From contig NZ_LT797688.1 in the NCBI RefSeq assembly GCF_900009135.1, positions 215,428 to 279,427 of the forward strand: a stretch of 64,000 nucleotides of DNA, read 5' to 3'. Under the pieces are notes generated by a model, which saw nothing but the letters and a program-made list of their open reading frames with translations, did no database searches and had not been told where the DNA came from. Position numbers and translations under genes: made by a program. This document shows positions 1 to 64,000 of this stretch, one piece after another. The first letter of the stretch is position 1; each line of letters opens with the position of its first letter. This DNA comes from Planktothrix sp. PCC 11201. Its GTDB lineage: Bacteria; Cyanobacteriota; Cyanobacteriia; Cyanobacteriales; Microcoleaceae.

Positions 1-2
1 GC

Positions 3-845
3 CGTTTAGCGGTCTTGGAAGTGCACGCCCGCAATAAGAAAATTTCCGAGGAAGTGTCCTTAGAAGCGATCGCCCGTCGGACTCCGGGGTTCACCGGGGC
101 TGACCTAGCCAACTTGCTGAACGAAGCGGCAATTTTAACCGCCCGCCGTCGCAAAGAAGGCATGACCATGATCGAAATTGATGATGCGGTGGATCGGGTG
201 ATTGCCGGGATGGAAGGAACGCCCTTAATTGATGGCAAGAGCAAACGATTAATTGCTTACCACGAAGTCGGTCATGCGATCGTCGGAACCCTGCTTAAAG
301 AGCATGATCCGGTGCAGAAAGTTACCTTAATTCCCCGGGGTCAAGCCCAGGGTTTAACCTGGTTTATGCCCGATGAAGATCAAGGGTTGATTTCCCGTTC
401 CCAAATCCTAGCCCGGATTACCGGAGCCTTGGGCGGTCGGGCGGCTGAAGATATCATTTTTGGCGATTCGGAAGTTACAACGGGCGCTGGGGGCGATTTA
501 CAACAGGTAGCGGGCATGGCACGGCAGATGGTCACCCGTTACGGAATGTCGGATTTAGGGCCATTGTCCTTAGAATCTCAACAGGAAGTGTTCCTCGGTC
601 GGGACTTTGCGACTCGCACGGAATATTCTAATGAAATTGCCTCTCGCATTGATGGTCAAATTCGCAGCATTGCCGAACATTGCTATCAGCAAGCCTGCCA
701 AATTATTCGGGAAAACCGGGCCGTGATTGATCGCTTAGTCGATCTTTTAATTGAAAAAGAAAGTATCGACGGCGATGAATTTCGGCAAATTGTCGCCGAG
801 TACACAGAAGTTCCTGAAAAAGAACGGTTTGCTGCGGTAATTTAA
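3..845 (+). CDS. ftsH: ATP-dependent zinc metalloprotease FtsH, C-terminal part (5' end outside window)
   Basis: FtsH is a membrane-anchored AAA+ protease; in cyanobacteria it takes part in photosystem II repair and protein quality control. Only the C-terminal third is here: the frame is open from the first complete codon, so the gene starts upstream. The visible part begins at the end of the AAA domain ([13 protein letters not shown]) with its helical lid ([17 protein letters not shown]). The M41 peptidase follows, with the zinc motif HEVGH about 85 residues into the visible part and the family segment [11 protein letters not shown]. The TTG at 15 is not a real start because the conserved frame continues before it. 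A strong terminator follows. Which cyanobacterial FtsH paralogue this is cannot be decided from the fragment. Confidence 0.96.
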
Positions 846-877
846 TCTGAATTTCAGTCACAATTCACTTAAAATTA

Positions 878-911
878 ACAAGGGTAAAGCAATTGCTTAC
901 CCTTGTTTTTT
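878..911 (+). terminator. Rho-independent terminator of ftsH
   Basis: A perfect 10-bp stem (ACAAGGGTAA with TTACCCTTGT) encloses a GCAATTGC palindrome and is followed directly by a run of six T. It lies 33 nt after the ftsH stop. Confidence 0.9.
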
Positions 912-918
912 ATCACCC

Positions 919-941
919 GTAGTAAGCCCTTTAGGGCTGTC
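919..941 (+). repeat. REP-like element, solitary copy
   Basis: GTAGT head followed by the imperfect palindrome AAGCCCTTTAGGGCT. This is the same unit as at 964, 14210, 30864 and 46899. It sits between ftsH and pepP. Confidence 0.8.
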
Positions 942-963
942 TTTCACAAGGTCTAAAAATCTT

Positions 964-1014
964 GTAGTAAGCCCTTCAGAGCTTTCTGCTTCTGAGGCGT
1001 GAACGCCTCACTAC
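964..1014. repeat. BIME-like pair of inverted REP elements
   Basis: The element starts with GTAGTAAGCCC and ends with CTCACTAC, the inverted form of the same head. Each half makes its own hairpin; the right one is GAGGCG/CGCCTC with loop TGAA. It lies 20 nt before the pepP start codon, so it would be in the pepP leader if pepP is transcribed from further upstream. Confidence 0.8.
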
Positions 1015-1034
1015 AATTTTAGGAGATATAAAAG

Positions 1035-2345
1035 ATGATTACTCAAACAGAATATCGGCAACGACGGGAACAATTAATGGCAAATATTAGGCAGGGAACT
1101 GCCATTTTTAGAAGTGCGCCCATGGCAGTTATGCACAATGATGTGGAATATAATTTTCGCCAAGATAGTGATTTTTTCTATTTAACGGGGTTTAATGAAG
1201 CGAATGCGGTTGCTGTTTTTGCCCCTCACCATGAAGAACATAAATTTGTTTTATTTGTCCAACCGCAAGACCCAGAAAAAGAAACTTGGTCAGGTTATAT
1301 TACGGGAGTAGAAAAAGCTAAAGAACTTTATGGAGCGGATGAAGTTTATCCGATTCATGAATTAGATGAAAAATTGCCCCAATATTTAAAAAAAGCTGAC
1401 CGGATTTATTATCGTTTAGGACGGGATGAAAAATTTAATGAAAAGATTTTAAAACATTGGCAAAAACTATTAAGAGTTTATCCTAAACATGGCACGGGGC
1501 CGATTGCGATTGAGGATGTTTGTAATATATTACATCCTATCCGTTTAATTAAAAGCGAAACGGAATTAGAGTTAATGCGCAAAGCGATAGAAATATCAGT
1601 AAAAGCCCATAACCATTCCCGGGAATTTGCCCAACCCGGACGTTATGAGTATGAAATTCAAGCGGAAATTGAACATATTTTTGGTTTAAATGGGGGAACT
1701 ATTGCCTATCCTTCGATTGTGGCATCGGGAAAAAATGCTTGTATTTTGCATTATGTAGAAAATAATTGTCAAATACAAAATAATGATTTATTGTTAATTG
1801 ATGCGGGATGTTGTTATCAATATTATAATGGAGATATTACCCGAACTTTTCCCGTTGGTGGTAAGTTTACACCGGAACAAAAAATTATTTATGAATTAGT
1901 TCTGAAAGCCCAATTAGCCGCCATTGAACAAGTTAAACCCGGAAATCCTTATAAAAATATTCATGATGTGGCGGTGCGGGTGTTGGTGGAAGGGTTAATG
2001 GATTTAGGGTTATTAGTTGGGGATATTGAGGAAATTATTAAGGAAGAAAAATATAAGCCTTTTTATATGCACAGAACTGGACATTGGTTAGGGTTAGATG
2101 TCCATGATGTGGGGGTCTATCAATGGGGTGAAAATCCTCAACCCTTGCAACCTGGAAATATATTAACAGTTGAACCGGGTATCTATATTTCTCCTAATAT
2201 CAAACCCGTTGAAGGACAACCGGAAGTTCCCGAATGTTGGCGGGGAATTGGGGTAAGAATTGAGGATGATGTCTTAGTAACTTCCGGCGGGTATGAAGTT
2301 TTAAGTGCCGGAGTTCCTAAGTCTGTGGAAGCGATGGAAACATAA
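1035..2345 (+). CDS. pepP: Xaa-Pro aminopeptidase (aminopeptidase P, M24B)
   Basis: Cytoplasmic metalloprotease that removes an N-terminal residue preceding proline. The 436-residue length fits family M24B. The N-terminal creatinase-like domain (about 1-170) contains FRQDSDFFYLTGF. The pita-bread catalytic domain shows all five metal ligands: two Asp in LLIDAGCCYQYYNGDITRTF (near 256 and 267), His in HRTGHWLGLDVHD (near 350), Glu in TVEPGIYI (near 380) and Glu in GVRIEDDVLVT (near 410). ATG at 1035 has an AGGAG 11 nt upstream. The gene appears monocistronic, between a BIME-like repeat and its own terminator. Confidence 0.95.
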   Translation: MITQTEYRQRREQLMANIRQGTAIFRSAPMAVMHNDVEYNFRQDSDFFYLTGFNEANAVAVFAPHHEEHKFVLFVQPQDPEKETWSGYITGVEKAKELYGADEVYPIHELDEKLPQYLKKADRIYYRLGRDEKFNEKILKHWQKLLRVYPKHGTGPIAIEDVCNILHPIRLIKSETELELMRKAIEISVKAHNHSREFAQPGRYEYEIQAEIEHIFGLNGGTIAYPSIVASGKNACILHYVENNCQIQNNDLLLIDAGCCYQYYNGDITRTFPVGGKFTPEQKIIYELVLKAQLAAIEQVKPGNPYKNIHDVAVRVLVEGLMDLGLLVGDIEEIIKEEKYKPFYMHRTGHWLGLDVHDVGVYQWGENPQPLQPGNILTVEPGIYISPNIKPVEGQPEVPECWRGIGVRIEDDVLVTSGGYEVLSAGVPKSVEAMET

Positions 2346-2358
2346 TTTAACCCTAGGT

Positions 2359-2396
2359 GTAGGGGCAATTGATGAATTTCCCCTACTGTAGTTTTT
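2359..2396 (+). terminator. Terminator after pepP
   Basis: Stem GTAGGGG (2359-2365) with CCCCTAC (2380-2386); the AATT segments in the loop can extend it. It is followed by TGTAGTTTTTC. It lies 13 nt after the pepP stop. Confidence 0.75.
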
Positions 2397-2467
2397 CGGT
2401 GCTGATCATGCTAAATTATTCGATATTACTCTAAGCACCCAAACATAATTATTTACATATTTCTAAT

Positions 2468-2504
2468 TTCCTGTTCCCTGTTCCCTGTTCCCTGTTCCCT
2501 GTTC
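2468..2504 (+). repeat. Short tandem heptamer repeat (TTCCCTG)n
   Basis: About five consecutive TTCCCTG heptamers, the first imperfect, upstream of the glycosyltransferase gene. The same heptamer occurs in three copies near 20290-20311 and 48060-48080. This matches the class of short tandemly repeated sequences known from filamentous cyanobacteria. Confidence 0.85.
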
Positions 2505-2570
2505 ACTTTTTTAACTCGGTAATTTATTGTGCACAAGCACTTACTAAAAAACGACAAATTTTAATTAATT

Positions 2571-3713
2571 ATGACCCATATTTTGATCTTATCTTCTTCT
2601 TTGGGGGCTGGACATAATAGTGCCGCCCAAGCCTTAAATCAGGCTTTTTCCCAGTTTCCAGATGTTACCGTTACGGTAGAAGATGCTTTAGAGTATGCTA
2701 GTTCTATTTATCGGAATGCCGTTACCAGTATTTATAAACAATTGAGCGAAAAAGCTCCTCAAATTTATCGGGCTTATTATGAAGGGACGGATTTAGGAGA
2801 TTTAGAACGGTCTTTAGAATTAAATATTGTAACGGCAAAAATAGAACGGGTTTTTTTTAGAAAACTACGACATTTGATTGAAGAAGTTAATCCCGATGCT
2901 ATTGTTTGTGTTCAGCAAATTCCTAGTCGTTTATTACAATTATTAGAAGAAGAAGAACGTATTTCCAAACCCCATTATGTTGTGATTACAGATGTTATTG
3001 CTCATAGTAGTTGGATTAATAAAGAAGTGGATGGTTATTATTTACCCAATGATTTAACAACGGATTTTCTGATTAAACGAGGAGTTGACCCGGCAATTCT
3101 TCATGTTACTGGAATCCCGATTAAACTTGAAGTATTAGAATCTAAATCGCAAGTTGAAATGCGAGAACGTTATCAACTCAAAACAGATAAACCTGTAGTT
3201 ACAATATTTGGCGGGGGATTACATTATAAACGAGTGCGTTTAATGGTTTCTCAATTGATGGACACCTTAGAACTAGGAACATTAATTGTAGCCGCAGGAC
3301 GGAATGAACAATTGTTAGACTCGTTAACAGAATTAAACTCTACCCCAGAAACGGAACTCCGAAAATTAGGATTAGTTGATTATGTTGATGATTTAGTTGT
3401 TGCAAGTGATTTAGTGATTACGAAAGCGGGGGGATTAATTATGAGTGAAGTTTTAGCCCGAGGAAAACCCATGATTATTGTAGACCCATTTCCAGGTCAA
3501 GAAGAATGGAATGCCGATTTAATCGTGGCTGCGGGGGCGGGAGTGCAGTTAAGATTACCGGAAATGGTCGCCCATTGTGTAAAGTTTTTGTTAAATCACT
3601 CAGAAAGACTATCCCAAATGCAGGCATCCGCTTTAGAATTAGGAGAACCTCGGGCGGCTCTGAATATTGCTGAAAATATTTTATCACAAATCACAATAGG
3701 TAATGGGGAATAG
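2571..3713 (+). CDS. MGDG-synthase-like family 28 glycosyltransferase
   Basis: The 380-residue protein starts with the nucleotide-fold signature SSSLGAGHNSAAQAL typical of the MGDG_synth domain. The C-terminal GT-B half carries the donor-binding segment ASDLVITKAGGLIMSE followed by GKPMIIVDPFPGQE. By family it should transfer a sugar from UDP-sugar to a diacylglycerol or similar lipid at the membrane. Cyanobacteria normally make MGDG by another route (MgdA glucosyltransferase plus an epimerase), so the true product is unclear and no gene symbol is given. No signal peptide or membrane segment is visible. A GH1 glucosidase follows in the same direction 127 nt downstream. Confidence 0.8.
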   Translation: MTHILILSSSLGAGHNSAAQALNQAFSQFPDVTVTVEDALEYASSIYRNAVTSIYKQLSEKAPQIYRAYYEGTDLGDLERSLELNIVTAKIERVFFRKLRHLIEEVNPDAIVCVQQIPSRLLQLLEEEERISKPHYVVITDVIAHSSWINKEVDGYYLPNDLTTDFLIKRGVDPAILHVTGIPIKLEVLESKSQVEMRERYQLKTDKPVVTIFGGGLHYKRVRLMVSQLMDTLELGTLIVAAGRNEQLLDSLTELNSTPETELRKLGLVDYVDDLVVASDLVITKAGGLIMSEVLARGKPMIIVDPFPGQEEWNADLIVAAGAGVQLRLPEMVAHCVKFLLNHSERLSQMQASALELGEPRAALNIAENILSQITIGNGE

Positions 3714-3840
3714 ACAATGGTTTTTAGGAATAGATAGAATGGTGGTTATTGAATAATCATTACTCCTATTGGAACAATCTAAAAATAAATTTACACCGCC
3801 TGTTTCTGGCTATAAATCAACAAAAGGAGATTAAATTTTG

Positions 3841-5346
3841 ATGATTAAAAATAACTTTTTATGGGGCGTTGCTACGTCTGGATATCAAAGTGAAGGAGGT
3901 TATAATGGTGTGGGACAACCTCAAAATAACTGGTCAGAAAGTGAACAAAAAGGCAAGGTAATGAGAACTGGAAACGCTTCTGAATTTTGGACGCGCTACC
4001 AGGAAGATTTTTCTAATTGTCAAGAATTAGGATTAAATTCTTTCCGCTTAAGTTTAGAATGGAGTCGAATTCAACCTACAATAACCCCCGAAATTTCTCC
4101 TGCCCCAAATTATAATTTTAAGGTCTTAGATGACTATGCAAAACGCATTGCTACCTGTCGTCAATATGGCTTAGAACCCATTGTTACTTTACATCATTTT
4201 ACCCATCCCGCCTGGTTAGGAATAGATGCTTGGTTATCCTCAGAAACCATAGATGGTTTTATTGATTATGTGACGGTAAGTGTTACCCATATTAATCAAC
4301 GTTTAACTGACTATCACCAACAGCCACCGATTCATTGGTATATTACCATTAATGAACCTAATATTTTAGTCCTGAATACCTATTTAAGTCGTCAATTTCC
4401 CTCTGGAACTTTTACCGGAATTAAAGCAGTTTGGCGAGCTTATAATCATTTATTAGCGGCTCATATTCGGGCTTATAATTCTATCCATGATATTTATGAA
4501 AAATATGGCTGGAACCAACCTATGGTGACTTTAAATACCTATTGCAGTGATTTATATTGGTCAGAAAAAGTAATTTGGGATTTGTTAGGCGCCCAGGAAA
4601 AAGAAATAAAACCCAAGGAAATCAGAGATTATGTTTATGCCCAAGCCAAACATTTAGAAACATCTTTGCGTCGAGCTTCTTTACCCTTTCAAAAAGATAT
4701 TCCCTATCAACTGGGACGGTTAGCTCGTTGGACGGGGAATAGGGTTGGTCATCGGACTTTTGACCTTAAACATTTAGACTATTATTGGCAAGAATTAATC
4801 CTATCTCCTCGGCCAAAAGTCTATGATTATCTAGCAATTGATTATTATGATCCTTTTATTGCCCATACCTTCCGTTTACCGTCTTTTTCTGATTTTGAAT
4901 TTAAAACTAAAGGGTTGAGAAATTGGTTAATGACGGGAATTATGAGTAAATGGTGGGACTGGCGAGCGCTCCCGGAAGGATTATCTTTTTTCTGTAAATA
5001 TTATGCTCAGGAATATAATCTTCCGATTTTAATTGCGGAAAATGGCATGGCGTTACGTCGAAAACCCGATAATAGTATCGCCACTCGGCGCTCTGACCAA
5101 CTGCATCGCAGCCAATTTTTAGAAGCCCATGTTCGTCAAATTCAACAGTTATTACGCGAAAATATTCCGATTTTGGGTTATATGCACTGGTCATTAACGG
5201 ATAATTATGAATGGGGGTCTTATACCCCTAGGTTTGGGTTATTTAGTATTAATTTTCATCGTGGAACCGAACGGGAAATTGAGGATCATTTAGGCGATCG
5301 TCCTTCGGAAACCTATGCTAAACTGATTAGAGAGATGCAATCCTAA
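3841..5346 (+). CDS. Glycoside hydrolase family 1 (beta-glucosidase-like)
   Basis: GH1 retaining glycosidase of about 501 residues. The acid/base glutamate is in TINEPN (near residue 171) and the nucleophile glutamate in LIAENGMA (near residue 400). The N-terminal FLWGVATSGYQSEG and the C-terminal YMHWSLTDNYEWGSY are family signatures. An ATG at 3841 is preferred over the TTG at 3838: AAGGAGA ends 10 nt before the ATG. There is no signal peptide, so action on cytoplasmic beta-glucosides or a glycolipid headgroup is likely. The neighbouring lipid-type glycosyltransferase makes a glycolipid role conceivable, but the substrate is not shown by the sequence. A 16-bp hairpin closes the gene. Confidence 0.9.
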   Translation: MIKNNFLWGVATSGYQSEGGYNGVGQPQNNWSESEQKGKVMRTGNASEFWTRYQEDFSNCQELGLNSFRLSLEWSRIQPTITPEISPAPNYNFKVLDDYAKRIATCRQYGLEPIVTLHHFTHPAWLGIDAWLSSETIDGFIDYVTVSVTHINQRLTDYHQQPPIHWYITINEPNILVLNTYLSRQFPSGTFTGIKAVWRAYNHLLAAHIRAYNSIHDIYEKYGWNQPMVTLNTYCSDLYWSEKVIWDLLGAQEKEIKPKEIRDYVYAQAKHLETSLRRASLPFQKDIPYQLGRLARWTGNRVGHRTFDLKHLDYYWQELILSPRPKVYDYLAIDYYDPFIAHTFRLPSFSDFEFKTKGLRNWLMTGIMSKWWDWRALPEGLSFFCKYYAQEYNLPILIAENGMALRRKPDNSIATRRSDQLHRSQFLEAHVRQIQQLLRENIPILGYMHWSLTDNYEWGSYTPRFGLFSINFHRGTEREIEDHLGDRPSETYAKLIREMQS

Positions 5347-5352
5347 AATTAA

Positions 5353-5395
5353 GGGTGACTAATATTTAATCTTCAGGTTTAAATATTAGTCACCC
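5353..5395 (+). terminator. Perfect 16-bp hairpin after the GH1 gene
   Basis: 5353-5368 (GGGTGACTAATATTTA) pairs perfectly with 5380-5395 around an 11-nt loop. There is no T run after it, so it may act as a processing or bidirectional signal between convergent genes. Confidence 0.7.
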
Positions 5396-5435
5396 TCAAG
5401 ATATTATCGCAATAGACATGGCTATACAGATAACG

Positions 5436-5485
5436 GATGGAATAGGTTATGATTGATTGACGTACACCTTGCAAAAATAGACTTT
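5436..5485 (+). repeat. Left copy of 50-nt direct repeat flanking the Doc module
   Basis: This 50-nt segment matches 6282-6331 at 44 of 50 positions without gaps. Both copies contain CACCTTGCAAAAATAGACTTT. The left copy lies just beyond the 3' end of the doc-like gene. Confidence 0.9.
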
Positions 5486-5516
5486 AATAGTGATCGCTAT
5501 TTTTTCCAGTTTATTA

Positions 5517-5903
5517 TCATATAGTCATAGAATTTTTTCTTAACCATTGGGCTAAAGATTCCTGAGTTTGTTGGTCAGTTGCTAACTGTTCCATCATTTG
5601 CACAACCTCGATTTCGGGAACTTCCAGCAAATAGTCATTGACTAACAAAAAAGTTGCCATAACTACAAAAGCAGTGCGTTTATTACCATCAATAAATGGA
5701 TGGTTTTTAGCCAAACCATAACCATAAGCCGCAGCTAGGTCAAATAAATCAGGTTGACCGTAAGCAAATAAATGTCTGGGTCTGGCTAAACTTGCAGAAA
5801 GGAGATTTTCATCCCTTATTCCTAAACTACCCCCATGCTGCTGAATTTGATACTGATGGATAACTTGAACAATTTCTTCAAAAATCCATAACGGTTCATT
5901 CAC
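5517..5903 (-). CDS. Doc-type Fic-domain toxin (death-on-curing family)
   Basis: The 128-residue protein carries the Fic/Doc active-site motif HPFIDGNKRTA near residues 68-78, with the catalytic His and the anion-binding GNKR. Doc of phage P1 phosphorylates EF-Tu; other Fic enzymes transfer AMP. Small size and motif form place this one with Doc (kinase-type), but the target is not visible. It overlaps the preceding antitoxin-like gene by 4 nt, a typical toxin-antitoxin arrangement. The whole module is bracketed by a 50-nt imperfect direct repeat. Confidence 0.88.
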   Translation of the reverse strand: MNEPLWIFEEIVQVIHQYQIQQHGGSLGIRDENLLSASLARPRHLFAYGQPDLFDLAAAYGYGLAKNHPFIDGNKRTAFVVMATFLLVNDYLLEVPEIEVVQMMEQLATDQQTQESLAQWLRKNSMTI

Positions 5904-6181
5904 TTCGCTAATTCCCGTAACGCATTTTTATACTTCTCGCTAATAACTTGATAAGCTACTATTACCTTGTCAAATTCAGGCTGATCACAAGTTGAGGAAT
6001 TATCCGAACCCGTCTTCTGTAATTGTTCAGGTAGTTTCCGGTGTAGTAAATCTATATACTTGCTATCTAAATCTCTAGCTTTTTGGGCAATAGAATTCAA
6101 AGAAGCTAGGGCTTCTGGTAACAATTCATCCGGTAACTCTTGGGCTAAGGTAACGATTTTTTGACGTATTTCTTGAGTCAT
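5900..6181 (-). CDS. Putative antitoxin partner of the Doc-type toxin
   Basis: A 93-residue, charged, mainly helical protein upstream of and overlapping the Doc toxin by 4 nt, hence probably its antitoxin. The N-terminus (EIRQKIVTLAQELPDELLPEALASLNSI) predicts amphipathic helices but lacks a recognisable Phd/YefM fold. It contains a run of polar residues (TGSDNSST) that could be a linker before the toxin-binding tail. The function is assigned from position only. Confidence 0.65.
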   Translation of the reverse strand: MTQEIRQKIVTLAQELPDELLPEALASLNSIAQKARDLDSKYIDLLHRKLPEQLQKTGSDNSSTCDQPEFDKVIVAYQVISEKYKNALRELAK

Positions 6182-6281
6182 GGTTATTGCCTATAATATT
6201 TTAAATTATTAGTCAAATTTTGGGATTATTGACCCGTCACCCCCTCAATTTAACACCTGGAAACCAAAACCACCAAAAACA

Positions 6282-6331
6282 GATGGGATAGGTTACAGTT
6301 GATTGACGCCCACCTTGCAAAAATAGACTTT
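6282..6331 (+). repeat. Right copy of 50-nt direct repeat flanking the Doc module
   Basis: Gap-free 44/50 match to 5436-5485. It ends 42 nt before the ATG of the next gene, so the ancestral copy probably belonged to that gene's upstream region. Confidence 0.9.
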
Positions 6332-6373
6332 TTAGTCAATATTGAAGATATTACCTTTGCTCAGATTCTATCC

Positions 6374-7078
6374 ATGTCAGACTCAAACCCAAAGATTAAT
6401 CCTCCTGAACGGGGATATCTGACGTTTCTAGTCCCCCTGGCGGTGGTTTTGTTTATCCTCCAGAAAGCATTCCCCTTAGCAATTTTAACCGTTGGGGGAT
6501 GGGGGTCTTGGCGGGTGTGGAAATATTATCAACAGCGTCAACAGGAGCAGTTAGCGACCTTGGATGAGGTGTTTTATCGGTTAATTCGGGAAAACCAAGG
6601 ACGAATTACGGCCTTAGATTTGGCCATGCACACCCAACAGTCGGGGACAAAAGTCCAGGAATATCTTGACCAACGGGCCACCGAATTCGCCGCCCAATAT
6701 GAAATTACCGATGTGGGCGGGATGATTTACTATTTTCCCACCGCCCAACCTTCTCAGACCGTTGAAGACCCTCTGCTGGTTGTTTCTAAATCGGAAAAAG
6801 AAAACCCTAATTCCCTGGTCTTATTTCCCGTCAACCCGGCGTCTGGTTCTATTTTACCCGAAACCTTAAATCAGTCGGAACTTGCCCAACGGTTGGGGGT
6901 GCATCCGACTACCCTCAGCAAGTGGAAAACCAAACCGGAATTTTCTGACTGGAGTTATCAACGTGACCCCGATGCTATCTGTTGGAGTTATTCGGCGGAA
7001 ACGAAACGGTTTTCTTCCCAAAAGTCTAACAAAAAAATTAGCAAAATTAGTGAGTTAATGAAGAAAAATAAAGTTTAG
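6374..7078 (+). CDS. Conserved cyanobacterial membrane protein with C-terminal HTH-like segment
   Basis: About 234 residues from the ATG at 6374. A TTG extension to 6299 would lie inside the 50-nt repeat and is not favoured. One or two membrane segments lie near the N-terminus (YLTFLVPLAVVLFILQKAFPL and on). A soluble region follows with a helical fold (LDEVFYRLIRENQGRITALDLA) resembling a winged helix. The C-terminal SELAQRLGVHPTTLSKWK looks like a helix-turn-helix. A membrane-tethered regulatory or adaptor role can be imagined but is inference. The neighbouring gvpV is 53 nt downstream on the same strand. Confidence 0.7.
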   Translation: MSDSNPKINPPERGYLTFLVPLAVVLFILQKAFPLAILTVGGWGSWRVWKYYQQRQQEQLATLDEVFYRLIRENQGRITALDLAMHTQQSGTKVQEYLDQRATEFAAQYEITDVGGMIYYFPTAQPSQTVEDPLLVVSKSEKENPNSLVLFPVNPASGSILPETLNQSELAQRLGVHPTTLSKWKTKPEFSDWSYQRDPDAICWSYSAETKRFSSQKSNKKISKISELMKKNKV

Positions 7079-7131
7079 GACTTATACAAATTCAATTGTT
7101 ACAATGAGTTCGTAGTTATACCAAAATTATT

Positions 7132-7458
7132 ATGCGTCCTTTTCGTTCTCAACGTCCTATTTTACCAAAAATTAGCACTATGCCTCGCCAAAAAACCGAA
7201 GCAACGCTCTACCGCAGTTTATATCAATTAGCGGTAGAGAAAAAACGGTTACAAGAGGAGTTAGAAAGTTTAGGACAACGCTTTGAAACCGTTACTCAAC
7301 GTTTAGAACAAATTGAAACTCAAATCCAAGGGCTAGAAACCGACGTTAAACAAATTGCTCAACCGAAACCCCCAGAAACCAAAACGACCCAACCTCCGAC
7401 TTCCACTCCTCCTAAATCTAAACCCGGTTCTGTTTCAACTTTCACTTTAGACTATTAA
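7132..7458 (+). CDS. gvpV: Gas vesicle protein GvpV-like
   Basis: A 108-residue protein with a basic N-terminus and the segment TMPRQKTEATLYRSLYQLAVEKKRLQEEL. This resembles GvpV of cyanobacterial gas-vesicle clusters, recalled from memory and not aligned. Residues 30-75 predict a coiled coil; the tail is Pro/Thr-rich (PPETKTTQPPTSTPPKSKP). Accessory Gvp proteins of this kind are thought to help vesicle assembly or act as minor components. It is convergent with gvpG, 75 nt away, and the gvp context supports the call. The tail may be lineage specific. Confidence 0.62.
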   Translation: MRPFRSQRPILPKISTMPRQKTEATLYRSLYQLAVEKKRLQEELESLGQRFETVTQRLEQIETQIQGLETDVKQIAQPKPPETKTTQPPTSTPPKSKPGSVSTFTLDY

Positions 7459-7533
7459 TTGGACGGGAGAATAGAAAAAAAATTGATAATTGAGGGAAAC
7501 ACAAAGACACGAAGGATGGGAAAGGATCATAAT

Positions 7534-7791
7534 TTAGTCTATTTCATCTTCTTCTTGGTTTGCTTCATCTTCTAAGGCTTGAATTTGTAGTAATAATTCT
7601 TCTTCTTGAACTTCAAAATCTTCCTCTGGAATATCCCCCATATCAAAGGCTAACTGGAGCGCCAATAACCGCTTACCTAAATTTTCTTTGTCATCAAGTT
7701 CCGCTTCCGCCCTTTCTAGGAGTTGTTCCCCAATCCAGATTACACCTTCAAAGGGTGCTGTGATCGGAGAAAGTAATAATCGTAATACCAT
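7534..7791 (-). CDS. gvpG: Gas vesicle protein GvpG
   Basis: An 85-residue acidic protein with the GvpG start VLRLLLSPITAPFEGVIWIGEQLLE and a glutamate-rich helical C-terminus (EEEDFEVQEEELLLQIQ type). GvpG is an accessory protein needed for gas-vesicle assembly together with GvpF/L, J and K. It lies 11 nt after gvpF on the same strand, so the two are almost certainly co-transcribed. Confidence 0.88.
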   Translation of the reverse strand: MVLRLLLSPITAPFEGVIWIGEQLLERAEAELDDKENLGKRLLALQLAFDMGDIPEEDFEVQEEELLLQIQALEDEANQEEDEID

Positions 7792-7802
7792 AACACCTCG
7801 GA

Positions 7803-8540
7803 TTAAGGGTTGAGTTGGGCAAAATTAAACGCGGCTGTAAAGTTATTATAGCGAATTCGCAGGCGGTTATTAAAATAGTGATCTAGTTCTTCTATTTTAT
7901 CTCCAAATTGGGGTTCCATATCCCAAGGAATTAAATAGGCTGCGTTATAAATCATGGCACTGGTTAAATTATCATTTTCGACAATTTCTTGTGCTAGGGG
8001 GTTTAATATCTGCTGAAATTTGCTGATAATTTCCTGTTGACGATCTTGCATCGCCCGTTCAATTTCTTGACCGATACCGATAATTTCATCCATACTCAGA
8101 CGTTTACCTTCTAAGCTATCGCGTTTTTCCCTTAACCCTTGATTTTCTGTCATTAAAAGGTTTAATTCTTCGGTTTCTTCCCAAAATATTTTCACCCCAA
8201 CTTCCCGTTTACCTTCTAATTTATCGAACAATTCTTTTAACCGATCTTGATAGGGAACAATTAACTGCTCTTTCACATTCTCCCAATCTTTTACAATTAA
8301 TCCAAATTGCAGGGGTAAAACCGTTCGATATCCATGTTGCATTACCTTTTCTAATACATCTTCATGGCCTAATAGGTTGCGCCGACTGGCTAAATAACGT
8401 TCTTGTTGAGTCTCGGAATATAAAAAGCTAAACTCATCAACGGGATGGGTTTGTATCGGTTGTTTATCTAACCCATGCAAGGCTAAAGGTCGGACTCGGT
8501 TAGTCGGTAAAATCCCATATAAATATAAACCATTTCCCAT
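7803..8540 (-). CDS. gvpF: Gas vesicle protein GvpF/GvpL family
   Basis: A 245-residue protein with the GvpL/F start GLYLYGILPTNRV and the family segment VLPLQFGLIVKD. The central charged helical region (about 110-180) and C-terminal RLRIRYNNFTAAFNFAQL are typical of the family. GvpF is an accessory protein that contacts GvpA and is required for vesicle nucleation. Naming as F or L is conventional in cyanobacteria; I use F. It is followed closely by gvpG and preceded by gvpK with a 126-nt gap that holds a tandem AATTAAACCC motif near the gvpF start. Confidence 0.88.
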   Translation of the reverse strand: MGNGLYLYGILPTNRVRPLALHGLDKQPIQTHPVDEFSFLYSETQQERYLASRRNLLGHEDVLEKVMQHGYRTVLPLQFGLIVKDWENVKEQLIVPYQDRLKELFDKLEGKREVGVKIFWEETEELNLLMTENQGLREKRDSLEGKRLSMDEIIGIGQEIERAMQDRQQEIISKFQQILNPLAQEIVENDNLTSAMIYNAAYLIPWDMEPQFGDKIEELDHYFNNRLRIRYNNFTAAFNFAQLNP

Positions 8541-8666
8541 AATTAAACCCTATTAATTAAACCCGTCGGCTGTGTAAGCGATCGCACCAACACCTATTAT
8601 AAACCTTAACGTCAACTCTCCAATATAGAAGGGAACACCGCAACACAGAAGGAAATGATACAAGAG

Positions 8667-9128
8667 TTAGAGAGGTTTGGAGGTTAGGACTAATCTTAGT
8701 TTTGCATGAATTAAGTTCAGTTGTGCTAACCCTAAATCTACACTTCCCTCGACCACAATTCCCGTATTCATTAACCGATCTAATAATTCCAAAATCGAAG
8801 GATTTTGTGTGGTTTCCCCTGGATAATAGCTTCCTGATTTGGGTAATAATGTTCCAAATTCCGATAACTCAATATTCAAGTCTGTCGGGTCTATTTCAAA
8901 GATTTCACATAGTTTTAACACCTGAATTTCTAATTGTTGTAAACTCTGTGCTGCCCGATCTAATTCTTCTTCAGTAAGGGTATTTCCTTCCATCCGTCGG
9001 ATGACTTGGGCTTCCATTAACTGTCGAATTAGTTCCACCAAGGTCAACACCAATGGCGCTAAACCCGCATCTTTTCCAGAAGATTTCGGCGTAATAATGG
9101 TTTCTATCGAAGGTTCAGAAGATGACAT
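8667..9128 (-). CDS. gvpK: Gas vesicle protein GvpK
   Basis: A 153-residue protein with the GvpK core GLAPLVLTLVELIRQLMEAQVIRRMEGNTLTEEE (residues about 22-55) and DLNIELSEFGTLLP. GvpK is an essential minor accessory protein of gas-vesicle formation. It is the first gvp gene of the minus-strand group gvpK-gvpF-gvpG. The main structural genes gvpA and gvpC, and gvpN/J, are not in this window, so the gvp genes are likely split over more than one locus. A hairpin repeat (9145-9193) lies directly upstream of the start. Confidence 0.9.
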   Translation of the reverse strand: MSSSEPSIETIITPKSSGKDAGLAPLVLTLVELIRQLMEAQVIRRMEGNTLTEEELDRAAQSLQQLEIQVLKLCEIFEIDPTDLNIELSEFGTLLPKSGSYYPGETTQNPSILELLDRLMNTGIVVEGSVDLGLAQLNLIHAKLRLVLTSKPL

Positions 9129-9144
9129 TTGTTTAAAATGCTAT

Positions 9145-9193
9145 GGTTGTAATATTTTATCGTAGGGGTTTGGTCTCCAAACCCTCTTTGCTT
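9145..9193 (-). repeat. Dispersed hairpin repeat, copy 1
   Basis: This 49-nt element contains the 8-bp perfect stem GGGTTTGG/CCAAACCC with loop TCT. It matches 35603-35651 at 46 of 49 positions, and one stem pair differs in a compensated way. It begins 2 nt after the stop of the SagB-type gene and ends 16 nt before the gvpK start. It may therefore act as a partial terminator or processing site. Confidence 0.85.
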
Positions 9194-9195
9194 CT

Positions 9196-10728
9196 CTACC
9201 TGGGTCTACCTAATGTTGTAATATAAAGCACGGCTTCATCCGTAGGAATACCCAAAACTTCATTTACCTGATCATCAAAAAATCCCCCAATTCCACTCAC
9301 GCCTAAACGCAAATAAAAAGCCCCTAAATTTAAGCGTTGTCCGAGATGACCGGCATCTAAGTGTAAATAGCGGTAAACCCGATCCCCATAATTGGCGATC
9401 GCTTTTTTCAAATCCGCCGTATGAAATAATACCGCCGCCGCATCCCGTCCTAAATCCTGTTGTAAACACAAATAGTACAACTCCTTGCGAAAATTCTTAA
9501 AGCGAATTTGCCTTAATTCTTGGGCTTTGGGAGCATAATAATAACATCCATCCTCTAAACCCGAGACTCCAGAAACTGCAACAAAAGTTTCAATTAAACT
9601 CAAATCAAAATAATCTGGAGAACCATCTAACCCTTGATGAATATAATGGTAAGGTTGATAGGTAAAATCTAAAAGGGCTAAAAGTTCATTTAACATGAGT
9701 TCAGCCCCATTATAATTGCGGGTAGATCGTCTTTTTAAAATGGTTTTTTCTAAACCTGATAGATTTTTACCCCAATCAATGGAACTCGTCACCGTTGAAA
9801 TTTTTGTGCAAAATGGGAAATTATATTTATCTTCTAATATTTCGTCGGTTTCTAAAAGTTTCCAACCTTGAGTTCCAGAGGAATCTGTTTCTATTTTTGT
9901 CGATTCATGCAAATAATCCAACAGTTTTCCATCGGGAATATTTGGGTAATCGATATTAGTTGCAGAAGGTAAAGCCGTTCTTAAAAGCGGTAAGTTTTCT
10001 TCAATTTGCAGTAAATCAGCTAGGGCTAAAACCGCGATCGCTCCTTCAGCATCCGTATCCAAATATAACAATTGATTCAGAATATCATCGGCAAATCCTC
10101 CGATTAAATGGGGTCGATAATCATTCATCGCCGCCATTAATTCAATATTACCTAATAAATGACCCGTATCTAAACAAATGCGCCGATAAGCCCGATCTTG
10201 ATAGCGCCAAGCAGAACGGAAAAAAACCGCCGATGTGACTAATGCTAAATGGGTATTTTCTAATGCTGGATGCCAAAAACAAGCATCTCGTAAATCCGGC
10301 CAAACTTGATTTTCCCAAAATTGAACTAAACCATGGGTTTGGGCTTGATAATGATATAAACCCGCAGGTAAAATCGCCGTCCCCCTGGAAATTAAATAAA
10401 TTTCCGCCGGATACAAACCCCCCGCCGAAGGTGCCGCCCTCAGATAATGGACTCCCGCCATGGTGGGGAGTTTGGCGGTCAAACCATAACTATGCAGCAA
10501 AAAATGGGATAAACGCTGCCAAAGTCGGATTTTAGGATCACTAGACGGGGTTTCGTCCGTGTCCCGCAGGTAGGGTTTAAGGTCAAAGACTGTGCCGATT
10601 TTATACTCTTTAAAGGGAATGGGCTGTTTTTCCCAGTCCAAGGTCTGACCTTTCAACCCTAGGGTTTCGGGGTCATATTTCGTGCGTTCATGGTAGTGTT
10701 GGGCAATGGATTTTGGAGACTCTGACAT
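9196..10728 (-). CDS. SagB/ThcOx-type dehydrogenase (two nitroreductase-like halves)
   Basis: A 510-residue protein built of two nitroreductase-fold halves, each with an RS-T/S-R-like entry and a glycine-rich end: LRAAPSAGGLYPAEIYLI in the N-terminal half, and LKRRSTRNYNGAELMLNELLALLDF and AGHLGQRLNLGAFYLRLG in the C-terminal half. SagB-type enzymes are FMN-dependent and oxidise azolines in peptide maturation, but many cyanobacterial members have no peptide cluster. No precursor peptide or cyclodehydratase is visible nearby. It precedes gvpK by 67 nt on the same strand, with a hairpin repeat between. Confidence 0.78.
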   Translation of the reverse strand: MSESPKSIAQHYHERTKYDPETLGLKGQTLDWEKQPIPFKEYKIGTVFDLKPYLRDTDETPSSDPKIRLWQRLSHFLLHSYGLTAKLPTMAGVHYLRAAPSAGGLYPAEIYLISRGTAILPAGLYHYQAQTHGLVQFWENQVWPDLRDACFWHPALENTHLALVTSAVFFRSAWRYQDRAYRRICLDTGHLLGNIELMAAMNDYRPHLIGGFADDILNQLLYLDTDAEGAIAVLALADLLQIEENLPLLRTALPSATNIDYPNIPDGKLLDYLHESTKIETDSSGTQGWKLLETDEILEDKYNFPFCTKISTVTSSIDWGKNLSGLEKTILKRRSTRNYNGAELMLNELLALLDFTYQPYHYIHQGLDGSPDYFDLSLIETFVAVSGVSGLEDGCYYYAPKAQELRQIRFKNFRKELYYLCLQQDLGRDAAAVLFHTADLKKAIANYGDRVYRYLHLDAGHLGQRLNLGAFYLRLGVSGIGGFFDDQVNEVLGIPTDEAVLYITTLGRPR

Positions 10729-10862
10729 AAGATTAACCCGATGCAGAAGAATAACGCTTTTCTTTAGTGTAGACTTTTATTTTCAGTTTCTTCCTATTTT
10801 CTGAAATTGATTTCTACTTTTGGGAATATTTGGGTGTCTGATACCCAAAATCTAACAGACAA

Positions 10863-10966
10863 TATCAATCTTGATTATAGCGCTTAAATTTGTAACTCCT
10901 TGATCACATTTGCGATCGGTGTTAATATGTTATTTAACAGTAATAATTATACTCTAGTCAAAAATA
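10863..10966 (+). repeat. Left copy of 104-nt direct repeat flanking the YefM/YoeB module
   Basis: Matches 11560-11663 at 100 of 104 positions without gaps. It contains a -10-like TATACT at 10948-10953, so it may carry a promoter for the antitoxin gene that starts 42 nt downstream. Confidence 0.93.
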
Positions 10967-11008
10967 TAAGATTTGGTAGAATTAATTTTATAGATTCAGA
11001 GAGGTTGA

Positions 11009-11272
11009 ATGGAAATTTTAAGTGCAACTGAGGCTAAAGCTAATTTATTAAATTTGCTTGAACAGGTCAATCAAGATCATTTACCTAGAATGATTACCAG
11101 TCAAAATGGGGATGCTATTTTAGTTTCAAAAGAAGACTGGGAAAGTTTGCAAGAAACACTTTATTTACAATCTATTCCGGGTTTTGTGTCCGAAATCAAA
11201 AAAGCTGCACAGTCAAATGATTGGGTATCGGAAGAAGAGTTTATGAGGGCGTTAGATGCTGTGGAAGATTGA
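11009..11272 (+). CDS. Phd/YefM-family antitoxin
   Basis: An 87-residue protein with the YefM/Phd DNA-binding fold at the N-terminus (ILSATEAKANLLNLLEQVNQDHLPRMITSQNGDAILVSKEDW) and a flexible acidic C-terminus that would bind the toxin. It should repress its own promoter with the toxin as co-repressor. A GAGAGG precedes the start by 6 nt. It overlaps the YoeB-type toxin gene by 17 nt. The pair sits between two 104-nt direct repeats. Confidence 0.88.
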   Translation: MEILSATEAKANLLNLLEQVNQDHLPRMITSQNGDAILVSKEDWESLQETLYLQSIPGFVSEIKKAAQSNDWVSEEEFMRALDAVED

Positions 11273-11513
11273 ATTTAGCCGTGATGCTCTTAAAGATGTC
11301 AAAAAGTTGAAGTCTGCTAATTTGGAAAACAATGTGAAAAAATTGGTCGAGATATTAAAACAAAACCCCTATACTCCTCCTTATGAAAAGTTATCAGGAG
11401 ATCTTCAAGGATACTATTCAAGGCGAATTAATATTAAACATCGTCTTGTCTATTCAATTGATGATATAACTAAAACGATTAGAGTTATTTCAGTTTGGTC
11501 ACATTATGAATGA
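11256..11513 (+). CDS. YoeB/Txe-family mRNA interferase toxin
   Basis: An 85-residue RelE-superfamily toxin. LSGDLQGYYSRRINIKHRLVYSI and the C-terminal VISVWSHYE match the YoeB/Txe signature, including the conserved Arg and His of the active site and the terminal His-Tyr. YoeB cleaves mRNA at the ribosomal A site. It overlaps its antitoxin gene by 17 nt, which suggests translational coupling. Confidence 0.9.
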   Translation: MLWKIEFSRDALKDVKKLKSANLENNVKKLVEILKQNPYTPPYEKLSGDLQGYYSRRINIKHRLVYSIDDITKTIRVISVWSHYE

Positions 11514-11559
11514 GATGAATTTCATGGATAAGGGTTTCAAGCTGAGTTCTATAATCGAT

Positions 11560-11663
11560 TATCAATCTTGATTATAGCGTTTAAATCTGTAACTCCTTGA
11601 TCACATTTGCGATCGGTGTTAGTATTTTATTTAACAGTAATAATTATACTCTAGTCAAAAATA
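11560..11663 (+). repeat. Right copy of 104-nt direct repeat flanking the YefM/YoeB module
   Basis: Second copy, 100/104 identical to 10863-10966. It ends 36 nt before the start of the NTF2-like gene, so it is probably that gene's original upstream region. Confidence 0.93.
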
Positions 11664-11699
11664 AAGTGATCGTAATTCAAGGGGAGTAAAAAATTTAGA

Positions 11700-12173
11700 A
11701 TGTTAAATCCTATTAATTTAATTCCAACCGCAATTCAAGGTTATAACTGGATTCAGATGTGGCATGAAAAACAAGCTAATCCGCCCTATCTTCCTGATAA
11801 TTCTCTCTTGCTGTTTAAACGATTTAAAGATGCTTATGATACAAAAAATATTATTAAACTTGGTTTTACTATCTCAGATCATTACAAAGGAGATTTATAT
11901 GGAGTTTCTACAAAACAGGAGTTTATCAGTAGCCAAAAACGAGTCTTTGATAATTTATCTTTAGTATATCCCTGTTTATCGATTAATGTTTATAGTATTA
12001 TCGAAAATAGTAATGACGTATTTTCTGCAATTATTGATACTCAATCAAAGGCATCGGTTTTAGGCATTCCCCTGACAAATTATGATGCTGCACCTATTCG
12101 TTGTGAAATTCGTCCTGAACAGGGGTTATGGGTGATTACTAAGATGTTTATTGAATGGCGATTAATTTCATAA
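11700..12173 (+). CDS. Hypothetical protein, possibly NTF2/SnoaL-like
   Basis: A 157-residue protein without a signal peptide. The region from KRFKDAYDTKNIIKLGFTISDHYKGDLYG to the C-terminal IRCEIRPEQGLWVITKMFIEW has the look of a small alpha+beta cone fold (NTF2-like), but no catalytic residues are evident. Its upstream region is duplicated around the YefM/YoeB pair. A GC-rich palindrome downstream should end transcription. Confidence 0.55.
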   Translation: MLNPINLIPTAIQGYNWIQMWHEKQANPPYLPDNSLLLFKRFKDAYDTKNIIKLGFTISDHYKGDLYGVSTKQEFISSQKRVFDNLSLVYPCLSINVYSIIENSNDVFSAIIDTQSKASVLGIPLTNYDAAPIRCEIRPEQGLWVITKMFIEWRLIS

Positions 12174-12186
12174 TGTAATTTTGTAA

Positions 12187-12216
12187 GGGTGAGGCGCGCC
12201 TCGCCCCTAAAGTTTT
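12187..12216 (+). terminator. GC-rich palindromic terminator
   Basis: The 20-nt palindrome at 12187-12206 (centre GGCGCGCC) is followed by CTAAAGTTTTT. It lies 13 nt after the stop of the NTF2-like gene. Confidence 0.7.
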
Positions 12217-12260
12217 TGTCCTCTAATAACAGTCTCCTCAATGTTATGAATCACAGTGCT

Positions 12261-12980
12261 CTAACGATTAAAATAATTTGATAATTTAGCTTGGAGTTTC
12301 TGTCTTTTCAGGTATACAGAGCAAGCTTTTTGACAAAACATACGGAAACGATGACGTTTTTGTTCCGCTTGTAGAAAAGATTCAGGAAATAGAGATCTGA
12401 TCTCATCATTTGGCATCAGATCCATCACTAAATGTATTCTGGACTCATTGGAATTATTTTTGACTGCATGGGGAAAAGAAAAATCAGCGTAGTAGAAATT
12501 ACCCGCTTCCCACTTACAGATATCATGGCACATTTTAAAGCTGATCTTGGGGTTAGTAATTATAGGAATATGAAAACGTGCCTCTGTTGCACCCGTCATC
12601 TTATCCACAGTTAGCATATTATCATGATGCCAATCAATTATAGCACCAGGTGCTAACGACATGAATCTAATTCTTGTCTTTTGAGTTGGTAAATCATCTA
12701 AAAATTTTTTAATATAAGGGCAAAATTCTAAAGCAGGAGTTGGAGCATAGGGTTTATTGGTCATGGATTCATTTCTGGTTTCACCAACTTCACCACCACT
12801 GGTAATCAACCCAATAGATTTCCATCCCCCATAAATATTATCGAAATGACCAGTTTCTACAAAGTTTGAATATACATTATGAAAATCAGCCAATAATCTC
12901 TTTTGATCTATCTTAATCGGGAGACTAATGTTCAATTCAAGAGAACCTAACTTAGTCGCAATTTCAAAAATTTCAGTCAT
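12261..12980 (-). CDS. Aspartyl/asparaginyl beta-hydroxylase-like protein
   Basis: A 239-residue protein with an Asp/Asn beta-hydroxylase-type double-stranded beta-helix. IDWHHDN gives the first part of the iron site (near residue 118), ARFHIPIITNP follows, FPHAV and the C-terminal RIHLVMDLMP supply the distal His and the 2-oxoglutarate-binding Arg. Members hydroxylate Asp/Asn in proteins or free amino acids in natural-product pathways. No biosynthetic cluster surrounds it, so the substrate is unknown. The C-terminal tail is basic and may be a separate helix. Confidence 0.78.
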   Translation of the reverse strand: MTEIFEIATKLGSLELNISLPIKIDQKRLLADFHNVYSNFVETGHFDNIYGGWKSIGLITSGGEVGETRNESMTNKPYAPTPALEFCPYIKKFLDDLPTQKTRIRFMSLAPGAIIDWHHDNMLTVDKMTGATEARFHIPIITNPKISFKMCHDICKWEAGNFYYADFSFPHAVKNNSNESRIHLVMDLMPNDEIRSLFPESFLQAEQKRHRFRMFCQKACSVYLKRQKLQAKLSNYFNR

Positions 12981-13298
12981 TTACTATCTCACTTTCTATT
13001 AATTAATTACAAATCACACTCAAAAAAATCAGCAATTTTGCAATAAAAAAGGGAATACAAGTCATAGCAAAACCACTAAGACTTTTATTTGATTACCTTC
13101 TTTTTAAGGGTAAAATTACCCTGTATCAGCCCTTTCCTGACAGCAAAGTTAAATTCATAGCATTTAATTCGCTTCAAGGTGGTTTTTTGCACCCATAGTT
13201 ATATCTATTTTATTCTCTGTTTTTGCTCCTGTCAATATTTTAAATTTTGCAATTAATTTTTAAACTTTTCTTAATTTTTTAGAGGTTACTCTCTAATC
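12981..13298. other. AT-rich intergenic region without a clear gene
   Basis: Upstream of the hydroxylase-like gene and downstream of the ROK gene. A short imperfect hairpin (AAGGGTAAAATTACCCT near 13117-13133) is the only structure I see. The promoter of the hydroxylase-like gene should lie in the left part on the minus strand. Confidence 0.5.
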
Positions 13299-14204
13299 CT
13301 AACCCTCAATCTTAACAAACTTCTGAAACGCTAATTTTGCCGCCCCAATCATTCCCGCTTGATTTCCTAATTCCGCAATTAATATTTCTAACCCCTCCCT
13401 GGAACTGAATAATACTCTTTGTTCTAATTCTGCTTTCATCGCAGGCAAAAATAAATCAGCCCCCGCACTAATTCCCCCACCTAAAATTATCGCTTCTGGA
13501 GTTAATACATAAATTAAATTCGCTAATCCTATCCCTAATAACTTGCCATATTCTTGCCAATATTCTAGGGCTTTTTCATCCCCTGCTAAGGCTTTTTCCG
13601 CTAATTCTGCGGGTTCTAATCCCGTATCCCGGCGAATAGCTTGTACTGAAGTATATTGTTCTAAAGAACCCCGATTTCCACTATTACAAACAGGGCCATC
13701 AAAATTAAGACTAATTAATCCTAATTCCGCCGCCGCCCCTTGATGTCCGACAAATAATTCCCCATTTAAAATAATCGCCCCACCTACCCCCGTTCCTAAT
13801 GTTAATAAAATTAAATTTTGAAACCGTCGCCCCGCCCCTAACCACGCCTCCCCTAACCCCGCACAATTAGCATCATTCGCTAAAATCACAGGTAAACCCG
13901 TTTTTTCCTCTAACCAATTAGCTAAGGGAACATCCCGCCATCCGGCCAAATTAATCGCCACTTTGGCAATTTTTCCCGTCCCATCCACCGGCCCAGGAGT
14001 TCCCAATCCGATCGCTTGAATACTATTGACATTTTGCCTAATTTGTGCTATAGCCTCAACTATTGCTATTAACACCGCTTCCGGTGTCGCCGGTTGAGGT
14101 GTGGGAACCGTTAAGGATTGATAACAAGTTCCATCCGGTGCAAAACAGCCCAATTTTATCGCCGTCCCACCCAAATCGATCCCAATAACTTGCACTGTGT
14201 TCAC
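13299..14204 (-). CDS. ROK-family sugar kinase (glucokinase-like)
   Basis: A 301-residue ASKHA-fold kinase: phosphate-1 motif VIGIDLGGTAIKLG at the start, NDANCAGLGEAWLGAGR with the catalytic Asp, LGTGVGGAIILNG, and the adenosine motif EAIILGGGIS near the end. It should phosphorylate glucose or a related hexose with ATP. The usual ROK zinc motif CxCGxxGCLE reads CNSGNRGSLE, so two of the cysteines are serines and structural zinc is probably lost. There is no DNA-binding N-terminus, so it is a kinase and not a ROK repressor. A BIME-like repeat separates it from the next gene upstream. Confidence 0.87.
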   Translation of the reverse strand: MNTVQVIGIDLGGTAIKLGCFAPDGTCYQSLTVPTPQPATPEAVLIAIVEAIAQIRQNVNSIQAIGLGTPGPVDGTGKIAKVAINLAGWRDVPLANWLEEKTGLPVILANDANCAGLGEAWLGAGRRFQNLILLTLGTGVGGAIILNGELFVGHQGAAAELGLISLNFDGPVCNSGNRGSLEQYTSVQAIRRDTGLEPAELAEKALAGDEKALEYWQEYGKLLGIGLANLIYVLTPEAIILGGGISAGADLFLPAMKAELEQRVLFSSREGLEILIAELGNQAGMIGAAKLAFQKFVKIEG

Positions 14205-14209
14205 TTCTC

Positions 14210-14275
14210 GTAGTAAGCCCTTTAGGGCTTTCTCATTAACATTAATAATTGAATAAGCCCTAAAGGGCTTACTAC
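14210..14275. repeat. BIME-like inverted REP pair
   Basis: GTAGTAAGCCCTTTAGGGCT and its near-exact inverse (AAGCCCTAAAGGGCTTACTAC) enclose an AT-rich spacer. The element fills the gap between two minus-strand genes, ending at the stop codon of the 95-residue gene. It can form two separate hairpins or one long one. Confidence 0.9.
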
Positions 14276-14563
14276 TTAAATATCGGGTTCATCAACCATG
14301 CGACGGTCAATACTGGAGTTGAAAACCGGTTCCACCCGAATCGCTTTAATCGCACTCGGACGAACAACCATATATTCTTTAGCATTATTATCTTCTGCCC
14401 GTTGTTTGATGGGAACATTGACAAATTCGGTACTATCAAATTTGGGCAGTAAAACTTTGTTGTACCACACCTGAAAGTCTTGCATCGTGGGAAACTTAAT
14501 TTCTTCTCGATGACCCCCCTCAATCATGATGTGAACCACATATTCATCGGGCGTTCTGGGCAT
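14276..14563 (-). CDS. Conserved hypothetical protein, 95 residues
   Basis: A small protein beginning MPRTPDEYVVHIMIEGGHREE, with alternating strands and helices (DFQVWYNKVLLPKF, EYMVVRPSAIKAIRVEPVF). I recognise the style of a conserved cyanobacterial hypothetical but know no function. It has no cysteines or membrane segments. Its stop codon abuts the BIME-like repeat, and the ROK kinase follows on the same strand. Confidence 0.65.
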   Translation of the reverse strand: MPRTPDEYVVHIMIEGGHREEIKFPTMQDFQVWYNKVLLPKFDSTEFVNVPIKQRAEDNNAKEYMVVRPSAIKAIRVEPVFNSSIDRRMVDEPDI

Positions 14564-15014
14564 AATGACTCGCAGCTAAAAACAGATTGGCTAAACTGAC
14601 AGGATGTTAACCATTTGCTCTTAGTCTCTCATCAATTGTCGATAAAGTCTACTGACCCAATCATTACAAAAATTTACCAAAAATCGAAAAAAAAACCGGA
14701 TTCCCCCTTGACAGGGCCGCGGATTCGCGAGAAGATACTTATAACATAATGGGGTGGTTGCAATTTTAAAATTTTTACAACCACCCCATTATATTTAATT
14801 ACCAATTAGCATACCACAGCGGCGCATCCGGTGGCAACCCCGAAAATTTAAAATTTTTGTAAAAAAAACAAAACTGGGATTTGTCAAGGTTTAATCAAAC
14901 AGTTCACAAGAATATAAAGCGATATCCTTAAAATGTTTAGAGACTTAGGAGTAAGTTGTATACTCAATCCCGTTTAATGAAGCTAAACGTCAACTGATAT
15001 ACACAGAATTCATA
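14564..15014. other. Upstream region of carB with large inverted repeat
   Basis: No gene seen. It contains a perfect 15-bp inverted repeat (14746-14760 with 14778-14792), a short palindromic GC stretch near 14716-14730 (CCGCGGATTCGCG) and two similar AATTTTAAAATTTTT tracts (14762 and 14844). A weak inverted pair GTTTA/TAAAC lies near 14972-14988, just before carB. The carB promoter and leader should be here. Confidence 0.6.
14746..14792. repeat. Perfect 15-bp inverted repeat with AT-rich loop
   Basis: ATAATGGGGTGGTTG pairs with CAACCACCCCATTAT across a 17-nt loop that itself holds the palindrome AATTTTAAAATT. It could be a bidirectional terminator, a miniature-element end pair or a regulatory hairpin. 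Confidence 0.85.
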
Positions 15015-18000
15015 ATGCCGAAACGTACAGACATAAAGAAAATTTTGCTCCTGGGTTCTGGGCCGATTGTGATTGGACAAGCCTGTGAGTTCGACTATTC
15101 AGGAACTCAAGCCTGTAAAGCTCTGCGGGAAGAAGGCTATGAAGTGGTGCTAGTCAACTCCAACCCGGCAACAATTATGACTGACCCAGAAACGGCCGAA
15201 CGCACCTATATTGAGCCTCTAGTTCCCGAAATCGTAGCCAAGGTAATCGAAAAAGAACGTCCCGATGCCCTATTACCGACCATGGGAGGTCAAACCGCCC
15301 TCAACTTAGCCGTGGCCTTAGCCCGAAATGGTACCCTAGAGAAATATGGAGTCGAACTAATTGGAGCTAAATTAGAAGCCATTGAAAAAGCCGAAGATCG
15401 GCAACTGTTCAAAGAGGCCATGGAAAAAATCGGAGTGGCCTGTTGCCCTTCGGGAATTGCCAATACCATGGGTGAAGCCCTCCAGGTGGGGCATCAAATT
15501 GGGAGCTACCCCTTAATTATTCGTCCAGCCTTTACCATGGGGGGAACCGGGGGTGGTATTGCCTATAACCAAGAAGAATTTGAAGAAATTGCTCAATCCG
15601 GTTTAGATGCGTCTCCCAATTCTCAAATTTTAATCGAACAATCCTTAATTGGTTGGAAAGAATATGAATTAGAGGTCATGCGGGATCTGGCTGATAACGT
15701 GGTGATTATTTGTTCGATTGAAAATATCGATCCCATGGGGGTACATACGGGGGATTCAATTACCGTAGCTCCCGCCCAAACCTTAACCGATAAAGAATAT
15801 CAAAGATTGCGGGATGCTTCGATTAAAATTATCCGAGAAATTGGGGTAGAAACCGGGGGATCTAATATTCAATTTGCCGTTAATCCGGTGACCGGAGATT
15901 TTATCGTGATTGAGATGAATCCTCGGGTGAGTCGGTCTTCGGCCCTAGCTTCCAAAGCCACGGGATTCCCGATCGCTAAATTTGCGGCGAAATTATCCGT
16001 GGGATATACCTTAGATGAAATTAAGAACGATATTACTAAGAAAACCCCCGCTTCCTTTGAACCCACAATTGATTATGTGGTAACCAAAATTCCCCGGTTT
16101 GCCTTTGAGAAATTCCCCGGTTCAGAACCAGTTTTAACCACCCAAATGAAGTCCGTCGGGGAAGCGATGGCGATCGGTGGCACCTTCTGTGAATCCTTCC
16201 AAAAAGCCTTACGATCCTTGGAAACCGGGTTAGCAGGTTGGGGATGCGATCGCTCGGAAAAACTCGACCGTTTAGATCATATTCGCTCCGGTTTGCGCAC
16301 ACCGAATCCAGAACGAATTTTAACCGTTCGGAATGCGATGGTGTTAGGAATGACGGTGGAAGAAATCTATGAATTGACCGGAATTGATCCGTGGTTTTTA
16401 GATAAAATGCAGGAAATCTTAGAAACGGAAAAGTTCCTGAAACGCACTTCTTTACCTGAGCTAAAAGCCGATAAACTGTTAGCGGTAAAACGGCAAGGAT
16501 TTAGCGATCGCCAAATTGCCTTTGCCACCAAAACCACGGAAGATGAAGTCCGAACCTATCGCAAAGGATTAGGGGTAAAACCCGTTTATAAAATGGTGGA
16601 TACCTGTGCGGCGGAATTTGAATCAACCACACCCTATTATTATTCCACCTATTGGGAAGAAGACGAAATTTTACCCTCAACTAAACCCAAAGTCATGATT
16701 TTAGGCGGTGGCCCAAACCGCATTGGACAGGGGATTGAGTTTGATTATTGTTGTTGTCATGCCTCCTATTCTTTACGGGCGGATGGCTATGAAACGATTA
16801 TGGTTAACTCGAACCCAGAAACCGTTTCCACCGACTATGATACGAGCGATCGCTTATATTTTGAACCGCTCACGAAAGAAGATGTTCTGAATATTATTGA
16901 AGCGGAAGAACCCGAAGGAATTATTATTCAATTCGGCGGTCAAACGCCGCTAAAATTAGCATTACCTCTGCAACGAGCTTTAGAAAAACTGCCCCTAAAA
17001 ACCAAGATTTGGGGCACATCTCCCGACTCGATTGATATTGCCGAAGACCGAGAACGGTTTGAAAAGATTCTGCGGGAATTGAATATTTTGCAGGCTGAAA
17101 ACGGCATGGCTCGCAGTTTCAAAGAAGCCTTAAAAGTGGCGCGCCGGATTGGATATCCGGTAGTTGTGCGTCCTTCCTATGTGTTAGGGGGACGGGCCAT
17201 GGAAATCGTCTATTCCGATGAAGAATTGGAACGCTATATGCTGTTTGCGGTTCATGTCGAACCCGATCACCCCATTTTAGTCGATCAGTTCCTACAAAAT
17301 GCCATAGAAGTTGATGTGGATGCGATCGCCGACCAACAGGGAAACGTGGTGATTGGAGGAATTATGGAACATATCGAACAGGCTGGAATTCACTCGGGAG
17401 ATTCCGCTTGTTCGATTCCCTACCAAACCCTCTCGGAAGCCGCCATTACCACCATTCGCCGTCAAACCATTGAACTGGCTAAGGCGTTAAATGTGGTGGG
17501 GTTAATGAATATTCAGTTTGCGGTGCAGGGGGAAAATGTCTTTATTTTAGAAGCTAATCCCCGGGCGTCTCGAACCGTTCCCTTTGTCTCTAAGGCGATT
17601 GGGGTTCCCTTAGCCAAAATTGCTTCCCGGGTAATGTCGGGTAAAAGTTTAATTGAATTAGACTTTACCGAGGAAATCATTCCCACCTACGTTTCGGTCA
17701 AAGAAGCCGTCTTACCCTTTGCCAAATTCCCCGGTACGGATGTGCTCTTAGGGCCGGAAATGCGCTCTACGGGGGAAGTGATGGGCATTGATACCGAATT
17801 TGGCAAGGCCTTTGCCAAGGCAGAACTGGCCGCCGGACAGGTGTTACCCCTATCGGGGACGGTGTTTATTTCGGTGAATGAACGGGATAAACAGGCCATT
17901 GTCCCCGTGGTTCGGGATTTCTTGGCTTTAGGGTTTAAAGTTACCGCGACGATTGGGACTCGCAAAGTGCTTTGGGAAAATGACGTGAAAGTGGAGATGG

Positions 18001-18248
18001 AGTTGAAACTGCACGAAGGACGGCCGAATATTTTGGATGCTATCAAAAACCAGGCGGTGCAGTTGGCCATTATTACTCCTTCTGGGGAGGAGTCCCGCAG
18101 CGATGGGATTCTGATCCGTCGTTCGGCTTTGGCCTACAAAATCCCGATTATTACAACGATTGCGGGGGCTAAGGCAACGGTGGCGGCGATTCGTTCCTTA
18201 AAGTCTACTCCCCTGGAAGTGAAAGCGATTCAGGATTATTACGTCTAA
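15015..18248 (+). CDS. carB: Carbamoyl-phosphate synthase large subunit
   Basis: A 1077-residue protein of normal CarB length. It makes carbamoyl phosphate from bicarbonate, ATP and ammonia from the CarA glutaminase, for arginine and pyrimidine synthesis. Two homologous ATP-grasp halves are visible: the first starts [23 protein letters not shown], the second [22 protein letters not shown] near residue 556. Each half has a metal/ATP segment ([35 protein letters not shown]). The C-terminal allosteric MGS-like domain (from about 930) contains [14 protein letters not shown]. carA is not adjacent. A hairpin follows the stop. Confidence 0.98.
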
Positions 18249-18263
18249 CCCCAATTAGTCCCC

Positions 18264-18309
18264 CCTCTCCTCACAGTCGAGGGGTTGGGGGAGAGGTCAC
18301 ACAGTTTTT
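18264..18309 (+). terminator. Terminator after carB
   Basis: CCTCTCC (18264-18270) pairs with GGAGAGG (18290-18296), and the stem can extend inward by two pairs. A T5 tract follows after CACACAG. It lies 15 nt after the carB stop. Confidence 0.65.
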
Positions 18310-18314
18310 CCTAG

Positions 18315-18392
18315 AGAATGAAACAGAGTCCTGCTGGTTAGGGGAGAACTGGGTTTAAATCCCCTTTGGTAAGGCTAGGGCTGTTTCATTCT
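18315..18392. repeat. Inverted-repeat-bounded structured element
   Basis: AGAATGAAACAG (18315-18326) is the exact complement of 18381-18392. The interior has GGGGA/TCCCC and GGTTTAAATCC-like segments that can fold. Both a miniature element and a small structured RNA are possible; no target duplication is obvious. Confidence 0.6.
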
Positions 18393-18636
18393 GTTTAAAA
18401 ATTGATTCTTTTTGATAACAATATAAAATCCTATGCAACAGCAACAAAATATTTAAGATGACGTAATTCCATGAACACAAAAAAATTCGTATATTTTATA
18501 ATTATACCTCTATACTTTTTAAGCATATATATCTCAAAAAAAATCGATACAAGCATGATATATTACCTAAATTACCAATCACATCAGGAGATGCTGGTCG
18601 GTAACCATTGTAAGTCCTGTTAATTCTGGATATTTT

Positions 18637-18678
18637 GTATTTTAGGTTACAATTTACCATGCCAAATTCCTCTAATAT
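18637..18678 (+). promoter_or_regulatory. NtcA-activated promoter of the urt genes
   Basis: GTA (18637-18639), eight bases, then TAC (18648-18650) is an exact match to the NtcA box GTAN8TAC. Exactly 22 nt after it comes TAATAT (18673-18678), which fits the TAN3T -10 element of class II NtcA promoters. NtcA is the 2-oxoglutarate-responsive nitrogen activator of cyanobacteria, and the urea transporter is a known member of its regulon. Confidence 0.85.
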
Positions 18679-18865
18679 CCAAATCTTGAATAGGAAATTG
18701 CCCATCCCCATATATTCATCGAAGCGCAGTCAATTGTTGTTGATTTTTCAGCAATTTGACCTACTGCTCAATGTTTAAATTTAACCAATTTATGGTTATA
18801 GATAGGGTCAAGAAAACAGCCTATTATTTGGGCAAATTTTTAAGTAAAATTACTAAATACTCATA

Positions 18866-20197
18866 GTGAAAAAAAATTTCGGTAGACGCAAATTCTTAGT
18901 TTATGGTTCGGCAGCCTTTGGCAGTACCCTGTTCCTGAAAGGGTGTGCCAACTCTGCTAACAATAATACCACGAGTTCAACCCCAACCTCAACCGCAACC
19001 CCAACCTCAACCCCCAGCGGTGGTGGCGATACAATTAAGGTGGGAATTCTTCACTCCTTAAGTGGAACGATGGCAATTAGTGAAACTACCGTTGTGGAAG
19101 CCGAAAAGTTGGCAATTAAAGAAATTAACGCCAATGGTGGGGTGCTTGGTAAACAAATTGAAGCCGTAGTTGAAGATGGTGCTTCTGACTGGCCGACTTT
19201 TGCCGAAAAAGCTCAAAAATTAATCGACCAAGATAAAGTTGTTACTGTTTTTGGTTGCTGGACATCTGCCAGTCGGAAGGCGGTAAAAGATGTATTTGAA
19301 TCCAGAAATCATATGTTATGGTATCCGGTTCAATACGAAGGTCAAGAATGTTCTAAAAACATTTTTTATACCGGAGCCGCCCCGAATCAACAAATTGAAC
19401 CCGCCGTACAATGGTTATTTGATAATAAAGGTAAGGAATTTTTCTTAGTAGGCTCGGACTATGTTTTTCCCCGCACAGCTAACAATATTATTAAGGAACA
19501 ATTAAAAGCTATTGGTGGCACAACCGTAGGGGAAGATTATTTACCTCTAGGGAATACGGAAGTTACCCCAATTATTACTAAAATTAAACAGGCATTACCC
19601 AATGGCGGTGTGATTTTTAATAGTTTGAATGGAGATAGTAATGTAGCCTTCTTCAAACAGTTACAGGGGGCGGGAATGACCCCGGAAAAATATCCGGTGA
19701 TGTCGGTCAGTATTGGGGAAGAAGAAGTCCGACAAATTGGGAAGGACTTCCTTTTGGGTCACTATGCCGCTTGGAACTATTTCCAAACCGTTGACACTCC
19801 CACTAATAAGAAATGGGTCGAAGCGTTTAAAGCTGAATATGGGCCAGACCGGGTAACAAATGACCCGATGGAAGCCGCTTATTTGATGGTCTATTTGTGG
19901 AAACAGGCCGTAGAAAAAGCCGGAACTGCTGATGATTTAGAGAAGGTTAGATTGGCAGCTATCGGTCAAAGTTTCGATGCTCCTGAGGGCAAAGTGACGA
20001 TGTTCCCCAACCATCATATTTCTAAAACCGTGCGGATGGGACAGGTACGGGATGATGGATTATTTAATATTGTTTGGGCAACGGAAGGCCCAGTTGATCC
20101 GATTCCCTGGAACCAATTTGTTCCGGCGACCAAGGGCTTTGGTTGTGACTGGACTGATCCCAAGAAAGGGGAAAAATACAAAATGGGAACGACATAA
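18866..20197 (+). CDS. urtA: Urea ABC transporter, substrate-binding lipoprotein
   Basis: A 443-residue periplasmic binding protein. The GTG start gives [26 protein letters not shown]: a twin-arginine motif (RRKFL) followed by a lipobox-like cysteine at about residue 27, so Tat export and lipid anchoring are likely. A Thr/Pro/Ser linker follows. The mature part ([18 protein letters not shown] onward, with [22 protein letters not shown]) is typical of UrtA. Urea bound here is passed to UrtBC. It is the first gene after the NtcA-type promoter. A hairpin after the stop may raise urtA over the downstream genes. Confidence 0.96.
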
Positions 20198-20223
20198 TTA
20201 ATCAATTTTAATCCCCAAATTAT

Positions 20224-20253
20224 ATCCCCCTAGCTCCCAGTTTTAAGGGGGAT
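20224..20253 (+). terminator. Hairpin between urtA and urtB
   Basis: ATCCCCC (20224-20230) pairs with GGGGGAT (20247-20253). No strong T run follows, so it is probably a partial terminator or 3'-end stabiliser for the abundant binding-protein mRNA. A TTCCCTG tandem repeat lies just downstream (20290-20311). Confidence 0.6.
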
Positions 20254-20289
20254 TAGAGTTAAAGAGACAGTGAATTCTTTTCCTCCGGT

Positions 20290-20311
20290 TTTCCCTATTC
20301 CCTGTTCCCTG
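20290..20311 (+). repeat. TTCCCTG heptamer repeat, three copies
   Basis: Three consecutive units (the first TTCCCTA) between urtA and urtB. Same family as at 2468 and 48060. Confidence 0.75.
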
Positions 20312-20336
20312 CTACAATTTGGAGTTTTTCCTAAAA

Positions 20337-21500
20337 ATGCAAGATTTATTAACTGCCATCTTTAATGGAATTAGCATTGGTTCGGTGCTGTTAATGGCAG
20401 CATTAGGACTAGCAATTGTCTTTGGACTTATGGGTGTGATTAACCTCGCCCATGGGGAACTAATTATGTTAGGAGCCTATACAACCTTTGTGGTTCAAAA
20501 TATCTTCAGACCCCTAGGAGAACCGCTGTTTAGCACCTACATTATTTTTGCCATTCCCATTGCTTTTATCGTCACAGCCCTGGCGGGATTAGCCTTAGAA
20601 AGAGGGGTGATTAGATTTCTGTATGGAAGACCCTTAGAAACCTTATTAGCAACTTGGGGTGTGAGTTTGATTTTGCAACAACTGGTTCGCAGTGTGAGTA
20701 CCACCTTTGTGATCGGAATTGTTATATTTTGCCTGCTATTTTTTGGCGGATTATGGGTACTACGTCGTCGTCCCAATTGGGATAACATTCAACGGTGGGC
20801 AGTTTCGGTTTTGTTCCTATTATCATCAGGAATAGGTCTGACCATCGGATTAATAATTGGGCAGAGTCAAAAAGCCCTATCAAAACCTTGGTTTAGTGCC
20901 AGAAATGTCGATGTTAGCACCCCACCTTGGTTGCGAGGGGGATTAGAATTAGGCTCTGTTCAGATTCCTTATGCCCGGGTTTTTATTATTGTTCTAACCA
21001 TACTTTGCTTAATCGGAATTTATTGGTTTTTCAATAAGTCTAATTGGGGATTAAGGATTCGTTCAGTTACCCAAAATCGCACCATGAGTGCCTGTTTAGG
21101 GATTCCGACTGATACCGTTGATGCCCTAACCTTTGCCATCGGTTCAGGACTTGCCGGAATTGCCGGATGTGCGATTACATTATTAGGTTCGGTCGGCCCC
21201 AATACTGGACAAAATTATATCGTGGATACCTTTATGGTGGTGGTGGTGGGAGGGGTAGGAAATCTCCTCGGGACTGTGATTGCTTCCTTTGCCATTGGTG
21301 TTACCAGTTATTTAATCGGTTCAGGAACTCTGGCTCTATTATTAACCAACATGAACGCCGCGCCTTTCTTTGTTAACTTTTTCAACTTTTTTGCCACAAC
21401 CAGTATGGCAAAAGTATTAGTTTTCGTATTAATTATTGCCTTTTTACAAGTTAAACCATCAGGAATCTTTCCACAGAAAGGGAGAACAGCCGAACTATGA
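20337..21500 (+). CDS. urtB: Urea ABC transporter permease UrtB
   Basis: Branched-chain-type permease of about 387 residues. The ATG at 20337 follows GGAG by 12 nt and gives the usual start MQDLLTAIFNGISIGSVLLMAALGLAIVFGLMG. The TTG at 20319 would add six residues before the GGAG and is less likely. Many membrane segments are visible, with the LIV-permease loop MGVINLAHGELIMLGAYTT and VVVVGGVGNLLGT near the C-terminus. It pairs with UrtC to form the urea channel. The stop overlaps urtC by 4 nt. Confidence 0.95.
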   Translation: MQDLLTAIFNGISIGSVLLMAALGLAIVFGLMGVINLAHGELIMLGAYTTFVVQNIFRPLGEPLFSTYIIFAIPIAFIVTALAGLALERGVIRFLYGRPLETLLATWGVSLILQQLVRSVSTTFVIGIVIFCLLFFGGLWVLRRRPNWDNIQRWAVSVLFLLSSGIGLTIGLIIGQSQKALSKPWFSARNVDVSTPPWLRGGLELGSVQIPYARVFIIVLTILCLIGIYWFFNKSNWGLRIRSVTQNRTMSACLGIPTDTVDALTFAIGSGLAGIAGCAITLLGSVGPNTGQNYIVDTFMVVVVGGVGNLLGTVIASFAIGVTSYLIGSGTLALLLTNMNAAPFFVNFFNFFATTSMAKVLVFVLIIAFLQVKPSGIFPQKGRTAEL

Positions 21501-22675
21501 ACAATGATATTATTCTACCTCAAACCAAGAAGCAGAAACATCAAAAGAAGCTGATTGAAGGGGCAATAATTATGGGACTTGGCTTGTTTTTTGCCATAAT
21601 TATGCCCTTAATCTTACCCACCTTTCGGTTACAATTATTGGGTCGATTTCTCGCCTTAGCGATCGCAGCATTAGGAATTGATTTAATCTGGGGATATACA
21701 GGATTATTGAGTTTAGGACATGGGATCTTTTTTGCATTAGGGGGTTATGCCCTAGCCATGTACCTAAAATTGCAACTTCCCTCGGGAGAAATCCCCGATT
21801 TTTTTACTCTCTACGGAGTCAATGATTTACCCTGGTTATGGAAACCCTTTTATTCCTTCCCTTTCACTCTATTTGCAGTAATTATTATTCCGGGGATTGT
21901 TGCCGGATTATTAGGCTATTTAGTCTTTAGAAATCGAATTAAAGGGGTTTATTTTTCAATTATTACCCAAGCCGCGTTAATCGTTTTCTTTAACTTCTTT
22001 AATGGGCAGCAACAACTAATTAATGGAACCAACGGGTTAAAAACAGAAACCGATAAAATCTTTGGATTTGTTGTCGGTTCTGCCCCGGTTCAGTTGGCGT
22101 TTTATGAGATCACAATTCTGTTTTTAATTGCTACCTATTTACTCTGTCGTTGGTTAACCAGTGGAAGGTTTGGTAATTTATTAATTGCGATTCGAGATGA
22201 TGAATTTCGGTTGAGATTCTCCGGTTATAATCCCACTTGGTTTAAGGTTTTAGTCTTTTCAATTTCGGGAGCATTTGCCGGAATTGCAGGGGCTTTGTAC
22301 ACTGTCCAAACTGGAATTATTACGCCTAATGCCATGGATGTTGCCTTTTCCATTGAAATGGTGATTTGGGTAGCCGTGGGAGGGCGAGGAAGTCTAATTG
22401 GGGCAATTTTAGGAACCATATTAGTGCGGTTAGGAAAAACCGTATTAAGTGAACAATTCCCCGAAGTTTGGCTATTTTTTCAAGGGGCATTATTCTTAAT
22501 TGTTGTTACCATATTACCCGATGGCATTGTGGGATGGGTCAGAAACTTTAGTTTTGATCAAGTTCGTGCCTTATTCGGATTTCCTAAACCCGTGGAGACC
22601 TATCCCCGTTTAGAAGAAGACCCAGAAATTAAGTTAGAAAGAGAAGAACTTGAACGGAAAATAACCAAAGATTAA
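21497..22675 (+). CDS. urtC: Urea ABC transporter permease UrtC
   Basis: A 392-residue second permease. It has the LivM-type segments IDLIWGYTGLLSLGHGIFFALGGYA and GALYTVQTGIITPNAMDVAFSIEMVIWVAVGGRGSLIGA. The charged C-terminus (LEEDPEIKLEREELERK) is cytoplasmic. The ATGA overlap with urtB indicates coupled translation, and urtD starts 4 nt after the stop. Confidence 0.96.
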   Translation: MNNDIILPQTKKQKHQKKLIEGAIIMGLGLFFAIIMPLILPTFRLQLLGRFLALAIAALGIDLIWGYTGLLSLGHGIFFALGGYALAMYLKLQLPSGEIPDFFTLYGVNDLPWLWKPFYSFPFTLFAVIIIPGIVAGLLGYLVFRNRIKGVYFSIITQAALIVFFNFFNGQQQLINGTNGLKTETDKIFGFVVGSAPVQLAFYEITILFLIATYLLCRWLTSGRFGNLLIAIRDDEFRLRFSGYNPTWFKVLVFSISGAFAGIAGALYTVQTGIITPNAMDVAFSIEMVIWVAVGGRGSLIGAILGTILVRLGKTVLSEQFPEVWLFFQGALFLIVVTILPDGIVGWVRNFSFDQVRALFGFPKPVETYPRLEEDPEIKLEREELERKITKD

Positions 22676-22679
22676 AACC

Positions 22680-23429
22680 ATGAGTGCTAAAATTTTAGAA
22701 ATTAATGATGTTACCGTCAGTTTTGATGGATTTAAAGCCCTCAATCACTTAACATTTAGTATGGATGTGGGGGAATTGCGAGTCATTATTGGCCCAAATG
22801 GAGCGGGCAAAACCACGTTTTTAGATGTAATTACGGGCAAAGTTCAACCCACGAGCGGACAGGTATTTTTTAAAGGGCGTAATTTAACCAAAATGCCCGA
22901 ATATCAAATTGCTTGTTTTGGAGTTGGGCGAAAATTTCAAACCCCGAGAATTTATCTGAATTTAACCGTTAGAGATAATTTAGATTTGGCTTGTAACCGC
23001 AATAAAAATGTTTTTCCGACCTTATTTCAACGGACTACAGGGGCAGAAATTAGAAACGTTGCGGGACTTTTAGATACCATTGGGTTAATTGCTAAAGCAG
23101 ATTTTCCGGCGGCGTTACTCTCCCACGGGGAAAAACAACGGTTAGAAATTGGGATGTTAGTCGCCCAATCTCCCGATTTATTATTAGTAGATGAACCGGT
23201 TGCCGGACTCACGGATGAAGAAACAGAAAATGTGGGAAATTTGCTGTTAGCATTAGCAGAAAGTCACTCGATTATTGTGATTGAACATGATATGGAATTT
23301 GTCCGACAAATTGCCAGAACAGTAACGGTTTTACATCAAGGTTCGGTATTGTGTCAAGGGGATATGGATGAAGTGCAAAATGATCCTCGGGTGATTGAGG
23401 TTTATTTGGGAAAACAAGAGGAGGAGTAA
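22680..23429 (+). CDS. urtD: Urea ABC transporter ATPase UrtD
   Basis: A 249-residue LivG-type ATPase. Walker A GPNGAGKTT, the signature segment LSHGEKQRLEIGM in place of LSGGQ (typical of UrtD/LivG), Walker B LLLVDEPVAGLT, and the switch His in IVIEHDMEFV. It energises urea import with UrtE. It ends the contiguous urtABCD unit; urtE lies 3.3 kb away behind an insert. Confidence 0.96.
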   Translation: MSAKILEINDVTVSFDGFKALNHLTFSMDVGELRVIIGPNGAGKTTFLDVITGKVQPTSGQVFFKGRNLTKMPEYQIACFGVGRKFQTPRIYLNLTVRDNLDLACNRNKNVFPTLFQRTTGAEIRNVAGLLDTIGLIAKADFPAALLSHGEKQRLEIGMLVAQSPDLLLVDEPVAGLTDEETENVGNLLLALAESHSIIVIEHDMEFVRQIARTVTVLHQGSVLCQGDMDEVQNDPRVIEVYLGKQEEE

Positions 23430-23539
23430 TCAACTGCACTGCATTGAAACGCTATATTTTAGGGAGCCCGGATGTTCCCACTACTGGGAATTGGCAATTT
23501 TCTGATCACAAAAAGTTAAGTGACTATATAGAATGCCGC

Positions 23540-24919
23540 TTAGAGAGTTTCAACTTTAAATTTTTTAATCACCCAATTTAAGCCATAGCCTGCGAACAAG
23601 CATATAATTGGCATGATTGGGTGTCGATATCGACTGCTTACTCCTTCTGGGCCTCCAGTAATAGCAATTAAATAAGCTCCTAAACTTAAAATTATTATTA
23701 TGGGGATTTTATTTAGGAGTTGATTTGAAAATATTCCGATGAGTGCCAAAATTAAATAAGGAATCATAATCAATTCTAAGATTATCCAAATTAAGGTAAT
23801 AGAGAAAGGCATTTTGTTAATATAAGCGTTAACTAATCCTAACCATCCCCCTTGATAAAATTCGGTAATGCTCATCGGAAACAATGAGAGATCATATTTA
23901 ATCTTAAATAGTTTTAACCAGGGCCAAGGAGCTAAGTCTACTAAAAGGTTAACCGTGCCATTCAACCTAAGATTGAGGTACATTAAAGGATTATCTTTAA
24001 TAACTTTGACCCCTTTTTCTCGCATATATTGATATAATTTTGCTTTATTTTTAGTTTCTTCTACTGTTAATTCATTATCTAAATTATTGCGAAGTTGCTC
24101 CACAACTTGATTAAAAGATAATTGTTTTTTTGCTGTTAATATAGCTCCAGCGTGCCAGTAATATAAGTTCACTTCAGTGACAGCCGATATTCCAGAATAT
24201 CCTGTTTGGGTTTTATTTCTGACTTGCCAAAGATAAACAGGGGTAAGGGAGAAAATCAAAAATAAGATGATATAGACTAAAATAACTTTTTTCTTAATTT
24301 GAGTTGGTTTTAATTGCAAAAAAACAAGTAAAATTGGAACAAGAATGACTAAATAATAAGCTATTGGTCTAACATAAATTGCTGCTGATAAACATAATCC
24401 AGCAATCGGCAAAAGTTTGATTAACTTGTAGTCATTATCAATAGATTTAATTAATAAATATATAAATAAAGTATACAAAGCTGTGAATAAAGTTTCACTT
24501 AAAAGCAGAGAAGTATATAAAATTGATAATGGTTCTAAGGCATATAACAAAGCGCATAATTTAGCGATTTTTTGATTGAAACAAATGACTCCTATTTGAA
24601 ATACTAAATATACAGTAAATGTGCTCAGAACGGTTTGTAGAAAAATAGTAATGATTTCAACCTGATTCAAAATCAACCCTGGAATTAAGAAAATAGGATA
24701 ACCTGGAGTTCTGAAAATATTGGGGGTTCCATCAGCATCTAAAAATCTTCCAGTTTGAATCAGCGATGTAGCTGGTTGAAGAAAAGAAGGTGTATCTCCT
24801 ACATGAAAAATTTGATAAGTTTGTGTGAATTGTAACGCTAATAAAGGTAACGCTAGTCTAAGTAACACAGAAAAAATCAGAATATTGATTAGATTAAAAT
24901 TAATATTTTTTTTGAACAT
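23540..24919 (-). CDS. GT39-like membrane glycosyltransferase (ArnT/PMT type)
   Basis: A 459-residue polytopic membrane protein. Its early periplasmic loop with an Asp and LDADGTPNIFRTPGYPIFLIPGL resembles the loop of dolichyl-phosphate-mannose-type glycosyltransferases. About ten to twelve hydrophobic segments follow, with RPIAYYLVILVPILLVFLQL and a GSRYRHPIMPIICLFAGYG end (position read as SSRYRHP). Such enzymes move a sugar from a polyprenyl-phosphate donor onto lipid or protein at the outer face of the membrane. It is read against the urt genes and sits inside the urtD-urtE gap. By eye the sequence is richer in A+T than the flanking urt genes, which suggests separate origin. Confidence 0.75.
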   Translation of the reverse strand: MFKKNINFNLINILIFSVLLRLALPLLALQFTQTYQIFHVGDTPSFLQPATSLIQTGRFLDADGTPNIFRTPGYPIFLIPGLILNQVEIITIFLQTVLSTFTVYLVFQIGVICFNQKIAKLCALLYALEPLSILYTSLLLSETLFTALYTLFIYLLIKSIDNDYKLIKLLPIAGLCLSAAIYVRPIAYYLVILVPILLVFLQLKPTQIKKKVILVYIILFLIFSLTPVYLWQVRNKTQTGYSGISAVTEVNLYYWHAGAILTAKKQLSFNQVVEQLRNNLDNELTVEETKNKAKLYQYMREKGVKVIKDNPLMYLNLRLNGTVNLLVDLAPWPWLKLFKIKYDLSLFPMSITEFYQGGWLGLVNAYINKMPFSITLIWIILELIMIPYLILALIGIFSNQLLNKIPIIIILSLGAYLIAITGGPEGVSSRYRHPIMPIICLFAGYGLNWVIKKFKVETL

Positions 24920-25124
24920 TGTTAAATCAATAAATTTTCAAAAAATGCAAATCTATTATCCCTGTTTTATTATTTTAAAACGCATAAAAAAAGTAGTATT
25001 TAGTATTAACTTTAAAAATAATTATTAAGCGGAAAGTATTAACAAAAGTAATTTGGAGTTATAAAAAGTTGCCAAAAGTAGTAATAAGTAGGATAATAGA
25101 AACGAAAATACATATTTGTTTCCT

Positions 25125-26546
25125 ATGGAAATTCAGAATGTTTTGACATGGGCTAACCAGATCGTTTTCGAGAAGACGGGGAAGCATTTAAGTAGTTTGC
25201 AGCGTGGGATATTAACGGGGGTTTGGAATTATCAAAAATATGGAGATATCGCTAAAAACTATAACTGTAGTGAACCTTACACCAAAGCAAATGCTGCTCA
25301 GTTATGGAAAATCCTTTCAGAAAGTTTAGGAGAAAATCTTAAAAAATCAAATTTTCGTTCTACAATGGAAAGATATAATAACTCCAAGGTTTTAAAATTT
25401 GGTGATATTATCCATATTGGAGACAGGGATATTAATAATTTTTGTATTTCTGATCAAATCTCTTTTTTGTCAAACCAACAATACTCAGATCCAATTTCAA
25501 CATTAAAACCTAAAAATACTAAATTAAAACAACAAATAGATTTAAGGGATGCACCCAGCTTAACAACATTTTTTGATCGCACTGAAGAATTAGTTAACCT
25601 GAAACAGTGGATTTTACAAGAAGGGTGTCGAGTTGTTACTATTTTGGGTATAACTGGAATAGGTAAAACTGCGATTACCCGTCAACTTATTCCGATAATT
25701 CAAACAGAATTTGACTGTATTGTTTGGCGAAGTCTGCGAACTGTTCCACCCTTAGAAGTGCTGTTAAAGGATTTAATTAAATCCATAAATCATACAGAAA
25801 TTGAAGGTTATATAACTTGTGATACTCAATTAGGAATGTTAATTGAAGGGTTACGAGATCGCCATTGTTTAATCATTTTAGATGATGTTCAGTATTTATT
25901 TAAAAGTGGACAACTAGCGGGTAATTATCAAACAAGTTATCAGGATTATAGAACCCTATTTAAACTGATTGCGGAATTTACCCATAATAGTTGTTTTATC
26001 TTAAATAGTTGGGAACCTCCGTTAGAAATTCTGACCGCTAATTCTGACAATGACAATTTTGCTGTCCGGTTATTCCAATTACAGGGATTGGAAAAAGGAG
26101 CCGTAGAACTTCTAAAAAATCAGGGATTGGAGGATGAGAAACAATGGTCTGATTTGATTCGTTTATATCAAGGAAATCCTTTATGGCTCAGATTAGTTTC
26201 TCGGACAATTAAGCAATTATTCTCTGGAAAAGTTTCTGAATATCTGCAATATCAGCCTGTATTTTTAGGAGATGAATTAATTAATATTATCCAGCAACAA
26301 TTTAACCGATTATCAGATTTAGAGAAACAAGTGATCACGATTTTTTGTTCTGAACCTTCACCGATGCCAATTTCTGTGTTATTATCTAAAATACCTGTCC
26401 TACCCAGAGAAATATTTCAAGTCATTTTATCTTTGGAAAGACGGGGATGGATTGAAAAAAAGGTTAATCTTGATCAATCAAGTTTTACCGTTCAACTGGT
26501 GTTAAAACAGTATGTAACTGACTCATTATCTCAAATATCGGGCTGA
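25125..26546 (+). CDS. NB-ARC ATPase with vMAP-type N-terminal domain
   Basis: About 473 residues from the ATG at 25125; the TTG at 25116 is an alternative. Residues 1-90 (LTWANQIVFEKTGKHLSSLQRGILTGVWN, YDIAKNYNCSEPY-like) resemble the vWA-MoxR-associated HTH domain found in cyanobacterial STAND proteins. The NB-ARC ATPase starts near 148 with FFDRTEELVNLKQWI, followed by Walker A GITGIGKTA and Walker B CLIILDDVQYL. A winged-helix part ends the protein (LSDLEKQVITIFCSE). Many relatives continue into WD40 or TPR sensor repeats; this one stops before any repeats. It may be truncated or rely on a partner sensor. It lies inside the split urt locus. Confidence 0.8.
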   Translation: MEIQNVLTWANQIVFEKTGKHLSSLQRGILTGVWNYQKYGDIAKNYNCSEPYTKANAAQLWKILSESLGENLKKSNFRSTMERYNNSKVLKFGDIIHIGDRDINNFCISDQISFLSNQQYSDPISTLKPKNTKLKQQIDLRDAPSLTTFFDRTEELVNLKQWILQEGCRVVTILGITGIGKTAITRQLIPIIQTEFDCIVWRSLRTVPPLEVLLKDLIKSINHTEIEGYITCDTQLGMLIEGLRDRHCLIILDDVQYLFKSGQLAGNYQTSYQDYRTLFKLIAEFTHNSCFILNSWEPPLEILTANSDNDNFAVRLFQLQGLEKGAVELLKNQGLEDEKQWSDLIRLYQGNPLWLRLVSRTIKQLFSGKVSEYLQYQPVFLGDELINIIQQQFNRLSDLEKQVITIFCSEPSPMPISVLLSKIPVLPREIFQVILSLERRGWIEKKVNLDQSSFTVQLVLKQYVTDSLSQISG

Positions 26547-26705
26547 AAAATATTGCTACAACCGATTTACGGTTAGTGGTGAGATTTAAGATTGACCAAG
26601 CATTTTGTTGAAATTGATCTAGGGTTAAAGTATTTTTATTAGGAATGTAAAACCATCCAAAGTGTTGGTATAATTCCTAACAACATTAAAGCGAGGATTG
26701 GCAAA

Positions 26706-27461
26706 ATGATCGGAATTACAGAAGGAGCGGTTATGGAATCTGTAGCACCGCCGGATATTATGTTAAAAGTATCTGGATTGAATGTTTATTATGGGGAAAG
26801 TCATATTTTACGCGATGTAGATTTAAGCGTTACCCCTGGACAAATGGTCTGTTTAATTGGGCGGAATGGGGTGGGAAAAACCACTTTATTAAAAAGTATT
26901 ATGGGATTACTCAAACCCAAAACCGGGGAGATTTATTTTCAAGGTCAACCGATTACTAAAGTTGCCACGGATAAACGGGCTAGATTAGGAATTGGTTATG
27001 TTCCCCAAGGACGGGAAGTTATTCCCCGGGTGACGGTGAAGGAAAATCTATTATTAGGGTTAGAAGCATTACCCAAAAGACCGAAAGGAAAACCAGAAAT
27101 TCCTGATGAAATTTTTGAATTATTCCCCGTTTTAAAAACTATGTTATCTCGGATGGGAGGGGATTTAAGTGGCGGACAACAACAACAATTAGCTATTGCT
27201 AGGGCGTTGATGGGAAAACCACAATTATTAGTTTTAGATGAACCCACAGAAGGGATTCAACCTTCAATTATTTTAGAAATTGAAGCGGCAGTACGGGGAA
27301 TTATTCAAACAACAGGAATTTCGGTTTTATTAGTCGAACAACACTTACATTTTGTTCGTCAAGCTGACCGTTATTATGCGATGCAAAAAGGTGGAATTGT
27401 GGCTTCCGGTGCAACAAAAGATTTAAGTCAAGAAGTCATCCAACGATTTTTGGCGGTGTGA
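26706..27461 (+). CDS. urtE: Urea ABC transporter ATPase UrtE
   Basis: A 251-residue LivF-type ATPase. Walker A GRNGVGKTT, signature LSGGQQQQLAIARAL, Walker B LLVLDEPTEGIQ and switch His VLLVEQHLHF. The start is uncertain: ATG 26706 is preceded by GAGG at a good distance, but ATG 26733 (preceded by AAGGAG) and 26760 are also possible, and the conserved part begins only at LKVSGLNVYYGESHILRDVDL. It should work with UrtD. It is separated from urtD by 3.3 kb with a gene on the opposite strand, so it needs its own promoter. No GTAN8TAC box was recognised just upstream. Confidence 0.94.
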   Translation: MIGITEGAVMESVAPPDIMLKVSGLNVYYGESHILRDVDLSVTPGQMVCLIGRNGVGKTTLLKSIMGLLKPKTGEIYFQGQPITKVATDKRARLGIGYVPQGREVIPRVTVKENLLLGLEALPKRPKGKPEIPDEIFELFPVLKTMLSRMGGDLSGGQQQQLAIARALMGKPQLLVLDEPTEGIQPSIILEIEAAVRGIIQTTGISVLLVEQHLHFVRQADRYYAMQKGGIVASGATKDLSQEVIQRFLAV

Positions 27462-27592
27462 CTTGTTTCCTGAGCTTTATTTCCTAGAAGTTGTTCCGCT
27501 TCTTGCTGCGAATAAAAATAAGGAATTACTTATAATTGTATCAATCACTTTAAGTTTTTGATAGAATAGAAAAGTATAATTCCTAATATCCA

Positions 27593-28240
27593 ATGAGCCA
27601 ATTATCAGCGATTAATCTTGGTCGTAAAATTCAATCTCGATGGGTTTGGCGAGGGGTTGATTTGGTGTTATCCCCTGGGATGTGTTTGGGTTTAGTCGGG
27701 GCGACAGGAACCGGAAAAACCCTGTTAATGCGAGCATTGGCGGGGTTAGATCCCTTTGATGAGGGGGAAATTCAACTGGGAAGTCGCCCTTTAACCCAAT
27801 GTTATATCCCTCAATATCGTTCTTTAGTTATTTACTTACATCAACGTCCAGTATTATTAGAAGGAACTGTAGAAACAAATTTAAAAAGGGTTTATGATCT
27901 ATTAGTTCATCGTCAAAAATATTACAATCCGCAACGGGTAGAAAACTGGTTTTTAGATGTGGGGCGATCGCCTGATTTTCTCCAACAATCTACTCAAAAT
28001 CTATCAGGAGGAGAAACACAATTAGTGGCATTAATTAGAGGATTACAATTAGATCCATTAGTGTTATTATTAGATGAACCCACCGCCTCTTTAGATCCTA
28101 GAACCACGCAACAAGTTGAGTCTTTAATTCAACGTTGGTTAACTGAAAACCCAGAACGAGCTTGCATTTGGACAAGTCATGATCCTAAACAATTGCGTCG
28201 GGTAACTCAAGTTCAACAAGAATTACTTTCTGATCAATAA
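27593..28240 (+). CDS. fetA: FetA-type ABC transporter ATPase
   Basis: A 215-residue ATPase with Walker A GATGTGKTL, Q-loop VIYLHQRPVLLEGTVETNL (LHQRP is typical of FetA/YbbL), signature LSGGETQLVALIRGLQ, Walker B VLLLDEPTASLD and switch His WTSHD. It pairs with the FetB-type permease 21 nt downstream. In E. coli FetAB exports iron and protects from oxidative stress. Placing it beside urease and an iron importer suggests metal handling but the substrate is inferred. Confidence 0.82.
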   Translation: MSQLSAINLGRKIQSRWVWRGVDLVLSPGMCLGLVGATGTGKTLLMRALAGLDPFDEGEIQLGSRPLTQCYIPQYRSLVIYLHQRPVLLEGTVETNLKRVYDLLVHRQKYYNPQRVENWFLDVGRSPDFLQQSTQNLSGGETQLVALIRGLQLDPLVLLLDEPTASLDPRTTQQVESLIQRWLTENPERACIWTSHDPKQLRRVTQVQQELLSDQ

Positions 28241-28261
28241 TTATATCTCCCTTCTCCTAAA

Positions 28262-29056
28262 ATGTCTAGTAGTTATATTCCGATTAGTGTAGAACAATTA
28301 GCCCTATCTGTCTTATTCATTGTGATTAATATTGTCCTATCTTTAGGATTAAAATTAGGTCTAGCTCAATCCTTAATCATTGCCAGTGTACGAATGGTTG
28401 TGCAGTTATTATTAATTGGATATGTCTTAAATTGGCTGTTTACCTTATCCCATCCCTTTCCTGTTATTGCCTTAGCAATAATTATGGCAACTATCGCTGG
28501 AATTTCTAGTGTTAATCGAACCTCTCGGAGATTTGTAGGAATTTATTGGAGAAGTTTATTATCGGTTTTTATATCATCATTTTTGATTACCAATTTAACC
28601 ACCTTGGGAATTATTCAAGTGCAACCTTGGTATGATCCGCAATACTTTATTCCTTTATTGGGAATGGTATTAGGAAATACCCTGACTGGGATTTCTTTAG
28701 GATTAGATCGATTCATGGAATCCTTAGTTAATCAACGTCAAAAAATAGAAACCTTATTAGCATTAGGAGCGACCCGTTGGGAAGCAACCCATGAAGAAGT
28801 TAAAGCCGCTATTAGAACAGGAATGATCCCCATGATTAACTCAATGATGGTGATGGGAATTGTCAGTTTACCTGGGATGATGACGGGTCAAATTTTAGCG
28901 GGGGCAAATCCTTTAGATGCGGTGCGTTATCAGATTATTATAATTTTTGCGATCGCCTCAGCCACAGCTTTAGGCACATTAGGAGTGGTATTATTAGCCT
29001 GGCAAGCTCTCCTCAATTCTTCCCATCAACTGTGTTTAGATCGGTTAACGAAATAA
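28262..29056 (+). CDS. fetB: FetB-type (UPF0014) ABC transporter permease
   Basis: A 264-residue integral membrane protein with about seven membrane segments and the UPF0014 signature LIASVRMVVQLLLIGYVL and IPMINSMMVMGIVSLPGMMTGQILAGANP. It follows fetA by 21 nt. The family exports iron in E. coli. It is convergent with ureC, with a short hairpin (CCCCAAAAAAGAGTTTTTGGGG, 29091-29112) between the two stops that can serve both directions. Confidence 0.85.
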   Translation: MSSSYIPISVEQLALSVLFIVINIVLSLGLKLGLAQSLIIASVRMVVQLLLIGYVLNWLFTLSHPFPVIALAIIMATIAGISSVNRTSRRFVGIYWRSLLSVFISSFLITNLTTLGIIQVQPWYDPQYFIPLLGMVLGNTLTGISLGLDRFMESLVNQRQKIETLLALGATRWEATHEEVKAAIRTGMIPMINSMMVMGIVSLPGMMTGQILAGANPLDAVRYQIIIIFAIASATALGTLGVVLLAWQALLNSSHQLCLDRLTK

Positions 29057-29130
29057 GAAATTCCTCAATTTAATTATTCCCTACTAGAATAACCCCAAAA
29101 AAGAGTTTTTGGGGTATTATTCAACAACAA

Positions 29131-30849
29131 CTAAAACAAGAAATAACGCTGCGCCATGGGTAAAACCTCCGCAGGTTCACAGGTTAATAATTGCCCGTCT
29201 GCTTTAACTTGATAGGTTTCAGGATCAACCTCAATTTTGGGTAAAGCATCATTTAATTTCATGTCAGCTTTACTCAAATTTCGAGTTCCTGAAACCGCGA
29301 CACATTGTTTTTTTAACCCTAATTGTTCGGGAATTTTTGCCTCTAAAGCCGCTTGAGACATAAACGTTAAAGAAGTAGATGAAATTGCTTTTCCAAAACT
29401 CCCAAACATCGGGCGACCATAGACAGGTTGAGGAGTAGGAATACTGGCATTGGCATCCCCCATTTGTGCCCAAGCAATTAAGCCGCCTTTAATTACCAAT
29501 TCCGGTTTTACCCCAAAAAAAGCAGGTTTCCATAAACACAAATCCGCTAATTTTCCTTCAGCAATTGACCCCACATAATCAGAAATTCCATGGGTAATAG
29601 CCGGATTAATTGTATACTTAGCAATATAGCGTTTTACCCGAAAATTATCATGGGATGCGGTCGAATTTTCTGGGTCAGTTAATACCCCCCGTTGCACTTT
29701 CATTTTATGGGCCGTTTGCCAAGTTCTAATAATAGTTTCTCCCACCCTTCCCATCGCTTGAGAATCAGAAGAAATCATACTAAATGCCCCTAAATCGTGC
29801 AAAATATCTTCAGCGGCAATAGTTTCTCGGCGAATTCGGGACTCAGCAAAAGCCACATCCTCTGGAATATTTCGATCTAAATGATGACAAACCATCAACA
29901 TATCTAAATGTTCTTCTAAGGTATTCATCGTATAGGGACGGGTGGGATTTGTAGAAGATGGTAAGACATTTTTCTGACCACAAACCTTAATAATATCTGG
30001 TGCATGACCCCCTCCCGCCCCTTCGGTATGGTAAGTATGAATCACCCGATTTTTAAATGCTGCAATGGTCGTTTCTACGAACCCTGATTCGTTTAAAGTA
30101 TCCGTATGAATGGCAACTTGAACATCATATTCATCCGCAATTGTTAAACAAGTATCAATTGTTGCTGGGGTAGTTCCCCAATCTTCATGTAGTTTTAAAC
30201 CCATGACCCCCGCTACAATTTGTTCAACTAAACCTTGGGGTTGACTACTATTTCCTTTGCCTAAAAATCCCAAATTCATCGGAAAGGCTTCCGCCGCTTC
30301 TAACATCCGATAAATATTCCATGCACCTGGGGTACAAGTAGTAGCATTAGTTCCCGTTGCCGGGCCAGTTCCACCCCCGATCATCGTGGTAATTCCTGAT
30401 GCAATGGCGGTCTCGATTTGTTGAGGACAAATAAAGTGAATATGGCTATCAATTCCCCCTGCGGTGAGGATCATTCCTTCCCCTGCGATCACTTCCGTAG
30501 AAGGGCCGATAATAATATCAATATGATCTTGAATATAGGGATTTCCTGCCTTCCCAATCTTATAAATTTTCCCATCTTTTATCCCCACATCTGCTTTAAC
30601 AATCCCCCACCAATCTACAATTAAAGCATTAGTAATCACTAAATCTACGGCTCCATCCGCACGGGAAATTGGAGACTGTCCCATGCCATCCCGAATTACT
30701 TTTCCGCCTCCAAATTTTACCTCATCCCCATAATTTATATAGTCCATTTCCACTTCAATAATTAATTCGGTATCTGCTAACCGAATGCGATCGCCCACCG
30801 TCGGCCCAAAGGTTTCTGCATAAGCCCGCCGATCCATTTTATAACCCAT
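29131..30849 (-). CDS. ureC: Urease subunit alpha
   Basis: A 572-residue catalytic subunit that hydrolyses urea to ammonia and carbamate at a di-nickel site. Ligands are visible in order: His-x-His in [12 protein letters not shown], the carbamylated Lys in [12 protein letters not shown], His in [13 protein letters not shown] and [22 protein letters not shown], the flap His in MVCHHLD, and Asp in [13 protein letters not shown]. The start [24 protein letters not shown] is typical. ureB lies upstream on the same strand, 76 nt away, with a REP-like element in the gap. ureA and the accessory ureD/E/F/G genes are not adjacent, so the urease genes are dispersed. Confidence 0.98.
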
Positions 30850-30863
30850 TTTCCACTCCTTCA

Positions 30864-30886
30864 GTAGTAAGCCCTTCAGGGCTTTC
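30864..30886 (+). repeat. REP-like element in the ureB-ureC gap
   Basis: GTAGTAAGCCCTTCAGGGCT, a solitary copy of the family seen at 919, 964, 14210 and 46899. It lies inside the presumed ureBC transcript, 15 nt before the ureC start, so it could affect the relative expression of the two subunits. Confidence 0.85.
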
Positions 30887-30925
30887 TTTAATCATTTAAT
30901 TCTACAAGCCTAAGTCAAACTAAAA

Positions 30926-31315
30926 TTATTTTTTCTTCTTCCCCTTGTCTTTTTTATCTTTCTTAACCTTCTCTTTTGTATCCTTTTTATTTTCTTCGGG
31001 TAAATTCAAATTTAACTGACCTTCCACTAAGCCATTAAACCCATATATTTCTCGACTTCCAGCCATTGTCACCAACTCAACTTCCTGTTCATCTCCGGGT
31101 TCAAATCTAACCGCAGTTCCCGCCGGAATATTTAACCGCATTCCTTTAGTTTTTTCGCGTTTAAATTTCAGGGCTTCATTAACTTCATAAAAATGATAAT
31201 GTGAGCCAATTTGAATTGGGCGATCGCCTGTATTCGCAACTTTAATCTTTAAAGTCGGACGACCAACATTAAGTTCAATTTCACCTGCTTTAACAATCAG
31301 TTCACCTGGAATCAT
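30926..31315 (-). CDS. ureB: Urease subunit beta with unusual charged C-terminal tail
   Basis: A 129-residue subunit. The core (about 1-105) is a normal Ure[69 protein letters not shown] and [13 protein letters not shown]. UreB is normally about 100-106 residues. Here a tail of about 24 residues rich in Lys, Glu and Asp ([12 protein letters not shown] at the end) follows. It should pack with UreC and UreA in the urease trimer; the tail would protrude. A 59-nt segment of the gene (31087-31145) recurs at 32512-32570. Confidence 0.96.
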
Positions 31316-31525
31316 TGGTTGTTTCCTCTTATAATATTAATATTGCAAATCGGATCTCTTTATTATACAATAATTATATCCCATTGAAAATATTTCTTGA
31401 TGTAATTATCTAGGATTATTCCTAAATTGGCAAGAATTTAGGGATAAAACACATTGACATCGAGATTTTATTGATTTAAAATGAGAATAAGCTATAATAT
31501 TAGTGATAACAACTATATAATCAAG

Positions 31526-31978
31526 ATGAATGCTCAACAGTTAGAAAAACAACTCAATAATTTAAAGCCTGCTGAAAAATTGCAATTGATTCAAACCCTG
31601 GCTCAAAATTTAAGTGCTGATTTTTTACCCAAAGAAACCTCTCAACCTGACTCAATTGCTAATGTGGGGCGTGTTCCTATTCCGGTTTGGAAATTAGTCG
31701 GTTATCGCCGTTTGGGTTGGAGTGATTTACAAATCTTAGAAAACTTTCCGCATTTACAATCTGAAGATTTACAAACCGCTTGGAACTACGCAGAAACTTA
31801 TCCAGATCAGATCAATCAATACCTAGAAATCTATCAACAGAATCAACCTTTATCCGTGAATGATTCCCCTTGGGATGAACTTATAAACTTGATTGATCGT
31901 TGTACTGTTGATACTGGAATTACAGATTTAGCTGAAAAGCATGATCATTATCTCTATGGTAAACCCAAAATAATCTAA
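31526..31978 (+). CDS. DUF433-like antitoxin candidate with helical N-terminal domain
   Basis: About 150 residues from the ATG at 31526 (an upstream ATG at 31481 adds 15 AT-encoded residues and is less likely). The N-terminus (MNAQQLEKQLNNLKPAEKLQLIQTLAQNLSADF) is an antitoxin-like helical region. The middle part (IPVWKLVGYRRLGWSDLQILENFPHLQSEDLQTAWNYAETYPDQI) is a DUF433-type winged-helix segment that often partners PIN toxins. The stop overlaps the PIN start by 1 nt (TAATG), which supports a toxin-antitoxin pair. Confidence 0.75.
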   Translation: MNAQQLEKQLNNLKPAEKLQLIQTLAQNLSADFLPKETSQPDSIANVGRVPIPVWKLVGYRRLGWSDLQILENFPHLQSEDLQTAWNYAETYPDQINQYLEIYQQNQPLSVNDSPWDELINLIDRCTVDTGITDLAEKHDHYLYGKPKII

Positions 31979-32304
31979 TGGCTGATAAAATTTTTATTGA
32001 TACTGCGGCTTGGATTGCTTTGCTAAATAGTCGTGATGCTCTGCATGATAAAGCACGATTAATTATGGATAATTTAATGAAGCAGAAACATCCTTTAATT
32101 ACCACAGAGTTTGTTTTAATGGAGGTCGCTGATGCAATTTCCTCCCCTACGGTGCGATCAAAAACTATTGATTTTATTGATAATCTTTTATCTTTACCAA
32201 TTTTATTAATCATTCCAGCTAGTCAAGATTTATGGAAAGCAGGATGGCAATTTTATAAACAACGTCCTGATAAAGAATGGGGTTTAACTGAATCAGTGCT
32301 ATAA
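31978..32304 (+). CDS. PIN-domain (VapC-like) ribonuclease toxin, C-terminally truncated
   Basis: A 108-residue PIN domain: the first acidic site is in IFIDTAAWIALLNSRD and the second in TEFVLMEVADAI. The conserved C-terminal segment, normally of the form KEWGLTDC followed by a last strand and helix, reads KEWGLTESVL and stops. The third site is Glu instead of Asp and the last 25-35 residues are missing. The 3' end overlaps an opposite-strand ORF that seems to be cut at the same place. The gene is therefore probably a damaged toxin, and its activity is doubtful. Confidence 0.75.
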   Translation: MADKIFIDTAAWIALLNSRDALHDKARLIMDNLMKQKHPLITTEFVLMEVADAISSPTVRSKTIDFIDNLLSLPILLIIPASQDLWKAGWQFYKQRPDKEWGLTESVL

Positions 32305-32510
32305 ACCATCCGATAATTGTCCATCCTAAAAAGATATGGATCAGCCAAGTTTAATCGTGCATCAAAAGCATCAGCCCAATTATACAAACGCTGAATAATT
32401 TCTTGACTTAAAGGTAAAGTAGCTAGATTAATATTACCAACCCTGTGATCTCCAGCCCACCATAACGGATCACAACCATAATCTGCCATTAGTTTAATTT
32501 TTATCGCCAT
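32253..32510 (-). CDS. Small conserved protein with chimeric C-terminus
   Basis: An 85-residue ORF. The N-terminal 60 residues (IKLMADYGCDPLWWAG and LPLSQEIIQRLYNWADAFDARLNLADP) look like a small conserved cyanobacterial protein of unknown function. The last 20 or so residues (NYRMVYSTDSVKPHSLSGRCL) are the antisense reading of the PIN gene and do not look conserved. I infer a rearrangement joint near 32300-32330 that shortened both convergent genes. The ATG lies at the edge of a ureB fragment. Confidence 0.5.
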   Translation of the reverse strand: MAIKIKLMADYGCDPLWWAGDHRVGNINLATLPLSQEIIQRLYNWADAFDARLNLADPYLFRMDNYRMVYSTDSVKPHSLSGRCL

Positions 32511-32511
32511 T

Positions 32512-32570
32512 GTTCATCTCCGTGTTCAAATCCAACCGCAGTTCTGGGGGGAATATTTAACCGCATTCCT
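32512..32570 (-). pseudogene. ureB fragment (59 nt)
   Basis: 53 of 59 bases match 31087-31145 within ureB, in the same orientation and without gaps. On the minus strand it still reads GMRLNIPPRTAVGFEHGDEQ, against [20 protein letters not shown] in the intact gene. No other part of ureB is present next to it. Confidence 0.85.
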
Positions 32571-32628
32571 AATGTTGAGGGTGCGATCGCTCACTCTACA
32601 AACCGCACCATCAAATGTTAACTCGCCC

Positions 32629-33717
32629 CTAATTTTTCCGACTGGGAAACACCCGCAAAGCATTTTCCAGAACAGAAACATTAACCCGCATTCCCACGGG
32701 TAAAGCCGTTGTCGCACTGGTTCGGGCGATGATTTCCCGACCGGATGGAACCTGCAAACTATAGTGGTTTTCCCGTCCGAGAAATTGGCGATCGCGAATC
32801 ACAACCGCAGCGTTATCATCAGGTTTAAGAATAAAATCCTCCTGTCGTACCATTAATTCTACCCGGTCTAATTTATCCCAATCGGGGGTAACAGCATCGA
32901 CAAGATATGGATTAATTGCAAAACAACCCACTTCCGTTTCCCAAAAATCTCCCCGACGTTTGGCGGGAATAAAATTAGCTTGGGTGACAAATTCCGCCAC
33001 AAACCGAGAGGCGGGTTGTCGATAAATTGCTTCCGGTGTGCCAAACTGTTCTAGGCGTCCGTTCTGCATCACAGCCACCCAATCGGAAATTGATAGGGCT
33101 TCTTCTTGGTCATGGGTAACAAAAATGGCGGTGGTTCCTGCTACTTTTAAAATATCGCGTAATTCCTGCCGCAATCTTAATCGCACCTGCACATCTAAAT
33201 TACTTAAAGGTTCATCTAATAATACTAAAGCCGGATGGGGGGCTAGGGCGCGAGCTAGGGCTACCCGTTGTTGTTGTCCTCCCGATATTTCATGGGGATA
33301 GCGTTTTTCATAACCCGATAATCCGACTAATTCTAAAACTTCTGCGACCCGTCTGTGAATCCCTAAACTAGATTTTTTCTTAGTATTTTTTAAGCCAAAG
33401 GCAATATTTTTGGCAACGGTTAAATGGGGAAATAGGGCATAATCCTGAAACACCATTCCCACATCTCGTTGTTCTGGCGGTATCCAATAGTCTAACCCGG
33501 CGACCTCTCGCCCCCCTAGGGTAATCGTTCCAGTGTCCGGTTGTTCAAATCCGGCAATCATTCGCAATAACGTGGTTTTCCCACACCCAGAAGGGCCTAA
33601 TAGTCCTAAAATATCCCCTTCATGTAAGTCTAGGTCAACGGCTTGAACGGCTGGGGTCTGGTTTTGAGGAAACTGTTTACCGACATCCTCTAAATGCAGA
33701 ATTACAGATTGAGTCAT
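32629..33717 (-). CDS. futC: Fe(3+)-type ABC importer ATPase (FutC/FbpC family)
   Basis: About 362 residues from the ATG at 33717; a TTG at 33750 would add 11 poorly conserved residues. Walker A GPSGCGKTT, Q-loop MVFQDYALFPHLTV, signature SGGQQQRVALARAL, Walker B LVLLDEPLSNLD, switch His VTHDQEE. The C-terminal part (from about 245) is a TOBE-type regulatory domain. It is divergent from a double-domain permease gene, together forming an iron(III)-type importer; the binding protein FutA is not in the window. Other substrates of this ATPase class (sulfate, spermidine) are less likely given the permease. Confidence 0.82.
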   Translation of the reverse strand: MTQSVILHLEDVGKQFPQNQTPAVQAVDLDLHEGDILGLLGPSGCGKTTLLRMIAGFEQPDTGTITLGGREVAGLDYWIPPEQRDVGMVFQDYALFPHLTVAKNIAFGLKNTKKKSSLGIHRRVAEVLELVGLSGYEKRYPHEISGGQQQRVALARALAPHPALVLLDEPLSNLDVQVRLRLRQELRDILKVAGTTAIFVTHDQEEALSISDWVAVMQNGRLEQFGTPEAIYRQPASRFVAEFVTQANFIPAKRRGDFWETEVGCFAINPYLVDAVTPDWDKLDRVELMVRQEDFILKPDDNAAVVIRDRQFLGRENHYSLQVPSGREIIARTSATTALPVGMRVNVSVLENALRVFPSRKN

Positions 33718-33854
33718 CTTTACAGGCATTAATTTGATCTTAGGGTTCAACGGTGCTGTTGAAACTAATATTGCTGAAACTCCATTCCAATTGTACCCCC
33801 TTTTTAGGATATATTCTCACTAAGACTTAATTAAATTTTGGGGAGTGTTTGGCT

Positions 33855-35528
33855 GTGTCATTATCGTCCTTGGAGTCCTTGATCAAAGCCTGGCGTAGTT
33901 TAAAGCTGGATGTTTGGACTGTTTTCGTGGTGGCGATCGCCGTTTTGATTGCGACTCCGGTATTATTTGTATTAAGCAGTGTTTTCACCAATTCAGCCGA
34001 GGTCTGGAACCATTTAGGCTCAACGGTTCTCCCAGGTTATATTCTTAATTCCTTATTGCTAATCTTTGGCGTTGGTATAACTGTATTGCTGCTCGGGGTG
34101 AGTAGTGCTTGGTTAGTAACCATGTGTCGGTTTCCGGGTAGCCGTCTGTTTGAATGGGGGTTGTTAATTCCCCTAGCTGCCCCTAGTTATATTCTCGCCT
34201 ATGTCTATACCGAATGGTTAGAATTTTATGGCCCAGTACAAACCCTCCTGAGAAATACTTTTGGTATCAGTGGAATTGATGACTATTGGTTTCCTGATAT
34301 TCGTTCTATTTGGGGGGCAATCTTTTTATTATCTTTAACCTTATATCCCTACGTTTATCTATTAACCAGAGTTGCTTTTTTAGAACAATCAACCTGTACC
34401 TTAGAAGCAAGTCGTTCCTTGGGTTGTAACCCTTGGCAAAGTTTTTTTACCGTAGCTTTACCTCTGGCTCGTCCGTCTATTATTGCCGGATTAGCCTTAG
34501 CATTAATGGAAACCCTGAATGATTTTGGAACGGTGCAATATTTCGGAGTTGATACTTTTACAACCGGAATCTATCGCACTTGGTTCGGAATGGGAGAACG
34601 GGTGGCAGCTTCCCAACTAGCGGCGGTTTTAATGTTATTTATATTGGGATTAATTCTAATCGAACTTTGGTCACGTCGTCAAGCCCAATATTACCAAACG
34701 GGCAATCGCTTTCAATCGTTAAACCAGTTTAAACTTACGGGATTTAGAGCCGGATTAGCCTGTTTTATCTGTTTATTCCCCATTATTTTTGGGTTTTTGA
34801 TTCCTAGTGTAATTTTATTCAAAATGACCTTAGAAAATTTGGGAACCTTTTTAAATTCCGAGTTTTGGAATTATGCCTTACACAGTTTAACTTTAGCGAC
34901 TATTAGCGGAATTTTAGCGGTTCTCATCGCCCTAATTATGGCCTATGGTGTCCGGTTAAATGCTAATTCTTTGATGCGATTATCCACCCGCATTGCCGCC
35001 ATGGGATATGCGATTCCGGGTTCGGTAATTGCGGTGGGTATTTTAATTCCGATTGGTCAATTAGATAATGCAATTGATGGGGTAATGCGGTCTACCTTTG
35101 GTATTTCCACAGGATTGTTATTGAGTGGCACAATTATCGCTTTAATTTATGCCTATTTAGTCCGATTTTTAGCGGTTTCTTTCGGGACAGTAGAATCGAG
35201 TTTAAGTAAAATAAAACCCAATTTAGATGAAGCTGCGCGTAGCTTAGGATACGGGGCGACTGGAACTTTAATTAAGGTGCATACTCCGATTATGTGGAGT
35301 GGATTATTAACAGCCGGAATGTTAACTTTTGTCGATGTGATGAAGGAGTTATCTGCTACCTTAGTGATTCGTCCGTTTAATTTTGATACCTTGGCAGTTC
35401 GGGTATATAATTTAGCCTCAGATGAAAGATTAGCTGAAGCTGCTGCCCCCGCATTAGCGATTGTTTTAGTAGGGATTATTCCGGTTATTTTCTTGAGTTT
35501 AAGAATTAGTCAATCCCATCACCAATAA
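33855..35528 (+). CDS. futB: Fe(3+)-type ABC importer permease, two fused permease domains (FutB/FbpB)
   Basis: About 557 residues from the GTG at 33855, which has GGGGAG 9 nt upstream; the TTG at 33849 is too close to it. Two homologous permease halves are visible, each with an EAA-like loop: LEASRSLGCNPWQSFFTVALPLARPSI and LDEAARSLGYGATGTLIKVHTPIM. About twelve membrane segments are expected. Fused permeases of this kind are typical of FbpB/FutB ferric importers. The gene is divergent from the ATPase gene with a 137-nt shared promoter region, in which I could not recognise a clear Fur box. Confidence 0.85.
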   Translation: MSLSSLESLIKAWRSLKLDVWTVFVVAIAVLIATPVLFVLSSVFTNSAEVWNHLGSTVLPGYILNSLLLIFGVGITVLLLGVSSAWLVTMCRFPGSRLFEWGLLIPLAAPSYILAYVYTEWLEFYGPVQTLLRNTFGISGIDDYWFPDIRSIWGAIFLLSLTLYPYVYLLTRVAFLEQSTCTLEASRSLGCNPWQSFFTVALPLARPSIIAGLALALMETLNDFGTVQYFGVDTFTTGIYRTWFGMGERVAASQLAAVLMLFILGLILIELWSRRQAQYYQTGNRFQSLNQFKLTGFRAGLACFICLFPIIFGFLIPSVILFKMTLENLGTFLNSEFWNYALHSLTLATISGILAVLIALIMAYGVRLNANSLMRLSTRIAAMGYAIPGSVIAVGILIPIGQLDNAIDGVMRSTFGISTGLLLSGTIIALIYAYLVRFLAVSFGTVESSLSKIKPNLDEAARSLGYGATGTLIKVHTPIMWSGLLTAGMLTFVDVMKELSATLVIRPFNFDTLAVRVYNLASDERLAEAAAPALAIVLVGIIPVIFLSLRISQSHHQ

Positions 35529-35602
35529 AAGGAACCACAAAGGCACTGAGACACTAAGGAAGGAAGAAAGATTATATAGCAATCCGCAACGCGCGAGACG
35601 GA

Positions 35603-35651
35603 GGTTGTAACATTTTATCGTAGGGGTTGGGTCTCCCAACCCTCTTTGCTT
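35603..35651 (-). repeat. Dispersed hairpin repeat, copy 2
   Basis: 46/49 identical to 9145-9193. The stem here is GGGTTGGG/CCCAACCC, with a G-C pair where copy 1 has T-A. It touches the stop codon of the hydrolase-like gene on the minus strand. Confidence 0.85.
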
Positions 35652-36586
35652 TAGGCAATTTGGTTAATAAACTTGGCGACAATTTTAACAAATTCTGCGG
35701 TTGATTCGTAGGGTAAAACGTTACGTCCTGGAATTATAGCAGATTGGCAATTTTTCCAGCCTTTTTCATAAAGTTGACAACGTTGTTCTGGGGTTTCTGA
35801 AAATCCACTGCGGCTAATGCTGGATGCGGTTGTGCCAAAAACTGCTAAGGTGGGAATCGAAATTCCCGCCATAATATCCGTATAGTTTTGTCGCCAGAAT
35901 CCAGCTAAAAAGGAATAAACGGCATAACGACTTTGATCATTTTTGGCTCCTGTTTCTAATAAGTCTAACCAATTTTGATCGACATCTTCAGCCTTGGCAA
36001 AAAGTTGCCGAATGGAGAAGGATTCGATAAACTGACGACGACGGGCATAGAGCCAGAATAAATTGCCAATGGGAGAATCAAAGAATAGATTCCAAGCGAG
36101 TTTTTGCTGTTTTTCTGAACTGGGTTCACTCATGACTCGCCAAGCTGGGGGGCCAGATAATATTAATCCTTTAATTAAGTTAGAATTAGATTGGTTTTGG
36201 AGTTGGGTTAGGGCGATCGCAACGGGTAATAACGCTCCTTGTACTACTATAATAACAGGTTTTTGAATAATATTGTGTAAAAAATAATTCAATTGTTCTG
36301 CCCAATCTTGGGGATAATAGGCAACTTTCGGAATTTCAGACTTTCCACAACCGATTAAATCGGGATTATAAATGGCATGATTTAACCCTTGTTTCCGTGA
36401 TTCTTGACAAAATCGATACCAAAAATTTCCCGATAATCCCACTCCAATCGGATGAATTAATAGTAATGAAATCTCCTGATTATTGGGATTAAGGGTCGAA
36501 TAATCTTCATAAGAACATTGATATCCCTGCCAATTATAGGATTTTGATTCAGGAGTAAATAGGGAAGATTCGGGATGGGATTTCAT
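35651..36586 (-). CDS. Alpha/beta-hydrolase-fold protein with altered nucleophile elbow
   Basis: A 311-residue protein with the fold's oxyanion region LLIHPIGVGLSGNFWYRF, the strand LNHAIYNPDLIGCGKSE and a C-terminal helix pair. The expected G-x-S-x-G elbow after strand 5 reads VVQGALLPVAIAL, so the catalytic serine seems to be replaced by a small residue. Normal hydrolase chemistry is therefore doubtful; a binding or dehydratase-like role is possible. No membrane segment is present. The gene is convergent with the Fut-type permease gene. Confidence 0.7.
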   Translation of the reverse strand: MKSHPESSLFTPESKSYNWQGYQCSYEDYSTLNPNNQEISLLLIHPIGVGLSGNFWYRFCQESRKQGLNHAIYNPDLIGCGKSEIPKVAYYPQDWAEQLNYFLHNIIQKPVIIVVQGALLPVAIALTQLQNQSNSNLIKGLILSGPPAWRVMSEPSSEKQQKLAWNLFFDSPIGNLFWLYARRRQFIESFSIRQLFAKAEDVDQNWLDLLETGAKNDQSRYAVYSFLAGFWRQNYTDIMAGISIPTLAVFGTTASSISRSGFSETPEQRCQLYEKGWKNCQSAIIPGRNVLPYESTAEFVKIVAKFINQIA

Positions 36587-36678
36587 AATATTGGTAAATA
36601 ATTAATTGAATAGATTTTACAGATTACATTAATATTGAAACAAACTATTAAGGTAATCTGCACAATCAGAGTAATCTT

Positions 36679-38367
36679 TCAATCAGCGTTAACGGTTTGG
36701 GTTTCTTCTGTGATGATTTTGGGTTCAATTGTTAATTCTGGCGTGGGAATTTCTATTTCAGAAATGGGATTTTGTTCCTCTGAGGTAATTTCTGGAACTG
36801 GGTTAGGGGTTTCTTCAGGTTGGGGTTCGGTGACAGGTTTGGGAATTGGAACTTGATCAACAATTTCAGGTAGGGGTGTCGGAGAATTAGATGTTACCTG
36901 AACTGGATTCAAAAAGGGAAGACGGAAACGAGTCAAAAATCCACCCAATTGTTTAATTAGGGATTCAGAAGGGACATCCGGTGTTGTTTCTTCGGGTTGA
37001 ATTTCAGATGCTACAGGTTCAATCGCAGGTTCTTCCGCTTCTACCACGTCCGATGGAGGAGTTTCGGGTTCTAGGGTTGTTTCTACAGGTTCCGATGGGT
37101 TGGGTTCAGATTCTAGGATTGTTTCTACCACATCCGATGGAGTAGTTTCGGGTTCTAGGGTTGTTTCTACAGGTTCCGATGGAGTATCTAGGGTTGTTTC
37201 TACAGGTTCCGATGGGGTAGATTCGGGTTCTACCGTTGTTTCCACTTCTGGCGTAGTTTCCTCAACGGGTTCGGCGGTGGATTCGTCTACGGGAGGCGAA
37301 ATAACTTCGGGTTCGGTGGTAGGAAGTTCTTCCGGTTCAGGGGTTTTAATCAGGTCTTGAGTGGCAAAATTAGGATTCAGGATTCCTTTAAGTTCTGCAA
37401 AGGATAATTTTTCTTGAGTCAGTTGAGACAGGGTATTTTTGAGATTGGGATTATAGGTAATCACCCGGGCGGTTTTATTAAAAACGTTATCAACGGGATT
37501 TCCCTGTTCATTCAGATATTCAATTTGTACCCAATTTTTACCCGGTTTTAACCCTTTTATATATAAAGGTTGCCATTTATCGGTGGTGAAGCTTTCGCCG
37601 TTAAGGGTAATCCGAATTTGCCAATCTACTATTTCATCTGTTGGATCTTCTTGAGCCACAATATGTAGAGGGGCGTTATTGAGGTAGAAGTCTAGTAAAA
37701 TTGGTTCCGCACCGTATGCTCCTTGGGGACGGTTATAAGTAAGTAGGGGCAGATTTTGGTCGGGGTGATGATCGGGGGTTTTTGTGAAAACATGAAAGGT
37801 GGTTTGGGCAAAAGACCCTTCGTTTTTATAGCTTTCATCCCAGGGATAGGCAGCAAATACTCGGAGAGTATGGGTTCCGGGGTCTAGGTTGGGGAAGGTG
37901 ATGGGAGTGGTGATATCGTAAACATCAATATTAGGTTGGTTATCCAGGATTACTTGTAAATGTGGCCCTAAACCGAATTTAGGATCTTGGAATAGGGGTA
38001 AACCCTGAACCTGAAGTTGCAGATTAATTGTATCGTCTTCAAGCAGTTGATCGGGTTGAGGATTGAGGATGGTAACTTGAGGCTGGTAAGCATCGAGGGA
38101 TTGATGTAGTTTCTGGATCAGCTTTGGGGGAGAAACTTGGGAAATTGGTAACGCGGATTTGGATATCGTCAGGGTTGGAGGCGTTTGGGGCGGAACTTCT
38201 GAGGAGGAATTTCCACATCCAGCCAGACCAAAGATGATTAAGAGTGCTAACAGGGTTTTGAGTTGGGTTTTTACTCTTGTCCATACCTGAAGTATGGGAT
38301 TTAGCACCCGATTTTTCTGAAGGAAGCCCAATCTAGTTTTATCCATAGGTTTTTTATTGAAAATCAT
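36679..38367 (-). CDS. Lipoprotein with 14-residue acidic Pro/Thr/Glu repeats
   Basis: A 562-residue protein. A basic N-terminus leads to a hydrophobic stretch LKTLLALLIIFGLAGCG with a lipobox (LAGC), so it should be lipid anchored. Residues about 85-330 form beta-rich domains (VTILNPQPDQLLEDDTINLQLQVQGLP; PNLDPGTHTLRVFAAYPWDES), resembling Ig-like or carbohydrate-associated folds. From about 370 to 430 it carries five tandem units of the type ETTLEPETTPSDVV, one of 11 and four of 14 residues. The C-terminus is Pro/Glu-rich. Function unknown; a periplasmic or cell-wall spacer role is plausible. Confidence 0.7.
   Translation of the reverse strand: MIFNKKPMDKTRLGFLQKNRVLNPILQVWTRVKTQLKTLLALLIIFGLAGCGNSSSEVPPQTPPTLTISKSALPISQVSPPKLIQKLHQSLDAYQPQVTILNPQPDQLLEDDTINLQLQVQGLPLFQDPKFGLGPHLQVILDNQPNIDVYDITTPITFPNLDPGTHTLRVFAAYPWDESYKNEGSFAQTTFHVFTKTPDHHPDQNLPLLTYNRPQGAYGAEPILLDFYLNNAPLHIVAQEDPTDEIVDWQIRITLNGESFTTDKWQPLYIKGLKPGKNWVQIEYLNEQGNPVDNVFNKTARVITYNPNLKNTLSQLTQEKLSFAELKGILNPNFATQDLIKTPEPEELPTTEPEVISPPVDESTAEPVEETTPEVETTVEPESTPSEPVETTLDTPSEPVETTLEPETTPSDVVETILESEPNPSEPVETTLEPETPPSDVVEAEEPAIEPVASEIQPEETTPDVPSESLIKQLGGFLTRFRLPFLNPVQVTSNSPTPLPEIVDQVPIPKPVTEPQPEETPNPVPEITSEEQNPISEIEIPTPELTIEPKIITEETQTVNAD
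37070..37270 (-). repeat. In-frame 42-nt tandem repeat in the lipoprotein gene
   Basis: The marker TCTAGGGTTGTTTC or a close variant recurs at 37070, 37112, 37154, 37187 and 37229. Spacings are 42, 42, 33 and 42 nt, so the reading frame is kept. Copy number may vary between strains. Confidence 0.85.
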
Positions 38368-39008
38368 AAGCCCAACCTTAATCTATCGGTTTTGGGGGGG
38401 TATTTAACTTCCCTGGGTTCGGTAGGGTGTCACTTGAGGAGTTCAGACTAATCCTAGCGCGGAATTGGGACACCAAGAACCTAGAGATTAAAGTCCGGTG
38501 GAATTGATTTTGATTCCAGCTGGAAATGGACAAGGTTTTCAACCTTCTAAGTTATTCTGATAAATTTTAAGTTTTGTAACATTTGTTGAGAAATATTTGA
38601 CTTTTTGAAACCCTTATGAAAACTAAAATGATGATTCTGTAGGGAATCAGAGGGAATTTTAATTATTGTTACCAAGTCATTCCCCCCAGATTCAAAAAGA
38701 TGATATATCATTTAAAGACAACAGCTACCCCAAACGGAAAGCCATTGCTATGCAAGGGTTTAGGTGTGGGTTAGTTGTCGAAATAAAATTTTAAAAGCCT
38801 TAAGGCAAATGGAAGGGTGTCCTGTTGCCCCCGAACAAAGGTTAGTTTTAGTGCAGGTATAAACCTGAATAATTAGTCTCATAGAAATTCATCTATGAAA
38901 CGATTTAACGAAACACTAACTTTTGTTAAGGATTTTGAAAAAGGGGTATAACTTCTGTCAGAATCTGCAACGTTACTTATTTTTTGTCACAGGTCGAGGA
39001 GAGTCTAA
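38368..39008. other. Long upstream region of psaA
   Basis: A 641-nt region with no recognised gene. It contains a palindrome ATGATATATCAT (38699-38710), a candidate psaA promoter (38923-38952) and the psaA leader ending in GAGGAGAG just before the start. The left end should carry the minus-strand promoter of the lipoprotein gene. psaA regions of cyanobacteria often hold several promoters and RpaB sites. A GTTACA-like motif on the minus strand near 38575-38581 is the only hint of one I see, and it lacks a good second half. Confidence 0.55.
38923..38952 (+). promoter_or_regulatory. Candidate proximal psaA promoter
   Basis: TTGTTA (38923-38928) and TATAAC (38947-38952) with 18-nt spacing would start transcription near 38959, leaving a leader of about 50 nt. 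Based on consensus only. Confidence 0.45.
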
Positions 39009-41264
39009 ATGACAATCAGTCCTCCAGAGCGTGAGGCAAAAGTAAAGGTTGCGGTTGATAAAGATCCGGTTCCTACATCTTTTGAAAGATGGTCTAAACC
39101 AGGACACTTTCGCCGTGACCTCGCCAAAGGGCCAAATACAACCACTTGGATTTGGAACCTACACGCTGACGCTCACGACTTCGATAGTCATACCAGCGAT
39201 TTAGAAGATATTTCGCGTAAAATTTTTAGCGCCCATTTTGGTCATTTAGCCGTGATTTTTATCTGGTTAAGTGGTGCCTACTTCCACGGCGCTAAATTTT
39301 CGAACTACGAAGCTTGGTTGGCTAACCCTACGGGGATTAAGCCTAGCGCGCAAGTTGTATGGCCAATTTTCGGCCAAGAAATTTTAAACGGTGATGTTGG
39401 TGGTGGCTTCCACGGGATTCAGATTACCTCTGGATTATTCCAACTGTGGCGAGCTTCCGGTTTTACCAACACATACCAGCTTTATTGCACCGCCATTGGT
39501 GCGCTGGTCATGGCAGGTTTGATGCTGTTTGCTGGTTGGTTCCACTATCACAAACGGGCTCCCAAACTGGAATGGTTCCAGAATGTAGAGTCGATGATGA
39601 ACCACCACTTAGCTGGACTGTTGGGTCTAGGCAGTTTGGGATGGGCAGGTCACCAAATTCATGTGTCCTTACCCGTGAACAAACTACTGGATGCGGGAGT
39701 GGCGGCGAAGGATATTCCTTTACCCCATGAATTCATCCTCAACCCCAACCTGATGGCAGAACTGTATCCCAGTTTTAAAGAAGGTTTAACACCATTCTTT
39801 ACCTTGAATTGGGGAGTCTATTCTGACTTCTTAACCTTCAAAGGTGGATTAAACCCCCAAACAGGCGGTCTGTGGTTATCCGATACTGCACACCATCACC
39901 TGGCACTGGCAGTCCTGTTCATCATTGCTGGCCATATGTACCGGACAAACTGGGGCATTGGTCACAGCATGAAGGAAATTTTAGAAGCCCATAAAGGCCC
40001 CTTCACTGGAGAAGGCCATAAAGGACTCTACGAAATCCTGACCACCTCTTGGCACGCTCAGTTGGCGATTAACCTCGCATTGATGGGTTCTTTGAGCATC
40101 ATTGTGGCTCACCACATGTACTCAATGCCTCCCTATCCTTACATTGCGACGGATTATCCCACGCAGTTGTCTCTGTTCACACACCATGTGTGGATTGGTG
40201 GCTTCCTGATTGTGGGTGCAGGAGCTCACGCTTCCATTTTCATGGTGCGTGATTACGTTCCGGCCAACAATGTCAACAACTTGCTCGATCGGGTGCTTCG
40301 TCACCGCGACGCAATTATCTCCCACCTGAACTGGGTCTGTATCTTCTTGGGATTCCATAGCTTTGGGTTATATGTCCATAACGACACCATGCGTGCGTTT
40401 GGTCGTCCCCAAGATATGTTCTCTGATACAGGGATTCAACTCCAACCCGTGTTTGCCCAATGGGTGCAAAACATTCACGCTCTGGCCCCGGGTAGCACTG
40501 CTCCCCATGCCTTAGCCAGTGTTAGCCCTGTGTTTGGCGGCGGTGTCGTAGCCGTCGGTGGCAAAGTAGCAATGATGCCGATTGTGTTAGGTACGGCGGA
40601 CTTCATGGTTCACCATATCCATGCCTTCACAATTCACGTCACAGTCTTAATTCTGCTAAAAGGCGTTTTATACGCCCGTAGCTCTCGCTTGGTTCCCGAC
40701 AAGAGTGAATTGGGTTTCCGATTCCCTTGCGATGGGCCAGGTCGGGGTGGTACTTGCCAAGTCTCTGGCTGGGATCACGTTTTCCTGGGTCTGTTCTGGA
40801 TGTACAACTCCCTCTCCATCGTGATTTTCCACTTTAGCTGGAAGATGCAATCCGATGTTTGGGGAACCGTTGGTTCAGACGGCACCGTTTCTCACATCAC
40901 CAGTGGCAACTTTGCCCAGAGTGCCATTACCATCAACGGATGGCTGCGTGATTTCCTGTGGGCGCAAGCTGCTCAGGTAATCAGTTCCTACGGGTCAGCC
41001 CTTTCCGCCTACGGTCTGTTGTTCTTGGGTGCCCACTTCGTTTGGGCGTTCAGCTTAATGTTCCTGTTCAGTGGCCGCGGTTACTGGCAAGAATTAATTG
41101 AGTCCATTGTCTGGGCCCATAACAAGCTGAAATTAGCCCCAGCAATTCAACCTCGCGCTCTGAGTATTACTCAAGGTCGTGCGGTTGGTGTAGCTCACTA
41201 CCTCTTAGGGGGCATTGCTACAACTTGGGCATTCTTCCTAGCCCGAATTATTTCAGTAGGATGA
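39009..41264 (+). CDS. psaA: Photosystem I P700 apoprotein A1
   Basis: A 751-residue reaction-centre protein with eleven membrane helices. It binds P700, antenna chlorophylls, phylloquinone and, with PsaB, the 4Fe-4S cluster Fx. The Fx-binding loop [12 protein letters not shown] lies near residue 575. ATG 39009 is preceded by GAGGAGAG. It is followed by psaB after a 91-nt gap with a stable hairpin, as is usual in cyanobacteria. Confidence 0.99.
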
Positions 41265-41276
41265 AAACTCTCTGCT

Positions 41277-41318
41277 CAGGGGCAGGGAAAGGCTGAATCA
41301 GCTTTCTCCTTCCCCCTG
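41277..41318 (+). promoter_or_regulatory. psaA-psaB intergenic stem-loop
   Basis: CAGGGG...AAAGGCTGA (41277-41296) can pair imperfectly with TCAGCTTT...CCCCCTG (41298-41318). There is no T run. It may influence mRNA processing or stability between the two genes. Confidence 0.6.
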
Positions 41319-41355
41319 AAGCGGAATAACAAAGAACACGATTTAGTTAGGACTT

Positions 41356-43584
41356 ATGGCAACTAAATTCCCAAAATTTAGCCAGGACTTGGCCCAAGAC
41401 CCGACAACACGTCGGATTTGGTACGGGATTGCCACAGCCCATGATTTCGAGACCCATGATGGCATAACAGAGGAAAATCTTTACCAAAAGATCTTTGCTT
41501 CCCACTTCGGTCACCTCGCTATCATTTTCCTCTGGACTTCAGGCAACCTGTTCCACGTCGCTTGGCAAGGTAATTTTGAACAATGGGTTAAAGATCCTTT
41601 AAATATTCGCCCCATTGCTCACGCCATTTGGGATCCCCAATTTGGCCAACCTGCGGTAGAAGCTTTCACCCAAGCGGGTGCTTCTAACCCAGTTAACATC
41701 GCTTATTCTGGGGTGTACCACTGGTGGTATACCATCGGAATGCGCTCAAATGCTGACCTGTATCAAGGGTCGATCTTCCTGTTGCTTTTGGCTGCTACCT
41801 TCCTGTTCGCAGGTTGGTTACACCTGCAACCCAAGTATCGTCCCAGTCTGTCTTGGTTCAAGAATGCTGAATCTCGTTTGAACCACCACTTGGCAGGTCT
41901 GTTCGGGGTTAGTTCCCTGGCTTGGACTGGTCACTTGGTTCACGTTGCCATTCCTGAATCTCGCGGACAACACGTTGGTTGGGATAATTTCCTCAGCACT
42001 CTGCCCCACCCGGCAGGTCTGGCTCCCTTCTTCACGGGTAACTGGGGTGTGTACGCACAAAGCCCAGATACCGCCGGTCACATTTTTGGAACCTCTACGG
42101 GTTCTGGAACCGCTATTCTGACCTTCTTAGGTGGTTTCCATCCTCAAACCGAGTCTCTCTGGTTGACGGATATGGCTCACCACCATTTGGCGATCGCAGT
42201 GTTATTCATCATTGCGGGCCATATGTACCGGACAAACTTTGGAATTGGTCATAGCATCAAAGAAATGATGAATTCCAAAGATCCTCTGTTCGGGATCAAA
42301 AATGAAGGGCCGTTCAACCTACCTCATCAAGGGTTGTACGACACCATGAATAACTCCCTGCACTTCCAGTTAGCATTTGCTCTGGCTGCGCTGGGTGTGA
42401 TCACCTCCCTGGTGGCGCAACATATGTACGCGCTTCCTCCCTACGCCTTCATCGCTAAGGATTACACCACGATGGCGGCGCTGTATACCCACCACCAATA
42501 TATTGCTGGGTTCCTAATGGTCGGGGCTTTCGCTCACGGGGCAATCTTCCTGGTGCGCGACTATGATGCCGAACAGAACAAAGGCAACGTCTTGGATCGG
42601 ATGTTACAGCACAAAGAGGCCCTCATCTCTCACTTAAGCTGGGTGTCTCTGTTCCTCGGTTTCCACACTCTGGGCTTATATGTCCATAACGATGTTGTGG
42701 TTGCCTTTGGAACTCCTGAAAAGCAAATTCTGATTGAACCGGTTTTTGCTCAATTCGTTCAAGCTGCTTCGGGTAAAGTGCTGTACGGTATGGATGTTTT
42801 ATTGTCCAATGCTGACAGCATCGCCAGCACCGCTTGGCCGAACTACGGCAACGTTTGGTTGCCCGGTTGGTTAGATGCTATCAACTCTGGTAGCAACTCC
42901 CTATTCCTGAGCATTGGCCCTGGAGACTTCTTAGTTCACCATGCCATCGCTCTAGGTCTGCACACCACCACCCTGATTTTGGTCAAAGGTGCGTTGGATG
43001 CCCGTGGCTCGAAGCTGATGCCCGACAAGAAAGACTTCGGTTATGCCTTCCCTTGCGATGGCCCTGGCCGTGGTGGTACTTGCGACATCTCCGCTTGGGA
43101 CTCTTTCTACCTGTCGATGTTCTGGATGCTGAATACCATTGGTTGGACTACCTTCTACTGGCACTGGAAGCACCTGGGCGTCTGGCAAGGAAACGTTGCT
43201 CAGTTCAACGAATCCTCTACCTACCTGATGGGCTGGTTCCGTGACTATCTGTGGCTGAATTCGGCTCAGTTAATTAACGGCTACAACCCTTATGGAACCA
43301 ATAACCTGTCGGTTTGGGCTTGGATGTTCCTATTCGGACACCTAGTTTGGGCGACTGGATTTATGTTCCTGATCTCTTGGCGGGGTTACTGGCAAGAGTT
43401 AATCGAAACGATTGTCTGGGCTCATGAACGGACTCCTCTGGCGAACCTAGTTCGTTGGAAAGACAAACCCGTGGCTCTTTCTATCGTTCAAGCTCGTGTG
43501 GTTGGTTTAGCTCACTTCACCGTTGGCTATATCCTCACCTACGCAGCCTTCCTAATTGCCTCGACTGCGAGTAAGTTTGGTTGA
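41356..43584 (+). CDS. psaB: Photosystem I P700 apoprotein A2
   Basis: A 742-residue partner of PsaA with eleven membrane helices; it starts [32 protein letters not shown] as expected. The second half of the Fx site, [27 protein letters not shown], lies near residue 560. Together with PsaA it forms the core of photosystem I in the thylakoid membrane. A terminator follows 43 nt after the stop. Confidence 0.99.
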
Positions 43585-43627
43585 TGTAACTATTAACTGC
43601 ATCCTCGTTTGATTGGTAATTAAAAAT

Positions 43628-43664
43628 ATCCCCTGCCTGCGGGTAGGGGATTTCTATTTATTCT
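43628..43664 (+). terminator. Terminator after psaB
   Basis: ATCCCCT (43628-43634) pairs with AGGGGAT (43645-43651), with inner CC/GG pairing, followed by the T-rich TTCTATTTATTC. Confidence 0.75.
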
Positions 43665-43758
43665 ATTTGTTGTTGCGCTTTAGCGCAATATAGGGGTATC
43701 TGTTGTATCTGTAAATGCAAGTGACCAACGCACTACAAAGAATCAATAATCTCAATAA

Positions 43759-44508
43759 TCATATCAGTGATAATTCTAATTGAGGTGTATCAGTTCTTAG
43801 TCTGTGTTCCGCTTGTTGACAGTATTCTGCCGATAGATCGATCCCAATAAAACTTCTTCCTAGCCTTTTTGCTGCTACTGCTGTAGTGCCACTCCCCATA
43901 AAAGGATCAAGAATTATTTCGGCATTTGTTGACTCAATACATCGTCTGGCTAATGCTATCGGAAAAGGTGCGGGATGGGAGTTATTCATTTCTTGCATGA
44001 ACTCCCAAACATCACCATGAGCATTAGCTTTAGGTGTCAACTTAAATTTTGGCTTCGTTATTAAATAAATGACTTCGTAGGTGGGTAAAAAGTAACCCTG
44101 GTTGAAGTTAATTCCTCCTTTTCGTCGCCAGATGATAATTTGTCGGACTGGGAAACCCGAAACTATATCTTGTCTGTCTTGAAGTAAACCGTCTTGAACC
44201 CGCCATTTATGATTATAAAATATTGCCCCATCATCTTTTAATAAACGCATCATTTGGGATAGACATTCTCTTTGCCATTCCACATATTTTTCATGGGGCA
44301 TATTGTCATCATAGTCTGAATAACCATGCACAAGTTGAGCATTTTTCCACTTGCCACCTCTGCCATCCTTCATCCCATTTCCGGTAGAATTTTTCAGGTT
44401 GTAGGGTGGGGAAGTTACAACTAAACCCAGACAATTATCTGGCATTTGACTCATTATGGATATACAATCTCCACAAATAAACTTATCTAATAACTGATCC
44501 AGAGTCAT
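43759..44508 (-). CDS. Orphan DNA methyltransferase (beta class, N6-A or N4-C)
   Basis: A 249-residue amino-methyltransferase. The catalytic motif IV is VTSPPYNLKNSTG (near residue 33) and comes before the SAM-binding motif I, LDPFMGSGTTAVAAKRLGRSFIGIDLS (near residue 200). This order defines the beta class. The region between holds the target-recognition part with KWRVQDGLLQDRQ and IIIWRRKGGINFNQGYF. No restriction endonuclease gene lies beside it, so it is probably a solitary regulatory or protective enzyme. SPPY does not separate N6-adenine from N4-cytosine modification, and the target cannot be read from the sequence. Confidence 0.87.
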   Translation of the reverse strand: MTLDQLLDKFICGDCISIMSQMPDNCLGLVVTSPPYNLKNSTGNGMKDGRGGKWKNAQLVHGYSDYDDNMPHEKYVEWQRECLSQMMRLLKDDGAIFYNHKWRVQDGLLQDRQDIVSGFPVRQIIIWRRKGGINFNQGYFLPTYEVIYLITKPKFKLTPKANAHGDVWEFMQEMNNSHPAPFPIALARRCIESTNAEIILDPFMGSGTTAVAAKRLGRSFIGIDLSAEYCQQAEHRLRTDTPQLELSLI

Positions 44509-44882
44509 TATTTATCCTTGATAATAACTTAATGGTTTGATTTGAGTGAAAATTACTAGACTTTGACCTACATTCGCTTTAAAAACACCGATTTTGCCTA
44601 AGCTAACGCAGATTTTGTCTCCGGTCAAGAGCTACTCAAAAAAATTGATTATTTTCCAGTGTCCATGATTTGCGGTAAAATACTTATAAACCCAAAGGGG
44701 AATAGAAAATGAGTTAAGCTAATGATCAACTTCCCCTTAACTTTGAGCTAGTTTTAGCCTTGGTCAAACAACTGCAACACTATCATAACCCATAGTGAAG
44801 ATCACCTCCATTTTCTCGGCTAACACTAACATAAATACGCCTTTAGTTAAAAATCTAGTTAAAGCTATTGATTTAATATAAA
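44509..44882. other. Divergent intergenic region, methyltransferase / histidine kinase
   Basis: AT-rich, no gene seen. It contains an 8-bp inverted repeat AAGGGGAA (44695-44702) with TTCCCCTT (44731-44738). Promoters of both divergent genes should be here, but none is clear enough to mark. Confidence 0.5.
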
Positions 44883-46895
44883 ATGAGTGTCTCCACCTCG
44901 ATACTAACAGAATTGCTGAAGTTTTTGCCCAATTTAAAGCCCCAAATTTATTTTAAATCCTCTTTAACTGCGTTATCTCATGCGATGGAGGATCAGATTT
45001 TAGCTGGAACTGAACAACCTCTGGTTATTGCTACCTTCCAACAGGAAAGATTTTATCGTAAAGAAGCTCACCGTTACCGAAAAATTGCTGAACTCACACC
45101 ACAGGTTTATGTGATGGCGGCGTTAGAAACGGAGTTTCAAAACTCCTCTGATAATCATGAAACCGTGGCTTTTTACCCGCAAGATCAACTAAGTCAAGAA
45201 TGGAATTTATTAGTTTTAGGACAATATTATTCAACCTGTTTAGTTTGTGTTGAACGAGAAGATTTAGTCCAGAATTCTGATATATCTGAACAGTTATTGA
45301 TGGATCAAGCTCGTCCCTTTGAAGGAATTTGGACATCAGATCGGCAAGTTTCTATTAAGGTTGCAGAATTGCTTTTAGAACGGACTTTATATTACCGTCC
45401 TGAATTGACTGAAAAGGTAGAACAAGCCTATAGTATTTATGGTATTCGTTCAGTAGCTAAAAAAACCAAAAAATCTTCAAATCCCACTAAATCAAATACT
45501 ATCTCTACAGATTATTCTTCTCTCAATGATCCCTTTGCTTATCGTTTAGTTACTTATCTACAAGCAGGACAACATGAACTTTTACGAGTCTATCGTTCCT
45601 TAGCAGCAAAAGAACGGAAGGAACGTTTAGTTAACTCTATTACAGCAACAATTCGCCAATCTCTAAACCCTCAAGAAGTGATCAAGGTAGCAACCCAGGA
45701 ATTAGGGGAAGCAATGGGAGCTTGTCGTTGTTTAATTTATCGCTGCAAGGCAACGGATAATTCTGTTAAAATTTCTAATGAATATTTATGTAATGATGTC
45801 GTTTCTATCATCGGAAAAACTTGGATATTGCGAGAAAATCCGCTATTTCAAGAAGTTGTTAAACGTCAAGAACCTATTTATATTAATCGAACTGATAAAA
45901 TTCATCCAGACTGGATTAAAAATACTAATAATAACTCAGTAAAGCCAAAAGAATCATTAAAAAAAATTACCCAAAGATGGGAAATTAAAGGTTGGTTAAT
46001 GATTCCTATTTTATACCAAGGTCAACTTTTGGGAATGGTAGAATTACACCAATGTAATTGTAATCTTTCCCTGTGGCAAGAAGATGATTTGTTAATGGTA
46101 GATGCGATCGCGACTCAACTAGGTGCTGCCATTATTCAAGCAGAAACCTATGCCAATTTAGAAGATCTTAACCAACAATTAGAAGCATTAGAACGCACCC
46201 GCAGTAATTTAATTGCCATTACCGGACATGAACTAAGAACTCCCTTATCCACAATTTTAATTTGTTTAGAAAGTTTAAATCAAGAGCCGAATATGCCCGT
46301 AGAAATGCGAAAAATCATGTTAGATACAGCCTTAACAGATGCAGAACGGTTAAGAAAATTAGTCCAAGATTTTTTGAAATTATCCCATTTAGAAAGTGGC
46401 CGTGTAGACTGGAACCCCGAATCTTTAAGATTAAAAGAATGTATTGATTTAGCCATTAGTGGAATTCGTACCCATCATAATCAAAATCAAGTTCCAGGTA
46501 TTGAAATAGAAGTTTCACCGAATTTACCTTTAGTTCAAGCCGATGGAGAATGGTTAGTAGAACTACTATCTAAACTTTTAGATAATGCCTGTAAATTTAC
46601 TGATTCTGATGGCAAAGTTACCATTAACGCCAAATGTAATCAAGAACAAATGGTAGAAGTGACAATCTCTGATACTGGACGGGGAATTGAACCTAATCGT
46701 TTAGACGCAGTATTTGAGCGTTTTTACCAGGAAGAAGGATCACTACGTCGGAGTGTGGGTGGAACAGGCTTAGGATTAGCGATCAGTAAACAAATTGTAA
46801 ATGGTTGGGGCGGGATAATTTGGGCAGATTCCCTGGGTAAAAATCAAGGGAGTCAGTTCCACTTCACGATCCCTTATGTTGAAGGTGATTCCTGA
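44883..46895 (+). CDS. DICT-GAF sensor histidine kinase
   Basis: A 670-residue hybrid without membrane segments. The N-terminal domain (about 15-180; FKSSLTALSHAMEDQILAG and QQERFYRKEAHRYRKIA) is of the DICT type found in cyanobacterial sensors. A GAF domain follows (about 250-425, LNPQEVIKVATQELGEAMGACRCLIYR). The HisKA phosphoacceptor is in ITGHELRTPLSTI (near residue 446). The ATPase domain shows N box LLSKLLDNACKF, G1 VTISDTGRGIEPN and G2 GGTGLGLAISKQI. No response regulator lies next to it. The signal is unknown; DICT domains are associated with light-related or nucleotide signalling by inference only. Confidence 0.87.
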   Translation: MSVSTSILTELLKFLPNLKPQIYFKSSLTALSHAMEDQILAGTEQPLVIATFQQERFYRKEAHRYRKIAELTPQVYVMAALETEFQNSSDNHETVAFYPQDQLSQEWNLLVLGQYYSTCLVCVEREDLVQNSDISEQLLMDQARPFEGIWTSDRQVSIKVAELLLERTLYYRPELTEKVEQAYSIYGIRSVAKKTKKSSNPTKSNTISTDYSSLNDPFAYRLVTYLQAGQHELLRVYRSLAAKERKERLVNSITATIRQSLNPQEVIKVATQELGEAMGACRCLIYRCKATDNSVKISNEYLCNDVVSIIGKTWILRENPLFQEVVKRQEPIYINRTDKIHPDWIKNTNNNSVKPKESLKKITQRWEIKGWLMIPILYQGQLLGMVELHQCNCNLSLWQEDDLLMVDAIATQLGAAIIQAETYANLEDLNQQLEALERTRSNLIAITGHELRTPLSTILICLESLNQEPNMPVEMRKIMLDTALTDAERLRKLVQDFLKLSHLESGRVDWNPESLRLKECIDLAISGIRTHHNQNQVPGIEIEVSPNLPLVQADGEWLVELLSKLLDNACKFTDSDGKVTINAKCNQEQMVEVTISDTGRGIEPNRLDAVFERFYQEEGSLRRSVGGTGLGLAISKQIVNGWGGIIWADSLGKNQGSQFHFTIPYVEGDS

Positions 46896-46898
46896 TTT

Positions 46899-46949
46899 GT
46901 AGTAAGCCCTTTAGGGCTATCTAACTCTGAGTCCTGAAGGACTCACTAC
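46899..46949. repeat. BIME-like inverted REP pair upstream of por
   Basis: GTAGTAAGCCCTTTAGGGCT on the left and, inverted, GTAGTGAGTCCTTCAGGACT on the right. The two stems differ by compensated changes (AGCCC/GGGCT versus AGTCC/GGACT). The element lies 4 nt after the histidine-kinase stop and 70 nt before por. Confidence 0.9.
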
Positions 46950-47013
46950 AATAGTGACCAGGGTGTTAAAACATGAGATCCTAGAAAAAGTCAACAATAG
47001 TAAATTGAGTTAG

Positions 47014-47979
<966 letters not shown>

Positions 47980-48032
47980 TAAAATCAGGGAGTAGGGACA
48001 ATACTTTTGGCTGTTTCAATGAATTCTTGTAC

Positions 48033-48061
48033 AAATCCCCTACTTTTAAGTGTGGGGATTT
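48033..48061 (+). terminator. Terminator-like hairpin after por
   Basis: AAATCCCC (48033-48040) pairs with GGGGATTT (48054-48061). There is no long T run, and a TTCCCTG repeat follows directly. Confidence 0.6.
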
Positions 48062-48080
48062 CCCTGTTCCCTGTTCCCTA
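48060..48080 (+). repeat. TTCCCTG heptamer repeat, three copies
   Basis: Two TTCCCTG units and a TTCCCTA unit in tandem, upstream of the Uma2 gene. Confidence 0.8.
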
Positions 48081-48109
48081 TAATTATATCAATAAACGAG
48101 GAGGTTAAA

Positions 48110-48667
48110 ATGTCAATTCAAGTTTTAAAACGACGTTTTACCGTTGAAGACTATCAGAAAATGGGGGAAGTTGGGGTTTTTAAAGTAGATGAGAATAATG
48201 AATTAGTGGCGGGAGAAATTATTAAAATGTCACCGATTGGAAAACGTCACGCGGCTTGTGTACGACGGTTGGATTATTTATTGAATCGTCAGTTAGGCGA
48301 TCGCGTTATTATTGATACTCAAAACCCAATTCAATTAAATAATTTATCACAACCTCAACCCGACTTAGTTCTCCTGCAACCTCGTCCCGATTTTTATGAA
48401 GAAAGACATCCCCAACCCTCGGATATTCTGTTATTAATAGAAGTCTCGGATACAACAATTGATTTTGACCAACAGGTAAAAATTCCCCTCTATTGTCAGA
48501 GTGAAATTCAGGAAGTTTGGTTAATTGACCTGAATCAAAATATTGTGCGGGTGTATCGAACTCCCACTACTAATGGTTATCAATCTATTCAGTTTTTTAC
48601 AGTAGAACAAACCTTAACGATCAGTGTTTTTCCTGAATTTAATTTTAACGTTAATCAGATTTTTTGA
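48110..48667 (+). CDS. Uma2-family (DUF820) nuclease-fold protein, copy 1
   Basis: About 185 residues from the ATG at 48110, which has a perfect GAGGAGG 4 nt upstream; a longer reading from 48050 would run through the heptamer repeat. The PD-(D/E)xK-like core is visible: NPIQLNNLSQPQPDLVLLQPR (Asp), ILLLIEVSDTTIDFD (Glu) and KIPLYCQSEIQEVWLIDL. Uma2 proteins are abundant in cyanobacteria; nuclease activity is predicted but seldom shown. It is convergent with the solute-binding protein gene, 2 nt away. Confidence 0.85.
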   Translation: MSIQVLKRRFTVEDYQKMGEVGVFKVDENNELVAGEIIKMSPIGKRHAACVRRLDYLLNRQLGDRVIIDTQNPIQLNNLSQPQPDLVLLQPRPDFYEERHPQPSDILLLIEVSDTTIDFDQQVKIPLYCQSEIQEVWLIDLNQNIVRVYRTPTTNGYQSIQFFTVEQTLTISVFPEFNFNVNQIF

Positions 48668-48669
48668 TC

Positions 48670-50094
48670 TTAAGGAACAGGAACAAAATCATAACCGAGT
48701 CCTGAACGATTTCCCGGTTCAATAGTAACTAATTGTAAGGGTTGATTGCGATCGCCCGAGGGTAAAAACCGAATCACCCCCGTTGCTCCCTGGGGCGTAA
48801 AATCCGGGGCGGAAAGCGCTTGTTGCACCCCGGTTCGGGTAGGATTTTTAGCAATAGCAGCAACCAAGGCTTTTGTAGCATCATAGGAGGTGGCGGTGCG
48901 CCAGTTAACACTCGCTCCCCAGAGTTGATTTGCTGTTTGAGCAAAAGCCGAATTAGGATTAGCTAAAATATGCCAAGGAATTGCTATGACCATCCCCACC
49001 GCATCGCCTCCCACCTTCAAAGTTTCCGGTCGATATAGACTATCTCCGCCCAATAACGGTAACTGTTTGCGATTAATTCTCACCACTTGTAACGCCTGTT
49101 CAATAGTAGAAGAATCGGGCGTTAAAACAATCACTTCGGCTCCCTGTTGGCGAGCTTGTTCTAGGGCTTGAATCGGATTAAAATTAGGTTTAGCAATATC
49201 AAAAACGCTGACTACTTCGCCCCCATCTCCACTTAAAGCCGTGGTAAATTCTGTTTGTAGGGATGTACTATATTGATTAGCACTATTAAAAAATAGTACC
49301 GCTTTTTTCAAGTTTAACTTATTGAGTAAATATCGAGATAAGCTACTTCCAGCAAAGCGATCGCTCGGAACAGTTCTAAAAATATAGTCTCCCGCATTAG
49401 AAATAGAAGTTGATGTACTGGTTGGAGAAATTAAAACTAATTTTCCGGCTTCATAAATCGGTGCTGCTGCTTGGGTAGTATCACTGCCAAAATGACCAAC
49501 TACCCCCAAAACTTCTGAATTATCTACTAATTTTTGAGCAACTTCTTTAGCAACTTCAGGACTATTATCATCATTGACAATCATCACATTTAATGATTTT
49601 CCGCCAATTCCTCCCCCTTGATTAACTTCCATTTGAGCCTGAGCCACTCCTCTTAAAATCTCCTGGGCGGTATTCACAGAAGTTCCAATTGGAATAGATA
49701 CTGCTATAGTATAAAAGGGTTGATTATTTTGCAGAATTTGAGCATTATTTCGATAAACTAAGGCTTCAGGATCGTTTTTATTTTGTTGTAATGCCGCATT
49801 AAATTGTTGAACCGCATTCTGATATTGACGAGACGCTAAAGCCGCAACTCCTGACTGTTTGAGAGCTAAATTTCCCGAAGCAATTAAAACTTTTTCTCCT
49901 TGACTCATGCGAGTTTCTATCGACCCCACCGCAATATTAGATGAGGACGTTGGGGGCAAAGTTCCAGAGGGGTTATTCGTATTCAATAGGGGTTTAGGAG
50001 AAAATCCGAAAAATAAAAAATAACCCGCCCCTAATAAGCCCCCGGTGATCAGGAGTGCTAACAATAAGATTAGAGATTCATTTTTTTGAGACAT
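48670..50094 (-). CDS. Membrane-anchored branched-chain-type solute-binding protein
   Basis: A 474-residue protein. An uncleaved-looking N-terminal membrane helix (LILLLALLITGGLLGAGYFLFFG) is followed by a Ser/Pro linker, a short TPR-like helix pair (YQNAVQQFNAALQQNKNDPEALVYRNNA, about 95-122) and a periplasmic binding domain of the leucine/amide type (ISIPIGTSVNTAQEILRGVAQAQ onward; LVGVVGHFGSDTTQAAAPIY-like). No permease or ATPase gene is nearby. Its anchor resembles that of the next upstream gene (LALFITGGLISGGVWWF), which suggests a pair of sensory or adaptor proteins. Confidence 0.8.
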   Translation of the reverse strand: MSQKNESLILLLALLITGGLLGAGYFLFFGFSPKPLLNTNNPSGTLPPTSSSNIAVGSIETRMSQGEKVLIASGNLALKQSGVAALASRQYQNAVQQFNAALQQNKNDPEALVYRNNAQILQNNQPFYTIAVSIPIGTSVNTAQEILRGVAQAQMEVNQGGGIGGKSLNVMIVNDDNSPEVAKEVAQKLVDNSEVLGVVGHFGSDTTQAAAPIYEAGKLVLISPTSTSTSISNAGDYIFRTVPSDRFAGSSLSRYLLNKLNLKKAVLFFNSANQYSTSLQTEFTTALSGDGGEVVSVFDIAKPNFNPIQALEQARQQGAEVIVLTPDSSTIEQALQVVRINRKQLPLLGGDSLYRPETLKVGGDAVGMVIAIPWHILANPNSAFAQTANQLWGASVNWRTATSYDATKALVAAIAKNPTRTGVQQALSAPDFTPQGATGVIRFLPSGDRNQPLQLVTIEPGNRSGLGYDFVPVP

Positions 50095-50188
50095 CGGATT
50101 ATCAATTGATGCTTAACTTATATTCTAACATTTTTTTCTGGGATCAACCTCCAAGTTAACAGACAGAAACATATCCAGCCCAGAAAAC

Positions 50189-51250
50189 TTAACGGATTCT
50201 AATAAATCCTAATTTTTCCATAAAATCTTGACCTTGAGAAGTTAATAAAAGTTGAGTGTAGGCTTCTCCAGCCTGTTGTTCAGATTGATTATTTTGTTTA
50301 ACTATAATAAATAAACGTCGGGTGAGAGGATAAGCTCCATTTTTAAACACAACTGGATCAATTTGATTCCGTTGTTGAGGGCAATTTTCAGGGGAAATTA
50401 AAGGATTTTTATAAGGTTGAATTAAAGCTCCAGAGGTTAGACCTATAGCGATGGGTTTAATCGTACATTGGGCGACCACTTCTGGAGCAGAAGCATAATA
50501 GATTCCCCCAGGATTATTAGCGATCGCTCTTAGGGCTTCTGTGGTGGTCGGAATAAATTTTATCGTCTCGGCAAAACTCTCTCCTCCTAATACATTTGTA
50601 ATAAAAAATTCTGTTGTTCCTCCGGCTTCTTTCGTCCGAGAATAGGCAACAATGGGAATATTTTCCCCGCCGAGTTGACTCCAATTTGTGATTTTACCCG
50701 TATAAATTTGTTTTAATTGATTGATAGTTAACCCTGGAATATTCAAGTTGGGATTAACCGCCACTACAATTCCATCAAGAGCAATAGGAACTTCGATTAA
50801 ATTTAAGCCCTTTTGTCTGGCTTGTTGATATTCTGATTCTTGTAAAGGTCGAGATGATTCAGCAAAGGTAATTTGATTATCAATTAACATTTTAATCCCA
50901 CTTCCTGAACCTGGGGATTGACTAGGATTTTGAAAATATCGTAATTGAAATTGAGGAAAAACAGTTTGAACTTCTGGATTAATTCCTTGACGAATAGGTG
51001 CAAAGGTGGTACTTCCGCCATAGGTAAAGACTCCATTCGGAACATTAGGAACTTCAGCAAAGGTTTTAAAATTTGTTGTGGAGGTTTGAGGCACAGAAGT
51101 GGGTGAAATTGAATTAGAGGGAGAGGGATTAGAATTTAAGACTGTTGGCAAATTCATATTGCGAGTAAACCACCAAACTCCGCCACTAATTAATCCTCCG
51201 GTAATGAACAAGGCTAGAATTAAAGTTGTAGTATCATTTTTTTGAGCCAT
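50189..51250 (-). CDS. Membrane-anchored PstS-like phosphate-binding protein
   Basis: A 353-residue protein with one N-terminal membrane helix (TLILALFITGGLISGGVWWF), a Pro/Ser/Thr linker and a PstS-like domain: FTYGGSTTFAPIRQGINPEVQ, GSGSGIKMLIDNQITFAESSRPLQ, LNLIEVPIALDGIVVAVNPNL and YSRTKEAGGTTEFFI. Phosphate or a related oxyanion is the likely ligand. No PstABC genes are adjacent. The gap to the other anchored binding protein is 94 nt, on the same strand, and their anchors look related, so both may come from one architectural family with exchanged ligand domains. Confidence 0.82.
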   Translation of the reverse strand: MAQKNDTTTLILALFITGGLISGGVWWFTRNMNLPTVLNSNPSPSNSISPTSVPQTSTTNFKTFAEVPNVPNGVFTYGGSTTFAPIRQGINPEVQTVFPQFQLRYFQNPSQSPGSGSGIKMLIDNQITFAESSRPLQESEYQQARQKGLNLIEVPIALDGIVVAVNPNLNIPGLTINQLKQIYTGKITNWSQLGGENIPIVAYSRTKEAGGTTEFFITNVLGGESFAETIKFIPTTTEALRAIANNPGGIYYASAPEVVAQCTIKPIAIGLTSGALIQPYKNPLISPENCPQQRNQIDPVVFKNGAYPLTRRLFIIVKQNNQSEQQAGEAYTQLLLTSQGQDFMEKLGFIRIR

Positions 51251-51389
51251 AAATCTAAAAGGTTTTGGATGTTAGGCAAAATCTTAGCACTTTTGTAGGA
51301 TTCTTGGGGCAGATATTGATATAATATTACTGAAGGTATGGAATAAAAGCAAAAAAACCATCTCAAAATCATTCAAGGAATAATTGCTT

Positions 51390-51959
51390 ATGGTTTCCTC
51401 AATAGAGCCTCAATCTAAACTCTCTTTACAAGAGTTTTTGCAATTACCAGAAACGAAGCCGGCGAGTGAATATATTAATACCCATATCTACCAAAAACCT
51501 ATGCCACAAGGAGAACATAGTATTTTGCAAACTCGCTTAGTAACGGAAATTAATCGAGTGGGTGAATCGCAAAAATTAGCCTATGGACTGACCGAGTTAC
51601 GTTGTACTTTTGGAGGAGTTTCTATTGTTCCAGATATCGCTATTTTTGAATGGAATAATATTCCTTTACGCCCCAATAAAAGAATTAAAAATCGGTTTGA
51701 AATTCCTCCAGATTGGATCATTGAAATTCTCTCTCCAGATCAATCCCCTAATCGAGTGATTCAAAAAATTGCTTTTTGTCTGAATCATGGAACAAAGTTA
51801 GGTTGGTTTATCGATCCCGAAGATGAATCCGTGAGTATTTTTCAACCGAATTGTATTCCCGAAGTTAAATCAGATAGGGATAGTTTACCTGTGCTGAAGA
51901 TGTTAAATGATTGGCAATTTTCAGTAACAGATTTATTCAGTTTACTCTATTTAGTCTAA
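51390..51959 (+). CDS. Uma2-family (DUF820) nuclease-fold protein, copy 2
   Basis: About 189 residues from the ATG at 51390, with AAGGA 10 nt upstream. The core reads LRCTFGGVSIVPDIAIFEW (Asp), PPDWIIEILSPDQSPNRVIQKI (Glu) and CLNHGTKLGWFIDPEDESV. It differs clearly from the Uma2 gene at 48110 and is not a recent copy. Convergent with the Ser/Thr kinase gene, 17 nt away. Confidence 0.85.
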   Translation: MVSSIEPQSKLSLQEFLQLPETKPASEYINTHIYQKPMPQGEHSILQTRLVTEINRVGESQKLAYGLTELRCTFGGVSIVPDIAIFEWNNIPLRPNKRIKNRFEIPPDWIIEILSPDQSPNRVIQKIAFCLNHGTKLGWFIDPEDESVSIFQPNCIPEVKSDRDSLPVLKMLNDWQFSVTDLFSLLYLV

Positions 51960-51976
51960 TCTTTTCTTGTCCTGGT

Positions 51977-53368
51977 TTATAAAAATCGTTTAAGTAGAAG
52001 ATAAATTAACCGGAATAAAGTAGTTACAGCCACGCTAAATACAGCCATAATTAAAGGAACTGTAGTTAACATGATAGAAGGGCCTAATTTTAATAAAATA
52101 AAGTATAAAACTCCTATGGAAATTAAGGGGATAATGATAAAATCTAACCCGACTTCGATCCAACGGTGATACAGGGCAAATATTAATCCCGTGACCCCAA
52201 CTAAACCAATGATTAATAAAAAAATAGGCGGGAAACTAAATACCTTAAATACAGCAAATCCTAAGCTGGCGAAAACTCCCATTTCAAACCCAATAAAGGC
52301 GGCATTCGATAACAATTCTAAGGTAGAAAAAGAGCGAGTTGTTACTAAAGGTTGAACGGGAGTTACAGAAGGAGAAATAGCAGGAGAAGGGATTGGAGGA
52401 GGTTGGGGAATGGGTGGAATTTGGGGAGGGTTTAAGGCGGTTAAAACTTGAGTAGCGGAACCAAAGCGATCGCTAGGTGTAGGTAATAACATTTTATCTA
52501 AAATATTCGCTAATTCATCGGAAACCCTAACAAATTGTTTCCAGTTCCATTGATTACTATAACTATCAAATAAATCTTGAGGATCTTTTGCGGTTAATAA
52601 GACAATACAAGTCACTGCCAAGGCATATAAATCCGTGGAAGGAAACACCGTATAACCTCGCATTTGTTCAGGGGGTGCAAATCCTAAAGAATAAATTCCG
52701 GTCGATGTACCCCCTGGACTTTGGGTGACTTGTTTAACCGCACCAAAATCTAATAAATGTAAAAGACCTTGGCGATCGCGCATAATATTAGAGGGTTTAA
52801 TATCGCGGTGAATCACATCATGATCATGAACAAATTCTAAAATTTTTAGCACTTCTTGGAGAACTTCCCTAACTTCTGCTTCTGAAAATTGTCCTTTTGA
52901 ATGAATTTCGGTTTCTAAATTTTCTCCATTAATATACTCTTGAACAATATAAAAAAAACATTCTGGTTTTGAGGTATGCCATCCAGGGGCTTCTAAGGGA
53001 AAATAGGCAAATAAATCAGGAATTTGGGGATGTTTATTGCCCAATTGTTCCAGAACATGAGCTTCTCTTTCAAATAAAACCTGAGCCGTTGCTAATTGTT
53101 GAGCGTTTAAATCCGATGAGGGTTTAAATTGTTTAACCACACAATATTTCAGAGTAGGAGAGCGACGATCTTTAGCTAAATAAGCTGTCCCAAACCCACC
53201 TTGTCCTAATAATCTTTCGGGGAGATAACGACCATCTAAAATTAAAGGCATTCCGCAGGTGGTACAGAATTTTTGCTGTACGGTTTTGAGGATCATTTGA
53301 TCCTCTAAATCGGTAAAATTATTGCGATCAGCCCCTAAACATCCCGGACGAGTACAGTAAATTTTCAT
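51977..53368 (-). CDS. Ser/Thr protein kinase with N-terminal zinc ribbon and C-terminal membrane domain
   Basis: A 463-residue Pkn2-type kinase. The N-terminus has a four-Cys ribbon (CTRPGC near residue 4 and FCTTCGMPL near 34). The kinase domain runs from about 48 to 305: Gly loop LLGQGGFGTAYLA, Lys in CVVKQF, catalytic HRDIKPSNIM and DFGAVKQV. A proline-rich linker (PPQIPPIPQPPPIPSP) leads to four hydrophobic helices that anchor it in the membrane, with the kinase on the cytoplasmic side. The target is not known. It lies near two membrane-anchored binding proteins on the same strand. Confidence 0.92.
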   Translation of the reverse strand: MKIYCTRPGCLGADRNNFTDLEDQMILKTVQQKFCTTCGMPLILDGRYLPERLLGQGGFGTAYLAKDRRSPTLKYCVVKQFKPSSDLNAQQLATAQVLFEREAHVLEQLGNKHPQIPDLFAYFPLEAPGWHTSKPECFFYIVQEYINGENLETEIHSKGQFSEAEVREVLQEVLKILEFVHDHDVIHRDIKPSNIMRDRQGLLHLLDFGAVKQVTQSPGGTSTGIYSLGFAPPEQMRGYTVFPSTDLYALAVTCIVLLTAKDPQDLFDSYSNQWNWKQFVRVSDELANILDKMLLPTPSDRFGSATQVLTALNPPQIPPIPQPPPIPSPAISPSVTPVQPLVTTRSFSTLELLSNAAFIGFEMGVFASLGFAVFKVFSFPPIFLLIIGLVGVTGLIFALYHRWIEVGLDFIIIPLISIGVLYFILLKLGPSIMLTTVPLIMAVFSVAVTTLFRLIYLLLKRFL

Positions 53369-53476
53369 AGTGTTGCTGCTGATAAAACATTAAAATTTTA
53401 GTTTCATAGTTTTGAAGTTTTAAGATTAAGAAAATTAACAGAATATCAAGTTATCACCTACTTTATTTTTATGGGT

Positions 53477-54511
53477 TCAAGGTTCTAAGTCTTGAGTATC
53501 TTGAAAATCCGTAGGAGAAATAAATGTCTCAATATTAATCGGTTTTTTAGAAGAATTTGAGGAAAAATTATGGGTGTTTAATATCCAACTTTGGGCTGTA
53601 AATAAGGGTAAGATATCTCGACTAAAAGCCTCAGATGCCTTGGATTGATAGCGATGATGGTTAACAATGACTGAAAGCATTCGTTTAACAACAACATCTT
53701 CAATCACCATGCGATGTAAAACTTTCATTTCTAATTCTTTTTCAATGGCTGAAGTCGAAACAAAAGCAGCCCCTAATCCGGCTTGTACCGTATTTTTAAT
53801 CGCTTCAATGGAATTTAACTCCATTTCTACTTTCAGACAGCGAGGATCGATCTCTGCTCGGATTAAAACTTGATCAATAACTTTGCGAATTGTAGACTGA
53901 TAATCCAAAGAAATAAAGTCAAGTTGATACAAGTCTTCTTTTTGAATTTTGTCTAATTTAGCAAAGGGATGGGAAGGGGAAATGATTAAGGCTAATTCAT
54001 CTTCAATATAGGGTTGAATCGTCAAAGCATCTTGCAATTCCGGTGGTACTTCCCCCCCCACAATAGCTAGATCAATTTGTCCATTTGCCACACTCCAAGC
54101 GGTGCGTCGAGTCGAATGAACGTGCAGTTGCACCGCCACATCGGGATATTTTTCTCGAAATAAACCAATCATCCGAGGGAGTAAATAGGTTCCGGTGGTT
54201 TGGGAAGCACCGACAATTAAGGTTCCCCCTTGGAGATTTTGTAAATCCTCAATGGCGCGGCAGGTTTCCTGACATAAACTCAAGATTTTTTCGCCATAAT
54301 TTAATAAAAGATGTCCGGCTTCTGTTAATTTAGCTCTGCGTCCTCCACGATCAAATAACGGAACACTTAACTGTCGTTCTAAATTTTGGACTTGTAAACT
54401 AATAGCGGGCTGGGAAACATATAAACTATCCGCCGCCCGCTTAAAACTTCCCTCAGTTGCGATCGCTTTGAGAATGCGTAATTGATCTAAGGTAAAAGGA
54501 ACATCTGTCAT
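53477..54511 (-). CDS. RbcR-type LysR regulator, paralogue 1
   Basis: About 344 residues from the ATG at 54511, chosen by analogy with the paralogue's start ([15 protein letters not shown]); the longer reading adds 13 hydrophobic residues. N-terminal winged HTH ([38 protein letters not shown]) and the RbcR-type effector domain ([24 protein letters not shown]). RbcR/CmpR-type regulators control Calvin-cycle and carbon-uptake genes. It lies directly downstream of a close paralogue, same strand, 95 nt away. Its C-terminus is longer and Ser/Asn-rich, and that tail has no counterpart in paralogue 2. Confidence 0.85.
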
Positions 54512-54606
54512 TGTGAGAGTGGGTAAAGAATTGAGCAAAAATAGAATCAAAAATCAGATTATTTTAGATAATTTTAACCTCAAGGGTGAAAAACAACTCG
54601 GTTAAA

Positions 54607-55596
54607 TCAATCTGATAAAGGTAAAGCCGTGTATTCAGTTGGGTATTGAACATCAATACTATGTTTGTTAAAATCGGGGCTGGCAAACTTGGGTAAAATT
54701 TCATTTGTAAATGCCTCGGCTGCCTTGGATCGATAGCGATTCGGATTATAAATCACCGATAACGTCCGTTTGACAATCACCTGATCAATTTTAACCCTTT
54801 GCAGCACCCCCATTTGCAACTCTTTTTCAATGGCAGACGTGGAAACAAAGGCAACTCCCAACCCCGATTGAACTGCATTTTTAATCGCTTCAATCGAACT
54901 GAGTTCCATTTCTAATTGCAGATGGGTGGTATCAATTCCACAACGGGTTAAAACTTGATCAATGACTTTCCGAATGGTTGATTGAGCATCCAAACTAATA
55001 AATTTTAACGAGTATAAATCCTCTTTAAGAATAGTTTCTCGCTGGGCAAATTCATGGGATGTGGGCACAATTAATGCCAGTTCATCCTCCGCATAGGGAA
55101 CAATTTCCAAGGCGGACATCAATTCCGGCGCAATTTCCCCCCCGACAATGGCTAAGTCAATTTGTCCATTCACCACACTCCAGGCGGTGCGCCGGGTGGA
55201 ATGAACGTGCAATTGCACCGAAACATCGGGGTATTTTTCTCGAAATAACCCAATCATCCGGGGTAACATATACGTCCCGGTGGTTTGAGATGCCCCGATA
55301 ATTAAAGTTCCCCCCCGCAAATTTTGTAAATCTTCAATGGCCCGACAGGTTTCTTGACATAGGGAGAGAATTTTTTCACCATAACTCAGGAGCAGATGAC
55401 CCGCTTCTGTGAGTTGGGCGCGACGTCCCCCTCGGTCAAACAGTGGCACATCCAACTGTCTTTCTAGGTTTTGCACCTGAAGACTAACAGCAGGTTGGGA
55501 GACATAAAGACTATCGGCAGCGCGTTTAAAGCTACCCTCAGCCGCGATCGCTTTCAGGATGCGTAACTGATCTAAAGTGAATGGAAGGTCAGACAT
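54607..55596 (-). CDS. rbcR: RbcR-type LysR regulator
   Basis: About 329 residues from the ATG at 55596 (GAGG just upstream). It closely matches the cyanobacterial and plastid RbcR (ycf30) pattern: [65 protein letters not shown]. RbcR regulates rubisco and carbon-concentration genes in response to metabolites of carbon metabolism. It is the better candidate for the orthologue of the two because its neighbour is the NnrU-like gene often found near rbcR. That neighbour is divergent, with a 127-nt shared promoter region. Confidence 0.87.
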
Positions 55597-55723
55597 ATTC
55601 CTCAACCTCGGTAAAATAAGGAAGCGTGATGACTTTTAGGATGGGGGATCAAGTTCTTTCAGCATACTGCAACGATGAAGGGTAATTGAAATTAACTTTA
55701 TTATTAATGGAGAAAAGGTCAAA

Positions 55724-56437
55724 ATGTCTGAGCATTGGCTAACATCTAGCCATTTTGTGATGTTGGGGTTACTTTTGGGGTTTGCGATCGCCCATAGTGG
55801 TTTAGCAGCCTTGCGACCTTGGGGAGAATCGAAAATTGGGGCTAGGGTCTATAGAGTTTTATTTGCTTTGGTGAGCATCCCGTTAGCCACGGTTCTAATT
55901 ATCTATTTTTTTAATCATCGTTACGATGGATTACAACTTTGGATGGTGCAGGATGTGGTTGTTGTTAAACCCATCGTTTGGATCTTATCCGCAATTTCAT
56001 TTATTTTTCTCTATCCAGCCACTTTTAATTTGTTAGAAATTGCGGCCATTCAGAAACCGGAAGTCCATCTGTATGAAACCGGAATTATCCGCATTACCCG
56101 ACATCCGCAAATGGTGGGTCAAGTGATTTGGTGTGTGGGTCATACCTTATGGTTGGGGACGAGTTTCACCCTGTTAACTTCCCTGGGGTTGATCTTGCAT
56201 CACCTATTTGCTGTGTGGCATGGTGATCGCCGTTTGTTAGCCCGTTATGGCAAATCCTTTGAAACCGTGAGATCTCGTACCTCTGTGATTCCCTTTTTAG
56301 CGATCGCCCAAGGTCGCCAAACCCTTGAATTCAAAGAGTTTTTCCGATGGGCTTATTTAGGAGTCGGTATTTTTATCCTGTTACTCTGGCAAATTCATCC
56401 CCTATTAATGCGTGCAACAGGTAACATAGACTGGTAG
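55724..56437 (+). CDS. NnrU-domain membrane protein (Z-ISO homologue)
   Basis: A 237-residue protein with six or so membrane helices and the NnrU/Z-ISO pattern: GFAIAHSGLAALRPWGE, YETGIIRITRHPQMVGQVIWCVGH and ILHHLFAVWHGDRRLLARYG. The conserved His residues could bind heme, as shown for plant 15-cis-zeta-carotene isomerase. Whether this cyanobacterial homologue acts on carotenoids is not shown. It is divergent from rbcR and 46 nt upstream of a thioredoxin gene on the same strand. Confidence 0.82.
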   Translation: MSEHWLTSSHFVMLGLLLGFAIAHSGLAALRPWGESKIGARVYRVLFALVSIPLATVLIIYFFNHRYDGLQLWMVQDVVVVKPIVWILSAISFIFLYPATFNLLEIAAIQKPEVHLYETGIIRITRHPQMVGQVIWCVGHTLWLGTSFTLLTSLGLILHHLFAVWHGDRRLLARYGKSFETVRSRTSVIPFLAIAQGRQTLEFKEFFRWAYLGVGIFILLLWQIHPLLMRATGNIDW

Positions 56438-56482
56438 CATGATCCCAGGGATATAAAAACACTGATTAATAAAATTTGAGGA

Positions 56483-56863
56483 ATGATGCTATTGTCGGTC
56501 AATGAGCAGATGTTTACTCAAGAAGTTCTGGAATCTTCTTCTCCTGTTTTAGTACATTTTTGGGCACCTTGGTGTGGACTGTGTAAGCTAATTATGCCTC
56601 AACTGCGTCAATTCCAGGAGGACTGGCGAGGCACAATCAAGCTAGTAGGTGTGAATGCGGATCAAAGTTTAAAGTTAGCGAGTACCTATCGCCTCCAAAC
56701 TTTACCAACATTAATTATTTTTGATCGAGGTCAGGTTTTATATCGGCTCGAACATTTTCAAGGTCGAGAAGATTTACGACGTCGCCTTGATAGTTTTATG
56801 GTCAATTATCCGAGTTCACAACCCACCCGTCAAACCCAGGAAGTTTTGCCTTTAGAAGTTTGA
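56483..56863 (+). CDS. Thioredoxin
   Basis: A 126-residue thioredoxin-fold protein. The active site is WAPWCGLCK (near 30-38), with the variant CGLC in place of CGPC. The cis-proline is in TLPTLIIF. The C-terminal tail (about 18 residues, RQTQEVLPLEV) exceeds the usual 105-110 residues. The CGLC form changes the redox potential and is seen in some cyanobacterial thioredoxin-like proteins. It could be co-transcribed with the NnrU-like gene. Confidence 0.88.
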   Translation: MMLLSVNEQMFTQEVLESSSPVLVHFWAPWCGLCKLIMPQLRQFQEDWRGTIKLVGVNADQSLKLASTYRLQTLPTLIIFDRGQVLYRLEHFQGREDLRRRLDSFMVNYPSSQPTRQTQEVLPLEV

Positions 56864-56909
56864 CGGGCTTTTTGCAGTGATTAATTAATTAACACTGTCC
56901 CGTTTTTTG

Positions 56910-56938
56910 ATTCCCAGGCTAAGGCTTGGGAATGCTTT
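56910..56938. terminator. Bidirectional terminator hairpin
   Basis: ATTCCCA...TGGGAAT (56910-56933) is flanked by TTTTTT on the left and CTTTTA on the right. It lies between the thioredoxin gene and the convergent phosphatase gene. Confidence 0.65.
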
Positions 56939-57035
56939 TAAGGGTTTAAATTCATTCATTATACCAATAAAACTAGCTAGTGGTTGCAGCTTTTTAACAC
57001 ACGGATTCTTTTTTTGAAAACTTTTTGCCCCATCT

Positions 57036-57791
57036 TCAGGGTCTAACATAACTCAATCTAGCTAAGAAAGAAGGCGGTTTTAAATGGGTAACTACCCGAT
57101 TTAACGGTAAAATCCGCATTTGATTATGGTGCATAACATTCACTTGATACACTTTTTTATTTGTAATATCTAGTCCCGTTAACCAACCACTTTTTGCGTG
57201 ATAAACCCCCGTATCAATTCCTAACCATCCCTGACCTTGAACTAACTGTCCCGGTTCAATACCATCAAAAGTAAAGGTAATGGTATGACCAATAATAATT
57301 AACTTGTCCGCAAAATAGGGTTTAGGGATATTATGAAATTCTCGCCGTATCCAACAAAATTCTTCCTCATTTTGTTCTTTAATTGACATTTTGGGATGCA
57401 CCCCCGCATGAACCAGCCAAACATCCCCTAAATCTAAATATAGGGGTAAAGAAGCCATCCAATGCACATGATCCCGAGGAATAATTCCTAAATCTTGATA
57501 ACTGGTAATCGTAGTCAGACCGCCACTATATAACCAAGCTTGCCACGCTTGGGGATTTTTCCCTTCATCGGGCAACGCATTTAACATCAGTTGTTCATGG
57601 TTGCCCCGTAAACATTGATAGGGACTATTTTTGACAAAATTAACCACTTGGGCGCTTTTCGGCCCACGATCAATTAAATCCCCCAAAAAATAAACCTGAT
57701 CATTTGTACCCGGAGCAATTCGATCTAATAAAGTCATTAGCCCGTCATAATGCCCGTGTACATCACCAATAACAATGCGTCGAGTCAGCAT
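57036..57791 (-). CDS. Metallophosphoesterase (PPP-type Ser/Thr phosphatase-like)
   Basis: A 251-residue phosphoesterase with the metal motifs GDVHGH (near 8), GDLIDRGP (near 37) and GNHE (near 65), followed by the distal His in WLVHAGVHP and IIIGHTI. This order is that of bacterial diadenosine tetraphosphatase or PrpA-like Ser/Thr phosphatases. Cytoplasmic, no signal peptide. The substrate cannot be decided between phosphoproteins and dinucleotides. Confidence 0.87.
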   Translation of the reverse strand: MLTRRIVIGDVHGHYDGLMTLLDRIAPGTNDQVYFLGDLIDRGPKSAQVVNFVKNSPYQCLRGNHEQLMLNALPDEGKNPQAWQAWLYSGGLTTITSYQDLGIIPRDHVHWMASLPLYLDLGDVWLVHAGVHPKMSIKEQNEEEFCWIRREFHNIPKPYFADKLIIIGHTITFTFDGIEPGQLVQGQGWLGIDTGVYHAKSGWLTGLDITNKKVYQVNVMHHNQMRILPLNRVVTHLKPPSFLARLSYVRP

Positions 57792-57837
57792 TTTTTATTT
57801 AATTGCACACACTATAAGGTGTTCTTCAAAATAGAAA

Positions 57838-58581
57838 TTATCGACTTAAGGCGCGAATAAAACTCTGAAGTCCAGATAAAACACCTTTTCTCGGCCGTTG
57901 GACAGTTGGCTCCACTGACGAGTCACCCCCCTGAGTCGCCTGTGCCAGAATCAGATCCAATTCATCGCCGACGGGTTTTGTCGGTTGTTCAGTGATTAAC
58001 TGGTACTGTCCATCAACTTCTAACCAAACTTCCCACATTGAAGGATAACAACGTCTGAGTGCTGCACCTTCTAGGGATTTGAGGTAATAGCAAGATTCAA
58101 TGGTCTTGATAAACCTTTCTCGCAACTGACGAGCAGCATATCCTATTCCTATAATAGCAATATCTTCTAGTTTTGGATTAAGTAAAATTACTGGACGATC
58201 TCCGGCTAATTGAGATAATTTTTCCATCTGAGCCACTTCCACCGCAGAAGGGGATACCACTAAAAATTGCTGATCTTCTGCTTCTAATCGAGTTTCAACC
58301 GGAGAACGAGAAGTACCTAAATCAGTGACCCGAAAAGATGTTTTTCCCCAGTCCCGACGGGCTAAAGCAGCGGCTCCGGTATCGGGAAATAAGACGACTA
58401 ATTGACTATCAGGTTTCTGAATAACGGGAATAAATTCTAGGGCAATAGATTGAGCTTCTAGTTCAATTTCAGGAAAGACTAATTCGATTTGAATTAACTT
58501 ATAACCATCATCTAATGCGGCTTTAGTGGCTTGTTTTGCCTGTTCAATTGCCTCGGCTAAACTATTAGGTAATTCGGGCAT
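57838..58581 (-). CDS. DUF1995 protein
   Basis: A 247-residue protein with the DUF1995 pattern: LPNSLAEAIEQAKQATKAALDDG at the N-terminus, LVVLFPDTGAAALARRDWG and LLNPKLEDIAIIGIGYAARQLRERFI. Homologues are conserved in cyanobacteria and plastids, where relatives have been linked to photosystem assembly. The biochemical role is unknown. It lies 147 nt downstream of the cysteine desulfurase gene and 46 nt upstream of the phosphatase gene, all on the minus strand. Confidence 0.82.
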   Translation of the reverse strand: MPELPNSLAEAIEQAKQATKAALDDGYKLIQIELVFPEIELEAQSIALEFIPVIQKPDSQLVVLFPDTGAAALARRDWGKTSFRVTDLGTSRSPVETRLEAEDQQFLVVSPSAVEVAQMEKLSQLAGDRPVILLNPKLEDIAIIGIGYAARQLRERFIKTIESCYYLKSLEGAALRRCYPSMWEVWLEVDGQYQLITEQPTKPVGDELDLILAQATQGGDSSVEPTVQRPRKGVLSGLQSFIRALSR

Positions 58582-58627
58582 AATTTTAAATTTATTAATG
58601 ATTAACTGTTGTTAAAAAAATGAGTGG

Positions 58628-58712
58628 ATATCCCCCTAGATCCCCATTAAAAAGGGGGACTTTTAAGTCTATTTCCCCCCTTCTCAAGCCAGGGTTAGGG
58701 GGGATCTCAAGG
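58628..58712. repeat. Intergenic hairpin cluster (CCCCCTAG... type)
   Basis: Two adjoining stems, ATCCCC/GGGGGA (58638-58660) and TCCCCCCTT/AGGGGGGAT (about 58674-58707). The start ATATCCCCCTAG also occurs at 20223-20234 in the urtA-urtB gap. It probably terminates the cysteine desulfurase transcript. Confidence 0.55.
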
Positions 58713-58728
58713 TCTGTGTATAATTCCC

Positions 58729-59901
58729 CTAACATCGTGCTAATTCGATACGGGGAACTAAACGCTTGAGGACTTGTTTCACCACCATGGCTGTCCAATC
58801 AATATCGGCTTTGGTGGTATCCCGTCCCAGGGTAAAACGAATCCCACCTAAAGCGGTGATTTCGTCATATCCCATTGCCAATAAAATCGGACTGGGACTG
58901 AGTTTACCACTACTACAGGCCGAACCTGCACTAATACCAATTCCGGCTAAATTCAGTTGACGGACTAGGGTTTTTCCCGTTAAGGTGGCAGGGTTGATGT
59001 GTTTTGGGGCAACACAGAAACTAACATGATGGGGTAAACGATTTAAACGATCGCCTGTGGGTAATAAATACGGCACATCGGCTAATAAGTCAAATAGGCG
59101 ATCGCGTAACTCCATTAACCGAGACGTTTCTGTCACCATATCCCGGGCCGCTAATTGGCAAGCTAACCCAAATCCGGCCAGGGTGGGGACGGCCTGTGTC
59201 CCAGAACGCAGTTGAAATTCCTGTCCACCTCCAGCTAATAACGGAGTTAACTGTACCCCTTCCCGCACATATAACGCCCCTGCTCCCTGGGGGCCATACA
59301 ATTTATGACTGGATAGGGATAATAAATCAACGGGTAACTGCTGCATATCCAGGGGCAAACGTCCCGCTACCTGTACCGCATCGGTATGAAATAAAGCCCC
59401 ATGAGCATGGGCAATTTTGCCCAGGGTTTGAATCGGTTGCAGGGTTCCCACTTCGCTCTGGCCATAAATAATCGACACTAGCACCGTATTTGGTTGAATG
59501 GCTGCCTGTAAGTCCAGGGGGTGAACACGTCCGCGACTATCTACAGGTAAGCGGGTAATTTGCCATCCCCATTGTTCCAGAAGTTTTGCGGGTTCGGCAA
59601 TAGCCGAATGTTCCACCGCAGAAATAATTAAATGTTGCGGCTGGGAATATTGACGGGCGACCCCCATAATCGCTAGATTATCGGCTTCTGTTCCCCCGCA
59701 GGTAAAAATAATTGATTCCGGTGGGGCGTTAATCAGGTGGGCCACCTGTATTCTGGAGCGTTCTAAAATCATAGCGGCTCTGTTACCCCACTCATGAATA
59801 CTAGAAGGATTTCCCCAATTTTCAGTCATCACCGTTTGCATTAGGGTGATCACTTCTGCACGGGGGGGAGTGGTTGCGCTATGATCGAGGTAAATTTGCA
59901 T
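58729..59901 (-). CDS. Cysteine desulfurase (IscS/NifS family)
   Basis: A 390-residue PLP enzyme that takes sulfur from cysteine for Fe-S clusters and other sulfur products. Start MQIYLDHSATTPPRAEVI is typical. The PLP lysine is in SLSSHKLYGPQGAGALYVR (near 204) and the catalytic cysteine in GISAGSACSSGK (near 331). The Cys-loop is of the IscS/NifS (group I) type. No iscU or nif genes are adjacent. Confidence 0.95.
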   Translation of the reverse strand: MQIYLDHSATTPPRAEVITLMQTVMTENWGNPSSIHEWGNRAAMILERSRIQVAHLINAPPESIIFTCGGTEADNLAIMGVARQYSQPQHLIISAVEHSAIAEPAKLLEQWGWQITRLPVDSRGRVHPLDLQAAIQPNTVLVSIIYGQSEVGTLQPIQTLGKIAHAHGALFHTDAVQVAGRLPLDMQQLPVDLLSLSSHKLYGPQGAGALYVREGVQLTPLLAGGGQEFQLRSGTQAVPTLAGFGLACQLAARDMVTETSRLMELRDRLFDLLADVPYLLPTGDRLNRLPHHVSFCVAPKHINPATLTGKTLVRQLNLAGIGISAGSACSSGKLSPSPILLAMGYDEITALGGIRFTLGRDTTKADIDWTAMVVKQVLKRLVPRIELARC

Positions 59902-59982
59902 AGATTTTTATCAATCAAAAGTTGAGTTTTGTTTTCCGCAAGCACAATTAAAAATCGTTAGAATTGAGAGGATTTGAGTTAA

Positions 59983-60384
59983 TTAATCTCCTGGTTTACA
60001 AACGTTGTAATCTTCATGAGAAAGAACTTTTTGAGGAACTAATAAATTACCGCTATCTTGACAAAGCATTCGATAATTTCGCGTTACGGGAATACTGACA
60101 ATAAAACGATTATGGCGTAGTCGCTTACCTCCAAAGTCTCGATAATTTTTTTGGTCACTTAAGCCCGCTAAAATAGTCCTGGCCTTAATCACAACATAAT
60201 CGGGTAAGCCTCTGAGATCAATGATATCCTGAGTAAAGGAGGCTTCCCATTCTAGTTTTTTGGTTCGTTTGTCCTCCATAGCCTGACTGTGGGAATCCTG
60301 TGTCACCTCTTGTTGATTACAACGATGACAAATTTTCCCATATCCTTTATGGCCACAGGGAAATGTCCTCTTTCGTTTTGGCAT
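59983..60384 (-). CDS. Zinc-ribbon plus RelE-like protein
   Basis: A 133-residue basic protein. The N-terminus has a CxxH-type zinc site and CxxC (FPCGHKGYGKICHRCNQQE). From about residue 48 a compact domain (FTQDIIDLRGLPDYVVIKARTILAGL and GGKRLRHNRFIVSIPVTRNYRMLCQ) resembles a RelE/ParE-fold. No antitoxin gene is adjacent, so it could be an orphan toxin-like RNA-binding protein. Function not known. Confidence 0.6.
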   Translation of the reverse strand: MPKRKRTFPCGHKGYGKICHRCNQQEVTQDSHSQAMEDKRTKKLEWEASFTQDIIDLRGLPDYVVIKARTILAGLSDQKNYRDFGGKRLRHNRFIVSIPVTRNYRMLCQDSGNLLVPQKVLSHEDYNVCKPGD

Positions 60385-60530
60385 AGCACAGCAGTGAGGG
60401 TGATTCGCGCCTACAAGCTCTGAGCAAGTGCTTACGGCGCTGACAGACTGTTATATCTTTTTCCGTCGGTGACTTGGCAGAAATTAAGTTAATCTCGTCC
60501 TATTAATAGATTACCGAAAATTTGGGGTTT

Positions 60531-60587
60531 AAAGTCCTGTCCCATTCGACAAGCTCAGGGCAAGCCTTCTAGGACGGCTTTTTTTGT
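60531..60587 (+). terminator. T-rich hairpin upstream of the IS element
   Basis: GTCCT (60533-60537) pairs with AGGAC over a loop containing the TTCGACAAGCTCAGG motif. An AGCC/GGCT pairing is followed by seven T (60579-60586). The gene it terminates is not evident. Confidence 0.45.
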
Positions 60588-60595
60588 CTAGGTGT

Positions 60596-61470
60596 TGTCA
60601 ACCTAATTTTAGTCTGCTAAGATAGTTTGCGTAGTAGGTTGCTCACGCAAATGTTTGTTCTGGAGTACAAGCTTAGAGGGAAAGAATATCAGTATCGCTC
60701 AATTGATGAGGCTTGTACAGTTATTATTAAAGCTTGATATTAGAGATATTACTCCTCAGTTAGAACCTACCCAACAATGTGTAGGTCTGGATATGGGACT
60801 AAAATATCTTTATGCTGACACCAACCAAAATGTTGTTGAATGTCCTAAATATTATCGACGAGCAGAAAAACGTTTAAATAAATTAAATAGGAGGAAATCC
60901 AAAAAATTTATCCAAGGTAAAAAACCATCTAATAACTACATTAAGGCTAGAAGAAAGTACGCTAAGGGACATTTAAAAGTAAGTAGGCAGCGAGAAGAGT
61001 TTGCTAAGAGACTAGCACTCCGTTTAATTCAGTCAAACGACTTGATAGCCTATGAAGATTTAAAAGTCAAGAACCTTGTGCGTCACCCAAAACTAGCTAA
61101 GAGTATTAATGATGCTGGTTGGTCACAATTAAGAAAATGGATTGAGTATTTTGGAGTTAAGTATGGTAGATTAACAATTGCTGTTAATCCGGCTTATACA
61201 TCTCAAGAATGCTTTAACTGTGGTCAATTAATCAAAAAGTCTTTATCGGTTAGAACTCACATTTGTTCTTGTGGATATTGTGAGGATAGAGATAAAATAG
61301 CTGCATTAAATATACTCAAAAAAGCTACGATAGGGCATATCGGAAGTTGGTCGGAAGACCTAAACGCTTGGGGAGATACAACCTCTATCTGGGCTGGTAG
61401 TAATACCTGTCAAGACAAGTTGAGTCAGTGAACCAAGAATCCCCGCTCTTTTAGGGCGAGGGAGTGTCAA
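60596..61470 (+). mobile_element. Decayed IS200/IS605-type element carrying tnpB only
   Basis: The left part has a hairpin TTGCGT/ACGCAA (60627-60650) immediately before the tnpB start. The right end has an imperfect hairpin CCCCGCTC/GGGCGAGGG (61441-61462) followed by AGTGTCAA, typical for right ends of cyanobacterial IS605-family elements. No tnpA is present, so it would depend on a transposase elsewhere. Exact ends are approximate. Confidence 0.75.
60651..61431 (+). pseudogene. tnpB (IS605 OrfB / Fanzor-Cas12 relative), internally deleted
   Basis: The true start is ATG 60651 and reads 28 codons (FVLEYKLRGKEYQYRSIDEA) to a TGA at 60735. The rest is in another frame, starting around LDIRDITPQLEPTQQCVGLDMGLK. 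Compared with the usual 380-400 residues of TnpB, about 100 codons of the wedge region are missing. The RuvC part is well kept: Asp in GLDMGLK, Glu in IAYEDLKVKNL, the four-Cys zinc finger CFNC and CSCGYC, and Asp in EDRDKIAALN. It is probably not a working RNA-guided nuclease, but the ends and the 3' guide-RNA region are still present. Confidence 0.85.
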
Positions 61471-61472
61471 CT

Positions 61473-61805
61473 GAATCATGAAGCTAGGCAATGGGCAATA
61501 GACAATAGTTATTGATTTTTTGATTGTTATCTAAAATCTCGGTTAAAAATTCATGCCCCCGAATTAAGTTTAAGGTTCATTGAAAGATAATTCATAGTGA
61601 TTAGATATTATATATTAATTTCGATACACTCAAATCCGGGCTAATAAATGATCTAAAATTACGGTTGAGTTTAGGCTAAACTATTTATATCCTGATATCT
61701 ATAATTTTTAAAGACTCTGTAAAATTGGTCATACGCTAGTTAAAGTTTCTGTAAATTTCCTCAACTTATTGCAGTATAAATACTTATCTAAGCAACACTA
61801 TAGAT
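61473..61805. other. AT-rich region between IS element and kinase gene
   Basis: No gene or strong structure seen. The promoter of the following kinase gene should be near its right end. Confidence 0.5.
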
Positions 61806-64000
61806 ATGCTCAATCTTCCTGATGTGACGATTATTTCCCAAATCTATGAAAGTGCAAACTCTCTAGTCTATAAAGCGATTCGAGAGGAAGATAATCAACC
61901 AATAATTTTAAAAGTTCTCAAAGAAAATTATCCCACTCCCACGGAACTCGCTCGTTATCGCACGGAATATGAAATTACCCAATCCTTGAATTTACCCGGA
62001 GTGATTAAAGCCTATAATTTGCAAAAATATCAAAATACTCTGGTTATGTTCCTAGAGGATTTTGGGGGAAAATCTTTGAAACTTTGGACAGAAAAACACC
62101 CGTTGACCCTCAAGGAATTTTTACAGATTTCCCTTTCTATTGCGGAAACCCTAGGACATATTCACGCAAAAAATATTATTCATAAAGACATTAATCCCTC
62201 TAATATTATTTTCAACCCCACGACCGGACAAGTAAAAATTATTGATTTTGGGATTTCTACCAAATTAACTCAAGAAAATACAACCCTTAAAAATCCTAAT
62301 GTTCTCGAAGGAACTCTCTCCTATCTGTCCCCGGAACAAACTGGACGAATGAACTGTAGTTTAGATTATCGCACGGACTTTTATTCTCTTGGGGTTACTT
62401 TTTATGAATTGCTAACCCATCAACTTCCTTTTGAAACAACGGATGTCCTAGAATTAGTTCATTGTCATATTGCTAAACAACCTTTAAACCCATCAAAGAT
62501 TAATTCAGACATTCCCCAAGTTGTTGCGGATATGGTCATGAAACTGATGGCAAAAACGGCTGAAGAACGATATCAAAGTGCGTTTGGAATTAAATCAGAT
62601 TTAGAACAATGTCTGAATCAACTTCAGGATTCTGGAACTATATCAAATTTTGTTCTAGCCGATCAAGATATTTCCGATAAATTCCAACTTCCTCAAAAAC
62701 TCTATGGGAGAGACAGAGAAATTGAGCAGTTACTCAGTGCTTTTGAGCGGGTTATATCTCACAGTGAAATGATTTTAATTGCGGGATATTCCGGTGTTGG
62801 TAAAACGGCTTTAGTGCAGGAAATATATAAACCAATTACCAAAAAACAGGGGTATTTTATTTCAGGTAAATTTGATCAATATCAGCGTAATATTCCCTAT
62901 AGTGCTGTGGTTAGTGCATTTCAATTTTTGGTTAAACAACTATTAACAGAAAGTGAAGCAGAGTTAACACAATGGCGAGAAAAACTTTTAATAGCATTAG
63001 GTGTGAATGGTCAGGTAATTATTGAGGTGATTCCAGAGATTGAATTAATCATAGGAAAACAACCGCCTGTAGCTAGACTGGATGCTAATCAGTCTCAAAA
63101 TCGATTTAACTTAGTTTTCCAAAATTTTATTCAAGTTTTTACACAACCCGAACATCCTTTAGTTTTATTTATCGATGATTTACAGTGGGCAGACGGTGCA
63201 TCATTAAAGCTAATACAAGTGCTGATGAGAGTTAATTCATCGGGGCTATTTTTCATTGGTGCTTATCGAGATCAGGAAGTCACGTCTATTGATCCATTAA
63301 TGCTAACCCTAGATAAAATAACCCAACAAGGAATTGTTATTAATCACATTTATTTATCTGCTTTAGATGAATCAAATACCGTTAAATTTATTACTGATTT
63401 AATTAATTTTGATCAAGAATCAGTAAGAGAGTTGGCTAATTTAGTGCATTTAAAAACCGGGGGAAATCCTTTTTTTATGAATGAATTTTTGAAATCACTT
63501 TATATGGAAGGGTTATTAAGTTTCGATTATCAACATTTAAAATGGAAATGGGATTTAGAGCGAATTAAAAGTCGAGATTTTACTGATAATGTGGTAGAAT
63601 TTATGATGGAAAAAATCAAAAGTTTACCTGAGAGTACACAGGATCTATTGACCCTATCTGCTTGTATCGGAAATCAATTTGATTTGGAAATTTTGGCTTT
63701 GATTACCCAAAAAGAAATCGAGACAATAATCGTTGATTTATATATAGCTGTTGCAGAAAATTTAGTAACTCCCGTGGGAAACATGATCGATATAGAATTG
63801 GTTTTGGCTAAAAAACAATTTTCGCTAAAATCCCGGGAAATTCAAGAGATTAAATCCCCCGCATATCAATTTAATCACGATAGAATTCAGCAAGCTGCTT
63901 ATGGGCTAATTGAAGATAGTCAAAAATATTATTTTCATCAAAAAATTGGTCAATTAATCCTGAAAAATACGACTTTAGATAGGCAATATGAGAAAATATT
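61806..64000 (+). CDS. Ser/Thr kinase fused to AAA-type ATPase (3' end outside window)
   Basis: The frame is open from ATG 61806 to the end of the window, over 730 codons. Residues about 10-275 form a Ser/Thr kinase: Lys in ILKVLKENY, catalytic IIHKDINPSNI (HKD in place of HRD), DFGISTKL and SYLSPEQTG. From about 300 begins a large AAA ATPase (LYGRDREIEQLLSAF, Walker A AGYSGVGKTAL, Walker B LVLFIDDLQWAD). This order is that of the multi-domain HstK-type sensors of filamentous cyanobacteria, which normally continue into GAF and histidine-kinase domains. The rest is beyond the window, so only the N-terminal half can be described. Confidence 0.93.
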   Translation, partial: MLNLPDVTIISQIYESANSLVYKAIREEDNQPIILKVLKENYPTPTELARYRTEYEITQSLNLPGVIKAYNLQKYQNTLVMFLEDFGGKSLKLWTEKHPLTLKEFLQISLSIAETLGHIHAKNIIHKDINPSNIIFNPTTGQVKIIDFGISTKLTQENTTLKNPNVLEGTLSYLSPEQTGRMNCSLDYRTDFYSLGVTFYELLTHQLPFETTDVLELVHCHIAKQPLNPSKINSDIPQVVADMVMKLMAKTAEERYQSAFGIKSDLEQCLNQLQDSGTISNFVLADQDISDKFQLPQKLYGRDREIEQLLSAFERVISHSEMILIAGYSGVGKTALVQEIYKPITKKQGYFISGKFDQYQRNIPYSAVVSAFQFLVKQLLTESEAELTQWREKLLIALGVNGQVIIEVIPEIELIIGKQPPVARLDANQSQNRFNLVFQNFIQVFTQPEHPLVLFIDDLQWADGASLKLIQVLMRVNSSGLFFIGAYRDQEVTSIDPLMLTLDKITQQGIVINHIYLSALDESNTVKFITDLINFDQESVRELANLVHLKTGGNPFFMNEFLKSLYMEGLLSFDYQHLKWKWDLERIKSRDFTDNVVEFMMEKIKSLPESTQDLLTLSACIGNQFDLEILALITQKEIETIIVDLYIAVAENLVTPVGNMIDIELVLAKKQFSLKSREIQEIKSPAYQFNHDRIQQAAYGLIEDSQKYYFHQKIGQLILKNTTLDRQYEKI

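What the first reader, a model, noticed from the sequence alone, without database searches (positions are those of the whole stretch)
5436..32570. Three toxin-antitoxin-like modules, each flanked by a different duplicated local sequence
The Doc pair (50-nt repeat), YefM/YoeB pair (104 nt) and DUF433/PIN pair (59-nt ureB piece at 31087 and 32512) all sit between direct repeats unrelated to each other but copied from nearby sequence. One or two could be chance; three of three suggests a shared mode of acquisition, perhaps duplication during repair or template switching, stabilised by toxin addiction.
Basis: inference. Interest (0 to 1): 0.8.

Follow-up and report, generated by a model that had tools for sequence, protein, structure and literature searches.

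The report
Toxin-antitoxin pairs bracketed by duplicated sequence
In this cyanobacterial genome many toxin-antitoxin gene pairs sit between two copies of a short neighbouring sequence, a scar suggesting that they enter and leave the chromosome as small cassettes without any transposase of their own.

Summary
The three direct repeats are real: 54 nt/87%, 104 nt/96%, 60 nt/90%. In the window's genome 16 of 60 toxin-antitoxin (TA) clusters are bracketed by local direct repeats, against 43 of 3248 mock positions and 0 of 30 Uma2 loci, another accessory family. Direct repeats bracket 19 of 67 TA loci, inverted repeats 0 of 67. Enrichment recurs in a congener (5 of 15 PIN loci) and another genus (10 of 15, higher background). 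A relative with left flank, one repeat and right flank contiguous was found for 4 of 6 loci formally tested, YefM/YoeB included; six further loci examined gave none. This is the signature of 'insertion with long target duplication', known for restriction-modification genes. It does not fit all three window cases: YefM/YoeB fits; Doc is compatible but unproven; the ureB piece does not fit, since its first copy keeps both native flanks and its second lies at a rearrangement junction beyond a truncated PIN gene. At several loci one local repeat separates successive cassettes that differ between strains. Mechanism is inferred.

The parts
5432..5485 (+). Doc locus, repeat copy 1, next to the end of a glycosidase gene that in all nine congeners lies on another contig or more than 2 Mb from the 6299 gene
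   Evidence: single copy of the repeat in the relatives aligned
5517..5903 (-). Doc (death-on-curing, Fic fold) toxin gene
   Evidence: PF02661 3e-20; TIGR01550 6e-22
5900..6181 (-). small partner gene, presumed antitoxin, no known family
   Evidence: antitoxin role inferred from position
6278..6331 (+). Doc locus, repeat copy 2, continuous with the native upstream of the 6299 gene in relatives
10863..10966 (+). YefM/YoeB locus, repeat copy 1; its left flank is matched in all nine congeners, and in seven of them the match runs into the repeat (in G001 and G009 it stops at 10836)
10967..11559 (+). 593-nt insert holding only the TA pair; nearly the same interval (10967-11564) is found at 97% in G005 with other neighbours
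   Evidence: no terminal inverted repeats
11009..11272 (+). YefM antitoxin
   Evidence: PF02604 1.8e-15
11256..11513 (+). YoeB toxin
   Evidence: PF06769 3e-11; TIGR02116 9.5e-23
11560..11663 (+). YefM/YoeB locus, repeat copy 2, directly upstream of the 157-aa gene; left flank + one repeat + right flank contiguous in G003
31086..31145 (-). ureB internal sequence, original copy, both flanks native ureB
31481..31978 (+). DUF433 protein (presumed antitoxin)
   Evidence: PF04255 5e-10
31978..32304 (+). PIN (VapC-like) gene, 108 codons against 136 in G006; truncated at a deletion junction near 32291
32291..32510 (-). fragments of two genes that are separate and longer in relatives (3' end of a 68-aa gene, 5' end of a 186-aa gene)
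32511..32570 (-). ectopic 60-nt copy of ureB at a rearrangement junction; the ABC transporter region that follows (from about 32574) lies elsewhere in relatives

Best explanation
Small cassettes, mostly single TA pairs of about 600-800 nt, are inserted into intergenic or gene-end sites of Planktothrix chromosomes together with a duplication of about 35-160 nt of the target, giving left-R-TA-R-right where the empty allele is left-R-right. The inserts read carry no recombinase and no terminal inverted repeats. I therefore infer illegitimate joining at one or both ends, most likely with incoming DNA anchored by homology on one side (homology-facilitated illegitimate recombination) or repair of a staggered break. 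Once two R copies exist, recombination between them can remove, add or exchange cassettes, producing arrays R-TA1-R-TA2-R. Shown: enrichment, some empty sites, arrays, absence of bracketing inverted repeats. Inferred: direction (gain rather than loss) at each site, the recombination pathway, and any role of addiction in retention.
For: 16 of 60 TA clusters bracketed (14 of 58 without the window's two) against 43 of 3248 mock positions and 0 of 30 Uma2 loci, Fisher p 0.0009 (0.0019 without the window's). Direct repeats 19 of 67, inverted 0 of 67. Contiguous left-R-right in a relative for 4 of 6 loci formally tested: C15:84.7k in G007 (657-nt query matched end to end), C6:398k in G005, the C6:591k cassette in G001, window locus 2 in G003 (alignments of the first two). 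In the reverse direction G001 has a cassette between two R-like copies where G000 has one. Repeats differ from locus to locus; median length 76 nt in 21 flagged loci, some of which share a repeat. No terminal inverted repeats above chance in 8 inserts. Enrichment repeated in G001 (5 of 15) and G018 (10 of 15).
Against: The formal test failed for 2 of 6 loci, Doc and C28:611k. Beyond these six, the window's ureB locus does not fit, and C28:463k, C19:516k, C22:67k, C29:19k and the non-TA cassette L233 showed no clear empty site, so sites with one are 4 of 12 examined. The Doc left flank shows no significant match to the relatives, so my note was too strong. The C6:398k test used only a 15-nt left flank, because other sequence interrupts further left in G005. 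G003 at locus 2 is 81% identical with 31 gaps. Two of 16 clusters have repeats with weak matches elsewhere in the sample, and 6 lie in local arrays; the repeats of C19:516k and C28:611k also match several places in relatives. Neighbouring clusters share arrays, so the 16 are about 14 independent places. At C15:84.7k several relatives have left-R-TA without R2, so the order of events is not fixed. 44 of 60 TA clusters show no such repeat.
Confidence: 0.63

Rival explanations
1. The repeats come from tandem duplication of R with a TA pair, followed by deletion of parts of one unit; nothing is inserted and TA arrays only shuffle in place.
For: Locus 2 shows a history of internal deletion: G006 and G002 carry another gene pair between R and YefM or a YoeB remnant, and G008 has an in-frame fusion remnant. 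At C6:589k the 86-nt repeat carries the start region of one antitoxin (MAKLQIENLP) in frame onto the next, different antitoxin.
Against: At C15:84.7k G007 has an uninterrupted single-R site without TA sequence between the flanks. Needs two or more events per locus.
Confidence: 0.15
2. The repeats were there first (dispersed small elements or pre-existing duplicates), and TA pairs are captured between them or lost from between them by homologous recombination.
For: R at C28:611k and C29:19k has weak matches elsewhere and more in relatives, as has R at C19:516k; G000 and G007 show swapped variants between copies at locus 2, as gene conversion would give.
Against: For 8 of 16 clusters R has no comparable match elsewhere in the sampled sequence of G000; Uma2 loci in the same genome show none (0 of 30).
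Confidence: 0.13
3. An unrecognised site-specific recombinase moves the cassettes, as in integrons.
For: Arrays with the same repeat between different cassettes at C22:102-113k, C6:589-592k and, in G001, at 348-362k and 673-686k.
Against: R sequences of different loci are mostly unrelated. No recombinase was sought across the genome.
Confidence: 0.05
4. Chance, or a by-product of repeat-rich intergenic DNA.
For: The G018 background is high (98 of 1660 positions, TA loci not masked there), and some repeats are rich in GCGATCGC.
Against: 0 of 30 Uma2, 0 of 67 inverted, 16 of 60 direct.
Confidence: 0.03

Closest known systems
Insertion with long target duplication of restriction-modification genes (Nobusato et al. 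2000; Furuta et al. 2010)
   Same: Gene unit of an addiction type, flanking direct repeats of long and variable length, comparison of related strains. [quoted passage not shown]
   Different: Cargo is TA pairs (PIN, DUF433/DUF5615, YefM/YoeB), host is a cyanobacterium, about a quarter of the TA clusters surveyed carry the scar, and arrays with a shared local repeat occur. The two primary papers were not read; only citations to them were seen (Furuta 2010 not held).
Homology-facilitated illegitimate recombination, as proposed for Vibrio cholerae effector-immunity arrays (PMC5361080, passages)
   Same: Toxin-type gene pairs added at a site with one conserved flank and a variable other flank, building arrays.
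   Different: There displacement of the old effector is the mark; here the mark is a duplicated stretch on both sides of the cassette.
Integron cassette arrays (recalled)
   Same: Rows of small cassettes, often TA pairs, separated by repeats.
   Different: Repeats differ from locus to locus and I saw no integrase among the ORFs of the loci read; a genome-wide search for one was not made.

Membership tests
Insertion with long target duplication | Unit present in one strain and absent at the same site in a relative | tested here: met
   4 of 6 loci formally tested; 4 of 12 loci examined in all
Insertion with long target duplication | Long direct repeats of variable length on both sides of the unit | tested here: met
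   21 of 67 loci, median 76 nt, range 36-406 nt
Insertion with long target duplication | Single repeat copy at the empty site, flanks continuous with the outer flanks of the two copies | tested here: met
   met for 4 loci, not for Doc and C28:611k; the ureB case fails because both flanks of copy 1 are native
Insertion with long target duplication | No terminal inverted repeats as in transposons | tested here: met
   8 of 8 inserts: longest exact match 5-7 nt, equalled by at least 51 of 300 shuffles
Insertion with long target duplication | Movement observed in the laboratory or in recent isolates | not testable with these tools
   sequence comparison only
Integron cassette array | Common attC-type sites across loci | tested here: not met
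   by sequence similarity only: repeats of most different loci do not match each other, with a few weak matches; attC-type folds were not examined
Integron cassette array | IntI integrase | not tested
   no genome search left (one search was the last)
Homology-facilitated illegitimate recombination | One end homologous, other end joined without homology | tested here: inconclusive
   TA-bearing relatives share left-R at C15:84.7k; the same is expected from simple descent

The most novel reading that the evidence does not exclude
TA pairs in these cyanobacteria form a recombinase-free cassette system: each insertion copies a stretch of its target, and that copy then serves as a landing and exchange site for further cassettes, so that rows of TA pairs grow and turn over at each locus with its own private repeat.
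Probability: 0.35. Interest if true: 0.8.

Novelty: new variant of a known kind. Interest (0 to 1): 0.62.

Why it matters
Solitary chromosomal TA pairs spread widely, yet in many cases nothing visible moves them. A scar that marks about a quarter of the TA loci surveyed in one genome, with empty sites in relatives, gives a way to count gains and losses of TA pairs along a strain tree and to test whether addiction biases them. It also extends a mode of movement described for restriction-modification genes to the wider class of addiction modules.

Tried and rejected
Common insertion mechanism for all three window loci: rejected for the ureB case, because copy 1 keeps both native flanks and copy 2 joins fragments of other genes to a remote segment. 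Doc as a proven insertion with target duplication: withdrawn after the left-flank match proved no better than shuffles (420-904 of 2000 shuffles as good in six relatives) and 0 of 7 relatives' loci were contiguous. Transposon ends: not found. Dispersed repeat family as general cause: not supported, though C28:611k, C29:19k and C19:516k remain open. C22:67k could not be tested for an empty site because its left flank holds a dispersed repeat; C28:463k and C19:516k gave occupied or rearranged alleles only; C29:19k was looked up but not resolved; the non-TA cassette L233 showed the same spacing in G007 and G001 and no empty site.

Limits of the counts: 12 of 79 TA hits had no fetched locus and were left out (3 of PF02604, 9 of PF01850). 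The Doc family was not surveyed. Uma2 used the best 30 of 90 hits. PIN replicates used 15 of 40 (G001) and 15 of 34 (G018). The 5 flagged in G001 lie in 3 neighbourhoods; in G018 two flagged loci (L296, L298) have the same match score and nearly the same repeat and two more (L305, L309) are neighbours. In G000 the 16 flagged clusters include two neighbouring pairs (C6:589-592k, C28:186-191k). Mock positions overlap and are not independent. TA loci were masked in the G000 and G001 controls but not in the G018 control. A looser rule without length and identity caps flags 21 of 67 loci.

Literature: eight searches of the held library. No listing pointed to long target duplication around TA pairs; listings only, except the passages read (reference list only).

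Full report
What was checked. The window is G000:C6:215428-279427 of a 5.99-Mb draft genome with nine congeners at hand. A protein scan of named genomes found five relatives whose contig lengths equal those of G001 (Planktothrix rubescens PCC 7821), G007 (P. paucivesiculata PCC 9631), G004 (Planktothrix sp. UBA8402), G005 and G006 (two Oscillatoriales MAGs), so the genus is Planktothrix by inference. All three repeats exist at the stated places and, under the survey thresholds, are the only short high-identity local direct repeats in the window.

Locus 2 (YefM/YoeB). In G006 and G002 the left flank and R are followed by another two-gene unit; the G006 pair has no Pfam or NCBIfam match. YefM (G006, truncated) or a small YoeB remnant (G002) comes after it. 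In G000 and G007 R is joined directly to the YefM leader, and a second R stands between YoeB and the 157-aa gene. A query of left flank + one R + right flank matches G003 in one piece (81%, 31 gaps) and not the other six of the seven relatives' loci tested (G005 and G007 were not in that test). Nearly the same cassette interval (10967-11564) occurs at 97% in G005 with other neighbours. The two copies carry swapped variants in G000 and G007, which suggests exchange between copies.

Locus 1 (Doc). The relatives whose loci were aligned have one copy of R upstream of the 6299 gene, and copy 2 continues into that native context. Copy 1 stands between Doc and a glycosidase gene that in all nine congeners is on another contig or far away. 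The left flank of copy 1 does not match the relatives better than shuffles and no contiguous site was found (0 of 7). The locus is compatible with the same process but unproven.

Locus 3 (ureB piece). Copy 1 is inside an intact ureB with both flanks native. The PIN gene is cut short at about 32291. It is followed by a 53-nt end of one gene, about 172 nt of the start of another, the 60-nt ureB copy, and then a segment that lies elsewhere in relatives. This is a mosaic of breakpoints with a copied patch, not a target duplication around the TA pair.

Survey. Five TA families were searched in G000, with 79 hits, 67 with fetched loci, merged to 60 clusters. A cluster counted if one direct repeat copy (35-170 nt, >=80%, bit score >=50, copies 150-3000 apart) lay on each side: 16 of 60, 14 of 58 without the window's two. 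The same rule at mock positions in 400 kb of the same genome gave 43 of 3248, coming from five of twenty stretches. By my reading of the ORFs two of those five (L203, L205) also hold TA-like genes near the repeats. Uma2, a numerous accessory family, gave 0 of 30. By family: PIN 10 of 30, DUF433 5 of 12, Phd/YefM 2 of 8, PemK 1 of 8, ParE 1 of 9 loci. Inverted repeats bracketed 0 of 67. In G001 5 of 15 PIN loci (3 neighbourhoods) against 31 of 1660 positions; in G018, another genus of the family, 10 of 15 against 98 of 1660, with TA loci unmasked in that control. Of the 16 repeats, 8 have no comparable match elsewhere in the sampled sequence, 6 belong to local arrays, and 2 have weak matches elsewhere (my classification); in relatives the repeats of C19:516k and C28:611k match several places. 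The scar is not limited to TA pairs: one control segment with a protein of no known family is bracketed the same way (L233).

Empty sites. The clearest is C15:84.7k. G000 has left-R-PIN pair-R-right; G007 has left-R-right, its left flank matching that of R1 and its right flank that of R2; several others have left-R-TA or left-R with a third kind of right flank. R there covers the start region and first codons of the neighbouring gene, so the gene stays intact. C6:398k in G005 and the cassette at L219:6122-6909 in G001 behave alike. Four of six loci formally tested have such a site; six more loci examined (window locus 3, C28:463k, C19:516k, C22:67k, C29:19k and L233) gave none that I could show.

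Arrays. At C6:589-592k G000 and G001 share TA pairs in the same order, but each has one cassette that the other lacks, next to copies of the local repeat. In the same array an 86-nt repeat carries the start region and the first ten codons of one antitoxin onto a different antitoxin. At C22:102-113k and in G001 at 348-362k and 673-686k, four to six copies of one local repeat separate different small gene units.

Mechanism. Insert sizes in eight read cases are 593-792 nt, with no terminal inverted repeats above chance; seven of them hold a TA-type pair, the eighth (L219:6122-6909) two small ORFs, one of them tested and without a match over its family's cut-off. I commit to insertion with long target duplication through illegitimate joining, probably anchored by homology on one side, followed by recombination between the repeats. 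The concentration of lengths around 76 nt could reflect the size of the break or gap, or loss of longer repeats by recombination; the data do not decide. Polarity at each site is inferred.

Against the literature. Long and variable target duplications are described for restriction-modification genes (PMC3874152 and PMC3031569, passages). Effector-immunity arrays of V. cholerae were explained by a process akin to homology-facilitated illegitimate recombination (PMC5361080, passages). In eight searches of the held open library I saw no listing that reports the scar around TA pairs; subscription papers are mostly not held, so priority is uncertain.

Noticed in passing
L221:1855-2558 (-), L218:8005-8597 (+), L382 and L380 (reverse strand): A clan-AA (retropepsin-like) aspartic protease gene with a small partner gene recurs inside the TA arrays as a two-gene cassette; only the L221 copy was scanned (TIGR03698, 1.8e-9, below its cut-off), the others were recognised by eye.
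   Followed up: partly
L104:3473-4276 (-): Two-gene unit of 154 and 111 codons between R and YefM in G006, similar in G002; the G006 proteins have no Pfam or NCBIfam match. Perhaps an undescribed TA pair.
   Followed up: partly
L233:2776-3494: A 129-aa protein of no known family bracketed by 74-nt direct repeats (91%) between a crcB-like gene and a LysR-like gene (names recalled from the sequences): a non-TA cassette with the same scar, with similar spacing of the flanks in G007 and G001.
   Followed up: partly
L107:1-941 and 2020-2960; L099:1-608 and 2021-2628 (reverse strand): G009 and G001 carry an exact or nearly exact 0.6-0.9-kb local duplication of part of the window 8711-9651 region beside locus 2.
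   Followed up: no
window 9145-9193 and 35603-35651: A 49-nt direct repeat (94%) 26 kb apart.
   Followed up: no
window 918-1017, 14209-14277, 30864-30910, 46897-46952: A dispersed repeat of about 24-56 nt with four to five copies in the window.
   Followed up: no
G000:C24:208613-209234 (L118): A second Doc pair, 85-89% identical to the window's, without flanking local repeats.
   Followed up: partly
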